Assembly: GCA_902777835.1 (NCBI GenBank)
Contig: CACYVC010000006.1
Span: forward strand, 48,125-112,124
DNA from: an uncultured Bacteroidales bacterium
GTDB lineage: Bacteria > Bacteroidota > Bacteroidia > Bacteroidales > Muribaculaceae
Direction: 5' to 3'
Length of the DNA stretch: 64,000 nucleotides
This document shows positions 1-64,000 of the stretch, piece by piece; position 1 is the first letter of the stretch; every line of letters starts with the position of its first letter. Position numbers and translations under genes: made by a program. The notes under the pieces were generated by a model that was given only the letters and a program-made list of their open reading frames with translations, was not told the DNA's origin and did no database searches.

Positions 1-827
1 ATTCTAAGGACACTGATTCTCCATTTTATAATAATACAAGAATTAAAACTTTTATTTTTGGAGATGCTGTTGAACACATTCCATCTCGTCTGTGCCCCAA
101 TATGTCAAGCCTGGAGTCGTTGACAATTCCCAGCTCTGTAACCTCCATTGGACAAGACGCCTTTATAGGTTGTATTGGTTTGACATCAGTAACTTGGAAT
201 GCTAAAACTTGTGTATTACCCTACTCGAATTCAAAGACTCCATTTTACAATATGACAGGACTCAAGACTTTCGTCATAGGAGAAGACGTTGAAATAATTC
301 CAAGGGCACTTTGTTATGGTTGTTCTGGCTTGACATCAGTAACCATATCTAATTCAGTGACAGAGATTGGCATACATTCCTTCAATGGTTGTAGTGGATT
401 AACATCGGTGACTATTCCCAACTCTGTGACAGTGATTGGTGGCAGCGCCTTCGATGGTTGCAGCGGTTTGACTTCAATATATACCAAAATTGAAAACCCA
501 CAAAATGTGTCTTATACAAATGCAAGTTCTATCTTCAATAATGTTAACAAGACAACATGTATGCTCTATGTCCCTAAAGGCACTAAAGAAGTGTATAAAA
601 TTACCAATCCTTGGAAAGAGTTTATCAATATTATCGAAGTTGACTATGAAGCAATGAATTGCGATGTGAACTGTGATGGAGCTGTCACTAGCTCTGATGT
701 CACTGCGCTTTACAACTATCTTCTCAACGATGATGAGACTTTTATTGCTACGGGCGATGTGGATGGAGATGGCAATATAACAGCCGCTGATATCACTGCA
801 ATATATAACATCTTGCTTGGAAATTAA
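1..827 (+). CDS. BspA-like LRR protein with C-terminal dockerin, 5' truncated
   Basis: The reading frame is open from base 3 of the window, so the start lies upstream; the first internal ATG is at 102. The visible part has LRR_5 (BspA/Treponema pallidum type) repeats with the recurring pattern GCSGLTSVTI and NSVTxIG. The last 55 residues form a dockerin type I-like pair of calcium-binding loops, DVNCDGAVTSSDV and DVDGDGNITAADI, each followed by a YNxLL helix. LRR_5 proteins of this kind are normally secreted or surface exposed; signal peptide and anchor cannot be seen here. The next gene, also with a dockerin, starts 29 bases downstream on the same strand, so the two may be cotranscribed. Binding partner unknown; no cohesin is visible in the window. 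Confidence 0.85.
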   Translation, partial: SKDTDSPFYNNTRIKTFIFGDAVEHIPSRLCPNMSSLESLTIPSSVTSIGQDAFIGCIGLTSVTWNAKTCVLPYSNSKTPFYNMTGLKTFVIGEDVEIIPRALCYGCSGLTSVTISNSVTEIGIHSFNGCSGLTSVTIPNSVTVIGGSAFDGCSGLTSIYTKIENPQNVSYTNASSIFNNVNKTTCMLYVPKGTKEVYKITNPWKEFINIIEVDYEAMNCDVNCDGAVTSSDVTALYNYLLNDDETFIATGDVDGDGNITAADITAIYNILLGN

Positions 828-856
828 TCAATACAAACAATAAAATATTAAACATT

Positions 857-3157
857 ATGAAACGAATAACATTTTTTTGCTTGCTATTGCTTTCAGCGTC
901 TTTAATGGCAGAAGCCAGAACAACAACAATAAATAAAACAATGAATCTTGGTAGTACGATCCAAGTTAAGCCATACCAGGATAGCCAAGCTTACCTTTTT
1001 GGTCAAATTCATACAGAGCAAACTTCAGTCTCTGACAATAGCATTATTAGTGTAACCTCCTATCAAGAATCAACTAATCCCCTTCATTTCAGTTATTATA
1101 TAACTGCTGTTAATCCGGGATATGCTACATTTACAGTTACTCAGCATGTGTATGGGTTATCTGAGGAATATATTGTTATTTATGTAATACATGTTATAGA
1201 CCCCAATAATATTCCTGTTACAAGCATAAGTTTAAATCAGTCGGATTGTAATTTGTGTGTGGGAGGAACACAACAATTGTCTGCAACAATTAAGCCAACT
1301 AACGCAACAAACAAAACGGTAAGCTGGCAGACAAACAATTTTAATGTTGCAACAGTGAACTCTAATGGACTGGTCACTGGAGTTGCTCCCGGTCAAACGC
1401 TAATAACAGCAACTACTCAAGACGGTACCAATCTCACCGCTTCTTGTGTCTTTAACGTGAAAGTTGCTCCGACCGACATTCAACTCAACCATGAGTCTTA
1501 TCAGTTTAGACAATTATCATCTGAAAAGCTACAACTAGAAGCTACAATACTTCCAGCTGAGGCACATCAAGAAGTGCAATGGACATCAAGCAATGAGAAT
1601 GTTGCATCTGTGGATGCTTCAGGTCTTGTAACACCTAAATATAAGGGTGAAGCAATAATTACAGCAACAACTACTGATGGAAGTAACCTGTCCGCAACTT
1701 GCACTATTACAGTTTTACCAGCTTTGGCAACAGCGATTGAATTGAACAAAACCAGTGCCAGTTTGAAAGTTGGACAAACCCTTCAGCTATCTGCTTTAGT
1801 AAGTCCATATACAGTCTATCCTAATAATCATGTAACTTATTACGCTTCTCAGGAAGTGGAATGGACATCGAGCAACGTGTCAGTTGCTACAGTAGATGAA
1901 AATGGCCTTGTCACTGCCATGAGTCTTGGCGATGCCACTATTACTGCGACTACAAAAGATGGCACCAACTTGAGTGCTTCGTGTGCAGTTACTGTTGTTC
2001 CCGAATTTGCGTCAGGCATTAGTCTTAACCAATCATCTGTTAATTTGCACTTTGGCGAGTCCTCACAACTTGTGGCAACAATAACGCCTAATAACGCACC
2101 GCAAGATGTTGTTTGGACATCAAGTGACCCAAGTGTGGTGAGTGTTGACGAGGATGGATTTCTGTATGCCAATAGTCTAGGCCAAGCAACTATTACAGCT
2201 ACATCTATTGCCACGACCACTAATGGCACCAATCTCACTGCCACTTGCAATGTGAATGTAGTTAAGCGTTACTTCTGTGACAACGATGTTAACCAAGATG
2301 GAGTAGTAACCGCGGCCGACATTACCGCACTTTATAATTTTTTGCTTAATAACGACATGACATACATCACCACCATAGATGTTAATGATGATGGCTTAGC
2401 AACCGCCGCCGATATAACCTCAGTTTATAATGAACTATTGAATGACACAGGTGGGAACAATGATGATGATGCCATGACATTTAATGTGAATGGCGTGATA
2501 TTCAAAATGATAAAGGTTGAAGGCGGCACATTCACAATGGGCGCCACACCAGAGCAGGGCAATGAGGCCAGACAAGACGAAAAGCCTGCTCATAATGTGA
2601 CACTATCTACCTTCTATATCTGTCAGACAGAAGTCACTCAAGAGTTGTGGCAAGCCGTGATGGGCAGCAACCCAAGCCCTTATAATGGCACAAAACTGCC
2701 TGTGTCAAATATTTCCTGGGACAACTGTCAAGAGTTTATTTCTAACCTGAACCAGATAACTGGCAAGACATTCCGCTTACCTACCGAAGCTGAGTGGGAA
2801 TATGCAGCTCGAGGAGGTAACAAGAGTCAAGGTTATAAATACGCTGGTAGCAACAACGTTGATGAAGTTGCTTGGTACTCTAGCAATACCACTCATACAG
2901 TCGCCACAAAAATGCCCAATGAACTGGGTCTTTATGATATGAGTGGCAACGTGTGGGAGTGGTGCCAAGATTGGTATAATGCATTTTACTATATAATGTC
3001 CCCATCTACCAATCCAACAGGTCCATCGTCAGGGACCAAGCATGTGGGACGCGGTGGCGGAGTTGGCTTCACTGCAACTGGTTGCCGAGTAGCTTATCGT
3101 GACTCCAATGGTCCTGATGCCGATGATGGTATGCGCCTTGTTATGAATGCCGAATGA
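857..3157 (+). CDS. secreted BIG2-repeat, dockerin and FGE-like domain protein
   Basis: 766 residues. A signal peptide occupies about residues 1-20. Four BIG2 (bacterial Ig-like 2) repeats follow between about residues 115 and 470, each with a WTSSNxxVATVDxxGLVT-like core and an ITATTxDGTNLSA strand. A dockerin-like pair (DVNQDGVVTAADI, DVNDDGLATAADI) lies near residues 475-530, internal rather than C-terminal. The last 220 residues match the formylglycine-generating-enzyme/sulfatase-modifying (SUMF) fold: GGTFTMG, RLPTEAEWEYAARGG, GLYDMSGNVWEWCQDW. The cysteine pair of true formylglycine enzymes is not evident, so this domain is more likely structural or ligand binding. Probably cotranscribed with the upstream LRR gene and ended by the hairpin at 3180-3215. 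Confidence 0.85.
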   Translation: MKRITFFCLLLLSASLMAEARTTTINKTMNLGSTIQVKPYQDSQAYLFGQIHTEQTSVSDNSIISVTSYQESTNPLHFSYYITAVNPGYATFTVTQHVYGLSEEYIVIYVIHVIDPNNIPVTSISLNQSDCNLCVGGTQQLSATIKPTNATNKTVSWQTNNFNVATVNSNGLVTGVAPGQTLITATTQDGTNLTASCVFNVKVAPTDIQLNHESYQFRQLSSEKLQLEATILPAEAHQEVQWTSSNENVASVDASGLVTPKYKGEAIITATTTDGSNLSATCTITVLPALATAIELNKTSASLKVGQTLQLSALVSPYTVYPNNHVTYYASQEVEWTSSNVSVATVDENGLVTAMSLGDATITATTKDGTNLSASCAVTVVPEFASGISLNQSSVNLHFGESSQLVATITPNNAPQDVVWTSSDPSVVSVDEDGFLYANSLGQATITATSIATTTNGTNLTATCNVNVVKRYFCDNDVNQDGVVTAADITALYNFLLNNDMTYITTIDVNDDGLATAADITSVYNELLNDTGGNNDDDAMTFNVNGVIFKMIKVEGGTFTMGATPEQGNEARQDEKPAHNVTLSTFYICQTEVTQELWQAVMGSNPSPYNGTKLPVSNISWDNCQEFISNLNQITGKTFRLPTEAEWEYAARGGNKSQGYKYAGSNNVDEVAWYSSNTTHTVATKMPNELGLYDMSGNVWEWCQDWYNAFYYIMSPSTNPTGPSSGTKHVGRGGGVGFTATGCRVAYRDSNGPDADDGMRLVMNAE

Positions 3158-3179
3158 CATCATGCATTAGCAGAAATAC

Positions 3180-3215
3180 AAAGCGTCGTGGCATTTTTAA
3201 CCGCCACGACGCTTT
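3180..3215. terminator. bidirectional hairpin terminator
   Basis: Perfect 13-bp inverted repeat (3180-3192 with 3203-3215, arm AAAGCGTCGTGGC) around a 10-base loop, followed on the plus strand by a T-rich stretch. It lies between the convergent BIG2-FGE gene and the SanA-like gene. Confidence 0.8.
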
Positions 3216-3291
3216 ATCGTTTTATTAAACAAAGACAATTAGCTTAAATTAGTTTAATTCGTGTGCTTCAAACCATTCACGAGGAAGAGAA

Positions 3292-3981
3292 CTATTTCTC
3301 TTCTGAGATTGGTCCCTTGTTGGTGAGAATGTCATAGAAAACCTTATCTCTCGCAAACCATTCTCTTACAAATGTTACAATTGCGGTGGTTGATTCTGAA
3401 TCTGCCGCATTGTAGCCTGTGATGTTGTGTGTTTCAAGGCCAAGATGTTCGGCGAGGTAAATGGCTCGCTCATTATGGAACTTTTGTGAGATGACCACAA
3501 AGGAGTGCACGTTATATACCTTTACTGCCCGCCACACGGCATCAAGGGTGCGATAACCCTTGCCATCAAGCACAATATTGGCGACATCCACACCACGAGC
3601 CACAAGCGAGTCTTTCATGCTTTCAACTTCATTGACACCATCAAGACTATTCTCATCACCGCTAATAAGAATCTTTTTTATCTTTCCCGCTTTGTAGAGT
3701 TGCTCGGCAGCATCAACGCGGTAAATAAAGAATTGATTTTGCCTCCTTCCAATATTGGTCTGAGGTGTGGTTCCAAGTAACAAGCCATATTCAACAGGAG
3801 CCACACTGTCGATATCGGTGAACAACTTACCTTCTGCGTTATTCACAATTATCAGATTGCATGCCAGCGTCAATAATAGGCACAAATTAAGCATTGTTAG
3901 CGTTAACCATGAGATTCTTGTCATTTTTAGCATCATAATAAACAGTTTAATAAGGGTGTAGCAAGAGAGTTTCTTTGTCAT
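3292..3981 (-). CDS. SanA/YdcF-like DUF218 membrane protein
   Basis: 229 residues from the most upstream ATG; ATGs at 3936 and 3924 would give shorter products starting nearer the single N-terminal membrane segment (WLTLTMLNLCLLLTLACNLI). The rest is a DUF218 domain: YGLLLGTTP, KIKKILISGDE, GYRTLDAVWRA and VVISQKFHNERAIYLAEHLG match SanA-type envelope proteins, which in enterobacteria affect the permeability barrier to vancomycin at high temperature. Biochemical activity is not established for the family. A TAnnTTTG box on the minus strand at 3995-4002 places the transcription start only a few bases before the first ATG, so a later start is possible. Confidence 0.8.
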   Translation of the reverse strand: MTKKLSCYTLIKLFIMMLKMTRISWLTLTMLNLCLLLTLACNLIIVNNAEGKLFTDIDSVAPVEYGLLLGTTPQTNIGRRQNQFFIYRVDAAEQLYKAGKIKKILISGDENSLDGVNEVESMKDSLVARGVDVANIVLDGKGYRTLDAVWRAVKVYNVHSFVVISQKFHNERAIYLAEHLGLETHNITGYNAADSESTTAIVTFVREWFARDKVFYDILTNKGPISEEK

Positions 3982-3994
3982 TATGAATTTGTGG

Positions 3995-4002
3995 CAAAGT
4001 TA
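3995..4002 (-). promoter_or_regulatory. -7 box (TAACTTTG) of SanA-like gene
   Basis: Minus-strand TAACTTTG matches the Bacteroidetes TAnnTTTG -7 element. No clear -33 TTTG at the expected distance. Confidence 0.5.
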
Positions 4003-4113
4003 GATAGTTTTTTGTTTTGTTTGTCATTGTTTGGTGTCTTTATTTGATTAATTTCCACAACGACGCTTGATTTTTTGTGCTCTTTTTTGTCGTTTTTGGT
4101 TTTTTAAGTGTCT

Positions 4114-4148
4114 TTTGTGCTATTATATTAAGTAATTTAGTAATTTTG
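4114..4148 (+). promoter_or_regulatory. promoter of penicillin-binding protein 1A
   Basis: TTTG at 4114-4117 and TAATTTTG at 4141-4148, separated by 23 bp, 38 bp before the start codon. This fits the Bacteroidetes -33/-7 pattern. Confidence 0.65.
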
Positions 4149-4186
4149 CAGTTTGTATTATATTTAAATATATAATATAACTTGAT

Positions 4187-6739
4187 ATGGGCAATATTTT
4201 GAGTAAAATAGCAGAGGTACTGCGTTGGTTGGTTGAACGCTACAAGCGCTTTAATGCTTGGTACGTGCGCCTCTACTCTGGCAAGCCGTGGTATGTGAAG
4301 AGCCTGATGGCCCTTTGCACACTTTTTGTCACACTTGTGCTCACTATTGTTGCCATCAACATCAACTTCTTGTGGCTCTTTGGTAAGTCACCGTCACTGA
4401 GCGAGATCATGTCGCCACGCCCATATAATGCGTCTTACATCTACAGTGCCGACGGTAAGCTCATTGGCAAGTACTACAAAGAGAACCGCACGCCAGTGAA
4501 ATATGAGGAGGTTGACTCTATGTTCTACACCCTGCTCATAGACACCGAGGACGAGCGTTTCTTCGAGCACCATGGCATCGACTTCAAGGGTATGGGCGGA
4601 GCGTTGAAAGACTTTGTGGTTCACCGCCGGGCGCGTGGTGCCTCTACAATCACACAGCAGCTGGTGAAGAACATGTTTAAGATGCGCACCAGCGAATACA
4701 CTGGCGGCCTGCTATGCCGCATCCCTGGTGTGAGAATGCTCATCACCAAGGCCAAAGAGTGGATTCTCGCCAGCGAGATTGAAATGTTCTACGACAAGAA
4801 GAGCATCCTTGAGATGTATGCCAACACCGTTGACTACGGCAATCAGGCTTACGGCATCAAGACGGCAGCAAAGGTTTATTTCAACACTACCCCCGACAAA
4901 CTCACCACCGAGCAGTGTGCAACGCTAGTGGGCGTGCTCAAAGGCACTTCCTACTACAACCCTCTAAACAACCCAGCCCGATGCCTGGAGCGCCGCAATG
5001 TTGTGCTCAACAATGCCTTGACCCACCACCACTTGACGCAAAAAGAATATGACAAGCTTTCCAAGCGCAATCTGAACCTGAAATACACTCCCGAGACCGA
5101 CCACAACGTGGAGTGCCCCTATTTCAGGCAAGCGGTGGTTGAGGAGATGAAACAGTGGTGCGAGCAGAACGACATAGACTTCTACCGCGACGGACTCGAA
5201 ATACACACCTCAATCGACACACGCATTCAGGCATGCGCCGAGAAAGCCGTGCTCGAGCAGATGAAAGTGGTGCAGCATAACTTCGACCGCGAGTGGGGCA
5301 ACAACCCGTGCTGGGTTGACGAAAATGGACGTGTCGATACCAGTTTCGTGCAAAAACGAATCGAGTCATCTACAATCTACAAGCAACTCATGGCGAAGTA
5401 TAACGAGAACTACGACTCGGTGAACTACTACATGAACCTCAAGCACCGAGTAAAGCTATTTGACTACAATGGCGGCCACTATGCCGAGATGAGCTCAATC
5501 GACTCGATAGAGTACATGCTCCACAAGATGCACTGCGGCCTCATCGCCATAGACCCACACAGCGGCGAAGTAAAGGCATGGGTAGGAGATGTTGATTACA
5601 AGACATGGCAATATGACAACGTGCGTGCCCAGCATCAGCCTGGCAGCACATTCAAACTCTTTGTATATAGTGCCGCCATGAGAGCGGGCATAAAACCCTG
5701 CGACATGTATGTTGACGCGCCGCTCGTAAATCCTCTTGTAGATATTGACCCAGTCACGGGCATCACCAAGCTGTGGACACCCAAGAACGCCAGCGGGCGC
5801 TTCTCTAACGCAAACATGACAGTGCGGTCGGCATTCGCACGAAGCAACAACATCATTGCAGTGAAGGTAGGAAGCAATGTGGGCGTCAATAACGTTGCTA
5901 ACATAGCCTTTGAGATGGGCATCAGGTCAACATTGGCCCGCACACCGTCGATGTTCCTCGGTTCCAGCGATGTTAACCTCATGGAACTGGTGAGCGCCTA
6001 CGGCACCGTCATCAACGACGGGCAACCCAAAAAGCCCGTGCTGGTGACAAAGATTTACCGCGTCAATAAAAACGGTGAGAAAGAAGAAATCTACAACAGC
6101 AAAGCCTACGATGACCCCGACCGAGCGCTGTCGCACAGCCAGGCCTATTGCATGCGCAAAATGCTCGAGGCAGTGTGCCGCGACGCTGGCGGCACGGGCG
6201 TAGCAATCAACAACTATGTGAGCAACGTGGGCATTGGCGGCAAGACAGGTACCACCGACAACTTTACCGACGCATGGTTTGTGGCGACAACCCCCAACCT
6301 AGTGTGCGGCGCTTGGGTGGGAGGCAGCTACCGCCAGATTCACTTCAAGACAGCACAAGGGCAGGGAGGTCGAGCGGCATTGCCCATTGTGGGAGCCTTC
6401 TTGCGCAGAGTGCTGGCAAGGCGCGACATGGGCTCCCTGCGCAAGCAATTTGCTGCCGACCACGACCTTGACCGCCGCTATTTCGCTTGCGAAGGCAGCA
6501 TCAACACCGACAACACTCTTGACAACGACTCTACCTCACCGCTAGGTTATGATACCATAGTGCCACAGAACTCAGCCGACGGCAGCTACGACAGCACTCG
6601 CTACATCCGCGACAAGGTAAATGAAGACATATATGGTCCCGGTGGCGCGCCGCCACGCAATAATAGTTCAGACGAAAATAATCGGCCAGTTGACCCAGCG
6701 ATAGAAGAGCGTGTTAAGAACGCTTTCGGGAAACCGTGA
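4187..6739 (+). CDS. mrcA: penicillin-binding protein 1A, bifunctional peptidoglycan synthase
   Basis: 850 residues, typical length for class A PBPs. One N-terminal membrane anchor at about 38-62. The GT51 glycosyltransferase domain contains EDERFFEHHGIDFKG (about 118-132) and RGASTITQQLVKNMF (about 149-163). The transpeptidase domain has all three signature motifs: the active-site serine in PGSTFK (about 484), SNN (about 552) and KTGTT (about 685). It polymerises and crosslinks glycan strands in the periplasm. The C-terminal tail beyond about residue 770 is low complexity and hydrophilic. It has its own promoter and is followed by a heptad repeat array before nadB. Confidence 0.95.
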   Translation: MGNILSKIAEVLRWLVERYKRFNAWYVRLYSGKPWYVKSLMALCTLFVTLVLTIVAININFLWLFGKSPSLSEIMSPRPYNASYIYSADGKLIGKYYKENRTPVKYEEVDSMFYTLLIDTEDERFFEHHGIDFKGMGGALKDFVVHRRARGASTITQQLVKNMFKMRTSEYTGGLLCRIPGVRMLITKAKEWILASEIEMFYDKKSILEMYANTVDYGNQAYGIKTAAKVYFNTTPDKLTTEQCATLVGVLKGTSYYNPLNNPARCLERRNVVLNNALTHHHLTQKEYDKLSKRNLNLKYTPETDHNVECPYFRQAVVEEMKQWCEQNDIDFYRDGLEIHTSIDTRIQACAEKAVLEQMKVVQHNFDREWGNNPCWVDENGRVDTSFVQKRIESSTIYKQLMAKYNENYDSVNYYMNLKHRVKLFDYNGGHYAEMSSIDSIEYMLHKMHCGLIAIDPHSGEVKAWVGDVDYKTWQYDNVRAQHQPGSTFKLFVYSAAMRAGIKPCDMYVDAPLVNPLVDIDPVTGITKLWTPKNASGRFSNANMTVRSAFARSNNIIAVKVGSNVGVNNVANIAFEMGIRSTLARTPSMFLGSSDVNLMELVSAYGTVINDGQPKKPVLVTKIYRVNKNGEKEEIYNSKAYDDPDRALSHSQAYCMRKMLEAVCRDAGGTGVAINNYVSNVGIGGKTGTTDNFTDAWFVATTPNLVCGAWVGGSYRQIHFKTAQGQGGRAALPIVGAFLRRVLARRDMGSLRKQFAADHDLDRRYFACEGSINTDNTLDNDSTSPLGYDTIVPQNSADGSYDSTRYIRDKVNEDIYGPGGAPPRNNSSDENNRPVDPAIEERVKNAFGKP

Positions 6740-6755
6740 ATCATATATCGTTGAA

Positions 6756-6790
6756 AACTCTGAACACAAAACTGAAAACTCAAAAACTCA
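6756..6790 (+). repeat. heptad array, AACTNNN type
   Basis: About five degenerate 7-bp units (starts 6756, 6763, 6770, 6777, then one base slipped) fill most of the gap between the PBP1A stop and the nadB start. Confidence 0.7.
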
Positions 6791-6797
6791 ATATATT

Positions 6798-8390
6798 ATG
6801 GTTTACAAATATGACTATCTCATTATAGGTTCGGGCGTGGCAGGAATGAGCTTTGCCCTCAAAGTAGCTGGCACCGGCAAGGTGGCACTCGTGTGCAAAA
6901 GCACCCTTGACGAGGCCAATACCGACCTTGCCCAAGGCGGTGTGGCTAGCGTTACTAATCTCGAAGTAGATAACTTCGAGAAGCACATCCACGACACCAT
7001 GGTGGCTGGTGACTGGCTCAGCGACCCCAAGGCAGTGGAGCAGGTGGTGACACAAGCCCCTGCCCAGATTAAAGCCCTGATAAATTGGGGCGTAGATTTC
7101 GACAAGAACGAGAAGGGCGATTTCGACCTGCACCGTGAGGGAGGCCATAGCGAGTTTCGCATCCTACATCATGCCGACAATACAGGCCATGAGATTCAGG
7201 AATCTCTCATCGAGGCGGTGAAAGCCCACGATAACATCGATATTTTCGACAACCACTTCGCCATAGAGATTCTCACCCAGCACCATCTAGGAAAAATAGT
7301 AACCCGCCGCACACCCGACATACAGTGCTACGGGGCCTATGTACTCAATCAAGAGACAGGCAAGGTAGATACCTTCCTCTCACGCCTCACACTCATGGCG
7401 ACAGGTGGCTGCGGTGCTGTGTATCACACTACTACCAATCCCCTTATCGCCACTGGTGACGGCATCGCCATGGTCTATCGCGCTAAAGGCACGGTACAAG
7501 ATATGGAATTCATCCAGTTCCATCCCACCGCCCTCTACCACCCCGGTGACCGCCCAGCTTTCCTCATTACCGAGGCGATGCGCGGCTACGGAGGCGTGCT
7601 GAGAAACCTTGCCGGCGAGGAATTCATGCAGAAGTATGACCCACGTCTATCGCTCGCTCCTCGTGACGTAGTGGCACGAGCCATAGACAGCGAGATGAAG
7701 CTGCGCGGTGAGGATCATGTGTTCCTCGATGTGACACACAAAGATCCAGAGGAGACCAAGCACCACTTCCCCAACATCTACAAGCACTGCCTTGAGATAG
7801 GCATCGACATCACCAAGGACTACATCCCCGTGGTGCCCGCTGCCCACTACCTGTGCGGTGGCATAAAGGTGGATCTTAACGCCTGCTCATCGATAGAACG
7901 CCTCTATGCCGTGGGCGAGTGCTCATGCACAGGTCTTCACGGTGGCAACCGCTTGGCAAGCAACTCGTTAATTGAGGCTGTGGTATATGCCGAGGCTGCC
8001 GCTAAGCATGCCATAGCCTGTCACAATCACTACGATTATCGCACCGACATCCCTGCTTGGGACGACAAGGGCACCCAGCATCCCGAGGAGATGGTGCTCA
8101 TCAGCCAAAGTGAGAAAGAGGTGGGCGAGATTATGAGCGCCTATGTGGGCATCGTGCGCAGCAATCTGCGCCTCGACCGCGCATGGAACCGACTCGACAT
8201 CCTCTATCAAGAGACCGAAAAACTCTTTAAAGAGAGCACCGTGAGTCGCCGCATCTGCGAGCTGCGCAACATCATCAACGTGGGTTACCTCATCATGCGC
8301 CAAGCCAAGGAGCGTAAAGAGTCGCGTGGATTACACTACACCGTTGACTATCCACCAAAACCCAAGGACGCAGAGGACCTAAAGTTGTAA
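6798..8390 (+). CDS. nadB: L-aspartate oxidase
   Basis: 530 residues from the ATG at 6798; an upstream in-frame ATG at 6711 lies inside the PBP1A gene and is rejected because the flavin fold starts at once after 6798 (YDYLIIGSGVAGMSFAL). Conserved family segments: NTDLAQGGVAS, LHREGGHSEFRILHHAD, ATGGCGAVYHTTTNP, and HGGNRLASNSLIEAVVYAE. NadB oxidises aspartate to iminoaspartate with FAD in the first step of de novo NAD synthesis; quinolinate synthase NadA is not in this window. The gap before it is occupied by a heptad array and shows no clear promoter, so it may be read from the PBP1A promoter. Confidence 0.95.
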   Translation: MVYKYDYLIIGSGVAGMSFALKVAGTGKVALVCKSTLDEANTDLAQGGVASVTNLEVDNFEKHIHDTMVAGDWLSDPKAVEQVVTQAPAQIKALINWGVDFDKNEKGDFDLHREGGHSEFRILHHADNTGHEIQESLIEAVKAHDNIDIFDNHFAIEILTQHHLGKIVTRRTPDIQCYGAYVLNQETGKVDTFLSRLTLMATGGCGAVYHTTTNPLIATGDGIAMVYRAKGTVQDMEFIQFHPTALYHPGDRPAFLITEAMRGYGGVLRNLAGEEFMQKYDPRLSLAPRDVVARAIDSEMKLRGEDHVFLDVTHKDPEETKHHFPNIYKHCLEIGIDITKDYIPVVPAAHYLCGGIKVDLNACSSIERLYAVGECSCTGLHGGNRLASNSLIEAVVYAEAAAKHAIACHNHYDYRTDIPAWDDKGTQHPEEMVLISQSEKEVGEIMSAYVGIVRSNLRLDRAWNRLDILYQETEKLFKESTVSRRICELRNIINVGYLIMRQAKERKESRGLHYTVDYPPKPKDAEDLKL

Positions 8391-8415
8391 TGCACAATTT
8401 ATAATGCATAATCAT
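8389..8415 (+). repeat. nonamer array linking nadB to M28 gene
   Basis: Three 9-bp units (starts 8389, 8398, 8407; ATGCATAA-like content) span the whole gap from the nadB stop into the next ATG at 8414. Confidence 0.55.
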
Positions 8416-9376
8416 GATATTTAAACATCTATTATTAATAACAATAGCTACATTGACATTATTAGGCTGCAAGTCGCAAAAGGCAAGCGAAAGCACTTCT
8501 ATTGTTAATGATACCATCACTCAAGTGGTGAATTTCGATGGCAAGAATGCCTACAATCTGGTGAAGTTACAATGCGACTTTGGACCGCGTGTACCTGGCA
8601 CACCAGCTCACAGCAAATGCGCTGAGTGGTTGGAACAATCGCTAAAGCAGAACTGCGACTCGGTGGTTGTGCAGCAGGGACAAGTCACCACTTTCGACGG
8701 CAAAACGCTCAACATAAAAAATATTGTGGGCAGTGTTAACCCTAGCAACAATGACCGCATCTTGCTGCTGGCACACTGGGACTGCCGCCCCTGGGCCGAC
8801 AATGACCCCGACCCCGCTAACCACCAGAAACCAGTGATGGGCGCCAACGATGCCGCCAGTGGCGTGGCAGTGCTGCTTGAACTGGCACGCTTGATGAAGG
8901 AGAAGAAGCCCAACATAGGCGTGGATATTCTCCTCGTCGATGCCGAGGACTGGGGCACCAATGATGTGGAAGAGTCATGGGCACTAGGCACACAATACTG
9001 GGCAAGTAATCCTCATGTGCAAGGATACACTGCACGTTTTGGCATCCTGCTCGATATGGTGGGCACAAAAGGCGCCAAATTCTACAAAGAATATGAGTCA
9101 ATGCAATTTGCCCCTGCTGTAGTCACCGAAGTGTGGGATGTAGCGCAGAAGAGCGGCTACGGAGCCTACTTCGACAACAACTTTGGCGGCGGAGTCACCG
9201 ACGACCACATTGTGGTAAACGGCATGGGAATTAAATGCATCGACATCATCGACACCCGTCAAGACGGCGGCTTCTTTGACGGCTGGCACACAATCAACGA
9301 CACCATGGACTGGATAGACCAAAACACCCTGAAAGCCGTGGGCCAAGTGGTGGCTAATGTTATTTATAGTTATTAG
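8414..9376 (+). CDS. M28 metallopeptidase-fold lipoprotein, glutaminyl cyclase-like
   Basis: 320 residues. Lipoprotein signal peptide with lipobox LLGC around residue 19. The M28 zinc-site pattern is present: HWDCRPWADNDP (about 119-130), GANDAASGVAVLLELAR with the bridging Asp (about 143-159), DAEDWG (about 174) and VTDDHIVVNG with a metal-binding His (about 260). The HWDxRPxAD segment is characteristic of glutaminyl-peptide cyclotransferases, which form N-terminal pyroglutamate on exported proteins in Bacteroidetes. Its location would be periplasm or outer membrane. Start codon overlaps the end of a nonamer repeat array. Confidence 0.85.
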   Translation: MIFKHLLLITIATLTLLGCKSQKASESTSIVNDTITQVVNFDGKNAYNLVKLQCDFGPRVPGTPAHSKCAEWLEQSLKQNCDSVVVQQGQVTTFDGKTLNIKNIVGSVNPSNNDRILLLAHWDCRPWADNDPDPANHQKPVMGANDAASGVAVLLELARLMKEKKPNIGVDILLVDAEDWGTNDVEESWALGTQYWASNPHVQGYTARFGILLDMVGTKGAKFYKEYESMQFAPAVVTEVWDVAQKSGYGAYFDNNFGGGVTDDHIVVNGMGIKCIDIIDTRQDGGFFDGWHTINDTMDWIDQNTLKAVGQVVANVIYSY

Positions 9377-9401
9377 TTTATAGTTATTACATACGTTAAG
9401 A
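9367..9401 (+). repeat. heptad array, TAGTTAT type
   Basis: Five 7-bp units (starts 9367, 9374, 9381, 9388, 9395), related in reverse complement to the AACTNNN arrays. The first units include the stop codon of the M28 gene. Confidence 0.7.
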
Positions 9402-9417
9402 GTTTTCCTAAATCACA

Positions 9418-10854
9418 TTGGCACAAGTTAAGGCACATAGCGAACGCTCATCGAAGTTTTTAAAAGACCTCGGCATCTATGCCATCGGAAACCTGGGATC
9501 CAAGATCATCACGTTTGCGATGGTAGCTGTCTATACTTTCTACGTTAGCAAGAGAGATATGGGCTACTATGACCTGTGTCTGACTATAATCTTCTTGCTA
9601 ATCCCGTTTGTGACGCTGCAATTGCGCGACGGAGCCTTCAGATTCCTGCTTGAGACCGATGACAGACAACGACGAAGCAAAATCATCACATATATTTATC
9701 GCACCCTCGTCACAAGCACCATAGTATCGCTGGTTGTAACCATCATGCTTGCCCTGTTTACCAGCATTGAATATGTGTGGTATTGCTTCATGCTTCTCAT
9801 TGCTATGTCGTTTTTTGAGGTAATAACACAAGTGGCACGCGGTTTGGGCAAGAACGTGGAATTTGTTGCTACAGGAATCATCTCCTCATTAGGAATATTT
9901 GTGTTCAGCATTGTGTTTGTAGTGATTTTGCCATGGGGCATCACCGGCATTTTCATATCCAATATTCTGGCACGCATTGTGGCACTGGCCTACCTAGAAT
10001 GGCGCATGAAGATTATTGCCACCTACTTCAAGTTTAAAATCAACATCAAGCAAGTGTCGCATGACCTCATCAAGTACTCACTGCCACTATTGCCAGGCTC
10101 GATCTGCTGGTGGCTTACTGGCAGCAGCGACCGTTGGTTCATCAACCACTTCTTGGGTCTCGAAATGAATGGTGTGTATTCTGTAGCATTTCGTTTCAAC
10201 AGCATCATTCTCATCCTGTCAACGATATTCTACCAGGCTTGGCAGGAGACAGCTATCTTGCAGTATAATAGTCCCGATCGTGACAAGTTCTTCTCCAAGA
10301 TGTTCAACACCTACATTGGCGTACTAGCCATCTTGCTCACGGGCTATTCCTTCTCACTGAAAATAATTTACCCATATATTGTTGACATCAGTTATCAGGA
10401 GAGTGTTAACTATCTTTACCTTATGGGCATCTCTGCTGTGCTGTTTGCCTTGGTGGCATTTTTCGATATGGGCTACCAGTGTGCTAAAGACACCGTTAGC
10501 ACATTGCCCGCCATTGTGCTGGCTGCCATTGTCAACATTGTGTGCAACTTCGTGCTTGTCAAGTGCGTTGGCGTGTATGGTGCCATCGCCACATCAATTA
10601 TCACATATTTCGTGCTCTTCTTGTGGCGCCTGCACGACATGAAACGCTACTTCAAGCTCACTTTCTTTCCCACAACCACGATTGCTGTGATTATCATTAT
10701 TATTGGCTCAATCGCATTCCATTTCTTCAGCTCGTGGTGGATCTTGCTGCTCTATATGGTCGCAGCATGCGCTCTGGCATTATTATCGATTCCCAAAGAA
10801 ACACTCTATGAGATGAAGAATAAAGTGATTCAAAAATTTGGAATTAAGCAATAA
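9418..10854 (+). CDS. polysaccharide flippase, Wzx/MATE-like
   Basis: 478 residues with about 12-14 hydrophobic segments across the whole length, matching the oligosaccharide flippase (Polysacc_synt) family that moves undecaprenyl-linked repeat units across the inner membrane. The start is TTG at 9418: no ATG or GTG occurs in frame between the upstream stop and the first membrane segment (IYAIGNLGSKIITFAMVAVY), and the next ATG at 9520 would delete part of it. The use of TTG suggests modest translation. It opens the exopolysaccharide locus, followed by export, kinase and polymerase genes on the same strand. Confidence 0.85.
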   Translation: MAQVKAHSERSSKFLKDLGIYAIGNLGSKIITFAMVAVYTFYVSKRDMGYYDLCLTIIFLLIPFVTLQLRDGAFRFLLETDDRQRRSKIITYIYRTLVTSTIVSLVVTIMLALFTSIEYVWYCFMLLIAMSFFEVITQVARGLGKNVEFVATGIISSLGIFVFSIVFVVILPWGITGIFISNILARIVALAYLEWRMKIIATYFKFKINIKQVSHDLIKYSLPLLPGSICWWLTGSSDRWFINHFLGLEMNGVYSVAFRFNSIILILSTIFYQAWQETAILQYNSPDRDKFFSKMFNTYIGVLAILLTGYSFSLKIIYPYIVDISYQESVNYLYLMGISAVLFALVAFFDMGYQCAKDTVSTLPAIVLAAIVNIVCNFVLVKCVGVYGAIATSIITYFVLFLWRLHDMKRYFKLTFFPTTTIAVIIIIIGSIAFHFFSSWWILLLYMVAACALALLSIPKETLYEMKNKVIQKFGIKQ

Positions 10855-10911
10855 TAGCAGTAAATAAACGTTAAGAAATTAATATACAAAATATAAATTG
10901 ATACAAAGTTT

Positions 10912-11721
10912 ATGAAGATTAAAAACTTAATAATATTAGCAGCTATAATCATCACTCTGACAGGCTGCAAGACTGCATCAGAGAACACCTTATCTTACTT
11001 CCGCAACCTGAGTGATTCACCTAATGGTGTGATGCCCAAAGGCGTCGATTATCAAATAAAGATTGTTCCCGACGACGAGCTCTCTATTGTAGTTACTTCC
11101 ATTGTGCCCGAAGCAAGCTATATGTTTAATCAACCGCAAGCCAACACTGCGCGTCGTGGCGACATAAGCACACAACCAATCCCTCGCCTGCAAACATATA
11201 TCGTGAATAAAGATGGCGACATCGTGATGCCAGTGATAGGACGTCTCAATGTAGTTGGAAAAACCACCCGCGAAGTTGAGCAGATGATAATGTCTCGCGT
11301 AAGCCAAACAGTAAAAGATCCTTTTGTAAGAGTAGAGCTACTTGGATTCTTCGTAAATGTGATGGGCGAAGTGAAAAATCCTCACCGTATTTACGTAAAT
11401 TCCGAGAGATTTACACTGCTTGATGCTCTAAGCGCAGCTGGTGACTTAACTGACTTTGGTGAACGTGACAAAGTACTGGTGATACGAGAGGAGAATGGAC
11501 AGCAGACCTACCATCGTCTAAACCTTGCAGATAGCAATATTTTCTCTTCACCATACTTCTACTTGCAACAAAATGATGTAGTGTATGTCGAGCCCAACCA
11601 GATACGCATTGACAATTCCAAATACAATCAAAACAACGCCTTCAAACTCTCTGTCATCTCCACCATCGTGAGTGCCGCTTCGGTAGTTGCATCACTTGTA
11701 ATTGCCCTGGCAGTGAAATAA
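10912..11721 (+). CDS. wza: Wza-like polysaccharide export lipoprotein
   Basis: 269 residues. Lipoprotein signal with lipobox LTGC (Cys at about 19). The poly_export domain starts near YQIKIVPDDELSIVV and continues through YIVNKDGDIVMPVIGRLNV; an SLBB-type segment follows at GEVKNPHRIYVNSERFTLLDALSAAGDL. A C-terminal hydrophobic helix (about 243-268) is positioned like the outer-membrane helix of Wza. It forms the outer-membrane exit for capsule or exopolysaccharide. It sits 36 bases before the Wzc-like kinase, the usual partner. Confidence 0.9.
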   Translation: MKIKNLIILAAIIITLTGCKTASENTLSYFRNLSDSPNGVMPKGVDYQIKIVPDDELSIVVTSIVPEASYMFNQPQANTARRGDISTQPIPRLQTYIVNKDGDIVMPVIGRLNVVGKTTREVEQMIMSRVSQTVKDPFVRVELLGFFVNVMGEVKNPHRIYVNSERFTLLDALSAAGDLTDFGERDKVLVIREENGQQTYHRLNLADSNIFSSPYFYLQQNDVVYVEPNQIRIDNSKYNQNNAFKLSVISTIVSAASVVASLVIALAVK

Positions 11722-11757
11722 CGTTTTAAACCCATACTCATTTTTTAATTCTCAAAC

Positions 11758-14082
11758 ATGAGCAATAAGTCCTACGAGAACAATACTACCACTCCACAAG
11801 GCGAGAGAATCATTGATTTAGGTAGCGTTATCAACAAGTACAAACGCTTTTGGTGGCTTTTTGTATTGTCGTTAATTGCCTGCATTGGTCTTGCCATTGT
11901 ATATTTAAAATACAAACTTCCAGAATATCTTGTAATCTCAACAGTGCTAGTTGATCAAGAAGATGACAGTAGCAGTGCAGGAGCATCATTGTTAAAAACC
12001 CTATCGTTAGGTGGCGGAGGTGCCAGTGTTGATGACGAAGTTGTGGTTATGGGTTCTCAAAGTATATGTTGCAATATGGTAAAAGAGCTGAAACTCAACC
12101 GCCTATATATAAAGCGTAAAGGTCTCATCGGGAAGGTTGATTTTTATCAGAACTCGCCAATCGAGATTGATGCCCCTGAGGAAGTCTTCGACACCCTCTC
12201 AATAGGGATGAACTTCAAGGTTACTATCAAAGAGAATGGCAAGGCCGACATCAAGGTTAAAAAGGGGATGTTCAAGACCTTCGCTACTCTCACCGACCAA
12301 TCTTTGCCTGTTACCGTCACTATTCCCTACGGAAGTTATGTAGTGAAAACTACTAAATTTTATATGCCTGGTAAAGAAGTTGTGATCAACGCCAATGTTA
12401 CAGGCAACTTGCTCCGCACCGAACAATTCATGGAAGACATGACAGTGAAGGTGCTAAACAAGAAAAGTAACGCCATATATATGGATGTTCAAACCTCTAA
12501 TGTCAAGCGAGGCAAGGACATGCTCAACACTATGATACGCCTCTATAACGAACGAGGGCAACAAGAGAAAGACGAACAAGCTATAAACACCGCCAACTTC
12601 ATTAAAGAGCGACTAGGACTCATCTATAATGAGCTCACAAAAAGCGAGGCTGATATCGAAGCTTACAAGCGGTCCCACAACTTAGCTGACGTGGATGGTC
12701 AAACCAAAACAAGCATTGCCCGTCAGGAGCAGGCTGAAAGCAAGATTGTAGCCCTAGAGTCTCAGTACCGCATCGTGGGACTTATCAATGATTTTATCAA
12801 CGATCCACGAAACAAGTATTCTTACATACCATTTGATGAGTCCACAGCGGCTTCTGGACCTATCAGTGCGTTCAATGAACTTGCCATGAGGCGCGCCGAA
12901 CTAGCACGGAGTGCTAAAGGCGACAACGAAGCGCTCAAAGAGATTGACCGTCAACTCGATGCTATGCGCGAGACAATACGCAAAGGTGTAAGCAACACCC
13001 TAAGCGCCCTTAGAATACAAATCGACAAAGCTTCCCAAGTGAGCAGCGAGTCACAAGGCGAGATGAACAAAGTTCCCTCTCTAGAGAGAGAAATGCGCGA
13101 CTTATATCGTGAGCAAGGCATTCAGAACGCACTCTATACATTCTTGCTGCAGAAACGTGAGGAGAACGCCCTCGTACTTGCAGCAACTACTCCTAAGGGT
13201 AAGATTGTCGATAACGCCTACGCCAAGAGCAAACCCGTAGCCCCCAACATTCCTGTGGTGCTCCTCATAGCCCTGATTGCAGGTCTTATGATACCCATCT
13301 TGCTGCTTTATCTCAAGAACCTGTTCACTACTAAGTTCTCTACTCTAGATGAGCTGCAAGAGTTAACCAAGTCGCCTGTATTGGGCGAGATATGCCACAA
13401 CCGCCACAAAGAGTCACTTGTTGTCAAGCCTGTCAAGACCTCATCGATTGTCGAGCTGTTCCGCTTGCTGCGCAATAATGTGCAGTTCCTTATGACCAAG
13501 AAGGACGACAAGGTAGTGCTTGTCACATCCTCTATCAGTGGCGAGGGCAAGTCGTTTATCAGCGCCAACCTAGCATCATCATTTGCTTTGCTTGGCAAGA
13601 GAGTGGCACTAGTGGGCATGGACATACGCAGTCCAAAACTTGCCAAAATGCTGTCAATCAAGGATGCCCCAGGAGTCACTAACTATCTCTCAAACTCCGA
13701 CATTGAAATCAGCGAGATAGTGCAGCAAGTGGCCGATGTTGAGAACTTGAACGTCATTGTTGCTGGCCCAATTCCACCTAACCCCTCAGAACTACTGCTT
13801 GGAGAACGTACCACTAAGTTATTTGAAGATCTGCGCAAAGACTTTGATATTATAATCATTGACTCAGCCCCAATAGCTATGGTGAGCGACACATTCTCAC
13901 TGGCTAAGTTTGGCGACACTACGCTCTTCGTTACCCGCGCCAACCACACAAAACGCAACCTCGTCAAGTACTTCAACGACGTTGTTGCCCGCAAGCAATT
14001 CAGCAATGCTGCCGTCGTGCTGAACGACAGCAACCCACGTCTATCGGCTGGCTATGGCTACGGCTACGGCAAGGAGAAATAA
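11758..14082 (+). CDS. wzc: Wzc-like chain-length determinant and tyrosine autokinase
   Basis: 774 residues. An N-terminal Wzz domain is bounded by membrane helices at about 31-50 and 500-520, with a coiled-coil-rich periplasmic part between them. The cytoplasmic BY-kinase domain has Walker A SSISGEGKS (about 589-597), Walker A' VALVGMDIRSP and Walker B IIIIDSAP (about 697). The C-terminal tyrosine cluster is short, GYGYGYG, three tyrosines at the extreme end, which would be the autophosphorylation site. It controls polymerisation length and export together with the Wza-like lipoprotein. Confidence 0.92.
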   Translation: MSNKSYENNTTTPQGERIIDLGSVINKYKRFWWLFVLSLIACIGLAIVYLKYKLPEYLVISTVLVDQEDDSSSAGASLLKTLSLGGGGASVDDEVVVMGSQSICCNMVKELKLNRLYIKRKGLIGKVDFYQNSPIEIDAPEEVFDTLSIGMNFKVTIKENGKADIKVKKGMFKTFATLTDQSLPVTVTIPYGSYVVKTTKFYMPGKEVVINANVTGNLLRTEQFMEDMTVKVLNKKSNAIYMDVQTSNVKRGKDMLNTMIRLYNERGQQEKDEQAINTANFIKERLGLIYNELTKSEADIEAYKRSHNLADVDGQTKTSIARQEQAESKIVALESQYRIVGLINDFINDPRNKYSYIPFDESTAASGPISAFNELAMRRAELARSAKGDNEALKEIDRQLDAMRETIRKGVSNTLSALRIQIDKASQVSSESQGEMNKVPSLEREMRDLYREQGIQNALYTFLLQKREENALVLAATTPKGKIVDNAYAKSKPVAPNIPVVLLIALIAGLMIPILLLYLKNLFTTKFSTLDELQELTKSPVLGEICHNRHKESLVVKPVKTSSIVELFRLLRNNVQFLMTKKDDKVVLVTSSISGEGKSFISANLASSFALLGKRVALVGMDIRSPKLAKMLSIKDAPGVTNYLSNSDIEISEIVQQVADVENLNVIVAGPIPPNPSELLLGERTTKLFEDLRKDFDIIIIDSAPIAMVSDTFSLAKFGDTTLFVTRANHTKRNLVKYFNDVVARKQFSNAAVVLNDSNPRLSAGYGYGYGKEK

Positions 14083-14135
14083 CGTCTTATATAATTAAGA
14101 CTATCAAGTAACATCTGCTCTCAACTGCCAGAATC

Positions 14136-15434
14136 ATGAAATTTGAGAAACGCTTCTTGTTGCAACGCCTCTTTTTCATAGGCTTTTGGCTATCTACATG
14201 CACCGGCTTCATCAGCGACCTAATTTGGGGCAGCGGTGAGCCCTCAATATTAAGGACAATATCTTTGCTCGTGGTTGATGCAATTATTGTTTTTCTTGGT
14301 GTGTGCACTATAAAGAAGATGTTTGATATTATAATGATTCTATCATTTATTATAATCTCCTATTTCAGCACATGCCTGATAAATAATGGTAGCTTCGTCT
14401 CATGGGCCAATGGTCTCCGCTACTTTAACGGAATTCTGTTCATCATATCCATTTTGCGCTATTTTGGGGCCACAGAGTATCGCCATGACCTTTTTGTGAA
14501 ATCGCTCGACAGGCAATTTTACATCTTCCTTTGGCTGCAAGTGCCCGCTGTGCTTTTTCAATTTTTCAAGTATGGCGCTGGCGACAAAGTGGGCGGAACT
14601 ATGGGTGATGGATTCTCGGGAGTGGTGAGTTTCACCATCTATTATGTGTCGTTCTATTTGTTAAGAAAACACATTGACCACAACAACATCTTGAGGTCTA
14701 TTTCAAAAAACTGGATATTTATTTTCCTCCTTTTCCCTTCATTTCTAAATGAAACTAAAATCAGTTTTGCTCTAATCTTAGTCTATTTTATTCTGTTGAT
14801 GCCCATCGACCGAAAATACATAATTCGCATGACATTTCTATCTCCAGTAGTTGTGATTCTAGTTGCAGTGGGCAATTACTTCTATTCTTCTACAGTTGAT
14901 GAAAGTCAAGGCAAGCTTAAACTCGACGCTGAATTTTTTGATGAATATTTGGATGCTGATATCGATAAACTTGAGAAAGGTTTAGAGTATCTTGAGAAAT
15001 ATGAGGATGAAGAGGAATTTGATATACCTCGATTTACCAAATTGGGATTAATGCCTATGGTGTTCTCAGCCCACCCAGGCAATAATCTTTTGGGATTTGG
15101 CATAAACATATATTCTCGAGGAAAATATATTGAAGAATCTGATTTCAGCAAAGAATATGATTGGCTACTACGAGGTACAAGTCCTCACATTTACAGCACT
15201 TACATGCAACTGGGCATTATTGGTTCCATCTGGATGGCAATATTCCTTATTAGCCTGTTTTTTATAAAACCTAAAAAATACCCTAAGAGGGACCTCAGTT
15301 CGCAGTTGTTTTTCTTTATTGCAATAATTATTTTATTGCTATATGCAGACCTATGGATAAACAATAACTTCTGCTATATAATGCTCACCTTTATGATGCT
15401 TTCTTGGAGAAAAAACGAAATTGCATCCAATTAA
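14136..15434 (+). CDS. O-antigen/exopolysaccharide polymerase-like membrane protein
   Basis: 432 residues with about ten hydrophobic segments and a large hydrophilic, acidic loop near residues 255-350. Position after flippase, Wza and Wzc, membrane topology and length fit a Wzy polymerase; sequence motifs of this family are weak, so the call rests mainly on topology and context. It would join repeat units on the periplasmic face. The stop lies 4 bases before the end of the convergent glycosyltransferase. Confidence 0.7.
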   Translation: MKFEKRFLLQRLFFIGFWLSTCTGFISDLIWGSGEPSILRTISLLVVDAIIVFLGVCTIKKMFDIIMILSFIIISYFSTCLINNGSFVSWANGLRYFNGILFIISILRYFGATEYRHDLFVKSLDRQFYIFLWLQVPAVLFQFFKYGAGDKVGGTMGDGFSGVVSFTIYYVSFYLLRKHIDHNNILRSISKNWIFIFLLFPSFLNETKISFALILVYFILLMPIDRKYIIRMTFLSPVVVILVAVGNYFYSSTVDESQGKLKLDAEFFDEYLDADIDKLEKGLEYLEKYEDEEEFDIPRFTKLGLMPMVFSAHPGNNLLGFGINIYSRGKYIEESDFSKEYDWLLRGTSPHIYSTYMQLGIIGSIWMAIFLISLFFIKPKKYPKRDLSSQLFFFIAIIILLLYADLWINNNFCYIMLTFMMLSWRKNEIASN

Positions 15435-15438
15435 CACC

Positions 15439-16389
15439 TTAGTATTGTCGCCCAATAAGCCTCTTCATCCATCTATTTCCTTTAACACACATATGCAGCA
15501 GACTTGGGCTGTGAAGCAGTGCGTGAAGTACCCTGATCTTGCGGGGATATCGTCTCACTTCATAGGAAATCACCTGCTTGTACCAGTCATCTTTCACAAT
15601 TTTATTTATATAAAAACTAAAGGTGTGTATTTCGTTGATCTTGATGTCATCATCAAATCTATTATCGTGAACATTTTCATTAAGGGTTGTCTCTAACTCA
15701 CTAAAATACTTGCGCCATAGTGCTTGCTTGAAATATCGACCAGTCATCGTTAACGAGGTGGAAACTTGATAGTAATTGTAGAGTCTTTTATCATAGACTC
15801 CCACCCTGCTACACTTGAGAACAAGTCTTATATTGGTCAATATATCCTCACTGGGCATTTCTCTCTTGACCACAAACATTTCCTTGTTCCACAATTCGCG
15901 ACGGCTGAAACACATGCATGCTATATAAAGGAACTCTGGGTCAAGCAATAATTTAAGCATTTTTTCACCAGTTAGCGTGCCTTCATAACCCCTTGACGCA
16001 ACTGGATGCGTTACCCCATCGACTACGCGGTTAAAGCCACAATACACAGCATCTAATTGTTGTGATTCCATCTTTTCAACCAAGAACTCGATTGCTTCGG
16101 GCTCTAATGTGTCGTCGCTATCGAGAAACAACACATAATCGCCTGTCGAACGCAAAAAGCCAGCACAACGAGCTGCAGCAGAGCCCTGATTGGCCTGATG
16201 CACTCCTATGACACCACGATTACTAGTCAATTCATCAACAATCGCTGCCGACTCATCGGTTGAGCCATCATTGACCATTATCACCTCAATATTAGGGTAG
16301 CTTTGAGAATTGATGCTATTGTAACACCGCTCTAAATACTTTTCAGCATTATAGACAGGAACGATTATCGACACCTTTGCTTGTGACAT
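15439..16389 (-). CDS. family 2 glycosyltransferase
   Basis: 316 residues. GT-A fold opening VSIIVPVYNAEKYLERC, nucleotide-binding VNDGSTDES, and the metal-binding DxD-type motif in YVLFLDSDDTLEP. It probably adds a sugar to the lipid-linked repeat unit; donor and acceptor cannot be inferred. It is inverted relative to the core exopolysaccharide genes and lies 11 bases after the beta-helix gene in the same direction, so the two likely form a small operon. Confidence 0.9.
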   Translation of the reverse strand: MSQAKVSIIVPVYNAEKYLERCYNSINSQSYPNIEVIMVNDGSTDESAAIVDELTSNRGVIGVHQANQGSAAARCAGFLRSTGDYVLFLDSDDTLEPEAIEFLVEKMESQQLDAVYCGFNRVVDGVTHPVASRGYEGTLTGEKMLKLLLDPEFLYIACMCFSRRELWNKEMFVVKREMPSEDILTNIRLVLKCSRVGVYDKRLYNYYQVSTSLTMTGRYFKQALWRKYFSELETTLNENVHDNRFDDDIKINEIHTFSFYINKIVKDDWYKQVISYEVRRYPRKIRVLHALLHSPSLLHMCVKGNRWMKRLIGRQY

Positions 16390-16399
16390 TGCTATAGAA

Positions 16400-18019
16400 C
16401 TATCGGTAAATATTGCCTCTTAATGTTAACTTCTTTGATTGTTTTAATGAGCCCTCAATAGATTTTTTGTTGAGTCCATTAAAAGTGTTGTTTGTTATAA
16501 TGGCTTTTGAAAATTTATAGTCTTTATTGCTATAATTAGCATAGAACACACCTTTACCTATTTGAGCATTAACAATATTACCATCAAATTCTATCGAAGT
16601 TTGATTGGCCGACTCATGAAGGAAAAAATGGTAGTTTGAACTATTAAATACATTGTTCTTATATACCAAATCCATTGTTTTCACATTGCGGCAATAGATT
16701 CTGGTATCGCCTGAGAATATGTTATTTGTGGCAGTTATCAAAACATTGTCGATTGTTTTAGACGAACTCAACGTGGCGCTAGTATAGATATTTGACACAC
16801 TGTTGTTGTCTAAATTAAGGCGCAACGATCCTTCATGACACCAAACAAAGCGTTGTGGATAATCATTTTCAATGATGTTGTTTGTGGCACTTATATTTGC
16901 ATTCTGGCACGATAAGAAAGTGTGTCCACTATTTTTATCATCACTTAATATTTCACCTTTGCTGGATAAATAGTTATTATCTATCTTGACATTTATGTTG
17001 TCTCCCAACTCTGATATTATGTCTATATCGTTCATAAAAGAGTTTTTTCTCGAGCATTTTGATGTGCACACAATTTCATTGTAGGATATCTCTAAGTTCT
17101 TCACAATGGCATACTTGCAAAAAGCAGTCATCAAGATGCGGTTGAGTGGAGCATTAATTATGATTTTGTTATTCTTGAATAATATACTGTCTAGGGTACA
17201 ATAAGTTTGGGCCTTTTCGTTATATGTGTGGTTAAATGCAATAAAATTACGCACATCTAAAAGCTTGCTGCCTGTTATGTTGTCAAGATAGAACTCGTTA
17301 TTCTCAACAACAATATTCTTTATTTCAAAATCTGTTTCATGCACGCCGCCCCAGCAGCCAAGAACCTCGTCTTTGCCATATTTTCTAAAAACATTATTAA
17401 CAATATGAATATTTTTTTGTGCACCACGCGACCATAGGCAACCTCCAACCTCGCAGTTGTTGTAATTCTCAAAATAACAATTCTGTACCAGCACATTAGA
17501 GCATTCGCGCAAGTCAAGATTGGTGATTTCGGCATCTCTCATTTTACTTACCACGTTATCGACCAAAACGCCATCGGCATCCCATATTTTCACAAGAAGC
17601 TTTTCAGAGTTCTCCCATAAAATACCTTTATGGGGTTCAATCTCAAAACATAAATCACGAATCTCGGCTGATATCTTGTGGTTGGGATTGCCTTTAATTC
17701 TGAAGAAGCAATCATCAGTAAACTTCGACTTGCCATTAGCAAAACCTTCTTTAACTATAATCTTTGTTGACTGTGAGTCAACACCTTTTATCACCACATT
17801 GCAATTTATCCTGATAGTGCCGTCTATTACATACTTGCCAGATTTGTCAAAGTATAATATCAGCGTATCGTCATAAGAAAGTGTAGTTGCCACTTTTTTT
17901 ATGTTATCCACCAGAGGCTTAGCACACTGGCTCATCTTTATTTCCACAGTGCGGGCATGAGCCATGCATGTGAGCAATGCAATAGCAACAAAAGCTATAA
18001 TATATCTAACAAATTTCAT
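16400..18019 (-). CDS. secreted parallel beta-helix protein
   Basis: 539 residues from the ATG at 18019, chosen because it begins a clear signal peptide (MKFVRYIIAFVAIALLTCMA); an upstream in-frame ATG at 18121 would put about 34 odd residues before it. The body is rich in the Asn- and Val/Ile-spaced repeats of right-handed parallel beta-helices (for example VVENNEFYLDNI, ATNNIFSGD, ITNNTFNG). Such folds often bind, cleave or modify polysaccharides. In this locus a lyase, hydrolase or epimerase acting on the exported polymer is possible, but no catalytic residues could be assigned. Confidence 0.75.
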   Translation of the reverse strand: MKFVRYIIAFVAIALLTCMAHARTVEIKMSQCAKPLVDNIKKVATTLSYDDTLILYFDKSGKYVIDGTIRINCNVVIKGVDSQSTKIIVKEGFANGKSKFTDDCFFRIKGNPNHKISAEIRDLCFEIEPHKGILWENSEKLLVKIWDADGVLVDNVVSKMRDAEITNLDLRECSNVLVQNCYFENYNNCEVGGCLWSRGAQKNIHIVNNVFRKYGKDEVLGCWGGVHETDFEIKNIVVENNEFYLDNITGSKLLDVRNFIAFNHTYNEKAQTYCTLDSILFKNNKIIINAPLNRILMTAFCKYAIVKNLEISYNEIVCTSKCSRKNSFMNDIDIISELGDNINVKIDNNYLSSKGEILSDDKNSGHTFLSCQNANISATNNIIENDYPQRFVWCHEGSLRLNLDNNSVSNIYTSATLSSSKTIDNVLITATNNIFSGDTRIYCRNVKTMDLVYKNNVFNSSNYHFFLHESANQTSIEFDGNIVNAQIGKGVFYANYSNKDYKFSKAIITNNTFNGLNKKSIEGSLKQSKKLTLRGNIYR

Positions 18020-18135
18020 AACTGAACAAATGATGATTTGTGCAAAAGTAATAAAAATACTCACATGTTTGACCTTTTTTGTGAATAAAAGATTAATAAA
18101 AAGACAAATCTTTTTCTGCAACAGAAAAAAATACT

Positions 18136-18143
18136 TAATTTTG
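18136..18143 (+). promoter_or_regulatory. -7 box (TAATTTTG) of GT4 gene
   Basis: TAATTTTG ends 10 bp before the ATG at 18154, so the leader would be very short. No convincing -33 TTTG. Confidence 0.5.
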
Positions 18144-18153
18144 CAACATCAAC

Positions 18154-19362
18154 ATGGAAAAGAAGCGCATACTCATAGCAAACAAGTTCTACTACCCACG
18201 TGGTGGTGACTGCATTGTGGCAATGAACCTAGAGCGGCTGCTAAAGGAACAGGGCCATGACGTAGCAGTATTTGCTATGCAGTATCCCGAGAATATTGAT
18301 TCAGGATGGAACTGTTACTATCCTTCACAAGTAGAATTCGACGGGACATTTGGCAATAAGTTGAAGGCAGTTCAAAGGCTCATGGGATGGGGCGACATCA
18401 AGACAGCGTTCAACAAGATTCTCAACGATTTCAAGCCCGACATAGTGCACCTACACAACATCCATTCCTATCTCTCGCCTGTGTTGGCACAACTTACCAA
18501 GAAGCATGGCTGCCAAGTAGTGTGGACACTGCACGACTACAAGCTCGTGTGCCCGTCCTACGCCTGCCTGCTAAATGAGAAACCTTGTGAGCGATGCATT
18601 GGCCACAGCAAGATATCAGTCCTCAAGACCCGTTGCATGAAAGGCAGTTTTTCCGCCAGTGCAATGGCGTGGATTGAAGCGCGAAGGTGGAATCGCTATA
18701 AGCTTGAGGATGTTACTGACGCATTTATCTGTCCCAGCCACTTCATGGCGGCCAAGATGAAGAAGGATGGATTTGACCCTAAGAAAATTCATGTTGTGTG
18801 CAACCACATCGACACTGAGAAACAGAAACTCTATGACTCACTCAACGCTGTGCGTGAAGACTTCTATATCTATGTGGGACGACTATCTGTCGAGAAAGGT
18901 GTTGACACTCTACTCCTGGCGGCTTCCAAGTTACCATATTCCCTTAAACTTGCAGGTGATGGACCACTCCGCAAAAAACTGGAGAGACAATATGCAGGCT
19001 GTAAAAACATTGAGTTCTTAGGCCATCAAAACGCACAGCAAGTTGCAACTCTATTGACTAAAGCACAGTTCTCGGTGGTACCAAGCGAGTGGTATGAGAA
19101 TAACCCTCTCAGCGTTATCGAATCGCTTTGTGCTGGCACGCCAGTGGTAGGAGCACGCATTGGAGGCATTCCAGAACTGATAAACGAGAATAATGGTATC
19201 ACCTTCACCTCGGGCAACATGGATGAGTTGGCGCAAGCCATTATCAAGGCATTCGACACCCAATGGAATAAAGATGACATCAAGACAGCAGCGGCAGCAC
19301 GATTCTCTGAGCAAGAGCACTTAAAGCAAATTGAAGAGATCTATGGACTCCAATCTGAGTAA
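18154..19362 (+). CDS. family 4 glycosyltransferase
   Basis: 402 residues. N-terminal Rossmann half starts RILIANKFYYPRGGDCIVA; C-terminal GT4 half has FYIYVGRLSVEKGVDTLL and the donor-site segment SEWYENNPLSVIESLCAGTPVVG. A cysteine-rich insert (CPSYACLLNEKPCERCIG, about 130-147) is seen in a subset of capsule GT4 enzymes. It would add a sugar to the growing exopolysaccharide unit on the cytoplasmic face. Its 3' end overlaps the start of the acyltransferase gene, so these are translated from one message. Confidence 0.9.
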   Translation: MEKKRILIANKFYYPRGGDCIVAMNLERLLKEQGHDVAVFAMQYPENIDSGWNCYYPSQVEFDGTFGNKLKAVQRLMGWGDIKTAFNKILNDFKPDIVHLHNIHSYLSPVLAQLTKKHGCQVVWTLHDYKLVCPSYACLLNEKPCERCIGHSKISVLKTRCMKGSFSASAMAWIEARRWNRYKLEDVTDAFICPSHFMAAKMKKDGFDPKKIHVVCNHIDTEKQKLYDSLNAVREDFYIYVGRLSVEKGVDTLLLAASKLPYSLKLAGDGPLRKKLERQYAGCKNIEFLGHQNAQQVATLLTKAQFSVVPSEWYENNPLSVIESLCAGTPVVGARIGGIPELINENNGITFTSGNMDELAQAIIKAFDTQWNKDDIKTAAAARFSEQEHLKQIEEIYGLQSE

Positions 19363-20329
19363 ATTGCCCCACAAACGTCTTGCCACGCTCGATATTTCAA
19401 GGATGGTTTGTATCATTCTAGTTGTAATTGGGCACTATGACCCAAGCAATGCTCCACTCCAATATAACAATATGTTGAAGGTTATTTACACCTTTCACAT
19501 GCCTGTATTTCTCTTCATAAGCGGATACCTCTACATCGTCACACATAAAGAAGAGTCTTTCACTGCTTTCATCACCAAGAAAATCAAGCGACTGGCAATA
19601 CCTTATCTCGTCACTTCAGCAATCATTATCACCATAAAACTGCTGACACAAGGTGCAGCCAGAGTAGACCACCCTGTCACCGCTTTGTCCTATCTGAGAA
19701 TGTTTTATTTGCCCGAAGCTGGTTACTTCTTATGGTTTATCATTGCGCTGTTTGTGATGTTCTTGATAGTATTCCATTTCAAGTCAAGAACATCTCGACT
19801 AGCATTGTTTGCAGTGAGCTTTATTATCTCTTTCTTGCCTTCATGTGGAATAGACATCTTGTGTCTAAGGCAATGCCAGGAGATGATGATCTACTTCATG
19901 ACCGGAGTGGTTATAGCCGACTATGCTCCAAATCTATTTAAGCTAAATACTGGCATAACACTGATAATCCTACTTCTATTCGCTGGTTGCGAAGCCTATT
20001 ATGTACAACACCAAGACTCAATGCTCATGTATCGACTCCTGGCATTTTTAGGTATTGCGGCTATCATGACGCTGAGCTACAATTGTGAGCGTTTCGTGCC
20101 TTTATTGGCAAGGTCGTGTGTGTTGCTCGCTCCATCGGTTTATATCATATACCTCTTTCACACAACCATCGAAGGATTTGCAAAGGCATTTCTGGAAAAG
20201 TATCCCATTTTGGACATATTCTCACTCCAAGCAATAATAATCATCGGTTTAGCATTTATTATTCCCATTCTACTCCATCATTTGGTTCTGAAGAGATTTA
20301 CCACTACACGATTCTTATTTGGGTTATAA
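19331..20329 (+). CDS. acyltransferase 3 family membrane protein
   Basis: 332 residues, about ten membrane segments. The family start is visible as LATLDISRMVCIILVVIGHYDP, with the conserved His, and TFHMPVFLFISGYLY. These integral enzymes transfer acetyl or other acyl groups to sugars during polysaccharide synthesis. The start may be ATG 19331 or 19343; both overlap the upstream GT4 gene (32 or 20 bases), which indicates translational coupling. Confidence 0.88.
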   Translation: MKRSMDSNLSKLPHKRLATLDISRMVCIILVVIGHYDPSNAPLQYNNMLKVIYTFHMPVFLFISGYLYIVTHKEESFTAFITKKIKRLAIPYLVTSAIIITIKLLTQGAARVDHPVTALSYLRMFYLPEAGYFLWFIIALFVMFLIVFHFKSRTSRLALFAVSFIISFLPSCGIDILCLRQCQEMMIYFMTGVVIADYAPNLFKLNTGITLIILLLFAGCEAYYVQHQDSMLMYRLLAFLGIAAIMTLSYNCERFVPLLARSCVLLAPSVYIIYLFHTTIEGFAKAFLEKYPILDIFSLQAIIIIGLAFIIPILLHHLVLKRFTTTRFLFGL

Positions 20330-20394
20330 ATGCTACGGCACACAATAACGACGCAGTGTTTTGCGTTTAACTATAGATATAGTTCGCAATTGTC

Positions 20395-21456
20395 ATGACA
20401 ATAATAAAGCCTACCGACGCTTCTATCATATTGACTTATCGTTGCCCCATGCGCTGCAAGATGTGCAACATCTGGGACAACCCTACCATAAAGGAGAAAG
20501 AACTCAAGCCAAGCGAGCTTGAGTGCTTGCCTCAGCTCAAGTTCATCAACCTCACTGGTGGTGAACCTTTTGTGCGTGAGGACATCGATGAAATAGTGGA
20601 AGTGTGCTATAAGAAGAGTCCACGTATCGTCATCTCAACTAGCGGATGGTTTGAGGATCGCGTTATTGACTTGGCTAAGAAATTTCCAAAGATTGGCATC
20701 CGCATTAGCATTGAGGGACTACAGCAGAAGAATGACGAACTGAGAGGCCGCGAAGGCGGTTTTGAGAAAGGTCTCCGCATCCTTCACACCCTCAAGGACA
20801 TGGGGTTGAAAGATATTGGTTTCGGGTGCACTGTAAGCAACAACAACAGTAGCGACATGCTCGAACTTTACAAGTTGAGCAAGTCGATGGGAATGGAATT
20901 TGCCACAGCTGCCTTCCACAACAGCTACTATTTCCACAAGACCGACAATGTAATCACCAATCGTGAGCAAGTGTGTCGCGACTTTGAGACGCTAGTCAAC
21001 TTGCAGCTCAAGGAGCACAGTCCCAAATCATGGTTCCGCGCCTGGTTCAACATGGGACTAATCAATTACATCGAAGGCAACCGTCGCATGCTGCCTTGCG
21101 AGGCGGGCATGATGAACTTCTTCATCGACCCATACGGAGAGGTGTATCCATGCAATGGCCTTGAGGAGAAATATTGGCAAGAGTCGATGGGCAACATTCG
21201 CGAAACCAGCGACTTCATGACAATTTGGAATAGCGCTCAAGCCGAGCAAGTGAGAGCAAAAGTGCGTAAGTGCCCCAAAAACTGCTGGATGGTGGGAACT
21301 GCCGCCCCAGTAATGAAGAAATACATCAAGCATCCTGCCAAGTGGGTAATCAAGAATAAGTTACGCTCCATGCGAGGAAAGCCTGCAATACTTGACAAGT
21401 GCTGGCACGATGTGGGTCAAGACCCTAGACAAGGCGACCTGAGAGAAAATTTCTAA
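20395..21456 (+). CDS. radical SAM protein with SPASM-like C-terminus
   Basis: 353 residues. The iron-sulfur motif CxxxCxxC is at C17, C21 and C24 (YRCPMRCKMCNIWD), followed by INLTGGEPFVREDI. The C-terminal third has a cysteine set (LPCEAGMMNFFIDPYGEVYPC, KCPKNCW, DKCW) suggesting auxiliary clusters. Related proteins occur in O-antigen and capsule loci, but their reaction is generally not known. Placement between an acyltransferase and a GT4 gene suggests it modifies a sugar or acts in decoration of the polymer; this is inference only. Confidence 0.88.
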   Translation: MTIIKPTDASIILTYRCPMRCKMCNIWDNPTIKEKELKPSELECLPQLKFINLTGGEPFVREDIDEIVEVCYKKSPRIVISTSGWFEDRVIDLAKKFPKIGIRISIEGLQQKNDELRGREGGFEKGLRILHTLKDMGLKDIGFGCTVSNNNSSDMLELYKLSKSMGMEFATAAFHNSYYFHKTDNVITNREQVCRDFETLVNLQLKEHSPKSWFRAWFNMGLINYIEGNRRMLPCEAGMMNFFIDPYGEVYPCNGLEEKYWQESMGNIRETSDFMTIWNSAQAEQVRAKVRKCPKNCWMVGTAAPVMKKYIKHPAKWVIKNKLRSMRGKPAILDKCWHDVGQDPRQGDLRENF

Positions 21457-21497
21457 ACTTTTCCCAACTTGATTTTGCCTTTCACACAAATATAATC

Positions 21498-22598
21498 ATG
21501 AAAATTGTTGTCGTTGGCACTCGTGGAATTCCCAATATTCAGGGTGGTGTGGAGACTCACTGCGAAGAGCTGTACCCACGCCTAGCAGCATTGGGATGCG
21601 ATGTGACAATCATCAGGCGTAGCTGCTATGTCACCGATGACAATCGCATCACAGAATACAAAGGCGTGAAATTGATTGATGTGTATGCCCCCAGGCGCAA
21701 GAGTATCGAAGCTTTTATACACACAACGTTGGCATTGATTAAAGCACGCAGGCTCAAGCCCGATATCGTGCACATACATGCTGTTGGTCCATCAATATGT
21801 ACACCTCTCGCCAAACTGCTGGGGATGAAGGTTGTCTCCACAAATCATGGACCTGACTATGAACGGCAGAAGTGGGGAAAGCTTGCAAAATCTGTTATCT
21901 TTTATGGCGAGCGTTTTCAGGCACGATTTTCTAATCATATTATCGCGATTAGTCATGTAATTGTTGACATCCTCAAAAATCGACACAACCGCATTAAGAA
22001 CGTGTCGATTATCTACAATGGAGTGAATGCCCCTGTTAAATCAACTTCTACCGACTACATCTCTTCACTAGGACTTACTCCTGGCAAATATGTCATGGCA
22101 TTGGGGCGGTTTGTTCCCGAGAAACGGTTTGACTGGCTCATTGAGGCTTTCAAGAAAGCACAATTAAAAGACCTCAAGTTGGCACTCGTGGGCGATAGTG
22201 ACCACAACGACGCGTATTCAACCCAACTTAAAAAATTGGCTCATGACACCCAAAACGTGGTGCTCACTGGGTTTATAAAAGGAGAAAAGCTCAATCAAGT
22301 TTTGACCAATGCAGCCCTCTTTGTGCTCCCCTCAACCCACGAAGGTCTGCCTATTTCGCTGCTCGAAGCCATGAGCTACAACCTTGATGTGCTGGTAAGC
22401 GACATCCCCGCCAACCGCCTTCCAGAACTTGAAAGCGATGACTTCTTCTCTGTTGACAGCATCACAGAGTTAACCAAGAACCTTTCACGCAAGATGAATA
22501 ATCTCAAGCGCAACAGGCAATATGACCTCAACAACTACAATTGGGACAACATCGCCAAGCAGACACTCGATGTTTACAAGCAAGTACTAGACAAATAG
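21498..22598 (+). CDS. family 4 glycosyltransferase, DUF1972-like N-terminus
   Basis: 366 residues. The opening MKIVVVGTRGIPNIQGGVET is the characteristic start of DUF1972/rhamnosyltransferase-type GT4 enzymes. The C-terminal half has YVMALGRFVPEKRFDWLIEA and LPSTHEGLPISLLEAMSY. It is the last gene of the exopolysaccharide series, starting 41 bases after the radical SAM gene. A dedicated initiating sugar-phosphate transferase is not seen anywhere in the locus. Confidence 0.9.
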   Translation: MKIVVVGTRGIPNIQGGVETHCEELYPRLAALGCDVTIIRRSCYVTDDNRITEYKGVKLIDVYAPRRKSIEAFIHTTLALIKARRLKPDIVHIHAVGPSICTPLAKLLGMKVVSTNHGPDYERQKWGKLAKSVIFYGERFQARFSNHIIAISHVIVDILKNRHNRIKNVSIIYNGVNAPVKSTSTDYISSLGLTPGKYVMALGRFVPEKRFDWLIEAFKKAQLKDLKLALVGDSDHNDAYSTQLKKLAHDTQNVVLTGFIKGEKLNQVLTNAALFVLPSTHEGLPISLLEAMSYNLDVLVSDIPANRLPELESDDFFSVDSITELTKNLSRKMNNLKRNRQYDLNNYNWDNIAKQTLDVYKQVLDK

Positions 22599-22642
22599 AA
22601 TAATACACTTATCATTAGAGCATTAATTTATTAAACAGCAGA

Positions 22643-24448
22643 ATGAAGAAGATAATAATCTTAGCTATTGATTTGCTAATATTGAACTTTGCTTGTTTCA
22701 CATGCAACGCTTTTAATCTATCTGCTGGCACATATATTTTCGACAACAGCAAGCAGCAATTCAATACAATAAAAATGCTAGTGGGGACTGATTGTACAAC
22801 CTATGTGTTGAGCATGTCTCATTATCAAGGAAAAGATTGGACAAGCGTTTCTCTTGACCAAGACATAGAAAGTGTCAAGAGCTATTGCTTTGTGGAATGT
22901 GATAATATTGCCGATGGACGATTCAATATGTCGCTTGAGGAGTTTATCATCAATAAAATAGATAGTATAGGAGCACGTCGCACCGAGCTGTCAACCAGCA
23001 ATCTATACATGCACCCCAAATGGGTGTTCTGCCCTCTGTATAGTAGTAATTATAGCCCTGGTTACTGGCGCACGATTGATAGCTACAATGCTGTTCCATC
23101 ATACACATTGCCTATAGTACACATCAACACTGAGGGAGATGCTCCTATTAATAACAAAGATTACTATATCAATGCCACCTTGTGGCTTGACAATTGTGGC
23201 ATCCAGGAGTTTGAATCGCTTGGAAATGAACAAGAACCTCTAGTTATAGAAATCAAAGGGCGAGGCAATTACACATGGAGAGTTCCTCCAAAGAAACCTT
23301 ACAAAATCAAATTTGCTAAAAAGCAGTCGCCTTTAGGTCTTGATAACAGCAAACATTTCGTTTTAAAACCCGATTGTGACGATTGGAGTGGATATTTGCG
23401 CAATGAAACTGGTTTTGAGATCAGCCGCAAGATGGGAATGCCCTATACAACTAGTCAAAAACCGGTAGAGGTAATGCTCAATGGTGAATATGTTGGTTTA
23501 TACTTCTTATGTGAAAAAATAAGAGTTGAGTCGGGGAGAGTCGAGGTGATTGAGCAGGAAGATAACGATAGCAATCCCGAAAACGCTACTGGAGGTTGGT
23601 TGCTTGAGATGCGGTATGATGGCGAGAATTCTGTTATAGCACAAAATCAGAATAATGATCCAGCAAACGATTTTTTTGCTTTTACATCCGAGTATCCCAA
23701 GGTTCTCTCACAAGTGCAGCGAGACTATATACACGATTTTATCTATCGTGCCGACAGTTGTATCTACGTAACCAACAAAAAAGATACTGGCTGGGAGCAA
23801 TATTTCGATATAAATTCCTTGGCGCGGTTCTATGTGATTCATGAGGTTATGGAGAATATGGAAGCATTCTCTGGCAGCCTGTTCATCTATAAAGACTGGG
23901 GTTGGGATGAGAAATTCATGTTTGGACCCGTTTGGGACTTTGACAACAGCGCTATGACAATATATAATGCCAATTCTGATCACTTCATTTTCGAATATGA
24001 TTCACCATTCCAATTTGTATGGATTAAGGAGCTAGTAAGATTTCCTCGTTTCCAAATGAAAATAAGGGAAATTTGGAAAGAGTTTATCGCCAATGATATA
24101 ATGTCAATAGTCAGTGAACATGCCGCCCAATGGCGAGCCAAAATAGTGGATGCTGAGCAAAATGATAAGCAACGTTGGCCAGTTTATGCCAGTTGGCATA
24201 GCGAAACGGCTCCAGCCGAATTTCTTGCAGCTATCTCTCGCAAGGTAGCGTGGCTCAATGAGCAGTGGAACGTGCCAGTGGGAGATGTGAACTGCGACGG
24301 AGTTGTCACCGCTTATGATGTCACATGTTTATATGATTACTTGCTCACTGATGACAACACTTGCATAATTACCTGTGATCTTGACGGCAACGGTGAAATC
24401 ACCGCCCACGACCTCACTGTCCTCTACAACATACTGTTAGAAGAATAG
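22643..24448 (+). CDS. secreted CotH-kinase protein with dockerin (copy 1)
   Basis: 601 residues. Signal peptide at about 1-24. The CotH kinase domain covers about 180-520: GRGNYTWR, KPYKIKFAKKQSPLG, GEYVGLYFLCEKIRVE and the metal-binding GPVWDFD (about 426). CotH proteins phosphorylate other proteins in spores; in Bacteroidetes the substrates are unknown. The C-terminus is a dockerin-like pair, GDVNCDGVVTAYDV and DLDGNGEITAHDL, ending YNILLEE. It is a close paralogue of the next gene; the repeat also extends into the downstream non-coding flank. Confidence 0.9.
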   Translation: MKKIIILAIDLLILNFACFTCNAFNLSAGTYIFDNSKQQFNTIKMLVGTDCTTYVLSMSHYQGKDWTSVSLDQDIESVKSYCFVECDNIADGRFNMSLEEFIINKIDSIGARRTELSTSNLYMHPKWVFCPLYSSNYSPGYWRTIDSYNAVPSYTLPIVHINTEGDAPINNKDYYINATLWLDNCGIQEFESLGNEQEPLVIEIKGRGNYTWRVPPKKPYKIKFAKKQSPLGLDNSKHFVLKPDCDDWSGYLRNETGFEISRKMGMPYTTSQKPVEVMLNGEYVGLYFLCEKIRVESGRVEVIEQEDNDSNPENATGGWLLEMRYDGENSVIAQNQNNDPANDFFAFTSEYPKVLSQVQRDYIHDFIYRADSCIYVTNKKDTGWEQYFDINSLARFYVIHEVMENMEAFSGSLFIYKDWGWDEKFMFGPVWDFDNSAMTIYNANSDHFIFEYDSPFQFVWIKELVRFPRFQMKIREIWKEFIANDIMSIVSEHAAQWRAKIVDAEQNDKQRWPVYASWHSETAPAEFLAAISRKVAWLNEQWNVPVGDVNCDGVVTAYDVTCLYDYLLTDDNTCIITCDLDGNGEITAHDLTVLYNILLEE

Positions 24449-24463
24449 TTGTTAGGTTTTGTT

Positions 24464-24499
24464 CTATAAAATCTGGAATATCTGAAATTTTCAGAAAAT
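24464..24499 (+). repeat. nonamer array, CTNNNNNNN type
   Basis: Four degenerate 9-bp units (starts 24464, 24473, 24482, 24491) just after the first CotH gene, followed by two heptads of CGATCCC type. This aligns with the longer array after the second CotH gene. Confidence 0.6.
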
Positions 24500-24584
24500 A
24501 TTCACGATCCCCGTTCCCAATTACATCAATATGCTGTAGAAATTAAAAAAACAGATATCAAACGACATTAATACTGCTTTTCTG

Positions 24585-26399
24585 ATGAAAAATATTATAA
24601 ACCACATCTGTATAGCGATTGTAGCACTGATATGTTTCAGTGTAAATGGTTTGGCTTTGGATTTTAAAGCTGGGACCTACTATTTTGACAACTCTAAACT
24701 ACATTTCTCCTCTGTAAAAATGGTTTTAGGAGACAATAATTCCACCCGTATCTATAACATGTCAACCACTAATACAAACTCAAATTGGTTCCGTGTGACA
24801 CTTACAAACAACATTTACGGCCTCACAGGGTTTTGCTTCATTGATAGCGAGGTAGCAGCGGGACAATACAATAAAGGACTACAGGAGTTTATTGAGCAAA
24901 GGGCAAACATAGAACAAAACTTCAGACAGACTAAAATTAGAAACAACGTTGGACGAGAGCCAGAATACCTTATCGGTTGGGTGTTTTGTCCACTAAATGA
25001 CGCTGCGATTAGCGACGGCTATTGGCGACCACAAGACAGTTATAACGTTGAGCCATCACGCACCGTGCCACTTATTTACATTAATACTCAAAATGGTGTT
25101 ACCATTGCCGACAAGGAGAACTACATTGACGGTACCTTTTGGCTTGACAACTGTGGCATTGAAGGCTATGAATCTATGGGCAGCGCTTCTGACCCTTTGA
25201 GCATTCAAATTAAAGGCCGTGGTAATTGGACCTGGATTAATATGTATAAAAAACCTTACAAGGTTAAATTTGCAACCAAGCAATCACCTTTGGGTCTCGA
25301 TAATAGCAAGCACTTCATCTTGATCCCCAACGCTGTGGACTGGAGTGGATATCTTCGCAACGAGACAGGTTTTGAACTCAGTCGCCAATTGGGATTGCCA
25401 TACACAACACGCCAACTACCCGTTGAGGTAATTCTCAATGGAGAGTACCAAGGTCTTTATTTTTTGTGCGAGAAAATCAGAGTTGAGAACGGAAGGGTTG
25501 ATATTATGGAGCAGCAAGACAACGACACTAATCCCTATAATGTTTCAGGAGGATGGCTGCTTGAGAATGACTGGGAAGGACCTCTGGTTAATGTCCAGTA
25601 TGAGGGCAATGACCCAAACAACCATTATTATGGATGGTCATCAAAATCACCCGAGGTCATTTCACCACAACAATATTACTACATTAATTCTTTGCTTAAA
25701 CACATTGACGAATGTATATATGTCAGTGATAAGACCGATAACTCATGGGAGAATTATATCGATGTCAATTACTTGGCACGATTCTACATAGTCAATGAAG
25801 TTATGGATGGAATAGAGAATTTTACGCGCAGCCTATTCATGTACAAAGACTGGGGAGAAGACACAAAATTCATATTCGGACCTGTCTGGGATTTTGATTG
25901 CAGTTTCCAGATTGAAACATGCGACCACTTCATCTATGATTATGATTCAGAGTTTAAGCCTTTGAACCTATGGATAAGAGAACTAGCAAAGTTTCCTCAT
26001 TTCCAGCAAGTGATTAGACAAATTTGGAAACAGTTTAAAGATAACGACATTCTAAACAAAATCAATGAGCACGCTGCTCAATGGAGAAGCATGATAGTTG
26101 CTGCCGAGAATTGTGATAAAGTTAGGTGGAGAACTTATGCCAGTATGCATTCACAAGATTCTCCAGCCCAATATCTTAATCTCATCTCTCGCAAGGTGGC
26201 TTGGCTTGATGAGCAGTGGGGTGTGCCAGTAGGTGATGTGAATTGCGACGGAGTTGTCACTGCTTATGATGTCACATGTGTTTATGATTACTTGCTCAAT
26301 AATGACGACACTTACCTAATCACCTGTGATGTTGACGGCAACGGAGAAATCACAGCCCACGACATCACCGCCATCTACAACATACTGTTAGAAGAATAG
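24585..26399 (+). CDS. secreted CotH-kinase protein with dockerin (copy 2)
   Basis: 604 residues, same architecture as the preceding gene: signal peptide, CotH domain (GRGNWTW, KPYKVKFATKQSPLG, GEYQGLYFLCEKIRVE, GPVWDFD) and C-terminal dockerin-like pair (GDVNCDGVVTAYDV, DVDGNGEITAHDI). Long stretches such as SPLGLDNSKHF and RNETGFE are identical between copies, and the dockerin tails are nearly the same, so a tandem duplication is clear. The N-terminal about 150 residues diverge most, which suggests different partners or substrates. Confidence 0.9.
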   Translation: MKNIINHICIAIVALICFSVNGLALDFKAGTYYFDNSKLHFSSVKMVLGDNNSTRIYNMSTTNTNSNWFRVTLTNNIYGLTGFCFIDSEVAAGQYNKGLQEFIEQRANIEQNFRQTKIRNNVGREPEYLIGWVFCPLNDAAISDGYWRPQDSYNVEPSRTVPLIYINTQNGVTIADKENYIDGTFWLDNCGIEGYESMGSASDPLSIQIKGRGNWTWINMYKKPYKVKFATKQSPLGLDNSKHFILIPNAVDWSGYLRNETGFELSRQLGLPYTTRQLPVEVILNGEYQGLYFLCEKIRVENGRVDIMEQQDNDTNPYNVSGGWLLENDWEGPLVNVQYEGNDPNNHYYGWSSKSPEVISPQQYYYINSLLKHIDECIYVSDKTDNSWENYIDVNYLARFYIVNEVMDGIENFTRSLFMYKDWGEDTKFIFGPVWDFDCSFQIETCDHFIYDYDSEFKPLNLWIRELAKFPHFQQVIRQIWKQFKDNDILNKINEHAAQWRSMIVAAENCDKVRWRTYASMHSQDSPAQYLNLISRKVAWLDEQWGVPVGDVNCDGVVTAYDVTCVYDYLLNNDDTYLITCDVDGNGEITAHDITAIYNILLEE

Positions 26400-26423
26400 T
26401 AGTTAGGTCCTAGCTCTAAAAAT

Positions 26424-26459
26424 CTAGAGGACCTAGAGTGTCTAGAATATCTAGAAAAC
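26424..26459 (+). repeat. nonamer array, CTAGNNNNN type
   Basis: CTAG recurs exactly every 9 bp at 26424, 26433, 26442 and 26451 downstream of the second CotH gene. Confidence 0.85.
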
Positions 26460-26460
26460 G

Positions 26461-26488
26461 ACTCTCGATCCCCGATCCACTATCCTCG
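26461..26488 (+). repeat. heptad array, ATCCNNG type
   Basis: Four 7-bp units (starts 26461, 26468, 26475, 26482) directly after the nonamer array and directly before the palindrome at 26488. Confidence 0.75.
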
Positions 26489-26500
26489 CGCCGCAGGCGC
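26488..26500. repeat. GC-rich palindrome GCGCCgcaGGCGC
   Basis: Perfect 5-bp arms with a 3-base loop, between the heptad array and the ychF stop codon. Related in composition and position to the longer palindromes at 29671-29690 and 54274-54293. Confidence 0.65.
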
Positions 26501-26501
26501 A

Positions 26502-27602
26502 TTATACATTGAAGCGGAACACTACGATATCGCCGTCTTGGAACACGTAGTCTTTGCCCTCGATGTGCATCTTGCCAGCCTCTTTCACAGCCGCTTCGCT
26601 GCCATAAGCGATATAATCCTCATATTTGATGATCTCGGCACGGATAAAGCCACGCTCAAAGTCGGTGTGTATCACGCCAGCACACTGTGGTGCCTTGCTG
26701 CCTTTGCGGTAGGTCCAGGCACGCACCTCTTTGGGTCCTGCAGTCAGGAAGGTTTCCAAATCGAGGAGTTTGTAGGCAGCTTTGATTAGACGGTTCACAC
26801 CGCTCTCTTTCAAGCCAATCTCCTCAAGGAACATCTGACGCTCCTCGTAGGTGTCAAGTTCGGCGATGTCGCTCTCGGTTTGAGCTGCCACGACGAGTAT
26901 TTCGGCATTCTCATCTTTCACAGCCTCGCGCACCGCTTCAACATAATTGTTGCCTGTTGCGGCACTAGCATCGTCAACGTTGCACACATAGAGCACGGGC
27001 TTGTTGGTCAGCAGGAAGAGGTCGTGGGCAAACTTCTGCTCATCTTTTGTGTCGAGAGTGACACTGCGGGCGCTTTTACCCTGGGTGAGCGCTTCCTGAT
27101 AACGTTTCAACACCTCGTGCTGCATCTTGGCGTCGCGTTCTCCGGCAGCAGCCATCTTTGCGACCTTGCTTATGCGGCTCTCTATGGTCTCCAGGTCGCG
27201 CAGCTGCAGCTCGGTGTCAATCACCTCCTTGTCGCGCACAGGATCAACAGTGCCGTCAACATGAGTGACATTGTCGTCGTCGAAGCAACGCAGCACATGG
27301 ATTATGGCATCGGTCTCGCGGATGTTTGCCAGGAACTTGTTGCCAAGACCCTCGCCACGACTTGCACCCTTCACCAATCCTGCAATATCTACAATTTCAA
27401 CAGTTGTGGGCACCACCTTAGCGGGATGTACCAACTCGGCAAGCTTGTTGAGTCGCTCATCGGGAACGGTGATTACGCCCACGTTAGGTTCGATTGTGCA
27501 GAAAGGGAAATTTGCCGACTGTGCCTTAGCATTCGACAAGCAGTTAAACAACGTTGATTTGCCCACATTGGGAAGTCCCACGATACCACATTGAAGTGCC
27601 AT
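26502..27602 (-). CDS. ychF: ribosome-associated GTPase/ATPase YchF (OLA1 family)
   Basis: 366 residues from ATG at 27602, the normal YchF start (MALQCGIVGLPNVGKSTLF); an in-frame ATG 45 codons upstream gives sequence unlike the family. G1 motif GLPNVGKST at 9-17, G3 region VDIAGLVKGAS, and the C-terminal TGS domain with PQCAGVIHTDFERGFIRAE. YchF is a conserved translation-associated nucleotidase. A TAnnTTTG box lies 81-88 bases upstream. Confidence 0.96.
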   Translation of the reverse strand: MALQCGIVGLPNVGKSTLFNCLSNAKAQSANFPFCTIEPNVGVITVPDERLNKLAELVHPAKVVPTTVEIVDIAGLVKGASRGEGLGNKFLANIRETDAIIHVLRCFDDDNVTHVDGTVDPVRDKEVIDTELQLRDLETIESRISKVAKMAAAGERDAKMQHEVLKRYQEALTQGKSARSVTLDTKDEQKFAHDLFLLTNKPVLYVCNVDDASAATGNNYVEAVREAVKDENAEILVVAAQTESDIAELDTYEERQMFLEEIGLKESGVNRLIKAAYKLLDLETFLTAGPKEVRAWTYRKGSKAPQCAGVIHTDFERGFIRAEIIKYEDYIAYGSEAAVKEAGKMHIEGKDYVFQDGDIVVFRFNV

Positions 27603-27682
27603 AATTATATCTTTTAATAGAATACTTAAGTTATAAATGCTGTAACTAGGCCGACAACATCGGTCTATCATCATTCCGGGTG

Positions 27683-27690
27683 CAAAGGTA
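27683..27690 (-). promoter_or_regulatory. -7 box (TACCTTTG) of ychF
   Basis: Minus-strand TACCTTTG about 80 bases before the ychF start; -33 element not clear. Confidence 0.45.
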
Positions 27691-27747
27691 ATGCTTTTTT
27701 CGCGAATTTCATTCACGAAACCACAACAAACCACCAAAGTGGCAAAA

Positions 27748-28353
27748 CTAGCGCTTAGGCAAAAACCGCTTGAGATAGCTTGTCTTGAACGCCCAGCAAG
27801 TGTTTTGCTCCATTTGGCGAGACAAAGGGGCTAGGTTCTTGGCATCAACATCGCTGCGCCCCATTGTAATCATGCCATAGACCTTGCCGTCACTGCCAAA
27901 GGCGGGGCATCCACTGCAACCGTGAGTGATGTAATTGGCGGTTGCTAGACGAAAGTAGCCTTCCAAGTCATGGTCTTTGATTACAAGTCCTTGCGTTGAA
28001 ACTTGCAGTGGCCTTATGCCACGCATCTGCCAACACAGTACGTCGAGATGGTCGTTAGGCTCTGCATCGCTCTCGGCAAACGAAAGCGGACTCTTGAGGC
28101 CGGGAATAGGATAAAATGCTATGTCATAACCCGTGTGGTCATCGGTTGGCAGCTGCTGAGGTATCCATTGATCAAAGTGCAAGGGGTGGTAATCACTGCC
28201 ATTGCGCACATAGCAAGTAACAGGATATGTCAGCACATGACCAGCAGTCACCAAATAGTCGTCGATGCAGAAAGCGGTGCCAGCAAACGACCGCTCGTTG
28301 CCTGACTGCCTAAAAATAGGCATCACATAAGGATTGTAAATATCGTCGTTCAT
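27748..28353 (-). CDS. trypsin-like serine protease, no signal peptide
   Basis: 201 residues. The chymotrypsin-fold triad can be placed: His in LVTAGHVLT (about 41), Asp in TGYDIAFYPI (about 76) and Ser in HGCSGCPAF (about 146), the last matching GxSGxP. Oxyanion-region spacing is normal for short bacterial S1 domains. No signal peptide or membrane segment is seen, so it would be cytoplasmic unless exported another way. It lies between the LolC/E-like gene and ychF on the same strand; the gap to the upstream gene is 32 bases, so it may be cotranscribed with the permease. Confidence 0.75.
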   Translation of the reverse strand: MNDDIYNPYVMPIFRQSGNERSFAGTAFCIDDYLVTAGHVLTYPVTCYVRNGSDYHPLHFDQWIPQQLPTDDHTGYDIAFYPIPGLKSPLSFAESDAEPNDHLDVLCWQMRGIRPLQVSTQGLVIKDHDLEGYFRLATANYITHGCSGCPAFGSDGKVYGMITMGRSDVDAKNLAPLSRQMEQNTCWAFKTSYLKRFLPKR

Positions 28354-28385
28354 TGAATTTGCGTTTTTTCATAAAAGTGCAAACT

Positions 28386-29633
28386 CTATGCCAAAGACTT
28401 GGGTGTCTGACTGCTCAAGCGACGGCGCATGATGGTGCTAGTGACAAGTGAAGTCACGAAGCCTATGCCAGCAACTAGCAACAGCACTATCAGCATATCG
28501 GTCCATACCACCTTCACAGGATAAGCATTGACTATCACTTGAGTGGGATCGGCGCCAATTTTGAGCCACCCGAATGTTTGCTGTCCCAAGCACAGAAGCA
28601 AGCCCAGCACTATTCCCAGCAAGGCTCCGAGCATGGTGATAAGCCATCCCTCGGCAACAAAGATGCGTGTAATCTGTTTGCTGGTGGCACCCAGGTTCTG
28701 GAAGGTGCGTATGCTCTCATCTTTCTCTATTATGAGCAGCGACAGAGTGCTGATAATGTTGAAAGTGGCGATAATCATGATAAACGTGAGCAGTAAAAAT
28801 GTCACCCATTTCTCCACATTCACCATGCGGAACGACTCCGACTGCTGCATCAACCGGTCTTTCACTACAAAATTTGATCCGAGTGCTTGCTCTAGACGCT
28901 TAATCACATCTTTCTCCTTGGCACCATCCTTGAGCTTTATCTCGATTTGTGTAGCCTCGGTGTCATAGTCAAACAGTTCTCGCGTTTTATCGATAGGCAC
29001 AAAGATAAGGTCTTGATCGTAAGAAGCTTGTTGCACTTGAAAAACACCCTTAACAAACAGTGAATCACTGGTGAAGGCGTCAATGGGATTGGACACATTG
29101 ACCTGGCCCTCACGGCGAGGGGCATAGAACTGAAGCATGCGCAGACCGTTGGCCATAAGACGCAAGTTCACAGCAGGTCCTGCACCAACAATAGCATAGC
29201 TGTTACCCACCTCATCCTCAAGGGCAAATGACCCATCCACAATCACACTGTCGATGGAATTGATTTCGTTATAGTTTGTAGGAACACCCTTCAGTCGCAC
29301 AGGCATTTGGTAATCGGCAAAGACAGCAAGAGCCTGGTCTTCAATTACCGGCATAGCCTTGTCTACACCATCCACACTGGCTATCACCTCAAGGGCGCTG
29401 TCGGCATTGCTTATGGTCTTTCCCACAGTGGGGCACACGGCAATCTGAGGATCGAGCTTGGCAAGCTTGCCCTGTATCACATCTGAGAAGCCATTGAAAA
29501 CGCTAAGCACGCACACAAGCGCAGCAGTGGTCACCACCACACCACATATCGAGATGATGCTGATGATATTCACCGCATTATGAGCCTTCTTCGACTTCAA
29601 GTAGCGAAGTGCTATTTTCAATGACAAAGCCAA
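28386..29633 (-). CDS. FtsX-family permease, LolC/LolE type
   Basis: 415 residues. One N-terminal membrane helix after the conserved start LKIALRYLKSKKAHNAVNIIS, a periplasmic MacB-like domain, and three C-terminal membrane helices (about 280-400) including FNIISTLSLLIIEKDESI, the FtsX signature of lipoprotein-releasing systems. The protein would extract lipoproteins from the inner membrane with LolD; no ATPase partner gene is adjacent. It follows rbfA on the same strand; I believe this pairing recurs in Bacteroidetes genomes. Confidence 0.9.
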   Translation of the reverse strand: MALSLKIALRYLKSKKAHNAVNIISIISICGVVVTTAALVCVLSVFNGFSDVIQGKLAKLDPQIAVCPTVGKTISNADSALEVIASVDGVDKAMPVIEDQALAVFADYQMPVRLKGVPTNYNEINSIDSVIVDGSFALEDEVGNSYAIVGAGPAVNLRLMANGLRMLQFYAPRREGQVNVSNPIDAFTSDSLFVKGVFQVQQASYDQDLIFVPIDKTRELFDYDTEATQIEIKLKDGAKEKDVIKRLEQALGSNFVVKDRLMQQSESFRMVNVEKWVTFLLLTFIMIIATFNIISTLSLLIIEKDESIRTFQNLGATSKQITRIFVAEGWLITMLGALLGIVLGLLLCLGQQTFGWLKIGADPTQVIVNAYPVKVVWTDMLIVLLLVAGIGFVTSLVTSTIMRRRLSSQTPKSLA

Positions 29634-29638
29634 AATTT

Positions 29639-29669
29639 AAGTAGTAAGGTTAAGTTTAAAGTGTTAAGA
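29639..29669 (+). repeat. heptad array, GTTAAGT type
   Basis: Three to four 7-bp units between the permease start and rbfA, next to the palindrome at 29671. Confidence 0.6.
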
Positions 29670-29670
29670 C

Positions 29671-29690
29671 GAACGCCGTGCTTACGGCGC
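29671..29690. repeat. dispersed palindrome, copy A
   Basis: Arms CGCCGT and ACGGCG with a 4-base loop. Its reverse complement matches 54274-54293 at 19 of 20 bases. Confidence 0.8.
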
Positions 29691-29737
29691 AACACTCAAC
29701 AACGTCCACTGTTCAGTTCTTCCCGTTCACAATCGCA

Positions 29738-30073
29738 CTACTTTTTCAGTAGTTCATCAATGTGCTCTATGTAGTCGAGTGAGTCGTCAATGTAGAATAC
29801 CAACTCGGGGGTCTTGCGTAACTGATTTCTCACGCGCTGAGCAAGAGCATAGCGGATGGTCTTCTCGTTACGGTTGGCAGTGTCGATGATTTCTTGGCCT
29901 TTCTCGCTAGGGAACACGCTCAGGTGAACACGGGCGATGCTCAGGTCGGGCGACACACGCACATTGCTAACCGACACCAGCACACCACGCATCTTGGCGG
30001 TGTCCTCACGGAATATCTCACTCAGGTCTTTCTGTATCTGTCGTTGTATTTTCTGTATTCTTGTTGATTCCAT
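29738..30073 (-). CDS. rbfA: ribosome-binding factor A
   Basis: 111 residues, normal length. Family start MESTRIQKIQRQIQKDLSEI, KMRGVLVSVSNVRVSPDLSIARVHLSVF and the C-terminal PELVFYIDDSLDYIEHIDELL. It is a KH-fold factor for late maturation of the 30S subunit and 16S rRNA 5' processing. It lies 105 bases upstream of the LolC/E-like gene; the gap holds a heptad array and palindrome copy A. Confidence 0.95.
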   Translation of the reverse strand: MESTRIQKIQRQIQKDLSEIFREDTAKMRGVLVSVSNVRVSPDLSIARVHLSVFPSEKGQEIIDTANRNEKTIRYALAQRVRNQLRKTPELVFYIDDSLDYIEHIDELLKK

Positions 30074-30088
30074 ATTATTATTTTCAAA

Positions 30089-30355
30089 TTATTCGTAATA
30101 TCCAAACACTGAGATTATTATCACTTCCACAACATCATTAAGAACTCTATACACAATGCGATGCTTTTTATTAATTCTACGTGAATAAACGTTTGGCCCC
30201 AAATACTTGAGTTGCTCAACTTGTCCTGTCCCTGTTGTGGGATGGCGTTCAATCTCAATTAGAAGTTTTTCTAATTTTTTTATAAGTTGAGGACTTTCTT
30301 TTTGCAGTTTCTTTAAGCCTACTTTAGCTTTTTCTGAAAAAAAGATCTTATACAT
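30089..30355 (-). CDS. yoeB: Txe/YoeB-family toxin
   Basis: 88 residues, RelE-superfamily mRNA interferase. Visible family features: FFSEKAKVGLKKLQKESPQL at the start, TGTGQVEQLKYLGPNVYSRR with the catalytic Glu and Arg region, KKHRIVYRV, and a C-terminal aromatic end (FGYYE) where YoeB normally has RYHY or RFHY; the usual His before the final Tyr is replaced by Gly-Tyr, which may weaken activity. The gene overlaps the antitoxin by 8 bases and follows it, the usual order. Confidence 0.88.
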   Translation of the reverse strand: MYKIFFSEKAKVGLKKLQKESPQLIKKLEKLLIEIERHPTTGTGQVEQLKYLGPNVYSRRINKKHRIVYRVLNDVVEVIIISVFGYYE

Positions 30356-30614
30356 TGGTAAGCCTACTTAAAAACTGTTCCATACTCTCGTCATCTCTTT
30401 TGTGATAACCTTTGCCAGAATTGTACTCAACTTCTGCTTCGGCTGCCATCGTTGCCAGTTCCTCCATGCTATAGACGGTGTCATCCTTGGTCACGGGGGT
30501 AATCTTGAAGCTGCCGTGGTCGCGCGACTTAATTATCACGTCCTCACCATTGCGGGCTTGATGGAGATAACGGCCTTGATTAGCACGAAAATCGCGAGTG
30601 CTTACTATAATCAT
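30348..30614 (-). CDS. yefM: Phd/YefM-family antitoxin
   Basis: 88 residues from ATG at 30614 (MIIVSTRDFRANQGRYLHQA), preferred over an ATG 13 codons upstream because it matches the family start and lies below a TATCTTTG box. The N-terminal half is the Phd/YefM DNA-binding fold; the C-terminal half (EAEVEYNSGKGYHKRDDESM) would wrap the toxin. Complexes of this family repress their own promoter; an inverted repeat at 30671-30699 overlaps the -33 region. Confidence 0.88.
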   Translation of the reverse strand: MIIVSTRDFRANQGRYLHQARNGEDVIIKSRDHGSFKITPVTKDDTVYSMEELATMAAEAEVEYNSGKGYHKRDDESMEQFLSRLTNV

Positions 30615-30650
30615 AATCTCAAAATTTAGTATTGTTACTATTTTAGACTG

Positions 30651-30658
30651 CAAAGATA
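30651..30658 (-). promoter_or_regulatory. -7 box (TATCTTTG) of the toxin-antitoxin operon
   Basis: Minus-strand TATCTTTG 37 bases before the antitoxin start, with a minus-strand TTTG at 30682-30685. Confidence 0.6.
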
Positions 30659-30670
30659 ATACATTTCCAT

Positions 30671-30699
30671 GAAATGTGTACCAAAATGGCGCACATTTC
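30671..30699. promoter_or_regulatory. candidate toxin-antitoxin operator
   Basis: 8-bp inverted repeat GAAATGTG (30671-30678) and CACATTTC (30692-30699), 13 bp apart, spanning the -33 region of the toxin-antitoxin promoter. Autoregulation through such palindromes is known for YefM-YoeB; use here is inference. Confidence 0.45.
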
Positions 30700-30727
30700 T
30701 TCCAAAAACGGCCAAAAATAAGGAAAG

Positions 30728-30759
30728 TTTGTCATGAATATTACTTTTTTGTAACTTTG
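30728..30759 (+). promoter_or_regulatory. promoter of small membrane protein
   Basis: TTTG 30728-30731, 20 bp, TAACTTTG 30752-30759; start codon at 30779. Confidence 0.7.
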
Positions 30760-30778
30760 CAGTAGATATTACATTCTC

Positions 30779-31300
30779 ATGCAAACCACTCATCAATATT
30801 ATTACCACAAGGGCAAAGCGGTTGCTAAGGCGGTTGTTTACACAATCTTGTCGGTGTTATTAGTCGCCTTTGCCATATTCAGCTATTTCCACTGGGAACT
30901 CTCGTTTATGTTCTCGGAATGGCAAGGATATGTGATAATTGTCCCCTATTTCTTGATTACCCTGGGCATCATTCTCTCGGTGTTTGAGAACTTCAAGAAA
31001 GCCAGCAAGACCAGTCGTGGCATCCCAGCGTTTGCCGTCGGCGATGAGCAGTTTGTGCTCTATGATAACACAGGCATGGCTAATGTAATACCCTTTGAGG
31101 ACTGCGATAAGGTTAGATTCAAACGCACCTATAGCCGAATACGTGGCACGCAGCTGTTCCTTATCATCAAATACCACGACAAGTTGCAGACGTCAAGCTC
31201 CTTTGAAGTTGACCTAAGCGAACTTGACCGACCTCAAAGCGAGATAGATAAACAACTAAAAAAGATTTATAACAATTACAAGAAAGAACACGAAACCTAA
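30779..31300 (+). CDS. two-helix membrane protein, STM3941-like
   Basis: 173 residues. Two membrane helices (about 19-39 and 46-66) followed by a soluble domain with FAVGDEQFVLYDNTGMANVIPFEDC and RIRGTQLFLIIKYHD. This layout resembles the STM3941/PH-like family of small inner-membrane proteins with unknown function. It has its own good promoter, lies divergent from the toxin-antitoxin operon, and converges with the TonB-family gene 13 bases downstream. Confidence 0.7.
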   Translation: MQTTHQYYYHKGKAVAKAVVYTILSVLLVAFAIFSYFHWELSFMFSEWQGYVIIVPYFLITLGIILSVFENFKKASKTSRGIPAFAVGDEQFVLYDNTGMANVIPFEDCDKVRFKRTYSRIRGTQLFLIIKYHDKLQTSSSFEVDLSELDRPQSEIDKQLKKIYNNYKKEHET

Positions 31301-31313
31301 AGCCCGATTCGGG

Positions 31314-32612
31314 TTAAATGTGCTTTTTGATTCGGGCAATCATGTCGTTGAGCTGCTTGCTCATGGCTGAGGTGTAGCCTGGGTTCTTCTTCAGGAGTTC
31401 ATGCCCATTGCTTATTTGCTCAATCAAGTGATTCAGCTCTTTGGGGTTGTTGTAGTAGATAGTAGCAGGATCGTTGTAGGCATTTTCGGTTGGCTCCATA
31501 GCGAGCATCTTGGCGATGACGTCTTGTGCTGGTTGATTTATGTAGCCTTGAGCCAGGAGATCGTATAACGAACTGCACTGGTCTCTCAAGGTGCACCAGC
31601 CTTCTCTTTCTTCTTGCTTGGAGTAGAAAACGTCATCAATTTTCCATTCGCCATCTTCCCACAATAGGTCCAGAGTGTAAGGAATCTCGTAGCATGGATT
31701 GTCGACATAGAGCATGTCGGCCACAGCATGGCCTCCGGCAATAATGTTAACATTCACGATTCTCACTTCTGGACCATTCACATTGCACACGTCCAGTATT
31801 CCAGGTGCCCAGGAAAACTCAACAAAGGTGTCATCATCAGTAACGCTGAAGATGCTATGAGCATGGGCAAGAACCGCATTCAGGGTTGGCGTGAGAATTT
31901 GGTCCACGTTCTGGTTGCCAACTTGTATCATCTGCTCAACACATCGACGCACATCAGCATCTGTTTGCTGATGCTGTTGTAACTTGAAGGTAACGGGCAT
32001 GGTGTACCATATCTTCATTGGTTCGTGCTTGATGCGGTTGTAAGCTGGTGTGAAATCAGGCAAAAGTTTTATGACACGTACGGCTTCACGGTCGAGCTCC
32101 TCGCTTACCGAGCGGGCCACTTTCACCTCACCCACCTTGCCTGTTTCTTCTATAAGGAATTGCACAATCACCTTGCCCTCAATTCCATTTTTGTAAGCTT
32201 CTTCGGGATATACTACATGTTCGCTTATAAATCTCATTAGAGCAGCATCCCCACCAGGAAAGCTGGGCATGCGATGAGGATTCATGCCAAAAACTTCGTT
32301 TTGAAGCGTTGTGTCGCTCACTTGACTCTGAATGCTATTGGGCGAAGCGGTCGTGGCATTACTTGATGTGTTGCTGGCCATTGCAGTGAGGCTTGTGAGT
32401 CCAATACCGGCAATCAGCACAGCTTTGCCCAAAGAATGCCTACGGGCAATCTCTTTCTCAAGGTACTGCACCTCACTCTCACATGCAGGACATGTGCCAG
32501 CGCAGTCGCCATTGTGGGTGCATGGAGCAGGAACATAATCAATGCCATTGGCACGAGCAACGTCAAGCCTGATTTGCTTGAGAGTGTTGCATACTGATTT
32601 ACCGTGTTTCAT
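31314..32612 (-). CDS. TonB-family protein with N-terminal Cys4 motif
   Basis: 432 residues. The N-terminus holds a cysteine cluster C31-x5-C37-x3-C41-x2-C44, likely a small zinc or other metal site on the cytoplasmic side, then a hydrophobic helix (about 60-78). A TonB C-terminal-type domain follows (about 115-215: FPGGDAALMRFISEHVVYPE, GIEGKVIVQFLIEETGKV). The last about 200 residues are an extra domain resembling DUF3828/NTF2-like folds (LDLLWEDGEWKIDDVFY). The usual long Pro-rich spacer of TonB is missing. I recall similar Cys-bearing TonB-like proteins elsewhere in Bacteroidales; their role is unclear to me. No ExbB/ExbD genes are near. Confidence 0.8.
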   Translation of the reverse strand: MKHGKSVCNTLKQIRLDVARANGIDYVPAPCTHNGDCAGTCPACESEVQYLEKEIARRHSLGKAVLIAGIGLTSLTAMASNTSSNATTASPNSIQSQVSDTTLQNEVFGMNPHRMPSFPGGDAALMRFISEHVVYPEEAYKNGIEGKVIVQFLIEETGKVGEVKVARSVSEELDREAVRVIKLLPDFTPAYNRIKHEPMKIWYTMPVTFKLQQHQQTDADVRRCVEQMIQVGNQNVDQILTPTLNAVLAHAHSIFSVTDDDTFVEFSWAPGILDVCNVNGPEVRIVNVNIIAGGHAVADMLYVDNPCYEIPYTLDLLWEDGEWKIDDVFYSKQEEREGWCTLRDQCSSLYDLLAQGYINQPAQDVIAKMLAMEPTENAYNDPATIYYNNPKELNHLIEQISNGHELLKKNPGYTSAMSKQLNDMIARIKKHI

Positions 32613-32730
32613 AACGCTAAGTCTTTAAGGGTTGGTACTCGGTTGCCTTTCACAATTTATTCTATAACGCAACAAATCATTGAATTATTACCTTTTCTTC
32701 AGCAAAAATGCAACAAAAACAAAGGCAAAG

Positions 32731-33375
32731 TCAATTATGCATTTTATAGAGTATCGTGAGCCCATCGCGCAGGGGCAGGATCACGGTTTCTACTCTTGGG
32801 TCGCGGGCCACCAGGTCGTTGAAGTCGAGGATGCCTTGCGTTTGGTCGTCCATTTTCTTGCCGTGGAGGTCGGTAACCTTGCCGTCCCACAGGGTGTTGT
32901 CAGCGATGATGAAACCGCCAGGCTTCACGTGGTCAATGACGAGGTTAAAATAATCGACATACTGCCGTTTGTTGGCATCGATAAACACTAGGTCAAACTC
33001 TCCACCAAGCTGTGGCACTATCTCGTTGCAGTCGCCGATGTGCAACGTAATACGGTTGCCCACTGGCGATTGTGCGAAGTGTGCACGCAGGAAGTCTTCC
33101 AGTTCATCCTCTATCTCAATGCTGTGAATGATGGCATCATCGTCGAGCAGTCCCTCGGCAAGGCATTGCGCCGAGTAGCCCGAGTAAGTGCCGAGTTCAA
33201 GCACCCGCTTGGGGCGTATCATGCGCACGAGCATCTTCAACAATCTGCCCTGCAAATGCCCCGAACACATGCGCGAGTAGAGCAACTCTATGTGAGTGTC
33301 TCGGTCAAGCTGATGCAGATGCTCAGGCTCGGCATCGATGTGGGCAAGTATGTAATCTTCAAGTTCTTGTGTCAT
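32731..33375 (-). CDS. SAM-dependent O-methyltransferase
   Basis: 214 residues from ATG at 33375, 24 bases below a likely transcription start; an ATG 14 codons upstream is unlikely since it would lie in the promoter. SAM-binding motif I LELGTYSGYSAQCLAEGL, the acidic VFIDANKRQYVDYFNLV and FIIADNTLWDGKV are typical of the class I, cation-dependent (COMT/CCoAOMT-like) family. The substrate is unknown. Confidence 0.9.
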   Translation of the reverse strand: MTQELEDYILAHIDAEPEHLHQLDRDTHIELLYSRMCSGHLQGRLLKMLVRMIRPKRVLELGTYSGYSAQCLAEGLLDDDAIIHSIEIEDELEDFLRAHFAQSPVGNRITLHIGDCNEIVPQLGGEFDLVFIDANKRQYVDYFNLVIDHVKPGGFIIADNTLWDGKVTDLHGKKMDDQTQGILDFNDLVARDPRVETVILPLRDGLTILYKMHN

Positions 33376-33405
33376 GGAGCTAACAAGCTTACGAGTAAAC
33401 AAGCA

Positions 33406-33413
33406 CAAAATTA
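33406..33413 (-). promoter_or_regulatory. -7 box (TAATTTTG) of O-methyltransferase
   Basis: Minus-strand TAATTTTG 31 bases before the chosen start. Confidence 0.5.
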
Positions 33414-33461
33414 CCACAAACCCATCTAAAGAGCAAGTATTGGTTGAATTTTCGTGATTTT

Positions 33462-33493
33462 TTTGCGTTTATGCAGCAAAACACCTACTTTTG
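33462..33493 (+). promoter_or_regulatory. promoter of lipoprotein at 33523
   Basis: TTTG 33462-33465, 20 bp, TACTTTTG 33486-33493. It supports the start at 33523 over an in-frame upstream one at 33454. Confidence 0.7.
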
Positions 33494-33522
33494 TGAATTG
33501 GATAACACAAAAACAAGATAAC

Positions 33523-34233
33523 ATGAAAATCTCAAAAGCAATTATTATGGCAGTGGCAACTCTTTTTATCATTGGAGCCACTAACACAGCGTGCAATCAA
33601 ACATCTAAAGACCAAGATTCTGATTCACAACAGTCAAGCAAAGTTGATGAGAAAGCCGATCTTGAGGCGGCTTGCAAAGGAGAGATCGACCACAGCACTT
33701 GGAGTCCCGACGCTACCACTAGCGTGGAGTTTAATGCCTTCCCCAAAAATCTTGACGAATGGAAACAGATGCAAGAGGTGCTTGGCAATGAGCCTCAAGG
33801 CGCTGTGGCTTTGCAGGTGATGGCGTTTGAACTCTACCGCAACAACCGCACCGATGGCGAAGAGGCACTGCGCCTTAACAATACCCAGACCAACTACAAT
33901 AGCACCGAAGGGCGACTGCGCGAGATTATGGGCAAAGACCAGTTTTATGCCCGCCCTTATATAGCATGGGCGATGCTTGACGGCGCTACGCCTGAGAACG
34001 GTTATACCGTGGAACCACCCTACTCCATCAAAATGAAAGTTGACCCCAACAAGAAGTACCAAGAGAGTCAGATGCTGCACGGCACCGTAATCTACTTGCT
34101 CATCGACAGCAAAGGTTGGGATACCAACTGGCGCGGCGTGGAGGTGGTGAAACCCGAAGGCAGCAAATTCTTCGTAGTGTGCAACTGCCCCGCCATGTAC
34201 ACGCAGTGCAAAGAGGCTAAAGCAAGCAAATAG
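33523..34233 (+). CDS. lipoprotein of unknown function
   Basis: 236 residues from ATG 33523. Signal peptide ends in a lipobox-like TNTAC (about residues 20-24), followed by a Ser/Asp/Gln-rich linker. The folded part (about 50-230) begins HSTWSPDATTSVEFNAFPKN and includes YARPYIAWAMLDGATPENGY and a final NCPAMYTQCKEAK with two cysteines. I do not recognise the family with confidence. It is transcribed from its own promoter and ends before the hairpin at 34256-34289. Confidence 0.75.
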   Translation: MKISKAIIMAVATLFIIGATNTACNQTSKDQDSDSQQSSKVDEKADLEAACKGEIDHSTWSPDATTSVEFNAFPKNLDEWKQMQEVLGNEPQGAVALQVMAFELYRNNRTDGEEALRLNNTQTNYNSTEGRLREIMGKDQFYARPYIAWAMLDGATPENGYTVEPPYSIKMKVDPNKKYQESQMLHGTVIYLLIDSKGWDTNWRGVEVVKPEGSKFFVVCNCPAMYTQCKEAKASK

Positions 34234-34255
34234 TTGGACTATTCAACACAAAAAA

Positions 34256-34289
34256 AGCGGGTGTGTCGCCTTTGTGTGACACATCCGCT
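34256..34289. terminator. hairpin terminator between convergent lipoprotein genes
   Basis: 12-bp arms (34256-34267 with 34278-34289, one G-T pair) around a 10-base loop. Six A residues just left of the stem give a T run on the minus strand, so it ends the small lipoprotein gene at 34318. Confidence 0.85.
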
Positions 34290-34317
34290 ATCATTCTGTG
34301 ATCTAGCTTTGGTGGAT

Positions 34318-34584
34318 TTAAGCTTCAGGCTTAGCCTCCTCGGTCTTCTCCTCAGTTGCCTGCTCTGCTGCGGGAGCTGCGGCGTCCTTGTTCTCCGAAA
34401 CCTCGGCGGCGTCCTTGTTCTCCGATGCTACGGTGCTGGTAGCCTCAGCTGGAGTGCTCTGAACGTTCTCAGTGCTGGCGGGAGTGCTGGTGCTGCTTGC
34501 GCTGGCGCTGGTGGCGGGATCGGTCTTGCATGATGCAAAGGTCATTGCGAATACTACTGCTGACAATAAAACTAACTTTTTCAT
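34318..34584 (-). CDS. small Ala/Ser/Thr/Glu-rich lipoprotein
   Basis: 88 residues. Signal MKKLVLLSAVVFAMTFASC with a lipobox at Cys19; the remainder is low complexity, dominated by Ala, Ser, Thr and Glu, and contains a direct duplication of SENKDAA that is also a DNA repeat. It likely forms an extended, unstructured, acidic surface or periplasmic tether. The hairpin on its 3' side with a T run, and a -7 box at 34690-34697, support a real single-gene transcript with a leader near 90 bases. Confidence 0.75.
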   Translation of the reverse strand: MKKLVLLSAVVFAMTFASCKTDPATSASASSTSTPASTENVQSTPAEATSTVASENKDAAEVSENKDAAAPAAEQATEEKTEEAKPEA

Positions 34585-34689
34585 AATCGATAAAATTTTA
34601 AATGATTAATAAAATTATGTGTAAACTCAAAAATGTTTTTGTTGTTGGTTTTGACGCCACTCGCCAATAGTTGGTTTGTGATGACGATG

Positions 34690-34697
34690 CAAAATTA
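34690..34697 (-). promoter_or_regulatory. -7 box (TAATTTTG) of small lipoprotein
   Basis: Minus-strand TAATTTTG about 105 bases before the start codon at 34584. The 434-base gap 34585-35018 otherwise holds only this box, the heptad array and the DUF3467 promoter. Confidence 0.45.
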
Positions 34698-34925
34698 CAA
34701 TGACAGAAACCAGAGGTGTTATAATTGTCAGGACAACTTTTGAAAAAATGGGGACAACCGCTGTAAAATACATGAATTTTTGTGTAACAATGTGGACACT
34801 TCTAGCACATAATTCTCTATACAACAGACATTTACAATACCCACACAAATTCGTTGATTTTTGCACTGAAAAAAAAGCGTTTTTCATTAAAAAACTGCGT
34901 TTTTTGCCTTGATAGCAAGAAAAAA

Positions 34926-34967
34926 AACTAAAAACTAACAACTGAAAACTAATAACTGAAAACTATT
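34926..34967 (+). repeat. heptad array, AACTNNN type, upstream of DUF3467 gene
   Basis: Six units in perfect register, AACT at 34926, 34933, 34940, 34947, 34954 and 34961. The array ends 3 bp before the -7 box and occupies the place of the -33 element. Confidence 0.9.
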
Positions 34968-34970
34968 TCG

Positions 34971-34978
34971 TATCTTTG
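34971..34978 (+). promoter_or_regulatory. -7 box (TATCTTTG) of DUF3467 gene
   Basis: Consensus -7 element 41 bases before the ATG at 35019; no TTG/TTTG at -33, where the heptad array lies. Confidence 0.65.
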
Positions 34979-35018
34979 CAGTTCAATTGAATATTAACAC
35001 ATATAAAATATTACAGAA

Positions 35019-35342
35019 ATGGCAAACGAAAACAAGAAACAAAACCAGATTCAAATTGAAGTTCCTAACGATGAAATGCAGGGCCGCTATGCAAACCTTG
35101 CCGTTATCTCTCACTCTCCCAACGACTTTGTGATGGATATGATATTTGTGGCTCCTAATACTCCTAAAGCACGCGTACAAAGTCGCATCATCATGACTCC
35201 CGAAAACGCTAAGCAACTGCTTTTCGCGCTCAAGGAAAACATCGATAAATATGAGGCACACTTCGGCGAAATCAAACCCCGCCAGATAAATAATCCCAAC
35301 AACGGCATCATGGACTTCCCCCTGCCTAAGGGACAAGCCTAA
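35019..35342 (+). CDS. DUF3467 domain protein
   Basis: 107 residues, usual size. Family features: GRYANLAVISHSPNDFVMDM, a proline-containing turn, and RIIMTPENAKQLLFALKENI. DUF3467 proteins are widespread small proteins without known function. It stands alone, with its promoter joined to a heptad array and a nonamer array immediately after its stop. Confidence 0.88.
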   Translation: MANENKKQNQIQIEVPNDEMQGRYANLAVISHSPNDFVMDMIFVAPNTPKARVQSRIIMTPENAKQLLFALKENIDKYEAHFGEIKPRQINNPNNGIMDFPLPKGQA

Positions 35343-35345
35343 TTT

Positions 35346-35417
35346 CATAATTCACAATGCATAATGCACGATGCATAATATTCTAGTAAATCTAGTTAAT
35401 CTAGAAATTCTAGGAGT
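35346..35417 (+). repeat. nonamer array between DUF3467 gene and cysS
   Basis: Eight 9-bp units in one register (starts 35346, 35355, 35364, 35373, 35382, 35391, 35400, 35409). The first half is ATGCATAA-like, the second half TCTAGNNNN, so two motif types share one phase. Confidence 0.85.
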
Positions 35418-35438
35418 ATTAAGCACAAAGTATTGATC

Positions 35439-36914
35439 ATGACTCATCAACTTTTTATATACAACACCCTCACTCGTCGCAAGGAATTGTTCAAGCCTTT
35501 GCAGGAACCTAATGTGGGGATGTATGTGTGCGGACCCACCGTCTATGGCGACCCACACCTGGGCCATGCTCGCCCATCCATCACCTTCGATGTGCTGTTC
35601 CGCTACCTCAAGCATTTAGGCTATAAGGTGCGCTATGTGCGCAACATCACTGATGTGGGCCACTTGGAGCACGATGCCGACGAAGGCGAGGACAAGATAG
35701 CAAAGAAGGCACGCCTTGAGCAGCTTGAGCCAATGGAGATAGCGCAATACTACACCAACCGCTACCATGCCGCCATGCAGGCGCTCAACGTGCTGCCACC
35801 CAGCATTGAGCCTCATGCCACTGGTCACATCATCGAGCAAGAGCAGCTGGTGCAGGAAATCCTCAACAACGGCTACGCTTACGAGAGCAATGGCAGCGTA
35901 TATTTCGATGTAGAGAAATATAACAAAGACCATAAATATGGCAAACTCAGCGGCCGTAACCTCGAAGATGTGATTAACAACAGCCGCGAACTTGAAGGTG
36001 TGGGCGAAAAGCACAATCAGGCCGACTTCGCATTGTGGAAGAAGGCTCAGCCCGAGCACATCATGCGGTGGCCATCGCCCTGGAGCGACGGTTTCCCCGG
36101 TTGGCACTGCGAGTGCACCGCTATGGGACGTAAATACCTAGGCAGCCACTTCGACATCCACGGTGGCGGCATGGACCTCGTGTTCCCGCACCATGAGTGC
36201 GAAATCGCGCAGTCGGTAGCCAGTCAGGGCGATGACATGGTGCACTACTGGATGCACAACAACATGATCACCATCAACGGTCAGAAGATGGGCAAGTCGC
36301 TGGGCAACTTCATCACCCTCGAGGAGTTCTTCACTGGCAAGCACAAGATGCTGGAGCAGGCCTACACGCCAATGACAATTCGCTTCTTCATCCTTCAGGC
36401 TCACTACCGCGGCACCGTAGATTTCTCGAATGCCGCCCTGCAAGCTGCCGAGAAAGCCTACGAGAGAATGATGGACGGATGGCACCGCCTCAACGAGCTG
36501 AAAGCTGCCGAGACCTCGAGCATCACTCTCGACGACTATGCGGCTCGCTGCACCGAGGCGATGAACGACGACCTCAACACCGCCCAAGTTATCGCAATCC
36601 TCTTCGACGCATGCAAGGTCATCAACCAAGTGAATGACGGCAACGCCAATCTCTCGCAGCAAGATATCGACACCCTCAAAACCACGTTTGAAACCTATCT
36701 CTTCAACGTACTGGGTGTGCGCGACGACGCTGCCGGAGGCGACAACGTGAACCTAGAGCCATATAAAAAAGCCGTTGACCTGCTGCTCGAGATGCGCAAG
36801 AGCGCCAAAGCCAACAAGGACTGGGCAACCAGCGACCTCATCCGCGACCGCCTCAACGAAGCCGGCTTCGACGTGAAAGACACCAAAGACGGCTTTGAGT
36901 GGAAAGTGCGATAA
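35439..36914 (+). CDS. cysS: cysteinyl-tRNA synthetase
   Basis: 491 residues from ATG 35439; a TTG two codons earlier is possible but not needed. Class I motifs: HIGH-type HLGHARPS and KMSKS-type KMGKSLGN. Zinc-binding residues appear in [21 protein letters not shown] and HHECEIAQS. The C-terminal anticodon-binding DALR-like helical part ends with [12 protein letters not shown]. Charges tRNA-Cys. A heptad array begins 6 bases after the stop. Confidence 0.97.
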
Positions 36915-36919
36915 TAAAT

Positions 36920-36954
36920 AGTTAAGAGTTAAGAGTTCATAGTTAAGAGTTTTA
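36920..36954 (+). repeat. heptad array, AGTTAAG type (inverted orientation)
   Basis: Five units starting 36920, 36927, 36934, 36941, 36948, the reverse-complement orientation of AACTNNN arrays. The 11-mer 36934-36944 is an exact inverted repeat of 36982-36992 in the next array. Confidence 0.85.
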
Positions 36955-36974
36955 GAGCACATTTCACCGCTGCC

Positions 36975-37016
36975 AACTATAAACTATGAACTGTGAACTA
37001 TGAACTGAGAACTAAT
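36975..37016 (+). repeat. heptad array, AACTATG type, running into a start codon
   Basis: Six units in perfect register (36975, 36982, 36989, 36996, 37003, 37010); the last unit supplies the first two bases of the ATG at 37015. Confidence 0.9.
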
Positions 37017-37974
37017 GGTAAGTGTCATCATACCGATCTACAACGTGCAGGATTTTCTTGCACGTTGTATTGACTCGGTCTTGGCGCAAACCTATACCGA
37101 CCTTGAGATAATACTCGTGGACGACGGCAGCCACGACACCAGTGGCGACATATGCGATGAATATGACCTTAAATACCGGCATATTCGCGTTATCCACAAA
37201 ACAAATGGAGGCCTCAGCGATGCACGCAACGTCGGACTTGAGGTGGCACAAGGTCGCTATGTCACCTTTATCGATGGCGACGACTATGTGCACCCACACT
37301 TTATTGAAGCACTATTACAAACAATAGAGCATACCGGAGCACAGATTGCCGCATGCACTTGGCAAGAACTGAAAGACGGAGACACGCCACGCAAAGTGAA
37401 CGTGGAGAAAGCTCGCTGCAAAACCTATACCCAAGAAGAAGCCATCAATACTGTCTTTTACCAAGGTGAACTCAACCACTCGGCATGCAGCCGCATCTTT
37501 GAGAGGCAGCTCTTCGACGACCTGCGCTTTCCAGAAGGCGCTCTTTACGAAGACCTTGCAATTATCTATCCACTGCTGCGCAAAGTCGAGAAAGTGGCAT
37601 TGCTAAAAGCCCCAATGTACTACTATATGCACCGCACCGGTAGCATTATCAACACCATGTCGCTGCGACGAACACATGTGCTAGATCATCTCGAGGGGCT
37701 GGAGCAACAAGTCGAGAAAGAGGCCCCACAATATCTGCCTGCAGTGCGTAGCCGCCACCTAAGCGCATGCTTCAACATGCTTCGACTAATGCCAGCGCGT
37801 GAACCCAAGTGGCAAGACACTAAAGATCGCTGTTGGGAATATATAAAAAATATGCGTTTTTTATGCATAAAAGACAGGAATGTAAGAATTAAGAATAAAA
37901 TAGCTATATTATTATCATATTTTGGATTAGGCTTTTTAATGATGTTTATCAATAAAAGTAGGTCAAAAGAGTAA
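37015..37974 (+). CDS. family 2 glycosyltransferase
   Basis: 319 residues. VSVIIPIYNVQDFLARCIDS, LVDDGSHDTSGDICDEYD, GGLSDARNVGLE and the DxD-type FIDGDDYVHP define the GT-A fold. The last 25 residues hold a hydrophobic helix (IAILLSYFGLGFLMMFI) and the final about 120 bases are much more AT-rich than the rest. Role probably in surface polysaccharide or glycolipid synthesis. Its start codon overlaps a heptad array. Confidence 0.9.
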   Translation: MVSVIIPIYNVQDFLARCIDSVLAQTYTDLEIILVDDGSHDTSGDICDEYDLKYRHIRVIHKTNGGLSDARNVGLEVAQGRYVTFIDGDDYVHPHFIEALLQTIEHTGAQIAACTWQELKDGDTPRKVNVEKARCKTYTQEEAINTVFYQGELNHSACSRIFERQLFDDLRFPEGALYEDLAIIYPLLRKVEKVALLKAPMYYYMHRTGSIINTMSLRRTHVLDHLEGLEQQVEKEAPQYLPAVRSRHLSACFNMLRLMPAREPKWQDTKDRCWEYIKNMRFLCIKDRNVRIKNKIAILLSYFGLGFLMMFINKSRSKE

Positions 37975-38023
37975 AATTTGACATCTAAATGTGAAAAAAT
38001 CTTTAGTCAAGTCGGTTTATCTA

Positions 38024-38065
38024 TAAAATTTGCCCATTGGTATATACTTTCTTGCACGGTTTATA
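38024..38065 (+). promoter_or_regulatory. two-block element shared with the GH3 promoter
   Basis: TAAAATTTGCCCA at 38024-38036 and ACGGTTTATA at 38056-38065 also occur, in the same order and strand, at 46453-46465 and 46469-46478 upstream of the GH3 gene. Confidence 0.4.
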
Positions 38066-38082
38066 ATTATGTGCTAGTTTTG
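38052..38082 (+). promoter_or_regulatory. orphan promoter in the 37975-38267 gap
   Basis: TTG 38052-38054, 20 bp, TAGTTTTG 38075-38082, with no plus-strand gene downstream before the hairpin at 38179. Confidence 0.55.
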
Positions 38083-38088
38083 CAACAT

Positions 38089-38220
38089 AATTCATAGGCA
38101 TAAAGGTAAAATTGTTTTAGGCTTGTTTATTTTTATACATTTGTTGTTTGTCCATGAAAAACACTTTTTTTGGGTTTTTATCGAGGCGGAGACGTTGATG
38201 TCCCCGCCTTGATAACTTTT
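38089..38220 (+). ncRNA. candidate small RNA
   Basis: About 130 bases between the orphan promoter and a strong hairpin (38179-38214) with a short T stretch. No convincing reading frame inside. The assignment rests only on promoter and terminator placement. Confidence 0.3.
38179..38214 (+). terminator. strong hairpin
   Basis: 11-bp arms 38179-38189 and 38204-38214 (one G-T pair) plus an inner GAC/GTC stem, followed by ACTTTT. Confidence 0.6.
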
Positions 38221-38267
38221 ATGAGGTGGTGTCAAAATTATAGATGAAAGGGGAAAGGCTGTTTTTC

Positions 38268-39272
38268 TCAGAATAACTTCTTGCCTTTGAGGTAGTAATC
38301 TATAACGATGTTGCGCTGGGCACCTGGGAATGTTTTTAGCAGGTTCTCCTGCGGCTGGCAAGTGTAGCGGTTTTTGAGTTTGCGATAGTGGAAATGCGCC
38401 TTGATGATGGCCTTAGCGTCGCCCAAGTGGAGCTTAGCGAGTGCCATGAAAAAGGCAAGGGTGTCGTAGAGGCGACGCACTATGAGCATGCGCTTGCCGT
38501 CTTTCACAGGCAGATTCTTATAGAGTAAGAATAGGCTGTTGCGGAAATTGAGATAGGTCTTGCGGGGATTGCCTTGTGGCAAACTACCACCGCCTAGATG
38601 GAACACCTCACTGGCGGTAACGATGCGCACAGCATTGCCACTCAAGTGAATGCGCCAGCACAAGTCAATCTCCTCCATGTGTGCGAAGAAATCCTCATCG
38701 AGTCCACCCACCTTTTGGTATAACTCGCTGCGTACCATCATGCATGCACCAGTGGCCCAGAAGATGTCGATGTCTTTACCGTCGTACTGACCGTGGTCGT
38801 CTTCCACCGCTTCAAACATGCGTCCTCGGCAATAGGGATAGCCATGCTTGTCGATGAAACCGCCAGCGGCACCGGCATACTCAAACATGCGCTTGCCATC
38901 GTTGCGGTCGTGAAGCAGTTTAGGTTGCACGGCACCCACGTCGGGATTATCTTCCAGGTATTGATAAAGATGGTTGAGCCAGCCTTCAGGGGTGCGAACG
39001 TCACTGTTAAGCAGCACTATGTAGCGGTAACCGGCAGTCTGTTCTATAGCCTTGTTATATCCTCCGGCAAAGCCGTAGTTCTTGTCAAAGGTAATAGTCT
39101 TTACCTGCGGGAACTCTTGCTCAAGCACCTGTAGGCTGTCGTCGCTACTGCCATTGTCGGCAACAATGACATCGGCAATCGCAGCATCGGTGCCTGCAAG
39201 CACCGTGGGGAGGTACTTGCGCAACAGCTTTGCGCCATTCCAGTTCAATATTATCACCGCTACAGGTTTCAT
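38268..39272 (-). CDS. family 2 glycosyltransferase, rhamnosyltransferase-like
   Basis: 334 residues. Starts VAVIILNWNGAKLLRKYLP; VADNGSSDDSLQVLE, NYGFAGGYNKAIE and IVLLNSDVRTPEGW are typical of the WbbL/rhamnosyltransferase-type GT2 group. Acceptor unknown. It is the third gene of a minus-strand set mtaB, acyltransferase, glycosyltransferase, with a 40-base gap to the acyltransferase. Confidence 0.9.
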   Translation of the reverse strand: MKPVAVIILNWNGAKLLRKYLPTVLAGTDAAIADVIVADNGSSDDSLQVLEQEFPQVKTITFDKNYGFAGGYNKAIEQTAGYRYIVLLNSDVRTPEGWLNHLYQYLEDNPDVGAVQPKLLHDRNDGKRMFEYAGAAGGFIDKHGYPYCRGRMFEAVEDDHGQYDGKDIDIFWATGACMMVRSELYQKVGGLDEDFFAHMEEIDLCWRIHLSGNAVRIVTASEVFHLGGGSLPQGNPRKTYLNFRNSLFLLYKNLPVKDGKRMLIVRRLYDTLAFFMALAKLHLGDAKAIIKAHFHYRKLKNRYTCQPQENLLKTFPGAQRNIVIDYYLKGKKLF

Positions 39273-39312
39273 TACTGTCAGTTGTTAGTTTTTATTGACT
39301 AACGAGCACTCT

Positions 39313-40257
39313 TTATGAATAAAACTCAATTTCGTTGTCTTTATTGTATCCCTCTGGGAAGGTGACGGGGCGTTTCCAGCGCTTGTGGGTCCAAAGCCAG
39401 TAGGCTGGTTCCTCGATGATGCGCCGCTCTAAAAGGCGAGCATAACGTGTAGTGATAGAGCCTCTTGGCTCGTTGGCAATATCATCGCTCAGCGGCACAA
39501 GGGTGCACTCGTAATGACCGCGTCTCACCTTACGCACGTCGAATAACGCCGCACGGCAATGAAGTTTCCGTCCTATCGCCTCAGCACCTGTGAGGAATGC
39601 TGTGGGGTGGTGCAGGAAATCCAGCACGTGTTTCTGGTCATTAGGCAGCGGGTGCTGGTCGGCAATAAATCCTATGCCTAGGTGAGTTCCCTCCCGTTCA
39701 CGCATAATCATCTCTCTTAGGATAGTCTTCCAATTGATACACACAGTGTTGAAACGCTGGCGCATCTTCAAGAAAAAGCGATCAAACCATTCATTCTCGA
39801 GAGGGTGATAAACTTGTCCTTGAACATTATCTTTGTGCTTCTCGCTGTCGAACCACAACGTTACAGATGTCACCCACTCCCAATTGCCATAATGAGCGGC
39901 ATAAAGGACGATACTTTGCTTGTTGTCGAACGCCTCTTCAATGATGTGAGCGTTGTGAAAAACCATGCGCTTGCGCATCTCCTCGTCGCTGATGTGCAGC
40001 AGTTTGATGGTCTCGACAAAATAGTCGGTGAAGTGGCGGTAAAACTCTTTCTCAATGGTCTTGCGTTCATTATCGCTTTTCTCGGGAAAGCACTCTGCAA
40101 GATTGCGCCGAACTACCTTCTTGCGATATCCAATCAGGTGATAAACAAAGAAGTAAAGCACATCGGCATGTAAATATAGCACCCACCATGGCATCAGTGC
40201 CAGCAAGTGCAAAGCCCATCCAATGGGAGCAAACAATATTTTAGAATACCATTTCAC
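39313..40257 (-). CDS. LpxL/HtrB-type lysophospholipid acyltransferase
   Basis: 314 residues from GTG at 40257, immediately after the mtaB stop; an upstream in-frame ATG lies inside mtaB. Hydrophobic N-terminal anchor (about 5-40), then the HX4E catalytic motif in YAAHYGNWEWVT and the downstream GIGFIADQHP segment. The family transfers an acyl chain to lipid A precursors at the inner membrane. The one-base gap to mtaB implies translational coupling. Confidence 0.88.
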   Translation of the reverse strand: MKWYSKILFAPIGWALHLLALMPWWVLYLHADVLYFFVYHLIGYRKKVVRRNLAECFPEKSDNERKTIEKEFYRHFTDYFVETIKLLHISDEEMRKRMVFHNAHIIEEAFDNKQSIVLYAAHYGNWEWVTSVTLWFDSEKHKDNVQGQVYHPLENEWFDRFFLKMRQRFNTVCINWKTILREMIMREREGTHLGIGFIADQHPLPNDQKHVLDFLHHPTAFLTGAEAIGRKLHCRAALFDVRKVRRGHYECTLVPLSDDIANEPRGSITTRYARLLERRIIEEPAYWLWTHKRWKRPVTFPEGYNKDNEIEFYS

Positions 40258-40258
40258 G

Positions 40259-41560
40259 TCATGAATTGTGAGTGGCAGAAATAATATCGTTGTTAAGTAA
40301 CACAGGCGACACCGTGTTGACCATATCGGGACAATATGGCACAGTGACACGTATGTAGTTGTCGGTGAAGCCGTGCATCACAGCGCTACCATGAGGAGGC
40401 TGCTCAAAGAGCACAGGACGCTCGGTGCCAAGGAATCTCTCAATGAACTGCCGCTGCTGGCGGTCGCTAAGCTCCATCATACGTGCCACGCGTGCGTCGC
40501 GTTCGGTTTTGGGCACAATGTAAGGGATGCGCAACGCTAGGGTGCCAGGACGCTCACTATAGGGGAACACATGCAGGTGCTGCACGCCAAGCGAGGCTAT
40601 GAACTGCAACGAGTCTTCAAAATACTCGGGCGTCTCGCCACGTGTGCCCACCATCACATCTACGCCAATGAAAGCGTGAGGCATCACCTGGTGGATGCGC
40701 TCCACCTTCTGTGCAAACAGGTCGCGAGTGTAATGGCGACGCATGAGTCGTAGCACCTCGTCGTTACCGCACTGCAATGGTATGTGAAAGTGTGGCATAA
40801 ATGCGCGCGAAGTGGCACACCAGTCTATTATCTCATCGGTCAGTAAGTCGGGTTCTATCGACGAGATGCGGTAGCGCTCTATGCCCTCCACTTGGTCAAG
40901 GGCCTTGAGCAAGTCGAGGAAGTGCTCACCGGTATTTTTGCCAAAATCGCCAATGTTCACGCCTGTGATCACTATTTCCTTGCCACCACGCTGTGCCACA
41001 TCCTGGGCCTGCTCCACGAGCGAGGCGATGGTGCCGCTGCGGCTACGGCCACGTGCCAGCGGGATGGTGCAGTAGCTGCAATAGTAGTCGCAACCGTCCT
41101 GCACCTTAAGGAAATAGCGGGTGCGATCGCCACACTCACACGAGGGTGCGAAGCGGCGTATGTCCTTGTGAGGTGTAACAGCAAGGGCTTTCTGCTTGTT
41201 GCCAAGCCATTGCTCGATGTAATCAACCACATCGCCCTTATGCTCATTGCCCAGCACGATATCTACACCAGGAATCTCGGCAACGGCTTTTCCCTGCAGC
41301 TGTGCGTAGCAGCCAGTGACAACCACTAAAGCGTCGGGATAGCGACGGATGAGGTTGCGGATGCTCTGCCGGCACTTGCGGTCGGCAAGCGAGGTCACAC
41401 TGCAAGTGTTCACCACGCAGATATCGGGCGCCTCGTCGTCTTTGACCGTCGTGGCGATGCCACGCTCAAGCAACTGTTGACCAATAGTGGCGCTCTCCGA
41501 GAAATTTAGTTTGCATCCCAGAGTCACAAATTTCACCTTATGTAAAGCCACATTGCTCAT
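40259..41560 (-). CDS. mtaB: tRNA t6A37 methylthiotransferase
   Basis: 433 residues from ATG at 41560; a GTG 15 codons upstream overlaps the promoter and is rejected. N-terminal MTTase domain cysteines are in FVTLGCKLNFSE, VVNTCSVT and VTGCYAQL. The radical SAM cluster motif is CDYYCSYC. A C-terminal TRAM-like region follows. MtaB adds the methylthio group to t6A at position 37 of ANN-decoding tRNAs. First gene of the mtaB-acyltransferase-glycosyltransferase operon. Confidence 0.94.
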   Translation of the reverse strand: MSNVALHKVKFVTLGCKLNFSESATIGQQLLERGIATTVKDDEAPDICVVNTCSVTSLADRKCRQSIRNLIRRYPDALVVVTGCYAQLQGKAVAEIPGVDIVLGNEHKGDVVDYIEQWLGNKQKALAVTPHKDIRRFAPSCECGDRTRYFLKVQDGCDYYCSYCTIPLARGRSRSGTIASLVEQAQDVAQRGGKEIVITGVNIGDFGKNTGEHFLDLLKALDQVEGIERYRISSIEPDLLTDEIIDWCATSRAFMPHFHIPLQCGNDEVLRLMRRHYTRDLFAQKVERIHQVMPHAFIGVDVMVGTRGETPEYFEDSLQFIASLGVQHLHVFPYSERPGTLALRIPYIVPKTERDARVARMMELSDRQQRQFIERFLGTERPVLFEQPPHGSAVMHGFTDNYIRVTVPYCPDMVNTVSPVLLNNDIISATHNS

Positions 41561-41580
41561 TACAATAATCAAAATATGTG

Positions 41581-41610
41581 CAAAGTTACAAATAATCTGT
41601 AACACAACAA
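41581..41610 (-). promoter_or_regulatory. promoter of mtaB operon
   Basis: Minus-strand TTG (41608-41610), 19 bp, TAACTTTG (41581-41588), 21 bases before the ATG. Confidence 0.6.
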
Positions 41611-41626
41611 CTAAAAACTAAGAACT
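41602..41626 (+). repeat. heptad array upstream of mtaB
   Basis: AACT at 41609, 41616 and 41623, period 7, overlapping the mtaB -33 region. Confidence 0.65.
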
Positions 41627-41695
41627 TATATAATTTCTTCCTACTATTCTACGTTAATAGTATATATTATATATTATTTAAACCGATAATTATCG

Positions 41696-44600
41696 ATGAA
41701 AAATATCAAGCAATGGCATCGCATAGCGGTTGTTGCTGTTTTCTTGTCGCTGATGTGCAGTGTCACATCCAGCGCATTTGACTTCAGCGTCAACAACATA
41801 TACTACAACATCAACGATAAGACGCTCACCGCCGAAGTGACCTATGGCAATAGTTACAACAGCTATAGCGGACAGGTTGTCATCCCAGCCACCGTGAGCA
41901 ACAACGGCAAGGCATATGACGTCACTGCTGTGGGCGAAAATGCTTTTCGTGACTGCTCGGGACTAACAAGCGTGACATTTGGTTCTAACGTGACAACGAT
42001 AGGCAAGCGGGCTTTTCTCAACTGCTCGGCTCTAGCCTCAGTCAACATCCCCAACGGAATAACTGAGATTAAAGACTATGCCTTTGCTCAATGCGGCTCG
42101 CTGAGCACAGTGATCATGAACAACGACTCACCTTTGCAGGTGGGTAATGGAACGTTCATGCGCTGCTCCTCGCTGAAAAATGTGAAATGGCAGTCGTGCG
42201 AAAACTTGGAAGGCCGTGGCGGACTCACAACCTTAGGCACCAACGCTTTTGCCTATTGCACCTCGCTAACCAGCATTATGCTGCCTGGCGATATTCAACT
42301 CATGGGCACCTCCATCTTCAATGGCTGCACCTCACTCACTAGCATCACTGTTACTGCCGAGCAGCCTTTGGTTGTTACTGGCGACCCATTTTCACTAAAC
42401 AGTTCGGTTACGATATATGTGCCATCGTCGGGGCAGGCTGGTGTGACCGCTTCGCTTTACCAGAATGCCATTGGCTGGCGCAACTACAACATCACTGAGC
42501 TACCCTACTCCTTCATTGATAATGACGGATACACATATCTAAAGACCTCTAGTAGTACCGTTGCCCTCTCGGGAATGTTTAACCAGAGCACTGTGGTGAC
42601 TGTAAGAGATAGTTTTAAGGGGTATAGTGGTGAGAATTACTATGTAACCAGCATTATTGACCAATTATTTAAAGGCTCGAGTGTCACAACCCTCAACACA
42701 AGTAATGCTTTCCACTTAGAATCCATTGGCACCGAGTGTTTTGCTGGTTGCGCTCAACTCACCACCATAATACTCAACGAGGGTATCTCATCTCTTGGAG
42801 AAAGAGTTTTTGCCAACTGCAACAAGCTGACCTCAGTGCAGATTCCTTCAACTCTGCGCACAATCTCTAAGGGAACTTTTCAGAATTGCTCTAAACTCAC
42901 GAATGTGAATCTATTGCGAGGTGTATCCACAATCTGTGAGAACGCTTTTGCCAACTGCACAAGCCTCACAACGTTCTACTTGCCTAGTTCTGCTACATGC
43001 GTTGAGTATAATGCCTTTAAGGGGACGTCTGCTCTAACAGAGATAATCGTTGCCCCCAACTGCCCTTTCTTCTCCTCGGTTGAAGGAGTGCTCTACGAGA
43101 TGAAATATGGCATAGGCTTTGACCTTGAAGAAGCCAACGAGTTTAGCAAACTGGCAGTATATCCGTCCAACAAAGCCGACGAGATGCTATACATCCCGCC
43201 TGGCGTGACTGAAGTCAAAGCTGCGGCACTACAAAACGCCACACATCTCAGGAAAGTGGCAATACCGCCCACAACCACCATCTTTGGAGAAGACTGCTTT
43301 GACGGCACCAATATCCAATTAATCAACTACCGTTGCAATGACCCAACCAACGATGGCACTTTAGGTATCACCTCAGCACTTAAAGCCAATGCTACATTGC
43401 AGGTGCCCGTGGGCACTATGGGCAAATATCAAGCTCTTGAGGCATGGCAAGGATTTAGCAACATAGTCGAGCGTTATGATGTGTATAGCGACAACCAGTT
43501 TGTCTATGACTGGAACTCAAGCAACCAAGTGACATTATTGGACATAAAACCCGCTGCTGTTAATGCCAGTGGCACAGTTACCTTGCCATTAGGAATGACC
43601 CTAAACGGTCGCCTCTATGTGATTACCGAGCTCAAAAACACCGCTACGGCGCAAGTGGCTCAACAGGTAAAAAATCTAACAATGGGCTGTGATAGTCTCG
43701 CCATTATTGATTTGAGTGGTGACATAAACCCCTTTGCTACCCTCACTTCGCTCGAAGCAATCTCCATTGGCGAGAGCAACTCCCATTTCAAGATTATTGA
43801 CAATGTTCTCTATAACAAGCGAGGCAATCTCGTCTATTACTATCTACACTCTAAAAATCAGGAGTCGTTCTCTCTGCCAAGTGAAGTAGATACTATCATG
43901 CCTCAGGCTTTTGCCCAGAACCACAATCTAAAAATTCTCACATCAAGCTTAAATCTCAAACATTTTAGTAATAAAAGCTTTGAGGGATGTACTGCACTAC
44001 ACACCGTTGACAGCATAAAAAATGTCACGAGCATAGGCCGTCGCGCCTTTGCCGGATGTACCGCCCTGACCACCATTAATGGCGGAGAGCGTCTTAGCTC
44101 TATAGACAATGAAGCATTCCTCAATTGTAAAAAACTACGGCAATTCCCTTTCATTCATGGTCTAATCACCTCTATAGGCAGTCATGCCTTCAAGGGTTGT
44201 TCCTCTCTAAATGTGGTAGTGTTAAGCAACAAGCTCAGCAGCATTGGTAAAGGTGCATTTGAGAACTGTACAAGTCTAAGCAAGGCGTTCCTCACCAGCG
44301 ATATCAAGAACTTAGGAAACCAGCTTTTCAAAGGCTGCACTTCGCTCAGTGAGCTGTGGCTTTACAACACCACCCCACCACAAGTGGGCAGCGATTTTTT
44401 TGAGGCATCGGCAAACATCACGCTTTTTGTGCCTGAAGGAACCACCAGCGCCTATCAAACCACCGCGCCCTGGAGCAATGCCTCTCAAATCAACACCTGC
44501 CATTACCTATATAATGGAGCCGATGTTAATAACGACAGGGCAATCAATGCTTATGACATAACCTTTTTGTACTCAGTGCTGCTCGGGGATATCGACATCG

Positions 44601-44989
44601 ACATCACTGAACACTGTGATGTAAATCTTGACGGCGCAATCACTGCAGCCGACATTTCCATGATTTACGACTATATCCTTACTGGTACAAATTCATCTAT
44701 GCCTTATAGTTTTATCGATAGCAATTATGACGGTGTCAGTCCTTACATTTCATTGGCATCAGGGACTCAGAGAATATGGGTTTTGAGTCACTATACCAAC
44801 CATTATGTGACTAGCGGAGTTTTAGGTATCAGTGATAACACACACGTGGCAAACGTCATACTAGGCACCAGCCAGGGATCTCAATATTTGGATATAGTAC
44901 CCGTCACTCAAGGCTACTTCACACTTGTGGCAATAGTGAACAACGGCACCACTTATTACTACGGAGCATTCCCTATAATAGTAAAATAA
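41696..44989 (+). CDS. large BspA-like LRR protein with internal dockerin
   Basis: 1097 residues. Signal peptide about 1-27. Many LRR_5 repeats (AFRDCSGLTSVTF, AFLNCSALASVNI, CTSLTSIML and similar) run from about 70 to 920, interrupted by non-repeat segments. A dockerin-like pair (GADVNNDRAINAYDI, CDVNLDGAITAADI) lies near 940-995, followed by about 100 residues of a beta-rich tail not found on the other dockerin proteins here. Such proteins mediate adhesion or binding at the surface. Upstream is AT-rich and shared with the divergent mtaB promoter. Confidence 0.9.
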   Translation: MKNIKQWHRIAVVAVFLSLMCSVTSSAFDFSVNNIYYNINDKTLTAEVTYGNSYNSYSGQVVIPATVSNNGKAYDVTAVGENAFRDCSGLTSVTFGSNVTTIGKRAFLNCSALASVNIPNGITEIKDYAFAQCGSLSTVIMNNDSPLQVGNGTFMRCSSLKNVKWQSCENLEGRGGLTTLGTNAFAYCTSLTSIMLPGDIQLMGTSIFNGCTSLTSITVTAEQPLVVTGDPFSLNSSVTIYVPSSGQAGVTASLYQNAIGWRNYNITELPYSFIDNDGYTYLKTSSSTVALSGMFNQSTVVTVRDSFKGYSGENYYVTSIIDQLFKGSSVTTLNTSNAFHLESIGTECFAGCAQLTTIILNEGISSLGERVFANCNKLTSVQIPSTLRTISKGTFQNCSKLTNVNLLRGVSTICENAFANCTSLTTFYLPSSATCVEYNAFKGTSALTEIIVAPNCPFFSSVEGVLYEMKYGIGFDLEEANEFSKLAVYPSNKADEMLYIPPGVTEVKAAALQNATHLRKVAIPPTTTIFGEDCFDGTNIQLINYRCNDPTNDGTLGITSALKANATLQVPVGTMGKYQALEAWQGFSNIVERYDVYSDNQFVYDWNSSNQVTLLDIKPAAVNASGTVTLPLGMTLNGRLYVITELKNTATAQVAQQVKNLTMGCDSLAIIDLSGDINPFATLTSLEAISIGESNSHFKIIDNVLYNKRGNLVYYYLHSKNQESFSLPSEVDTIMPQAFAQNHNLKILTSSLNLKHFSNKSFEGCTALHTVDSIKNVTSIGRRAFAGCTALTTINGGERLSSIDNEAFLNCKKLRQFPFIHGLITSIGSHAFKGCSSLNVVVLSNKLSSIGKGAFENCTSLSKAFLTSDIKNLGNQLFKGCTSLSELWLYNTTPPQVGSDFFEASANITLFVPEGTTSAYQTTAPWSNASQINTCHYLYNGADVNNDRAINAYDITFLYSVLLGDIDIDITEHCDVNLDGAITAADISMIYDYILTGTNSSMPYSFIDSNYDGVSPYISLASGTQRIWVLSHYTNHYVTSGVLGISDNTHVANVILGTSQGSQYLDIVPVTQGYFTLVAIVNNGTTYYYGAFPIIVK

Positions 44990-44992
44990 AAA

Positions 44993-45041
44993 AGTTCTCA
45001 TTTATCAGTTCAGAACAAAGAATTTAAAGTTAAGAGAAAAG
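44993..45041 (+). repeat. degenerate heptad array
   Basis: Seven units beginning with A at 7-bp steps from 44993, including AGTTCTC, AGTTCAG and AGTTAAG, just after the LRR gene stop. Weaker than the others. Confidence 0.4.
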
Positions 45042-45110
45042 AGCCCGTTTCCGATTACCGAAAAAGCAATCGTTTGTCTTACATTTTTTCGGCAATACAA
45101 AACTCCAGAT

Positions 45111-45141
45111 TTTGACTTTTGCTAGTAATTCACTATTTTTG
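45111..45141 (+). promoter_or_regulatory. promoter of eno
   Basis: TTTG 45111-45114, 19 bp, TATTTTTG 45134-45141; ATG at 45190. Confidence 0.65.
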
Positions 45142-45189
45142 CAAAAAATATATAAACACATTTTTAAAACACTCAAATAAAAAGAAACT

Positions 45190-46342
<1,153 letters not shown>

Positions 46343-46370
46343 ACCGCCGCACGGAATTTAGAAAACAAAG

Positions 46371-46405
46371 GAGAGAATCTACAATGATGGATTCTCTCTT
46401 TTTTT
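46371..46405 (+). terminator. intrinsic terminator of eno
   Basis: 9-bp perfect stem (46371-46379 with 46390-46398) and a run of seven T. Confidence 0.9.
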
Positions 46406-46452
46406 GTTATACATTTGACAACCAGATATTGCTAGTAATAAAAAATTTTACC

Positions 46453-46489
46453 TAAAATTTGCCCACAAACGGTTTATACATTAATTTTG
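46453..46489 (+). promoter_or_regulatory. promoter of GH3-family gene
   Basis: TTTG 46458-46461, 20 bp, TAATTTTG 46482-46489. The -33 box lies inside the 13-mer shared with 38024-38036; the shared 10-mer is at 46469-46478. Confidence 0.7.
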
Positions 46490-46544
46490 TAATGAAATAT
46501 TAGAACATAGCTGATGTTGTCAGCTCATGCACCGTCAGGCGCAA

Positions 46545-46579
46545 ACTTAACACTTAACACTTTAAACTTAACACTTAGT
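46545..46579 (+). repeat. heptad array, ACTTAAC type, before GH3 gene
   Basis: Five units (46545, 46552, 46559, 46566, 46573), ending 7 bases before the TTG start. An imperfect GC-rich palindrome (near 46530-46542) precedes it. Confidence 0.8.
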
Positions 46580-46586
46580 TTTAGTT

Positions 46587-48110
46587 TTGCTTAATTTCAC
46601 ACCCATAGCCCGTCCACGGTTGCTCTCGCGCTTGAAAGATCATGCGCGCTACATCGACCATGCCGATAGTGTGCAGCAAGAGCAACTGGTTAAGCTTATA
46701 GAGAAAGCTGCCTTAACTTGGTTTGGCCGCAAATATGATTTCTCAACATGCCGCACCTACAAGGAGTTTGCCACTCGCGTGCCTCTTTATCGATATGAAG
46801 ATATTCAGCCACAGATTATGCGCATGGTGGGTGGTGAGAAAGACGTGTTGTGGCCTGGACGATGCTTTAACTTCGCGCAGTCGAGCGGCACTAGCGACGG
46901 CAACCACAAATACATCCCCATCACCCCCGAATCGCTGCGCTGGAATCACTATAAAGGTGCCAGCGATGTGGTGTCGCACTATATCAATCTAAACCCCGAT
47001 AGCCGACTGTTCTCGGGCAAGGCCCTGATACTGGGCGGCTCATTTGCTAATGAGTTGAACCTTAAGCCCGGCACCCGTGTGGGCGACCTCTCGGCAACGC
47101 TTATCAATAATATCAACCCTATCGCCAACTTTTTCCGTGTGCCCGACAAACGCACTGCACTGCTTGAGGACTGGGCCGAGAAATTGCCAGCACTCGTCGA
47201 GAAGAGTAAAGGCGAAAACATCACCAACCTGAGTGGTGTACCCTCGTGGTTCCTCACTGTCATCAAAGAGGTGCTGCGATCAACAGGCAAGGACTGCATC
47301 CACGACGTGTGGCCCAACCTCGAGGTGTTCTTTCACGGCGGCATAGCCTTTGAGCCTTACCGCGAGCAGTATGAACGCCTGTGCGATATGAGCAAGATGC
47401 ACTTCCTCAACACCTACAACGCCAGCGAGGGATTCTTCGCCACACAGAGCGACTGGGGCACCACGGCGATGTTGTTGCTGCTCGATGTGGGCGTGTTCTA
47501 CGAGTTTATCCCGCTGAGCGAAGTCGATAGCAACCACCCCGATGTGCTACCCATCTGGGAAATTGAGAAGGGCAAGACCTACGAGCTTATTATTACCGCA
47601 TGCAACGGACTATGGCGCTACCGCATTGGCGACACGGTGCACATTGAGCAGCTAAATCCTGTGAAGATTAATATCGCAGGGCGTACCAAGAGCTTCATCA
47701 ACGCCTTTGGCGAGGAGCTGATGGTGCACAATGCCGACAAGGCGATAACCAGCGCTTCGCAAGACACTGGGGCACAGGTGCTAAACTATACCGCAGCACC
47801 CGTCTATGCTGGCGACAAGAGCAAAGGCCGTCATCAGTGGCTTATAGAATTTGAAAAGGAGCCTGCTAGCATTGACGAGTTTGCTGCCTTGCTCGACAAA
47901 TATCTCCAACAGGACAACGGCGACTATCAGGCAAAGCGCTACCAGAGCATCTTCCTTGATGCCCCCGAGGTGGTGGTTGCACGTCGCGGCATCTTCGACC
48001 AGTGGCTAGCCTCAACAGGCAAACTTGGCGGCCAGCGCAAAATTCCCCGCCTCAACAACAACCGTACCGTCATCGACCAGATGCTTAGTCTAATGCATAA
48101 TACCTTTTAG
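46587..48110 (+). CDS. GH3 auxin-responsive-like acyl-adenylating enzyme
   Basis: 507 residues. Start is TTG at 46587, since the family N-terminus (LNFTPIARPRLLSRLKDHAR) begins there and no ATG is in frame nearby. Adenylate-forming signature: FAQSSGTSDGNHKYIPIT, then NTYNASEGFFATQ and WRYRIGDTVHIEQLNP. Plant GH3 enzymes join amino acids to hormones through acyl-adenylates; bacterial members are common in Bacteroidetes, with unknown substrates. It is a single gene with its own promoter. Confidence 0.88.
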   Translation: MLNFTPIARPRLLSRLKDHARYIDHADSVQQEQLVKLIEKAALTWFGRKYDFSTCRTYKEFATRVPLYRYEDIQPQIMRMVGGEKDVLWPGRCFNFAQSSGTSDGNHKYIPITPESLRWNHYKGASDVVSHYINLNPDSRLFSGKALILGGSFANELNLKPGTRVGDLSATLINNINPIANFFRVPDKRTALLEDWAEKLPALVEKSKGENITNLSGVPSWFLTVIKEVLRSTGKDCIHDVWPNLEVFFHGGIAFEPYREQYERLCDMSKMHFLNTYNASEGFFATQSDWGTTAMLLLLDVGVFYEFIPLSEVDSNHPDVLPIWEIEKGKTYELIITACNGLWRYRIGDTVHIEQLNPVKINIAGRTKSFINAFGEELMVHNADKAITSASQDTGAQVLNYTAAPVYAGDKSKGRHQWLIEFEKEPASIDEFAALLDKYLQQDNGDYQAKRYQSIFLDAPEVVVARRGIFDQWLASTGKLGGQRKIPRLNNNRTVIDQMLSLMHNTF

Positions 48111-48112
48111 GG

Positions 48113-48173
48113 GAGAAGAAAGTGTGGAGAGTGGAGAGAAATTTAAGTTTTTAGCAGTTAGTATTTAGTTTTT
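48113..48173 (+). repeat. heptad array after GH3 gene
   Basis: AGTTTTT-type units at 48146, 48153, 48160 and 48167, preceded by GGAGAG-type 7-bp units from about 48113. Confidence 0.65.
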
Positions 48174-48211
48174 TTGTGTGCTATATACGAGAAAATCACC
48201 AATTTACTGCA

Positions 48212-48295
48212 TTACGAAAAATTTCGTTACGAAAAATTTCGTAATATGAATAATATCATTTATCTTTGCGAAAAATTTCGTTACGAAAAATTTCG
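48212..48295. promoter_or_regulatory. four-copy 15-bp operator around AAA-ATPase promoter
   Basis: TTACGAAAAATTTCG or one-base variant at 48212-48226, 48227-48241, 48266-48280 and 48281-48295: two tandem pairs exactly 54 bp apart. The core CGAAA-AA-TTTCG is a palindrome. The -7 box TATCTTTG (48261-48268) lies between the pairs; the second pair covers the transcription start and ends 6 bases before the ATG. Confidence 0.85.
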
Positions 48296-48301
48296 CAAGT
48301 C

Positions 48302-49372
48302 ATGAAAAATCCGTTCAAATTTGGTACAATAGTCGAAGATGAGTTCTTCACAGATAGAATATCTGAACTTCGTTATATTGAGCAAAAGCTTAATAGTGAA
48401 AATCATATTATATTGATTAGTCCTCGCAGGTTTGGCAAGTCTAGTCTAGTGATGAAGGCTGTAAAAAGTAGTGCTCGTCCATTTATTATGCTTAATCTTC
48501 AAAAGGTGGTGAGTGTTCAAGACCTAGCCAGCAATCTGCTCAAAGAAGTTTTCAAGCTTTATCCTTGGGAGAAGATTAAACACCTCACGACTCACTTTCG
48601 CATAATTCCTACTATCTCTACCAATCCAATGGGTGATGGTGTTGACGTGATGTTTCAGCCGAGCACCAATGGTGTGGTTGCTCTTGAGGATGCCATGAAG
48701 ACAATAGAAAGAGTGAGCACTCCTGAGAAGCGCATGATAGTGATTCTTGATGAGTTTCAAGAGATTATATCTATAGGCAAAGGTCTTGATAAACAATTGC
48801 GAGCTATTATGCAGCTTCAGCACAACATAAACTATGTGTTACTTGGCAGTCAGGAATCGATGATGACTGAGATTTTTGAACGTAAAAAGTCCCCATTCTA
48901 CCACTTTGGCACGTTGATGCGCTTGAAGAAGATACCCTACGATGATTTTCACGCCTATATTACTGAAAGATTAGAGCCAGTTCTAGTAGGGCAGAGTGAA
49001 AGTGTAGCTAATGAAATACTAGCAATAACAAAATGCCATCCTTATTACACACAGCAACTATCATCACAAGTGTGGGAACTTGCGCATTATGAAGGCGTTA
49101 AAGACAGTGTTGTGGAAATGGCGGTAGAACGCTTGAGCGATATTCATGACTTGGATTTTGAAAGGCTATGGGTTGGTTTCAACAAGGTGGATCGTAAGGT
49201 CTTTAAAACGTTATGTGCTGGTATAGTGAATCTTTCTTCATCAGGACTTCCCACTAGCACCACATATAGTGCTATCAAGAGGCTGATGCAGAAAGGCTTT
49301 GTGATAAAGGAGGACACCTACGAGATTGAGGATCCTTTCTTTAAGAGATGGATTATAAAGAATCAACTATAG
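48302..49372 (+). CDS. AAA ATPase of PF01637 type with winged-helix C-terminus
   Basis: 356 residues from ATG 48302; an upstream in-frame start at 48266 would lie in the operator. Walker A in SPRRFGKSSLVMKA (40-53), Walker B in MIVILDEFQEI, and a sensor-like YVLLGSQESMM. The C-terminal about 80 residues look like a winged helix (GLPTSTTYSAIKRLMQKGFV, IEDPFFKRWI). Such archaeal-type STAND-like ATPases are of unclear function, often single accessory genes. It could bind its own operator. It precedes the restriction-modification gene by 73 bases on the same strand. Confidence 0.85.
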   Translation: MKNPFKFGTIVEDEFFTDRISELRYIEQKLNSENHIILISPRRFGKSSLVMKAVKSSARPFIMLNLQKVVSVQDLASNLLKEVFKLYPWEKIKHLTTHFRIIPTISTNPMGDGVDVMFQPSTNGVVALEDAMKTIERVSTPEKRMIVILDEFQEIISIGKGLDKQLRAIMQLQHNINYVLLGSQESMMTEIFERKKSPFYHFGTLMRLKKIPYDDFHAYITERLEPVLVGQSESVANEILAITKCHPYYTQQLSSQVWELAHYEGVKDSVVEMAVERLSDIHDLDFERLWVGFNKVDRKVFKTLCAGIVNLSSSGLPTSTTYSAIKRLMQKGFVIKEDTYEIEDPFFKRWIIKNQL

Positions 49373-49445
49373 AAACCGATAAAAAATATTTGACTGAGAT
49401 TTAGATAACACAACACTTCCAATATTAAGCAAAAACATTACTATT

Positions 49446-52400
49446 ATGGATTTAAATCAATATGTTGAAGAGTTGAATAGGCAGTACCATACTGGTTTGG
49501 CTCGAGAGCACTCATATCGTCCTGCGTTGAAAGAACTTTTGCAGAGCATGCTCCCAAATATGGTTGTAACTAATGAACCTGCTCGCTTTGAGTGTGGTGC
49601 CCCTGACTTTATTATATCTCGTGAGAATGACAATCTTCCTGTTTTCTTTGTTGAGGCCAAGGATGTGGGAGACACCGACCTTGATGGCAATAGAGAAAGC
49701 CAGCATAAAGAGCAGTTTGACCGTTATAAACAGGCGCTTGACCATATTTTCTTCACTGATTATCTTGATTTCCACTTATATGAAAATGGTGAGTTTGTTG
49801 ATAGCGTTCGTATTGCCGACATAAAGGGTGACAGAATTGTTGCTATCATTGAAGCAGAAGACAAGTTTTTGGGATTAGTACAGCATGTGGCCAATTCTGC
49901 GATGCAGAGAATTACTTCTGCATCTAAACTAGCGAAACTTATGGCAGGAAAAGCACGACTTCTATCAAATATTATTGAGACTGCCATGAGTGACAATGCT
50001 CAAACTTATGATAATGATAATCTTCAGGGGCAGTATAATGCTTTTAAAAATGTTTTGATACATGACTTGGGGCCAGCCGAATTTGCCGATATTTATGCAC
50101 AAACAATAGCATACGGTATGTTTGCGGCTCGATTGCATGATGACACCCCCGAGAGTTTTAGTCGTGAAGAAGCCGCTCGCTTGATACCAAAGACAAATCC
50201 CTTTTTAAGGCAGTTTTTTAATCATTTGGCAGGGAATGATCTAGACCAGCGGATTGCGTGGGTTGTAGATGATCTTGTTTCTTTATTTGCAGTTACCGAC
50301 ATACAAAGGGTTATGACATCGTATGGTAAAAACAAACTTCATCATGACCCAATGATTCATTTCTACGAAGATTTTCTCGCTGAATATAACCCAGAACTAA
50401 GAAGATCTAAAGGAGTTTGGTACACACCACAACCTGTTGTGGGATTCATCGTGCGAGCGGTCGATGAGATTCTTCAGCGAGAATTTGGATTAAAAGAAGG
50501 ATTGGCAGACTATTCCACGATTGACCGCCAGGTGGCTGCTGAGCAGATTCATGACAAGCGTACTAAAGATGGCATGAAGCACATTATGAAAAGTTTTCAT
50601 CGCGTTCAGATACTGGACCCAGCTACCGGAACTGGTACTTTCTTAGCTGAAGTAATAAATCAGATTTACGACCGATTTCGTAATCAACAAGGCATCTGGC
50701 AACAATATGTTGAGAATCACCTGATTCCTCGACTGAATGGCTTTGAAATCTTAATGGCTTCGTATGCTGTAGCTCACCTTAAACTTGATATGCTTCTAGG
50801 AGAAACAGAATATCAGCATAAAACAGACAAGCGATTACATGTTTATCTAACCAATTCTCTTGAAGAAAGCAACAATGAGCATCGGTCATTATTTTCTCAA
50901 TGGCTAGCTCGTGAAGCTACGGAAGCAAACATCATTAAGCGCGAATATCCTGTAATGGTGATTATTGGCAATCCTCCTTATTCCGTCAGTAGCCAGAATA
51001 ATGGGAAATGGATAACAGCTCTTATTGCTGATTATAAGAAGAATTTGAATGAACGAAATATTCAACCTCTGAGTGATGACTATATCAAATTCATTAGATT
51101 AGGACAGTATTATGTGGAAAAGAATGGAGAGGGAGTGTTGGCTTTTATTTGTAATAATTCATTTGTAGATGGTATAATACATCGTCAAATGCGTAAAGAA
51201 CTAATGAGAGCATTTGATAAAATATATATTCTTGATTTACATGGCAATAGTCGTAAAAAAGAGACTGCTCCTAATGGTGATAAAGATGAAAACGTCTTTG
51301 ATATTATGCAGGGCGTAAGTATTAACATATTATGCCGAGTTCATAATATATCATCGTCAAAATGTCAAGTATATCATTATGATTTGTATGGTAGTAGAGA
51401 AGATAAATACAAATTTCTAGATAGCCATCAGATTTCGGATGTTTCATGGACAGAGTTGATCCCTAAAGAACCACAGTATTTTTTTGTACCAAAAGATTTC
51501 ACAGGACAAGAAGAATATGAGAGGTGGTTTAAAATAGATGATCTGTTTTTGTTGTATAATTCTGGGATTAAGACCCAAAAAGATAAAGCTTCTATTTTCT
51601 TTACAAAACAAGATGGGATTTCTCTATTTAATGATTTTATCAATCTCCCAGTAGCATTTCTGAAAAGAAAATATCAATTTACTAATACAAGGGACTGGCG
51701 ATTAGAATTAGCTAGAGAAGATTTATTAAAAAATAGTGTTATATATACACAATATTGTTATCGACCCTTTGATTACAGATATTGTATCTATACGGGAAAA
51801 ACAAAGGGAATAATGGGTTATCCTCGTCATGATTTAATGAAAAACTTGTTGAACAAAGATAATGTTTCGCTACTAACTTGCCGACAAGAAGCAACCTTTG
51901 ATTTTCAACATGCATTTGTCACAAAATATATCTCTGATATGTGTAGCATTTCTTCACAGACCAAAGAAAGTGGTTATGTATTTCCTCTCTTTATTTATAA
52001 AGAAGAGAATGGTGTAGACAAGTGCGTTCCAAATTTTAATACTCAAATAGTTATGGAAATAGTTAAATCATTAGGAGAGAGAGTAAATCCTTTTGAGCTT
52101 TTTGACTATATCTATGCTGTGCTTTATTCTCCAAGTTATCGTGAGCGCTACAAAGAATTTCTAAAAATAGATTTTCCTCGCATACCTTATCCCAACAATG
52201 CTGATACATACCATCATCTTGCAAACAAAGGTGCAGAATTACGCCACTTGCACTTAATGGAGGGTTTACCAAATGAAACAGGTGTTACATTTCCAGTGGT
52301 AGGATCGATGCAAGTTGACTATTTTCGATGGCATAATGATAGGGTGTATATCAATACAGACCAGTACTTTGAGAATGTGTCAGAATTGGCTTGGAAATTC

Positions 52401-52559
52401 TACATTGATGGCTACCAACCTGCGCAAAAGTGGCTAAAAGATAGGAAAAGTCGTACTCTGAGTTTCGAGGACGTGAAACATTATGAGCGTATCATTTATG
52501 TATTAAGTCAGACAGACCAGATTATGTCTGATATTGATAAGTTAATGTGGAGAGAGTAG
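49446..52559 (+). CDS. fused restriction-modification enzyme, type IIG/ISP-like
   Basis: 1037 residues. N-terminal PD-(D/E)xK nuclease: D54 in GAPDFIIS and E70-x-K72 in FFVEAKD. A helical linker leads to an N6-adenine methyltransferase with SAM motif [11 protein letters not shown] (about 389) and catalytic NPPY (about 508) in [10 protein letters not shown]. The C-terminal half (about 560-1037) has the character of a type ISP target-recognition domain ([40 protein letters not shown]). The helicase of true type ISP enzymes is absent, so one chain would cut and methylate in IIG fashion. No separate methylase or specificity gene is near. More AT-rich than flanking housekeeping genes. Confidence 0.88.
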
Positions 52560-52618
52560 CGTCAGTAAATATCATTACTTGCAGGATAATTAACTATAAT
52601 AACAAAAAACTGACAATT

Positions 52619-53215
52619 ATGCTTCAACTATACTTACAACCGGGCCGCATTGAGGCGGGGTGTGATGAGGCTGGGCGTGGTTGCCTGGCAGGTCCTGTCA
52701 CGGCAGCCGCGGTGATTTTGCCGCCCGACTTTGAGAACGAGCTGCTCAACGACAGCAAGCAGCTCACCGAGCACCAGCGCGACTTGCTGCGCCCCATAAT
52801 TGAGCGCGAGGCTCTGGCGTGGGCAGTGGCAATGGTGCCGCCCGAGGAAATTGACCGCATCAATATCCTAAAGGCGTCGATTACCGCTATGCATCGTGCT
52901 CTTGACCAACTCACTGTGAGGCCCGAGCATATCCTTGTTGATGGCAATCGCTTCTATCCATATAATGACATTCCTTATACTACCGTCATCAAAGGTGATG
53001 GCAAGATGATGAGCATCGCCGCCGCCAGCGTCCTAGCCAAGACTCACCGAGACGAATACATGAGAAAGATTGCTGAGGAGTTCCCTCAATACAACTGGGC
53101 AAAGAACAAAGGCTATCCCACAAAAGACCACCGAGCCGCTATTGTGGCGCACGGCATCTCGCCCTATCATCGCAAGTCGTTCAACCTCGTTGGGCAGTTA
53201 TCGCTATTTGACTGA
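52619..53215 (+). CDS. rnhB: ribonuclease HII
   Basis: 198 residues from ATG 52619; an in-frame start at 52547 would overlap the restriction gene and adds unrelated residues. Active-site motifs: [35 protein letters not shown] and [14 protein letters not shown]. Removes ribonucleotides from RNA-DNA hybrids. Three bases separate it from the Nudix gene, so they form an operon. Confidence 0.95.
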
Positions 53216-53218
53216 ATT

Positions 53219-53644
53219 ATGGAAAATCGCAAACGCATAGAAGTAGTGGCCGCGATAATTCGCGATGATGACGGGCGCATTTTTGCTACTCAGCGCGGCT
53301 ATGGCGCCATGAAGGACGGCTGGGAGTTCCCCGGCGGCAAGATGGAGGCGGGCGAGACTCCCGAGCAAGCTTTGCGCCGTGAGATAAAGGAAGAACTCGA
53401 CACGCTGATTGCAGTGGAAAAGCTACTAACAACCGTAGAATGGGACTATCCCGATTTCCACTTGACGATGCACTGCTACTGGTGCCATGTGGAGAGTGGC
53501 TCACTCACCCTAAAAGAGCACGAAGCCGCCCGATGGCTCACCATCGACCAAATTGATACAGTAGATTGGCTTCCAGCCGACATGGAAGTCATTAAAGAAA
53601 TTCTGGCATTACTCAAACAGGACAAATTGCAACAACACACTTAA
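53219..53644 (+). CDS. MutT-like Nudix hydrolase
   Basis: 141 residues. The Nudix box is complete: GGKMEAGETPEQALRREIKEEL. The N-terminal strand VVAAIIRDDDGRIFATQR and the Trp-Glu-Phe-Pro before the box match 8-oxo-dGTP/CTP pyrophosphohydrolases of the MutT group. Likely cleans oxidised nucleotides. Coupled to rnhB; ended by the hairpin at 53697-53724. Confidence 0.9.
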   Translation: MENRKRIEVVAAIIRDDDGRIFATQRGYGAMKDGWEFPGGKMEAGETPEQALRREIKEELDTLIAVEKLLTTVEWDYPDFHLTMHCYWCHVESGSLTLKEHEAARWLTIDQIDTVDWLPADMEVIKEILALLKQDKLQQHT

Positions 53645-53696
53645 TGCAGCTGAATTTCCGTGTCACCATTTAGGGTGTTTAAGCAGTAAAACAATA

Positions 53697-53724
53697 AATG
53701 GGCAAACTCTATAGTTTACCCATT
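53697..53724 (+). terminator. hairpin after Nudix gene
   Basis: 12-bp arms (53697-53708 with 53713-53724, one mismatch) and a 4-base loop, followed by a T-rich stretch; between convergent genes. Confidence 0.75.
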
Positions 53725-53770
53725 CACTTTATCTAATTGATTATTAGCTTAATATCTATTACGACAGGGG

Positions 53771-53995
53771 TTAGTATTCCTCTTCGTTGAAGAAGAAGTC
53801 ATCGTCGTTGGTGGGATAGTCGGGCCATATGTCTTCGATTGACTCGTAGGTATCGCCCTCGTCTTCTATCTCTTGTAAGTTCTCAATAACCTCCATAGGA
53901 GCTCCACTTCTCATGGCATAATCAATTAATTCATCCTTTGTTGCTGGCCAGGGTGCATCCTCCAGCTTTGTTGCTAATTCTAGTGTCCAATACAT
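53771..53995 (-). CDS. DUF2795 domain protein
   Basis: 74 residues from ATG 53995 (MYWTLELATKLEDAPWPATK). The family core WPATKDELIDYAMRSGAP and EVIENLQEIEDEGDTYESIE, and the acidic tail ending FFFNEEEY, are characteristic. Function unknown. A -7 box at 54118-54125 gives a leader near 115 bases. Confidence 0.88.
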   Translation of the reverse strand: MYWTLELATKLEDAPWPATKDELIDYAMRSGAPMEVIENLQEIEDEGDTYESIEDIWPDYPTNDDDFFFNEEEY

Positions 53996-54117
53996 AATAT
54001 TATTCTTTGTGTTAATAGTTCGTTTTAAATAAATTAGGCGCACCTAGAAAATAGAAATGAAAACCTTCGTTTTTCATCAGTGCTTCTCTCGGTTTGCACT
54101 AATTTGGAAAAATTGCG

Positions 54118-54125
54118 CAAAAGTA
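54118..54125 (-). promoter_or_regulatory. -7 box (TACTTTTG) of DUF2795 gene
   Basis: Minus-strand TACTTTTG. The gap 53996-54333 otherwise holds the heptad array, palindrome copy B and a GGGATG/CATCCC hairpin near 54301-54323. Confidence 0.5.
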
Positions 54126-54223
54126 CTACTATATTTTATTTCTACAAGCGATAAAGCAGAAAAAATCATGCCAATAACGGCCTATGGCAGTTAAAAAATG
54201 TGAATGAGCACCTGAGGCGCAAA

Positions 54224-54258
54224 GATTGAGAATCGAGGATCGAAAATCGGAGATTGGG
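54224..54258 (+). repeat. heptad array, ATCGANN type
   Basis: Five units in register (54224, 54231, 54238, 54245, 54252), 15 bp before palindrome copy B. Confidence 0.85.
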
Positions 54259-54273
54259 AGGTAGTAAAGTAAT

Positions 54274-54293
54274 GCGCCGTAGGCACGGCGTTC
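54274..54293. repeat. dispersed palindrome, copy B
   Basis: CGCCGT and ACGGCG arms, 4-base loop; 19 of 20 bases match the reverse complement of 29671-29690. Confidence 0.8.
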
Positions 54294-54333
54294 AAATGGC
54301 AGGGATGAGGCGAGCCCCATCCCTAATAACTAC

Positions 54334-57300
54334 TTAATTTTTGTTTTTCTCAGCTTCTTTGCGCTCGCGTTCTCTTTGCTTGCGCTGTTCCTCGCGCTCT
54401 TTCTGCCTTTGCTTAGCAGCTTCTTTGCGAGCCTTAGCTTCTTCTTTCTTGCGCTTTTGCTCTTCTTTCTTTTTTCTCTCGCGCTCTTTTTGACGCTCTT
54501 TGCGCTCTTTCTCCTTCTGCTTGCGAGCCTCTTCTTTGGCTTTCTGCTTGTCTTTACGTTCTTTTTCAGCAGCTTTCTTAGCCTCTTCTTTCTCGCGCTC
54601 TTTCTGCTTCTGGAGTTCCTCACGCTCTTTCTCAAGGGCCTTTATCGAGTCCTCCTTAGCCTTCTCGGCAGCACGGAGTTCTTTCTCGCGTTCCTTCTCG
54701 GCTTTCTTGATAGAGTCTTCACGTGCCTTCTCCTCGCGCTCGAGCTGTTTCTGACGCTCTTTCTCAGCTTTCTTAGCATCTTTCTCGGCTTTCTCACGAG
54801 CTTTAGTTTCCTCGTCCTTCTGTTTCTTGAGGTGACGCACATCGTCCTTATCATCGGCGCTAGTAGAAGAGCCGTCGCTGGTCTTACCCTGCTTCTCCAG
54901 CTCTTGCTGACGCTTAGCCTCGTCCTCGGCGCGCAGACGCTCTGCCTCACGCTCACGCTCCTGCTGGCGCTTGAGTTCCTCTTCGCGCTTCTTAGCCTCC
55001 TCGGCTTTGCGTTTCTCTTCCTCCTTGCGCTGCTCCTCGAGTTGACGCTGCTCGGCGCGACGGCGTGCTTCCTCAAGCAGAGCTGGGTTGCCTTGCTGCT
55101 CGGGAGTATCCACCTTAGGTTTCTCCTCTTTCTTCTCTTCTTCCTTGTCGTCGGTCTTCTTATCGGCCTTTCCTTGACCCTTCTTCACCGACTTAGTGGG
55201 CTTCTTCTCGTCGTCATCATCGGTTGCGATGTCATCTTCGCCACCCTCGTCCTTCTTATCGTCATCAACGGCGTCTTCTGGAATCTGACCCTCTATCTTC
55301 TCCTCATTGAGCTCATCGAGATAGCGGAAGTATTCCTCAAAGGTGCGTCCCTCGCTGAGCAGCAAGTTAAAGTTCTCGTCACTGATAATGACATAGTGCG
55401 CTTGACTTGGCACCACTTTCTCCTCGTCTTTCTCCCACTTGTCGCGATAAATCTCCACCTCGTGATAGTTGGGGAAGCCTTTCACCACAATCAGTCCGAG
55501 GTTGCCAAATGTCATCTGCTCAAGGTCGAAGTCGCGCATCAAGAACGAGTTGAAGTTGTGCTTAGCAACCTCATATAGCAGCTGGTTGGGCGATACCGAG
55601 TCGGTAGAGAATACCAGCACAAAGAGCTGCGGCTTGTTCTTACCCTCCTTGAACGGAGTGAACTCCTTGCCCTCGCCACTAGCAGTGGAGTCGTTAGACA
55701 GGCGAATTGACCACAGCATGCCGCGAGCATTGCTCGAACCGCCATTAATCTTGCGACCCTGATTCAGCTGCTTAACGAATGCCGAGGCAGTGGGTGTGAT
55801 ATCGGTCTCGGGATAGCGCTCGAGCATCTCCTTGATAGTGCTCTTAAACTTCTCGGGGTTGCGCTCGGTGACGTAGGCCAACGCATCGATAAACATGAAC
55901 TTAGGCATGATTTTCGAGAGCGGATAGGTCTTCATCATTTCCATGTAGGCCTGATGCACGGTGGCGTTGTCGTTATTAAGATAGGCGGTATAAGCCTGGT
56001 CGTAGAGTTCCTCCTGAACCAGGTTCATGCGCTTGAGGTTCTCAATGTAATTGGGATCTTCCATGGCTTTGCCATACTTCGAATCGGCAAAATTGCTCAG
56101 AATCAGCTGACGATACCGCTCGGCATCGCTGTACTGCCCGCTCCGGTAGTAGAGCAGATACATATTATAATATGTGTCGAGACGATAGGTGTTGTCGGGA
56201 TATCTCTCCAACAACTGTTCAAACTCATAAATTGAGCCTGGCAGGTCATTGAGCTTATCCTTGAGAATTACACCCATGTTGTAGAGACCTTCCTGAATCA
56301 CATCATTAGATGTCTGAATTTCTTCCTCGGTCTTGGGAATCTGTTTCAGGTAGTATTCCTCGTAATGCGGGTCTTCGGCACGCTTCAAGGCCTCCTTATC
56401 AACCTGGGTGGAGTCGTTGCCCTGAACCTGTGTGGAGTCGTTGCCTTGTGCGAGGTTCTCTTCCTCCTCGGTATTTTCATCGAGCGAGAAGGTGTTCTTG
56501 TTGCGACGGCGCCAGTTATCTTCGAGCTTGCGGTTTCCCCACAGTTGCTGGAATGCTGTCTTACCAGCGTTCTTGGTCATGGTGTTGTAGAAATACCACG
56601 AGTTGTCGCTATTGATATTATAGGATGCCGGCTGCTGGGCATTACCTTTAAGGCCGTTGGCTCCCTGCTGTTGTGCAAGGTAAGCCTCACGGTCGGCATT
56701 TTCTTTCTCTTCTTTCTCTTTCTTCTTGAGTTCCTCGATGATTTTAGCAATCACCTTCTTCTGCTCCTCAAGTGGCATCTGCGAGAGGCGCAGCAGAGAG
56801 TCCTGCAGCGTCACATTGCCCGAGTACACGGCAAGCTCATCGAGCACATCGCTACGCTGCTTGAGTTCCTTATAGTTGGGATAATTCTCGCTCAACTGCG
56901 GTATTGCCTCGCTGTAGCAAGGTTGCGCCTTATCATACTTGTGCTGTGCAAAGTAGATGCCACCCAGCGTAATCTGGCTGATGGCCTTGTCGATGCCATT
57001 GCGTGTGCTCTTCTTGGCAGCAAGCTCGTAGTTCTCTACGGCATGCACAGTGTCGCCACGCGTGAGGTAGAGGTTACCGATGGCATAGTAAATCTGGTCG
57101 AGATATTCCTTGTTGCGGTCGTAGCGCGTCATACGCTTGAGGGCTTTCACCTCGCTCTCGATATTGCTGCCCTGGAACACGGCGCTCTGCTTGATGCGAG
57201 CGTTGAACTTGGTGCGATAAGTCGAAGCACTGCTGCTGCCCGCCTTCTTGTAGGCTTGGTAGGCTTTATCCTTCTGGCCCGTTTCGTCATAGAGCTGACC

Positions 57301-58062
57301 CAGCAGGAAGTAGAGCCTCACCTTTTGGCCTCCGCTGGCGCCTTTTACGGCTTTCTCCATGTAGGGCACCGCCTCGGCGTTCATCTTACTCTTGATGTAG
57401 AAGTCGGCATAGGCAAGATTAGCGAGCTGGTTCAGCCGATTATCCTCGATGCGCTCAGGGTGGATGTGCACCAGCACATTGTCGGCCTCGGTGGTCCAGT
57501 CCATAGCGCAATAGCTCAGTGCCTCCCAAATCTGTGCCTCAAGCACTAAGTCGGGCTTCCACTGGAAGTGGCGGGCTATGTAGTGGAACGTTGCCGCCGA
57601 GCTCAGGAAGTCGCCTTTCATGTACTGGGCTTTTGCCATCAGGTACCAAGCATTGTGGATGAAGGGGTTATACTCCTCGCGCTTGAGCCATTCCTTGTAT
57701 TTAGGGTCATTACCCTTACCTGCCTTACGGGTAGGCTTTTTCTTGATGCTATGCAGCGATATTGCCTTCTGCATCTTCTCGATGGTGCGGTCAAAGTTGG
57801 TAGTAGGCTGTGTTGCCTTGGGATTGTTATAGGCCTCAGCTGGATGGATAAATAGCTGGGTGGAGTAATCATCCTGATACTCATCCTCGAGTTTCTTGAT
57901 TTGCTCCTGATAGTGCTTATCGCCGTTGTAATACACGTTGTAGCGTGTGTTCATAGCATGCCAAAAGCGACTGCCGGCAGTGTTCTTCTTGGTGCTGCAC
58001 GCCGAGATGATCACTGTCGCAAGGATGATTATGACGGGTATGTATCGATACAATTTATTCAT
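54334..58062 (-). CDS. porW: PorW/SprE-like TPR lipoprotein of type IX secretion
   Basis: 1242 residues. Lipoprotein signal with lipobox IISAC (Cys about 22). The conserved start STKKNTAGSRFWHAMNTRYNVYYNGD and long tetratricopeptide array (about 60-780) match PorW/SprE, a lipoprotein needed for type IX secretion and gliding. The region about 930-1242 is unusually long, almost purely Lys, Glu, Arg, Ala and Gln, and would be an extended charged helix or coiled coil; this C-terminal part varies in the family. The two secreted proteins upstream carry type IX-like sorting tails, consistent with the call. Confidence 0.85.
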   Translation of the reverse strand: MNKLYRYIPVIIILATVIISACSTKKNTAGSRFWHAMNTRYNVYYNGDKHYQEQIKKLEDEYQDDYSTQLFIHPAEAYNNPKATQPTTNFDRTIEKMQKAISLHSIKKKPTRKAGKGNDPKYKEWLKREEYNPFIHNAWYLMAKAQYMKGDFLSSAATFHYIARHFQWKPDLVLEAQIWEALSYCAMDWTTEADNVLVHIHPERIEDNRLNQLANLAYADFYIKSKMNAEAVPYMEKAVKGASGGQKVRLYFLLGQLYDETGQKDKAYQAYKKAGSSSASTYRTKFNARIKQSAVFQGSNIESEVKALKRMTRYDRNKEYLDQIYYAIGNLYLTRGDTVHAVENYELAAKKSTRNGIDKAISQITLGGIYFAQHKYDKAQPCYSEAIPQLSENYPNYKELKQRSDVLDELAVYSGNVTLQDSLLRLSQMPLEEQKKVIAKIIEELKKKEKEEKENADREAYLAQQQGANGLKGNAQQPASYNINSDNSWYFYNTMTKNAGKTAFQQLWGNRKLEDNWRRRNKNTFSLDENTEEEENLAQGNDSTQVQGNDSTQVDKEALKRAEDPHYEEYYLKQIPKTEEEIQTSNDVIQEGLYNMGVILKDKLNDLPGSIYEFEQLLERYPDNTYRLDTYYNMYLLYYRSGQYSDAERYRQLILSNFADSKYGKAMEDPNYIENLKRMNLVQEELYDQAYTAYLNNDNATVHQAYMEMMKTYPLSKIMPKFMFIDALAYVTERNPEKFKSTIKEMLERYPETDITPTASAFVKQLNQGRKINGGSSNARGMLWSIRLSNDSTASGEGKEFTPFKEGKNKPQLFVLVFSTDSVSPNQLLYEVAKHNFNSFLMRDFDLEQMTFGNLGLIVVKGFPNYHEVEIYRDKWEKDEEKVVPSQAHYVIISDENFNLLLSEGRTFEEYFRYLDELNEEKIEGQIPEDAVDDDKKDEGGEDDIATDDDDEKKPTKSVKKGQGKADKKTDDKEEEKKEEKPKVDTPEQQGNPALLEEARRRAEQRQLEEQRKEEEKRKAEEAKKREEELKRQQEREREAERLRAEDEAKRQQELEKQGKTSDGSSTSADDKDDVRHLKKQKDEETKAREKAEKDAKKAEKERQKQLEREEKAREDSIKKAEKEREKELRAAEKAKEDSIKALEKEREELQKQKEREKEEAKKAAEKERKDKQKAKEEARKQKEKERKERQKERERKKKEEQKRKKEEAKARKEAAKQRQKEREEQRKQRERERKEAEKNKN

Positions 58063-58133
58063 TACCCAGCTATATCTTGCCTGATATATCTATTAAAACG
58101 AAGGAAGGGTGGTTTTATTGCATTGAAACTAAT

Positions 58134-58196
58134 GGAAAGAGGAACGAGGAAAAAGGAAAGAGATTCCACGTCCCACCTTCCAACTTCCACGAAAAA
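58134..58196 (+). repeat. heptad array, GGAAAGA/ATTCCAC type
   Basis: Nine units in one register from 58134 to 58196: four GGAANNA units, then four NNTTCCA-like units, roughly complementary halves, between porW and the terminator. Confidence 0.75.
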
Positions 58197-58197
58197 A

Positions 58198-58231
58198 AGA
58201 TGCACTCGCATCAGCGAATGCATCTTTTTTT
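58198..58231. terminator. bidirectional terminator of adhesin-like gene
   Basis: 12-bp arms (58198-58209 with 58214-58225, one mismatch), 4-base loop, T runs on both strands. Confidence 0.85.
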
Positions 58232-58246
58232 CAGTGAGAAGAAAGC

Positions 58247-60730
58247 TTATTTAATAACCACTTTCTTGTTACCGTTGATGTAGATGCCTGGAGTAACGGG
58301 CTTGCCGTTGAGCTTCTGACCGTTGAGGTTGTACCACTCGTTGCTCTGGCTGTCAACAGCGATTGTGCTGATTGCGCTAGGATCATCCTTGGTGACAGTC
58401 ATAAAGACTGCGCCGTTGAAGTCTCTCAGAACAGCCAGTTGAATGTTGTAAGTGCCAGCCTCTTCAACACGGAAGTTTGCACCGCTGTCGCCTTGCACAG
58501 TCATGATACCTTGACCCATGAGGTCGTCGTTGAGCAGGAAGTAGCCAACGCCGTTAGTGTCCTCGCCACCAAACCAGATAGTGCCAGCCTCGTCAAATGC
58601 GATAACCTTGAACTCGGCGCCAGCCTCAAACTCGACACCTTCGATCTTGTCGTTCTCGTCGAATGCTAAGCGGCCACCCTCTTCAGTTTGGTTCCACTCG
58701 TTGAATGTACCCACAAGGAAGAAGCCCTCCTCAGGCTCAACAGGAGCCTCGAGAGTTGTGAAGAATACGCTCTCGGTCCACTCGGTAGTACCCTTCTCCT
58801 CGAAGATACCCTGCACCTGTACCTCATAATCGGTTTCTGGAGTAAGATCCTCAATGGAGTAAGGACTAGTTACGCCTTCGGCAGTGATCCACTCGCCGTC
58901 CTCAATAACTGTTTCTGGATCTTGGATCAGGAAGTTGTCGAGGTTGAGACGGAACATGTCGGTGCAGTTGAAGTGACGGATGCCAATATAACCCATATGG
59001 CCTTCGTAAGCGCTCAGGTCGGCAGTGTATTCAACATAATGTCCTTCGGCAACGGTCTCTGGGATGAGTTCCACAAAGTCGGCAACATCGGTGTTGCCAG
59101 CTGTTGAAACATAAACTGCGAAGTGCTCGGCAGCATAACCTGGATCCTGACCGCGGAGCCACATCCTGAGAATACCCTTAAGCTCAACCTGTGGAGAAAT
59201 CAACCAGTCATCGGGAGTAAGTGCAGACTGCATGTAGCTTGCCGAAGTCATGCAAGCACCACCAAACACGGTAGGATTGCCATTGCCATCGGCAGTGTTG
59301 GTAGGAGCGAAGATGTACCAAGCATAGCCATCGCCGTCGGCATCAATAGTGGTCCAGCCGCTCTCGGTTGGGAAGTCTCCACTCTGGAGGCCCTCATACT
59401 CGAAGCCCTCAACCTCGCCACCAGGATAGCCAACAGTGCGATAGCGCACGTTGTAGGTCTCTTGCTCGCCTTCCCAGTTCACAGTGGCAGTAGTTGCAGT
59501 AACGTCGGTAACCTCTACGTTCTTTACCATGCCTTGTCCTGGAGCTGGAAGCATGTAGGTAGTGAGAACGACATTGGATGATTGTCCTGTACCTCTAATA
59601 ATCTCGGCTCCGTCGGGGCCTGTGAGGACATAAGAGCACTCGCCAGGATAGCTGCCAAGCTTCCAGCGGATGGTGTATTCAATGCCATAGCACAAAGCAA
59701 CAGTGCCTGAGGCAGTGTTGCCCGTTGTGATGGTGAGGGTCTCAACCACAAGACCATTAGGTGCCACAATCTCGATGGCGTTGCCATTCCAGCCGTCGCC
59801 ATAAGAGTCGGTGAGCTGATAGGTGATTTCACCCATGTCGTCGGGATCGCACAATGGAGTAGTGAAGGTAGTGTTTACCCAACCACTGGTGTTGCCGTCA
59901 CCTGCATTGGCACGCACGCGTGCATAGTACTCGGTGCCGTTGTCAAGTGCGTCAAGATCGATAGTTGGAGCGGTAACAGTTTCGGCAGTCCACTCCTCAT
60001 CGGCAGCCTTCTTGTACTCAACATCCCAAAGGGTCTCGGTGCCACCGGGTGTCCAGCTCAAAGTAGCGTTGTTGGGGCCCAGGTTGCTCACTTGCAGGTT
60101 AGTGGGTTTGGTCACAACCACGCCACCCGAGGGAACGTAGGTGAAGGTGGTCTTTGGGATGAAGTTGCGCTGGGTTGCGGTAACAGCGTCAAGGCTATTT
60201 GAGTTGTAACCGGCAACCGAAGCACCATCTACAGTCTGGCCATAGAAGTACATAAACTTGTAACCAGCATCGGTAGTGTTCTCCATACCAATGAGCAGGT
60301 TACCACCAGAATATACATAAGGAGTGGCAAACTCAATGGTCATCTCTCCACCATCACCAGCTTCATTAGCCACAATACTCACTGTGCCTTGATACACTAT
60401 GGTTGCGTTAGCTTTGGGCTCAAAATCGCTGATGGCAGTGTAGCCAACTTCCATCAAGTAAACATCGGCTGTTGAAACCGAGGTGTAAGGAACGTTTTGA
60501 GTTGTTGTGTAGAATGTAATGGCACTGATGGTGGCGCCATTCATTTCTGCCAAATCGGCAGCGGGAATAACATACTGGCTTCTTGTGAAGTCATCCCAGT
60601 AACCCATGTAGGTGGGAACATAGCCATTGGTGCCTCCCTCTCCTTCATACACCGTCAACGTCTGCTGTGCAAAAGCGGTTGTGAAAGCCGCTACCACAAG
60701 CAATAATAGAGATAATAATTTTTTGTTCAT
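58247..60730 (-). CDS. secreted FN3/choice-of-anchor J protein with type IX-like tail
   Basis: 827 residues. Signal peptide 1-21 (cut after AFA). Order of domains: an N-terminal beta domain (about 25-205), a fibronectin type III domain (about 210-295), a beta domain with LTDSYGDGWNGNAIEIVAP, a second FN3 segment, a choice-of-anchor J/cleaved-adhesin domain (about 440-610: WLISPQVELKG, GYIGIRHFNCTDMFRLNLDNF), an FN3 end, a SusE/F-like starch-binding-type domain (FLVGTFNEWNQ), and a C-terminal sorting-like tail (WYNLNGQKLNGKPVTPGIYI). Likely surface delivered by type IX secretion. Paralogue of the next gene. Confidence 0.88.
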   Translation of the reverse strand: MNKKLLSLLLLVVAAFTTAFAQQTLTVYEGEGGTNGYVPTYMGYWDDFTRSQYVIPAADLAEMNGATISAITFYTTTQNVPYTSVSTADVYLMEVGYTAISDFEPKANATIVYQGTVSIVANEAGDGGEMTIEFATPYVYSGGNLLIGMENTTDAGYKFMYFYGQTVDGASVAGYNSNSLDAVTATQRNFIPKTTFTYVPSGGVVVTKPTNLQVSNLGPNNATLSWTPGGTETLWDVEYKKAADEEWTAETVTAPTIDLDALDNGTEYYARVRANAGDGNTSGWVNTTFTTPLCDPDDMGEITYQLTDSYGDGWNGNAIEIVAPNGLVVETLTITTGNTASGTVALCYGIEYTIRWKLGSYPGECSYVLTGPDGAEIIRGTGQSSNVVLTTYMLPAPGQGMVKNVEVTDVTATTATVNWEGEQETYNVRYRTVGYPGGEVEGFEYEGLQSGDFPTESGWTTIDADGDGYAWYIFAPTNTADGNGNPTVFGGACMTSASYMQSALTPDDWLISPQVELKGILRMWLRGQDPGYAAEHFAVYVSTAGNTDVADFVELIPETVAEGHYVEYTADLSAYEGHMGYIGIRHFNCTDMFRLNLDNFLIQDPETVIEDGEWITAEGVTSPYSIEDLTPETDYEVQVQGIFEEKGTTEWTESVFFTTLEAPVEPEEGFFLVGTFNEWNQTEEGGRLAFDENDKIEGVEFEAGAEFKVIAFDEAGTIWFGGEDTNGVGYFLLNDDLMGQGIMTVQGDSGANFRVEEAGTYNIQLAVLRDFNGAVFMTVTKDDPSAISTIAVDSQSNEWYNLNGQKLNGKPVTPGIYINGNKKVVIK

Positions 60731-60797
60731 AAAAAACGGTTTTAGTTAATAATATAGAAAATAAACACTAAGAATAATCATAGAAACATTTTCAGCG

Positions 60798-60829
60798 CAA
60801 AGATAATAATCTATAACAAAAACACCAAA
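60798..60829 (-). promoter_or_regulatory. promoter of adhesin-like gene
   Basis: Minus-strand TTTG (60826-60829), 20 bp, TATCTTTG (60798-60805); leader about 60 bases. Confidence 0.7.
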
Positions 60830-60903
60830 AATAACTACCACAAATTATAGATTTGAAGAAAAATTTTATTTAAACTATTATTTCCACCAAAGCTACAACT
60901 TGT

Positions 60904-60963
60904 GAACGGGAATCGGAGATAGAAGATCGGAACTGTGAACTATGAACTATGAACTATGAACTA
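60904..60963 (+). repeat. composite heptad array
   Basis: Units at 60904, 60911, 60918, 60925, 60932, 60939, 60946, 60953 and a partial at 60960. The first are GATCGGA-like, the last are ACTATGA, all in one phase, joining the two motif types seen separately elsewhere. Confidence 0.9.
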
Positions 60964-60966
60964 AAA

Positions 60967-60996
60967 AATGCACCCGCAGTCGCGGATGCATTTTTT
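60967..60996. terminator. terminator of second adhesin-like gene
   Basis: 11-bp arms (60967-60977 with 60982-60992, one mismatch), loop AGTC, A run on one side and T run on the other. Similar in sequence to the terminator at 58198, as expected if gene and terminator were duplicated together. Confidence 0.85.
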
Positions 60997-61016
60997 AAAG
61001 TTTAGGTTAAGAAAGC

Positions 61017-64000
61017 TTATTTAATAACCACTTTCTTGTGACCGTTGATGTAGATGCCAGGAGCAGTTGGTTTGCCATTGAGCTTCTGACCGTTGAGGTT
61101 GTACCAAGCGTTGTTGTCATAACCGTCAACGCCAATGGTAGCGATGCCGGTAGAAGGAGTAATAGTGTACTCGCCTTCAAGTCTTGCGAGCTCCTCGCCC
61201 TCAGCATCTAATACTGCTACTGTGAGAGCAGCCGACTGATCAACAACGATACCTGTTGCATCGTCATAGTTAGTCCACTCCTCTTTAGCAGTAGAAGGAA
61301 CTAATTGATAAACGATAGTAGCATCCTCAGGCATGTTCTCAACAGTTACGTGAACAGTCTGAGCAACCTCGTAAGTGCCGAATGCAACATCAACAGTGAT
61401 AACTGGTTCGGGAGCTGGTGCCTCAAGAGTAGTGAAGAATACACTTGCACTCCAGTCGGTAATTGCCTTAGCTCCATCGGGGTAAATACCTTGTACCTGA
61501 GCCTCATATTCAGTCTCTGGGTCAAGACCTTCGATAGTGTAAGGACTTGTTACGTTCTCAACAGTAGTCCACTCTCCAATAGGAACATTCTCCTCGTCAT
61601 TGTGGTTATAAACGAAGTCGTCGATGTTCAAGCGGAACTGGTCGGTGCAGTTGAAGTGACGGATAGCGATGTAGCCAACCTGTCCTTCATACTCGCTAAG
61701 GTCGGCAGTAAACTCGGCCAATGTAGCGCTAGCTACTGTCTCTTCGCCAACTTGTACGAAGCTTGCAGGATCGGTAGGATCGCCTGTAGTTACATATACT
61801 GCGAAGTGCTCAGCTGCCCAACTTGGATCCTGACCACGGTACTGGAATGATACTGTACCACCCAGGTTAACTCTTGGAGTAACCAGCCAGTTGTCGGGAG
61901 TGAGAGCAACGCTCTGGTAGCTTGCCGAAGTGATGCCACCGGCACCATTAACAACGGGGTTGCCAGCGTTATCATTTACATTAGCTGGAGCCCAGCCATA
62001 CCAGCAGTTGCCATCGCCGTCGGCGTCGATCATTGTCCAACCCTCGGGAGGATTGCTGCCAGTTATCATAGCCTCGAAGTCCTCATTGATTTGGTTCAGA
62101 GGAGAAGCAGCCTTGCGATAGCGCAGGTTGTAGGCCTCTTGAATACCCTCCCACTCAGCAGTAGCTGTAGTGGCAGTAACATCAGTAATCTCAAGGCCCG
62201 CTGGAGCAACGTTCATGCTAAGAGTTTTGAAATCAACCGATTCGGTCCAATCAGAAGTGTCTTCTGCATAGACAGCTTGTACTTGTACCTCATAATTAGT
62301 ATTTGAGGTCAAGCCCTCGAGAACTTCAGGAGTAGATGCGTTCTCAATTACGATCCACTCACCAGCAGGAATATCGGCACCGTTGATAGAAATAGCATCA
62401 AGGAACATGTAGTAACCGCCTGTGCCACTGCTCTGGTGACGGATAGCGATATAGCCCTGTTGTCCCTCATAAGCGCTTAAGTCGTAGCTTTGTGCTTCCC
62501 AGTTGTTGAGACCACCAGGAGTAGCGATGTTTTCACCAAGTGCAGTGAAATCGGCTACATCGGTACCAGTAGTAGAAACATAAACGCTGTAATGCTCAAC
62601 ATAGCTTGTGCCAAGGTCTGAAACAAAGAACTTGAGAGTGCCCTTGAGGTCAACCTGTGGACTAATTGCCCAGTTGTCGCCAGCAACATAGTTGTTGTTA
62701 GCATCAAGACTGCATGAAGCTAAAGCGTAATCACCATCGGCAGCTGTCATAGGCGTGCCACCCATGTTGTAATCGGTCATCTTCATAAGTGCCCAGTTGA
62801 TGCCGTCGCCGTCGTTGTCTACAACAGTCCAGCCATCTAGACCATTTTCAAAACCATTCTGATAGAATTTCTCAGTGTCGGCCTTAGTGCGATAGCGCAG
62901 GTTGTAGGCCTCGGCCTCGCCGGTCCAAGAAACCTTGGCGGTTGTTTGTGTGATGTCACTAACTGCAAGGTTCTTTGGAGTGGGGTTAAGGACAATCTCA
63001 TAAGTGTAGGAAGCAAATTGGCCTGCCGAAGGCGCTGCACCAGCATAGATTTCCTCGCCAAATGGGTCGGTGATGGTCATCGAACACTCACTGTCGTAGC
63101 TACCAGAATTCCAAATGAAGTTGTAAGTCTCCCCTAAGCAGATGCCAATTGTGCCATTGTTTGAGCTTCCTGTAACAGTGAGAGTCTGAACGATTTCTCC
63201 TGTTGTGGCATCTACCACAGTGATTGAAGCACCGTTCCAGCCATCGCCGTAAGAGTCAACGAGGTTGTAGGTGATGAAGCCCATATCATCGCATCGTGAG
63301 GTAGTGAACGAAACAGGATCTGTAAAGCTACTCAGATTGCCTTCGCCATAGTCGGCCTGAACACGAACTTCATAGTTGGTATTGTTCTCAAGAGCGTCGA
63401 GGGTGAGCTCTGGAGTGCCAGTCACTGCCTCGGCAGTCCAATCCTCATCGGCTGCTTTCTTGTACTCTACGTTCCAAGCTGTCTCGGTGCTACCGGGAGT
63501 CCATGTTACTTTAGCGCCGTTAGTAGTGATGTCGCTCACTACCAAGTCAGTGGGCTTGTAGTAAATAGGACCCTCGCCAGGTGTATAGGTAAAGGTGGTC
63601 TTAGGAATGAAGTTGCGCTGGGTTGGACTAATAGTGCCTTCGCTTGAAGCATTATAGCCCGAGATAGAAGCTCCATTTACCGTTTTGCCATAGAAGTTGA
63701 TGGTCTTGTAACCTGCATCGGTGTTGTTATCAATACCAATGAGCAAGTTGCCACCATTATAAGCATAAGGAGCATCAAACGTAATAGTGACTTCACCGCC
63801 ATCTCCTGCGGCATTAAGCTCAAAGTCAAATACACCATTATATACTATTGTGCCATTGGCTTGTGGCTCAAAGGCACTTATAGAGGTGTAGTCCACCTCC
63901 ATCAGATACACTGTAGCGGTTGCGGCCGAGGTGTAAGGGATGTTTGATGCGGTGGTGTAGAACTTGATGGCGCTGATAGTGCCACCATTAATGTATTCCA
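61017..64000 (-). CDS. secreted FN3/choice-of-anchor J protein, 5' end outside window
   Basis: The frame is open to the window edge, and residues before the first internal ATG (63911) match the N-terminal domain of the paralogue at 58247-60730, so the true start lies beyond 64000. At least 990 residues. Compared with the paralogue it has two choice-of-anchor J domains instead of one (GDNWAISPQVDLKG and DNWLVTPRVNLGG), several FN3 segments, the same SYGDGWNGASI domain, no SusE/F-like domain, and the same tail (WYNLNGQKLNGKPTAPGIYI). Probably a type IX secretion substrate with adhesive role. Confidence 0.88.
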   Translation of the reverse strand, partial: EYINGGTISAIKFYTTASNIPYTSAATATVYLMEVDYTSISAFEPQANGTIVYNGVFDFELNAAGDGGEVTITFDAPYAYNGGNLLIGIDNNTDAGYKTINFYGKTVNGASISGYNASSEGTISPTQRNFIPKTTFTYTPGEGPIYYKPTDLVVSDITTNGAKVTWTPGSTETAWNVEYKKAADEDWTAEAVTGTPELTLDALENNTNYEVRVQADYGEGNLSSFTDPVSFTTSRCDDMGFITYNLVDSYGDGWNGASITVVDATTGEIVQTLTVTGSSNNGTIGICLGETYNFIWNSGSYDSECSMTITDPFGEEIYAGAAPSAGQFASYTYEIVLNPTPKNLAVSDITQTTAKVSWTGEAEAYNLRYRTKADTEKFYQNGFENGLDGWTVVDNDGDGINWALMKMTDYNMGGTPMTAADGDYALASCSLDANNNYVAGDNWAISPQVDLKGTLKFFVSDLGTSYVEHYSVYVSTTGTDVADFTALGENIATPGGLNNWEAQSYDLSAYEGQQGYIAIRHQSSGTGGYYMFLDAISINGADIPAGEWIVIENASTPEVLEGLTSNTNYEVQVQAVYAEDTSDWTESVDFKTLSMNVAPAGLEITDVTATTATAEWEGIQEAYNLRYRKAASPLNQINEDFEAMITGSNPPEGWTMIDADGDGNCWYGWAPANVNDNAGNPVVNGAGGITSASYQSVALTPDNWLVTPRVNLGGTVSFQYRGQDPSWAAEHFAVYVTTGDPTDPASFVQVGEETVASATLAEFTADLSEYEGQVGYIAIRHFNCTDQFRLNIDDFVYNHNDEENVPIGEWTTVENVTSPYTIEGLDPETEYEAQVQGIYPDGAKAITDWSASVFFTTLEAPAPEPVITVDVAFGTYEVAQTVHVTVENMPEDATIVYQLVPSTAKEEWTNYDDATGIVVDQSAALTVAVLDAEGEELARLEGEYTITPSTGIATIGVDGYDNNAWYNLNGQKLNGKPTAPGIYINGHKKVVIK

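Follow-up and report, generated by a model that had tools for sequence, protein, structure and literature searches.

The intergenic gaps of the window (the whole analysed stretch of 64,000 nucleotides, from an uncultured bacterium of the Muribaculaceae) contain short arrays of tandem 7-bp units, and this period-7 pattern is confirmed genome-wide. Most arrays read outward, away from the adjoining gene end. This outward rule has already been published for the heptamer repeats of Xanthomonas and Nostoc (PMC4692102), and the TAACTGA repeats of Beggiatoaceae are compatible with it (PMC4679880). What is new here is that the rule holds for several unrelated, non-quadruplex cores in a rumen genus of Bacteroidales.

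A crude ORF caller gave 36 gaps in the window (3954 bp), to which 20 bp were added on each side for the lag analysis. Identity at lag 7 was 0.3365, and 100 dinucleotide shuffles gave 0.2883 (z 7.45), which bears out the excess over such controls proposed in the first-pass annotation of this DNA; lags 14 (z 4.7) and 21 (z 3.3) were also raised, as were lags 3 (z 4.8) and 6 (z 2.3), and the remaining lags from 4 to 20 lay between z -1.8 and 2.0. The best local lag-7 score of each of the 13 arrays listed in that annotation was set against 1000 shuffled versions of its own 90 bp. Twelve beat the shuffles of their own sequence (fraction ≤0.023), the weakest being the one at 9367 (0.023), yet clear at lag 14, and the array at 29639 did not (0.075). 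A lack of lag-7 excess outside the window had been set beforehand as the refuting outcome; instead, four consecutive AACTNNN units gave 443 overlapping matches in the rest of the genome and the reversed pattern 0. In 864 kb of the source genome (the window and 40 further stretches of 20 kb, together about 30% of 2.89 Mb), arrays of period 7, defined by one 5-mer in three copies at a single spacing, occurred in 65 of 505 gaps. Period 9 was found in 15 of these gaps, periods 8 and 10 in 3 each, period 12 in 1, and periods 5, 6, 11 and 13 in none. A coding period and misassembly were both rejected: the arrays are intergenic, they recur in the genomes of other species, and their period is not divisible by three. 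A scan of the window against Rfam returned 0 matches at the gathering score, and ARAGORN found no tRNA in it.

More than the two motif types first proposed, AACTNNN and ATCGNNN, recur in these gaps. Arrays of AACTNNN lie on the + strand at 6754–6791, ending shortly before the start codon (6798; shuffle fraction 0.004); at 34923–34965, where six cores upstream of the gene at 35019 are separated by the spacers AAA, AAC, GAA, AAT and GAA; at 36975–37014, ending at the glycosyltransferase start codon (37015); and, as three units (41609–41629), within 41602–41629 in a divergent gap (0.007). The first of these contains a one-base shift, so that calling the register strict was a slight exaggeration. 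AGTTNNN units follow the cysS stop codon (36914) at 36920–36951 (+), with a homologous array of different length in the genome G001, and an array of 14-bp TATAGTTATTAG units at 9363–9389 (+) includes the TAG stop codon 9374–9376 in register, AGTT reading away from the gene that ends there. Units of ATCGNNN type occur at 26461–26488 (- strand; lag-7 fraction 0.002), directed outward from the stop codon (26502) of the right-hand gene, and at 54224–54258 (+), some 75 bp short of the stop codon at 54334, toward whose gene they read. The latter array is the window's exception to the outward rule and is too distant to enter the ATCG doublet count given below. At 60904–60963 (+), ATCGNNN units pass into AACTNNN units in one phase, as the first-pass annotation had described, and the AACT part, as AGTT, reads away from the right-hand gene. 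Further arrays consist of ACTTAAC heptamers at 46545–46577 (+; the TAAGT family, read outward), before a downstream gene starting at 46587 (TTG) or later; of GAGAGTG-type units at 48113–48140 (+), after the stop codon at 48110; and of GGAAAGA heptamers at 58134–58162 (+), 71 bp from the left gene and reading away from it. The non-significant array, 29639–29668 (+), is made of weak TAAGT-like units, and the orthologous gaps of G001 and G069 have clear TTAAGTG units. Missed at first reading were TGCATAA heptamers at 35344–35379 (+), directly after the stop codon at 35342 and with a similar array in G069, and period-9 TCTAGNNNN ladders, not assigned to a strand, at 26422–26456 and, with four units, at 35382–35413.

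The main regularity, the preferred direction of each family, had also been missed; the gaps had been regarded as otherwise unrelated, which overlooked their shared orientation and operon setting. Runs of three or more AGTT or TAAGT units in the source genome point outward in 52 cases and inward in 5. When counted by gap half with doublets included, five cores give 87:14 outward to inward (AGTT 39:8, TAAGT 27:1, GTGGA 10:2, CGTTT 6:2 and GATTA 5:1). ATCG doublets are outward by 9:0, AACT runs stand 0 to 42 bases before start codons in 21 cases with 0 in the opposite direction, and in congeneric species not used to find the rule, AGTT, TTAGG and TAAGT together give 39:2. General base composition is rejected as the cause because array-free co-directional gaps (n=176) are free of strand bias (GT 0.459 downstream of stops and 0.466 upstream of starts); array-bearing gaps (n=94) have GT of 0.534 and 0.444, respectively. 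The rule is weaker when measured as GT content per cluster, with 21 of 29 clusters near stop codons and 19 of 20 near start codons fitting in G000, the source genome, and only 10 of 18 fitting in G009. Divergent gaps of G000 are mixed, five AACT/AGTT runs following the rule and three going against it. In other Bacteroidales, where period 7 was present in 17 of 443 gaps, GT content revealed no orientation rule (11 clusters outward, 12 not), so that the rule is shown here for this genus only. In co-directional gaps the two arms converge on the middle of the gap, each led by its G-richer strand, and a single gap may combine different families. One gap of G009 holds TTTAGGC...CCTAACT. For AGTT (2 seen, 1.3 expected) and TAAGT (1 and 0.7), matching arms shared a gap at about the chance rate, so each array seems tied to its own gene end; for GTGGA, 1 was seen and 0.09 expected. 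Counts along the arrays gave no clear trend for an age gradient with canonical units near the gene and odd ones far from it.

Arrays favour promoterless gaps between co-directional genes. Among co-directional gaps of 40–319 bp, they are present in 9 of the 84 with a TAnnTTTG box, which we take to mark promoter-bearing gaps, and in 41 of the 185 without one, which lends no support to the earlier suggestion of promoter spacers. Stop codons are in register in 7 of 16 TAAGT and 7 of 12 TAGTT cases and start codons in 13 of 35 AACT cases, where 1 in 7 is expected. The consensus of 277 AACT units, AACT-V-W-N, has positions 1–4 set by the search itself; position 6 is A or T, two bases rather than one, in 265 units, and position 5 is also restricted, being other than T in 267. 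The trinucleotides that follow AACT are of 35 kinds.

We tentatively favour, with a confidence somewhat short of even, arrays generated by slippage or tandem duplication at gene edges, kept mostly in one orientation and filtered by the adjoining gene. Heptamer, and fewer nonamer, arrays would arise at gene edges, mainly in promoterless gaps inside operons, and would change in length by 7 bp, often 14 bp, through replication slippage or tandem duplication. The orientation kept would be that in which the strand richer in G than in C points outward from its gene, after a stop or before a start. Arrays invading or disturbing the adjoining gene would be lost, and we infer that arrays are mutational products rather than sites serving a dedicated binding protein. 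The simplest filter may be polar growth, in which new units join the distal end of the G-richer strand; since growth in that direction cannot reach into the gene behind it, the rule would result at start and stop alike. The evidence for polar growth is one ortholog pair, the sister species G082 and G083, in which a single array differs by three 7-base indels and two single-base ones, the two extra units lying away from the start codon. Alignment of orthologous gaps, proposed at the outset as a check for unit gain and loss, thus yielded 7-bp changes in one array; these and the likeness of units at distance 2 (identical in 40 of 129 pairs in G000 AACT arrays, 27.4 expected from permuted arrays) make slippage-made spacers the best supported of the three origins then offered. 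Orthologous gaps also show one filler replaced by another. Pure slippage should leave adjoining units most alike, but identity at distance 1 in G000 is below that of permuted arrays (27 of 168, 36.1 expected); at other loci of the genus, one G000 locus included, 36 of 112 were identical (37.6 expected), with no significant effect. The ladder at 35382–35413, kept in G069 with ordinary substitutions and no unit change, also speaks against slippage, which leaves unexplained both the cores common to many loci and the spacer pattern of CTAG arrays, whose neighbouring spacers are never identical. A bolder reading, to which we give little credence, is that intergenic heptamer arrays of unrelated sequence in several bacterial phyla form a single phenomenon: a polar process would lay 7-bp units outward from gene ends, telomere-like and with the G-richer strand in the lead, by way of an enzyme or RNA template, the period-9 palindromic ladders TCTAGANNN and CTATAGNNN being related.

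A function at the RNA level is possible but unlikely. The arrays may provide G-poor open leaders before starts for non-Shine-Dalgarno ribosomes, with a matching 3' element after stops, and a ribosome-associated or RNA-binding protein would recognise the core, as proposed for TAACTGA repeats. Such a role is consistent with the preference for promoterless co-directional gaps, where arrays often abut start and stop codons, with the restricted positions 5 and 6, with 36975–37014 (gap 36915), where the window and G001 share cores but differ in spacers, and with the Beggiatoa TAACTGA sets, of which 147 of 170 run in the sense of the start codon they face (PMC4679880, Table 1). However, some orthologous gaps lack any array, and the cores of the G082/G083 array are mutated in G083. 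The same rule also applies after stop codons and in Xanthomonas, a GC-rich genus, where a common leader function is unlikely. Moreover, ATG occurs in 50 of the 277 AACT units, many of them just before the start codon, a position where AUG is said to be under-represented in Bacteroidetes (PMC6847099). It is improbable that the arrays act as intercistronic RNA hairpins, with AGTT/AACT arms or palindromic TCTAGA/CTATAG units (3-nt loops) affecting termination, processing or coupling. Period-9 gaps do fold far better than shuffles (n=12, mean z -4.4, 11 of 12 below -2), although a palindromic core folds by construction; the window gap 36915–37014 has a folding z of -5.3, and the cysS gap of several congeners has long inverted arms. 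Heptamer-array gaps (n=41), by contrast, have a mean z of -1.29, compared with -1.88 for weak-array (n=29) and -1.74 for array-free gaps (n=153), and matching arms show no clear excess in the two main families, so that neither folding nor arm statistics support hairpins as a general cause of heptamer arrays.

We consider it quite improbable that the arrays are scars of breaks healed by units added to each 3' end and then joined, as in head-to-head telomere fusion, with a core set by a dedicated enzyme or RNA template. The convergence of both arms on the gap centre, G-richer strand leading, the meeting of different families and the G009 gap above would suit such scars. Reverse transcriptases of the RVT_1 family, however, do not track arrays: a search of draft genomes found none in the array-rich G007, G009, G032 and G033 (192–325 AACT matches each), and they are present in G003, G012 and G016, all with 0 matches. 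A search of 61 genus members found no Ku, and neither is supported as a general cause; several unrelated cores per genome would, in addition, require several templates. A ladder of sites at 7-bp (and 9-bp) spacing for a candidate DNA-binding protein is very unlikely. The constant core and variable spacer agree with it, as do the CTATAGNNN ladders, with spacers that differ, seen in 5 of the 149 family members that were searched, but several unrelated cores per genome obey the same placement rule, AACT matches are absent from 6 of the 37 genus genomes, and direction is set by the nearest gene end, which symmetric occupancy does not need.

The first-pass annotation knew of no named element that fits, but heptamer repeats have been published for Xanthomonas and Nostoc (PMC4692102) and, as TAACTGA direct repeats, for Beggiatoaceae, cyanobacteria and five Bacteroidetes (PMC4679880). 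A literature search for intergenic tandem repeats in Muribaculaceae found no paper. The GGGAATC and GGGGA(C/T)T heptamers are intergenic, mostly between co-directional genes and less than 50 bp from a gene, on the non-coding strand upstream and the coding strand downstream; some overlap stop codons, convergent pairs lie close together, divergent gaps are under-represented, length differs between species, and in xanthomonads unit positions 1–4 and 6 are conserved (PMC4692102). The present arrays are likewise tandem intergenic 7-bp units whose strand, with exceptions, points outward from the nearest gene, upstream and downstream alike. In contrast to a single quadruplex-forming G-tract motif, several cores are found here (AGTT, TAAGT and ATCG, and TTAGG in G009). 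The main ones, AGTT, TAAGT, CGTTT and TGCATAA, have no runs of three G (some ATCG-type units do), so quadruplex formation is unlikely to cause the common rule; that the rule holds with such cores argues against the G-quadruplex as its common cause. Most TAACTGA sets immediately precede a start codon and run in its sense, a Flexibacter set that follows a stop codon is reversed, heptamers related to TAACTGA are rarely repeated in the Beggiatoa genome, and Cyanothece heptamer arrays differ by 'mostly indels in 7 nt increments' (PMC4679880). AACTGAT is among the units found here, and AACT runs lie forward and close upstream of start codons; unlike in Beggiatoa, most arrays vary internally in their final three bases and occur alongside other cores, and TAACTGA is not the one repeated unit (GAT follows AACT in 19 of 277). 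Long simple sequence repeats with a heptanucleotide excess and the tandem heptanucleotides of Calothrix have also been described (via PMC4692102 and PMC4679880). These share the preference for period 7, and a polymerase-footprint idea for slippage has been attached to them. The name STRR is in use for such repeats, and we know of no orientation rule described for them.

With a gut genus that includes both array-rich and array-free species, and whose orthologous gaps stand at several stages of array gain, change and loss, the origin of bacterial heptamer arrays becomes testable.

Comparison of intergenic DNA of the window with 100 dinucleotide shuffles revealed an excess at lag 7 (z 7.45) and at its multiples 14 and 21 (z 4.7 and 3.3, respectively); lags 3 (z 4.8) and 6 (z 2.3) were raised to a lesser degree. 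All 13 places at which the first-pass annotation had listed 7-bp arrays were laid out in 7-base rows and scored; 12 exceeded the shuffles (shuffle fraction ≤0.023), the one starting at 29639 not doing so (0.075). Since both the overall excess and 12 of the 13 places beat the shuffles, the core observation of a 7-bp period was right. The register, described as strict, held in general, with a shift of one base in array 6756. Rather than being confined to the window, the signal recurred throughout the 2.89-Mb genome, in which four consecutive AACTNNN units gave 443 matches (overlapping positions, not numbers of arrays) and the reversed control pattern none. The observation thereby passed the refutation check set out in the first-pass annotation. 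The 7-bp arrays are a real, strong and genome-wide feature.

A sample of 864 kb (the window and 40 stretches of 20 kb) contained 645 genes according to our own ORF caller and 505 gaps of at least 15 bp. With an array defined as one 5-mer occurring three times at fixed spacing, period 7 was present in 65 of these gaps, period 9 in 15, periods 8 and 10 in 3 each, period 12 in 1 and periods 5, 6, 11 and 13 in none. A different score, applied to the first 464 kb, identified 35 arrays with period 7, none with 5, 6, 8, 10 or 11 and, multiples of 7 aside, two with period 4, three each with 9, 12 and 15 and five with 18. Within the genus, 31 of 37 genomes had at least one fourfold AACTNNN match, hundreds in some, and six had none; sampled gaps contained period-7 clusters in 17 of 109 cases in the related genome G009 and in 0 of 78 in array-free G012. 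In other families of the order the motif was found in 6 of 24 genomes, three above and three below the reversed control, and period 7 was again the commonest in other Bacteroidales (17 of 443 gaps on 69 contigs). AACT arrays were absent from a further relative, G016, yet it had 40 matches to the reversed control, which would fit replacement by a different core (TCAA type). Another relative, MAG62, had period-10 (TTGAAC core) and period-8 (CTAAGCGN) arrays at L059:4179 and L059:4872, so array period may differ by species.

AACTNNN units of this genome followed AACT-V-W-N; of 277, 10 had T at position 5 and 12 had G or C at position 6. The two motif types initially recognised, AACTNNN and ATCGNNN, do recur, the latter as one of several further families including TTAAGTG, CGATAAA, GTGGAAN, GATTAGN and TGCATAA, with TTAGGNN in G009. 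TAAGT arrays alternated, neighbouring units being identical in 7 of 45 cases (14.6 expected); alternation of AACT arrays was weaker in this genome and not significant elsewhere. Alternation also marked the period-9 ladder TCTAGNNNN, which accounted for 14 of the 15 period-9 gaps in the 864-kb sample. In its arrays at window positions 26422–26456 and 35382–35413 and in two other stretches (L036:8378–8420; L199:15266–15322), neighbouring spacers were often ABAB and never identical. Across all loci, including other Bacteroidales, adjoining spacers of CTAG units were identical in 0 of 108 cases, mostly counted on both strands (about 54 real), and units two apart in 24 of 71, a count doubled in the same way. 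With its six-base palindrome and three further bases, TCTAGNNNN fits minimal hairpins with 3-nt loops. A second period-9 ladder, CTATAGNNN, fills the corresponding role at the cysS gap in some congeners; a search of 149 genomes from the family yielded it in five, with varied spacers in G085 (another genus) and in cysS gaps L147, L155 and L144 from relatives in this and other genera. Unlike the heptamers in kind, an array of the 15-bp unit TTACGAAAAATTTCG, with indels among its five copies, occupies 48212–48295 in the gap after 48110. One gene from array 48113 lies a Type ISP restriction-modification enzyme (49446–52559; Pfam), and BspA-type leucine-rich-repeat proteins with dockerin type I domains (Pfam) are encoded at 102–827 and 41696–44989.

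The 65 period-7 gaps comprised 55 of 367 co-directional, 5 of 66 convergent and 5 of 72 divergent gaps. Among co-directional gaps of 40–319 bp, arrays occurred in 41 of 185 without the promoter motif TAnnTTTG and in 9 of 84 with it. Orientation is the main regularity: the cores AGTT, TAAGT and ATCG read outward, away from the adjoining gene end. Outward AGTT runs of at least three units numbered 13 near stop and 21 near start codons; for the complement AACT the figures were 5 after stop codons (four at least 17 bases away) and 0 near start codons. Outward TAAGT runs numbered nine at each (ACTTA, 0 and 0), and ATCG doublets nine (CGAT, 0). By gap half, doublets included, five cores gave 87 outward and 14 inward. 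In a set independent of the species in which the rule was found (G009, 28 cysS loci and the relatives G082 and G083), AGTT, TTAGG and TAAGT were outward in 39 cases and inward in 2. Against the trend, five runs in divergent gaps of this genome obeyed the rule and three opposed it, array 54224 was an exception, single clusters of G009 classed by GT content were outward in just 10 of 18, and the bias was not found in the 69 contigs of other Bacteroidales. Strand bias was present in co-directional gaps with arrays (n=94) and absent from array-free ones (n=176). The stop codon fell into array register in 7 of 16 TAAGT and 7 of 12 TAGTT cases, and the start codon in 13 of 35 AACT cases (expected 1/7).

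Between G082 and G083, the closest pair found (90.8% identity over 2973 bp), 46 orthologous gaps contained arrays in both species in 2 cases, in one in 4 and in neither in 40, by our own criteria. In one of the shared arrays, three indels were of 7 bases and two of a single base; the second shared array hardly differed. Of the one-sided gaps, one differed by three substitutions alone and three were unalignable. The window and six relatives (33 gap-by-relative comparisons) had arrays in both in 9, in one only in 15 and in neither in 9. Arrays are therefore neither hypervariable nor fixed, and whole fillers are also swapped. The cysS–glycosyltransferase gap (36915–37014) is homologous in G001 with different length and spacers, and contains other heptamers (ATCG type, ACTTA) in G069, TGCATAA and TCTAG units in G066 and no arrays in G030. 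G069 retained the TCTAG array 35382–35413 with substitutions in both core and spacer.

A slippage-like process in 7-bp steps, filtered by the adjoining gene, is the best supported origin; the neighbouring gene would then determine which arrays survive. Predicted RNA folding was not stronger in heptamer gaps (mean z −1.29, n=41) than in array-free gaps (−1.74, n=153); period-9 gaps were strongly structured (−4.4, n=12). Matching arms within one gap showed no excess over chance for the two big families, presence of RVT_1 reverse transcriptases did not track arrays across genomes, and a search for Ku in 61 genus genomes found none. The outward rule may reflect growth from one end only, in that an array extending towards the gene would ruin it and an outward one would spare it; one ortholog pair favours this. 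It would be the simpler single cause, because a composition filter would need opposite demands at stop and start codons.

The arrays had been thought to match no named element. They instead belong to a known, still unexplained kind, as GGGAATC and GGGGA(C/T)T heptamers of Xanthomonas and Nostoc (PMC4692102) have the same placement: mostly on the non-coding strand upstream of genes and on the coding strand downstream, within 50 bp of a gene, with some overlapping stop codons and with convergent pairs. In xanthomonads unit positions 1–4 and 6 are conserved, and the authors regard a functional role as still to be found. TAACTGA repeats, for which translational control was suggested, point toward the start codon in 147 of 170 sets (PMC4679880), the same sense as AACT here. 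Neither paper, in the text available, links the two kinds. Within the limits of the library searched, no paper on such arrays in Muribaculaceae was found. The present genus shows that the outward rule requires neither quadruplex-forming sequence nor a single motif. What is new is that several families obey one outward rule and have alternating period-9 companions, in a genus where gain, change and loss of arrays can be traced.
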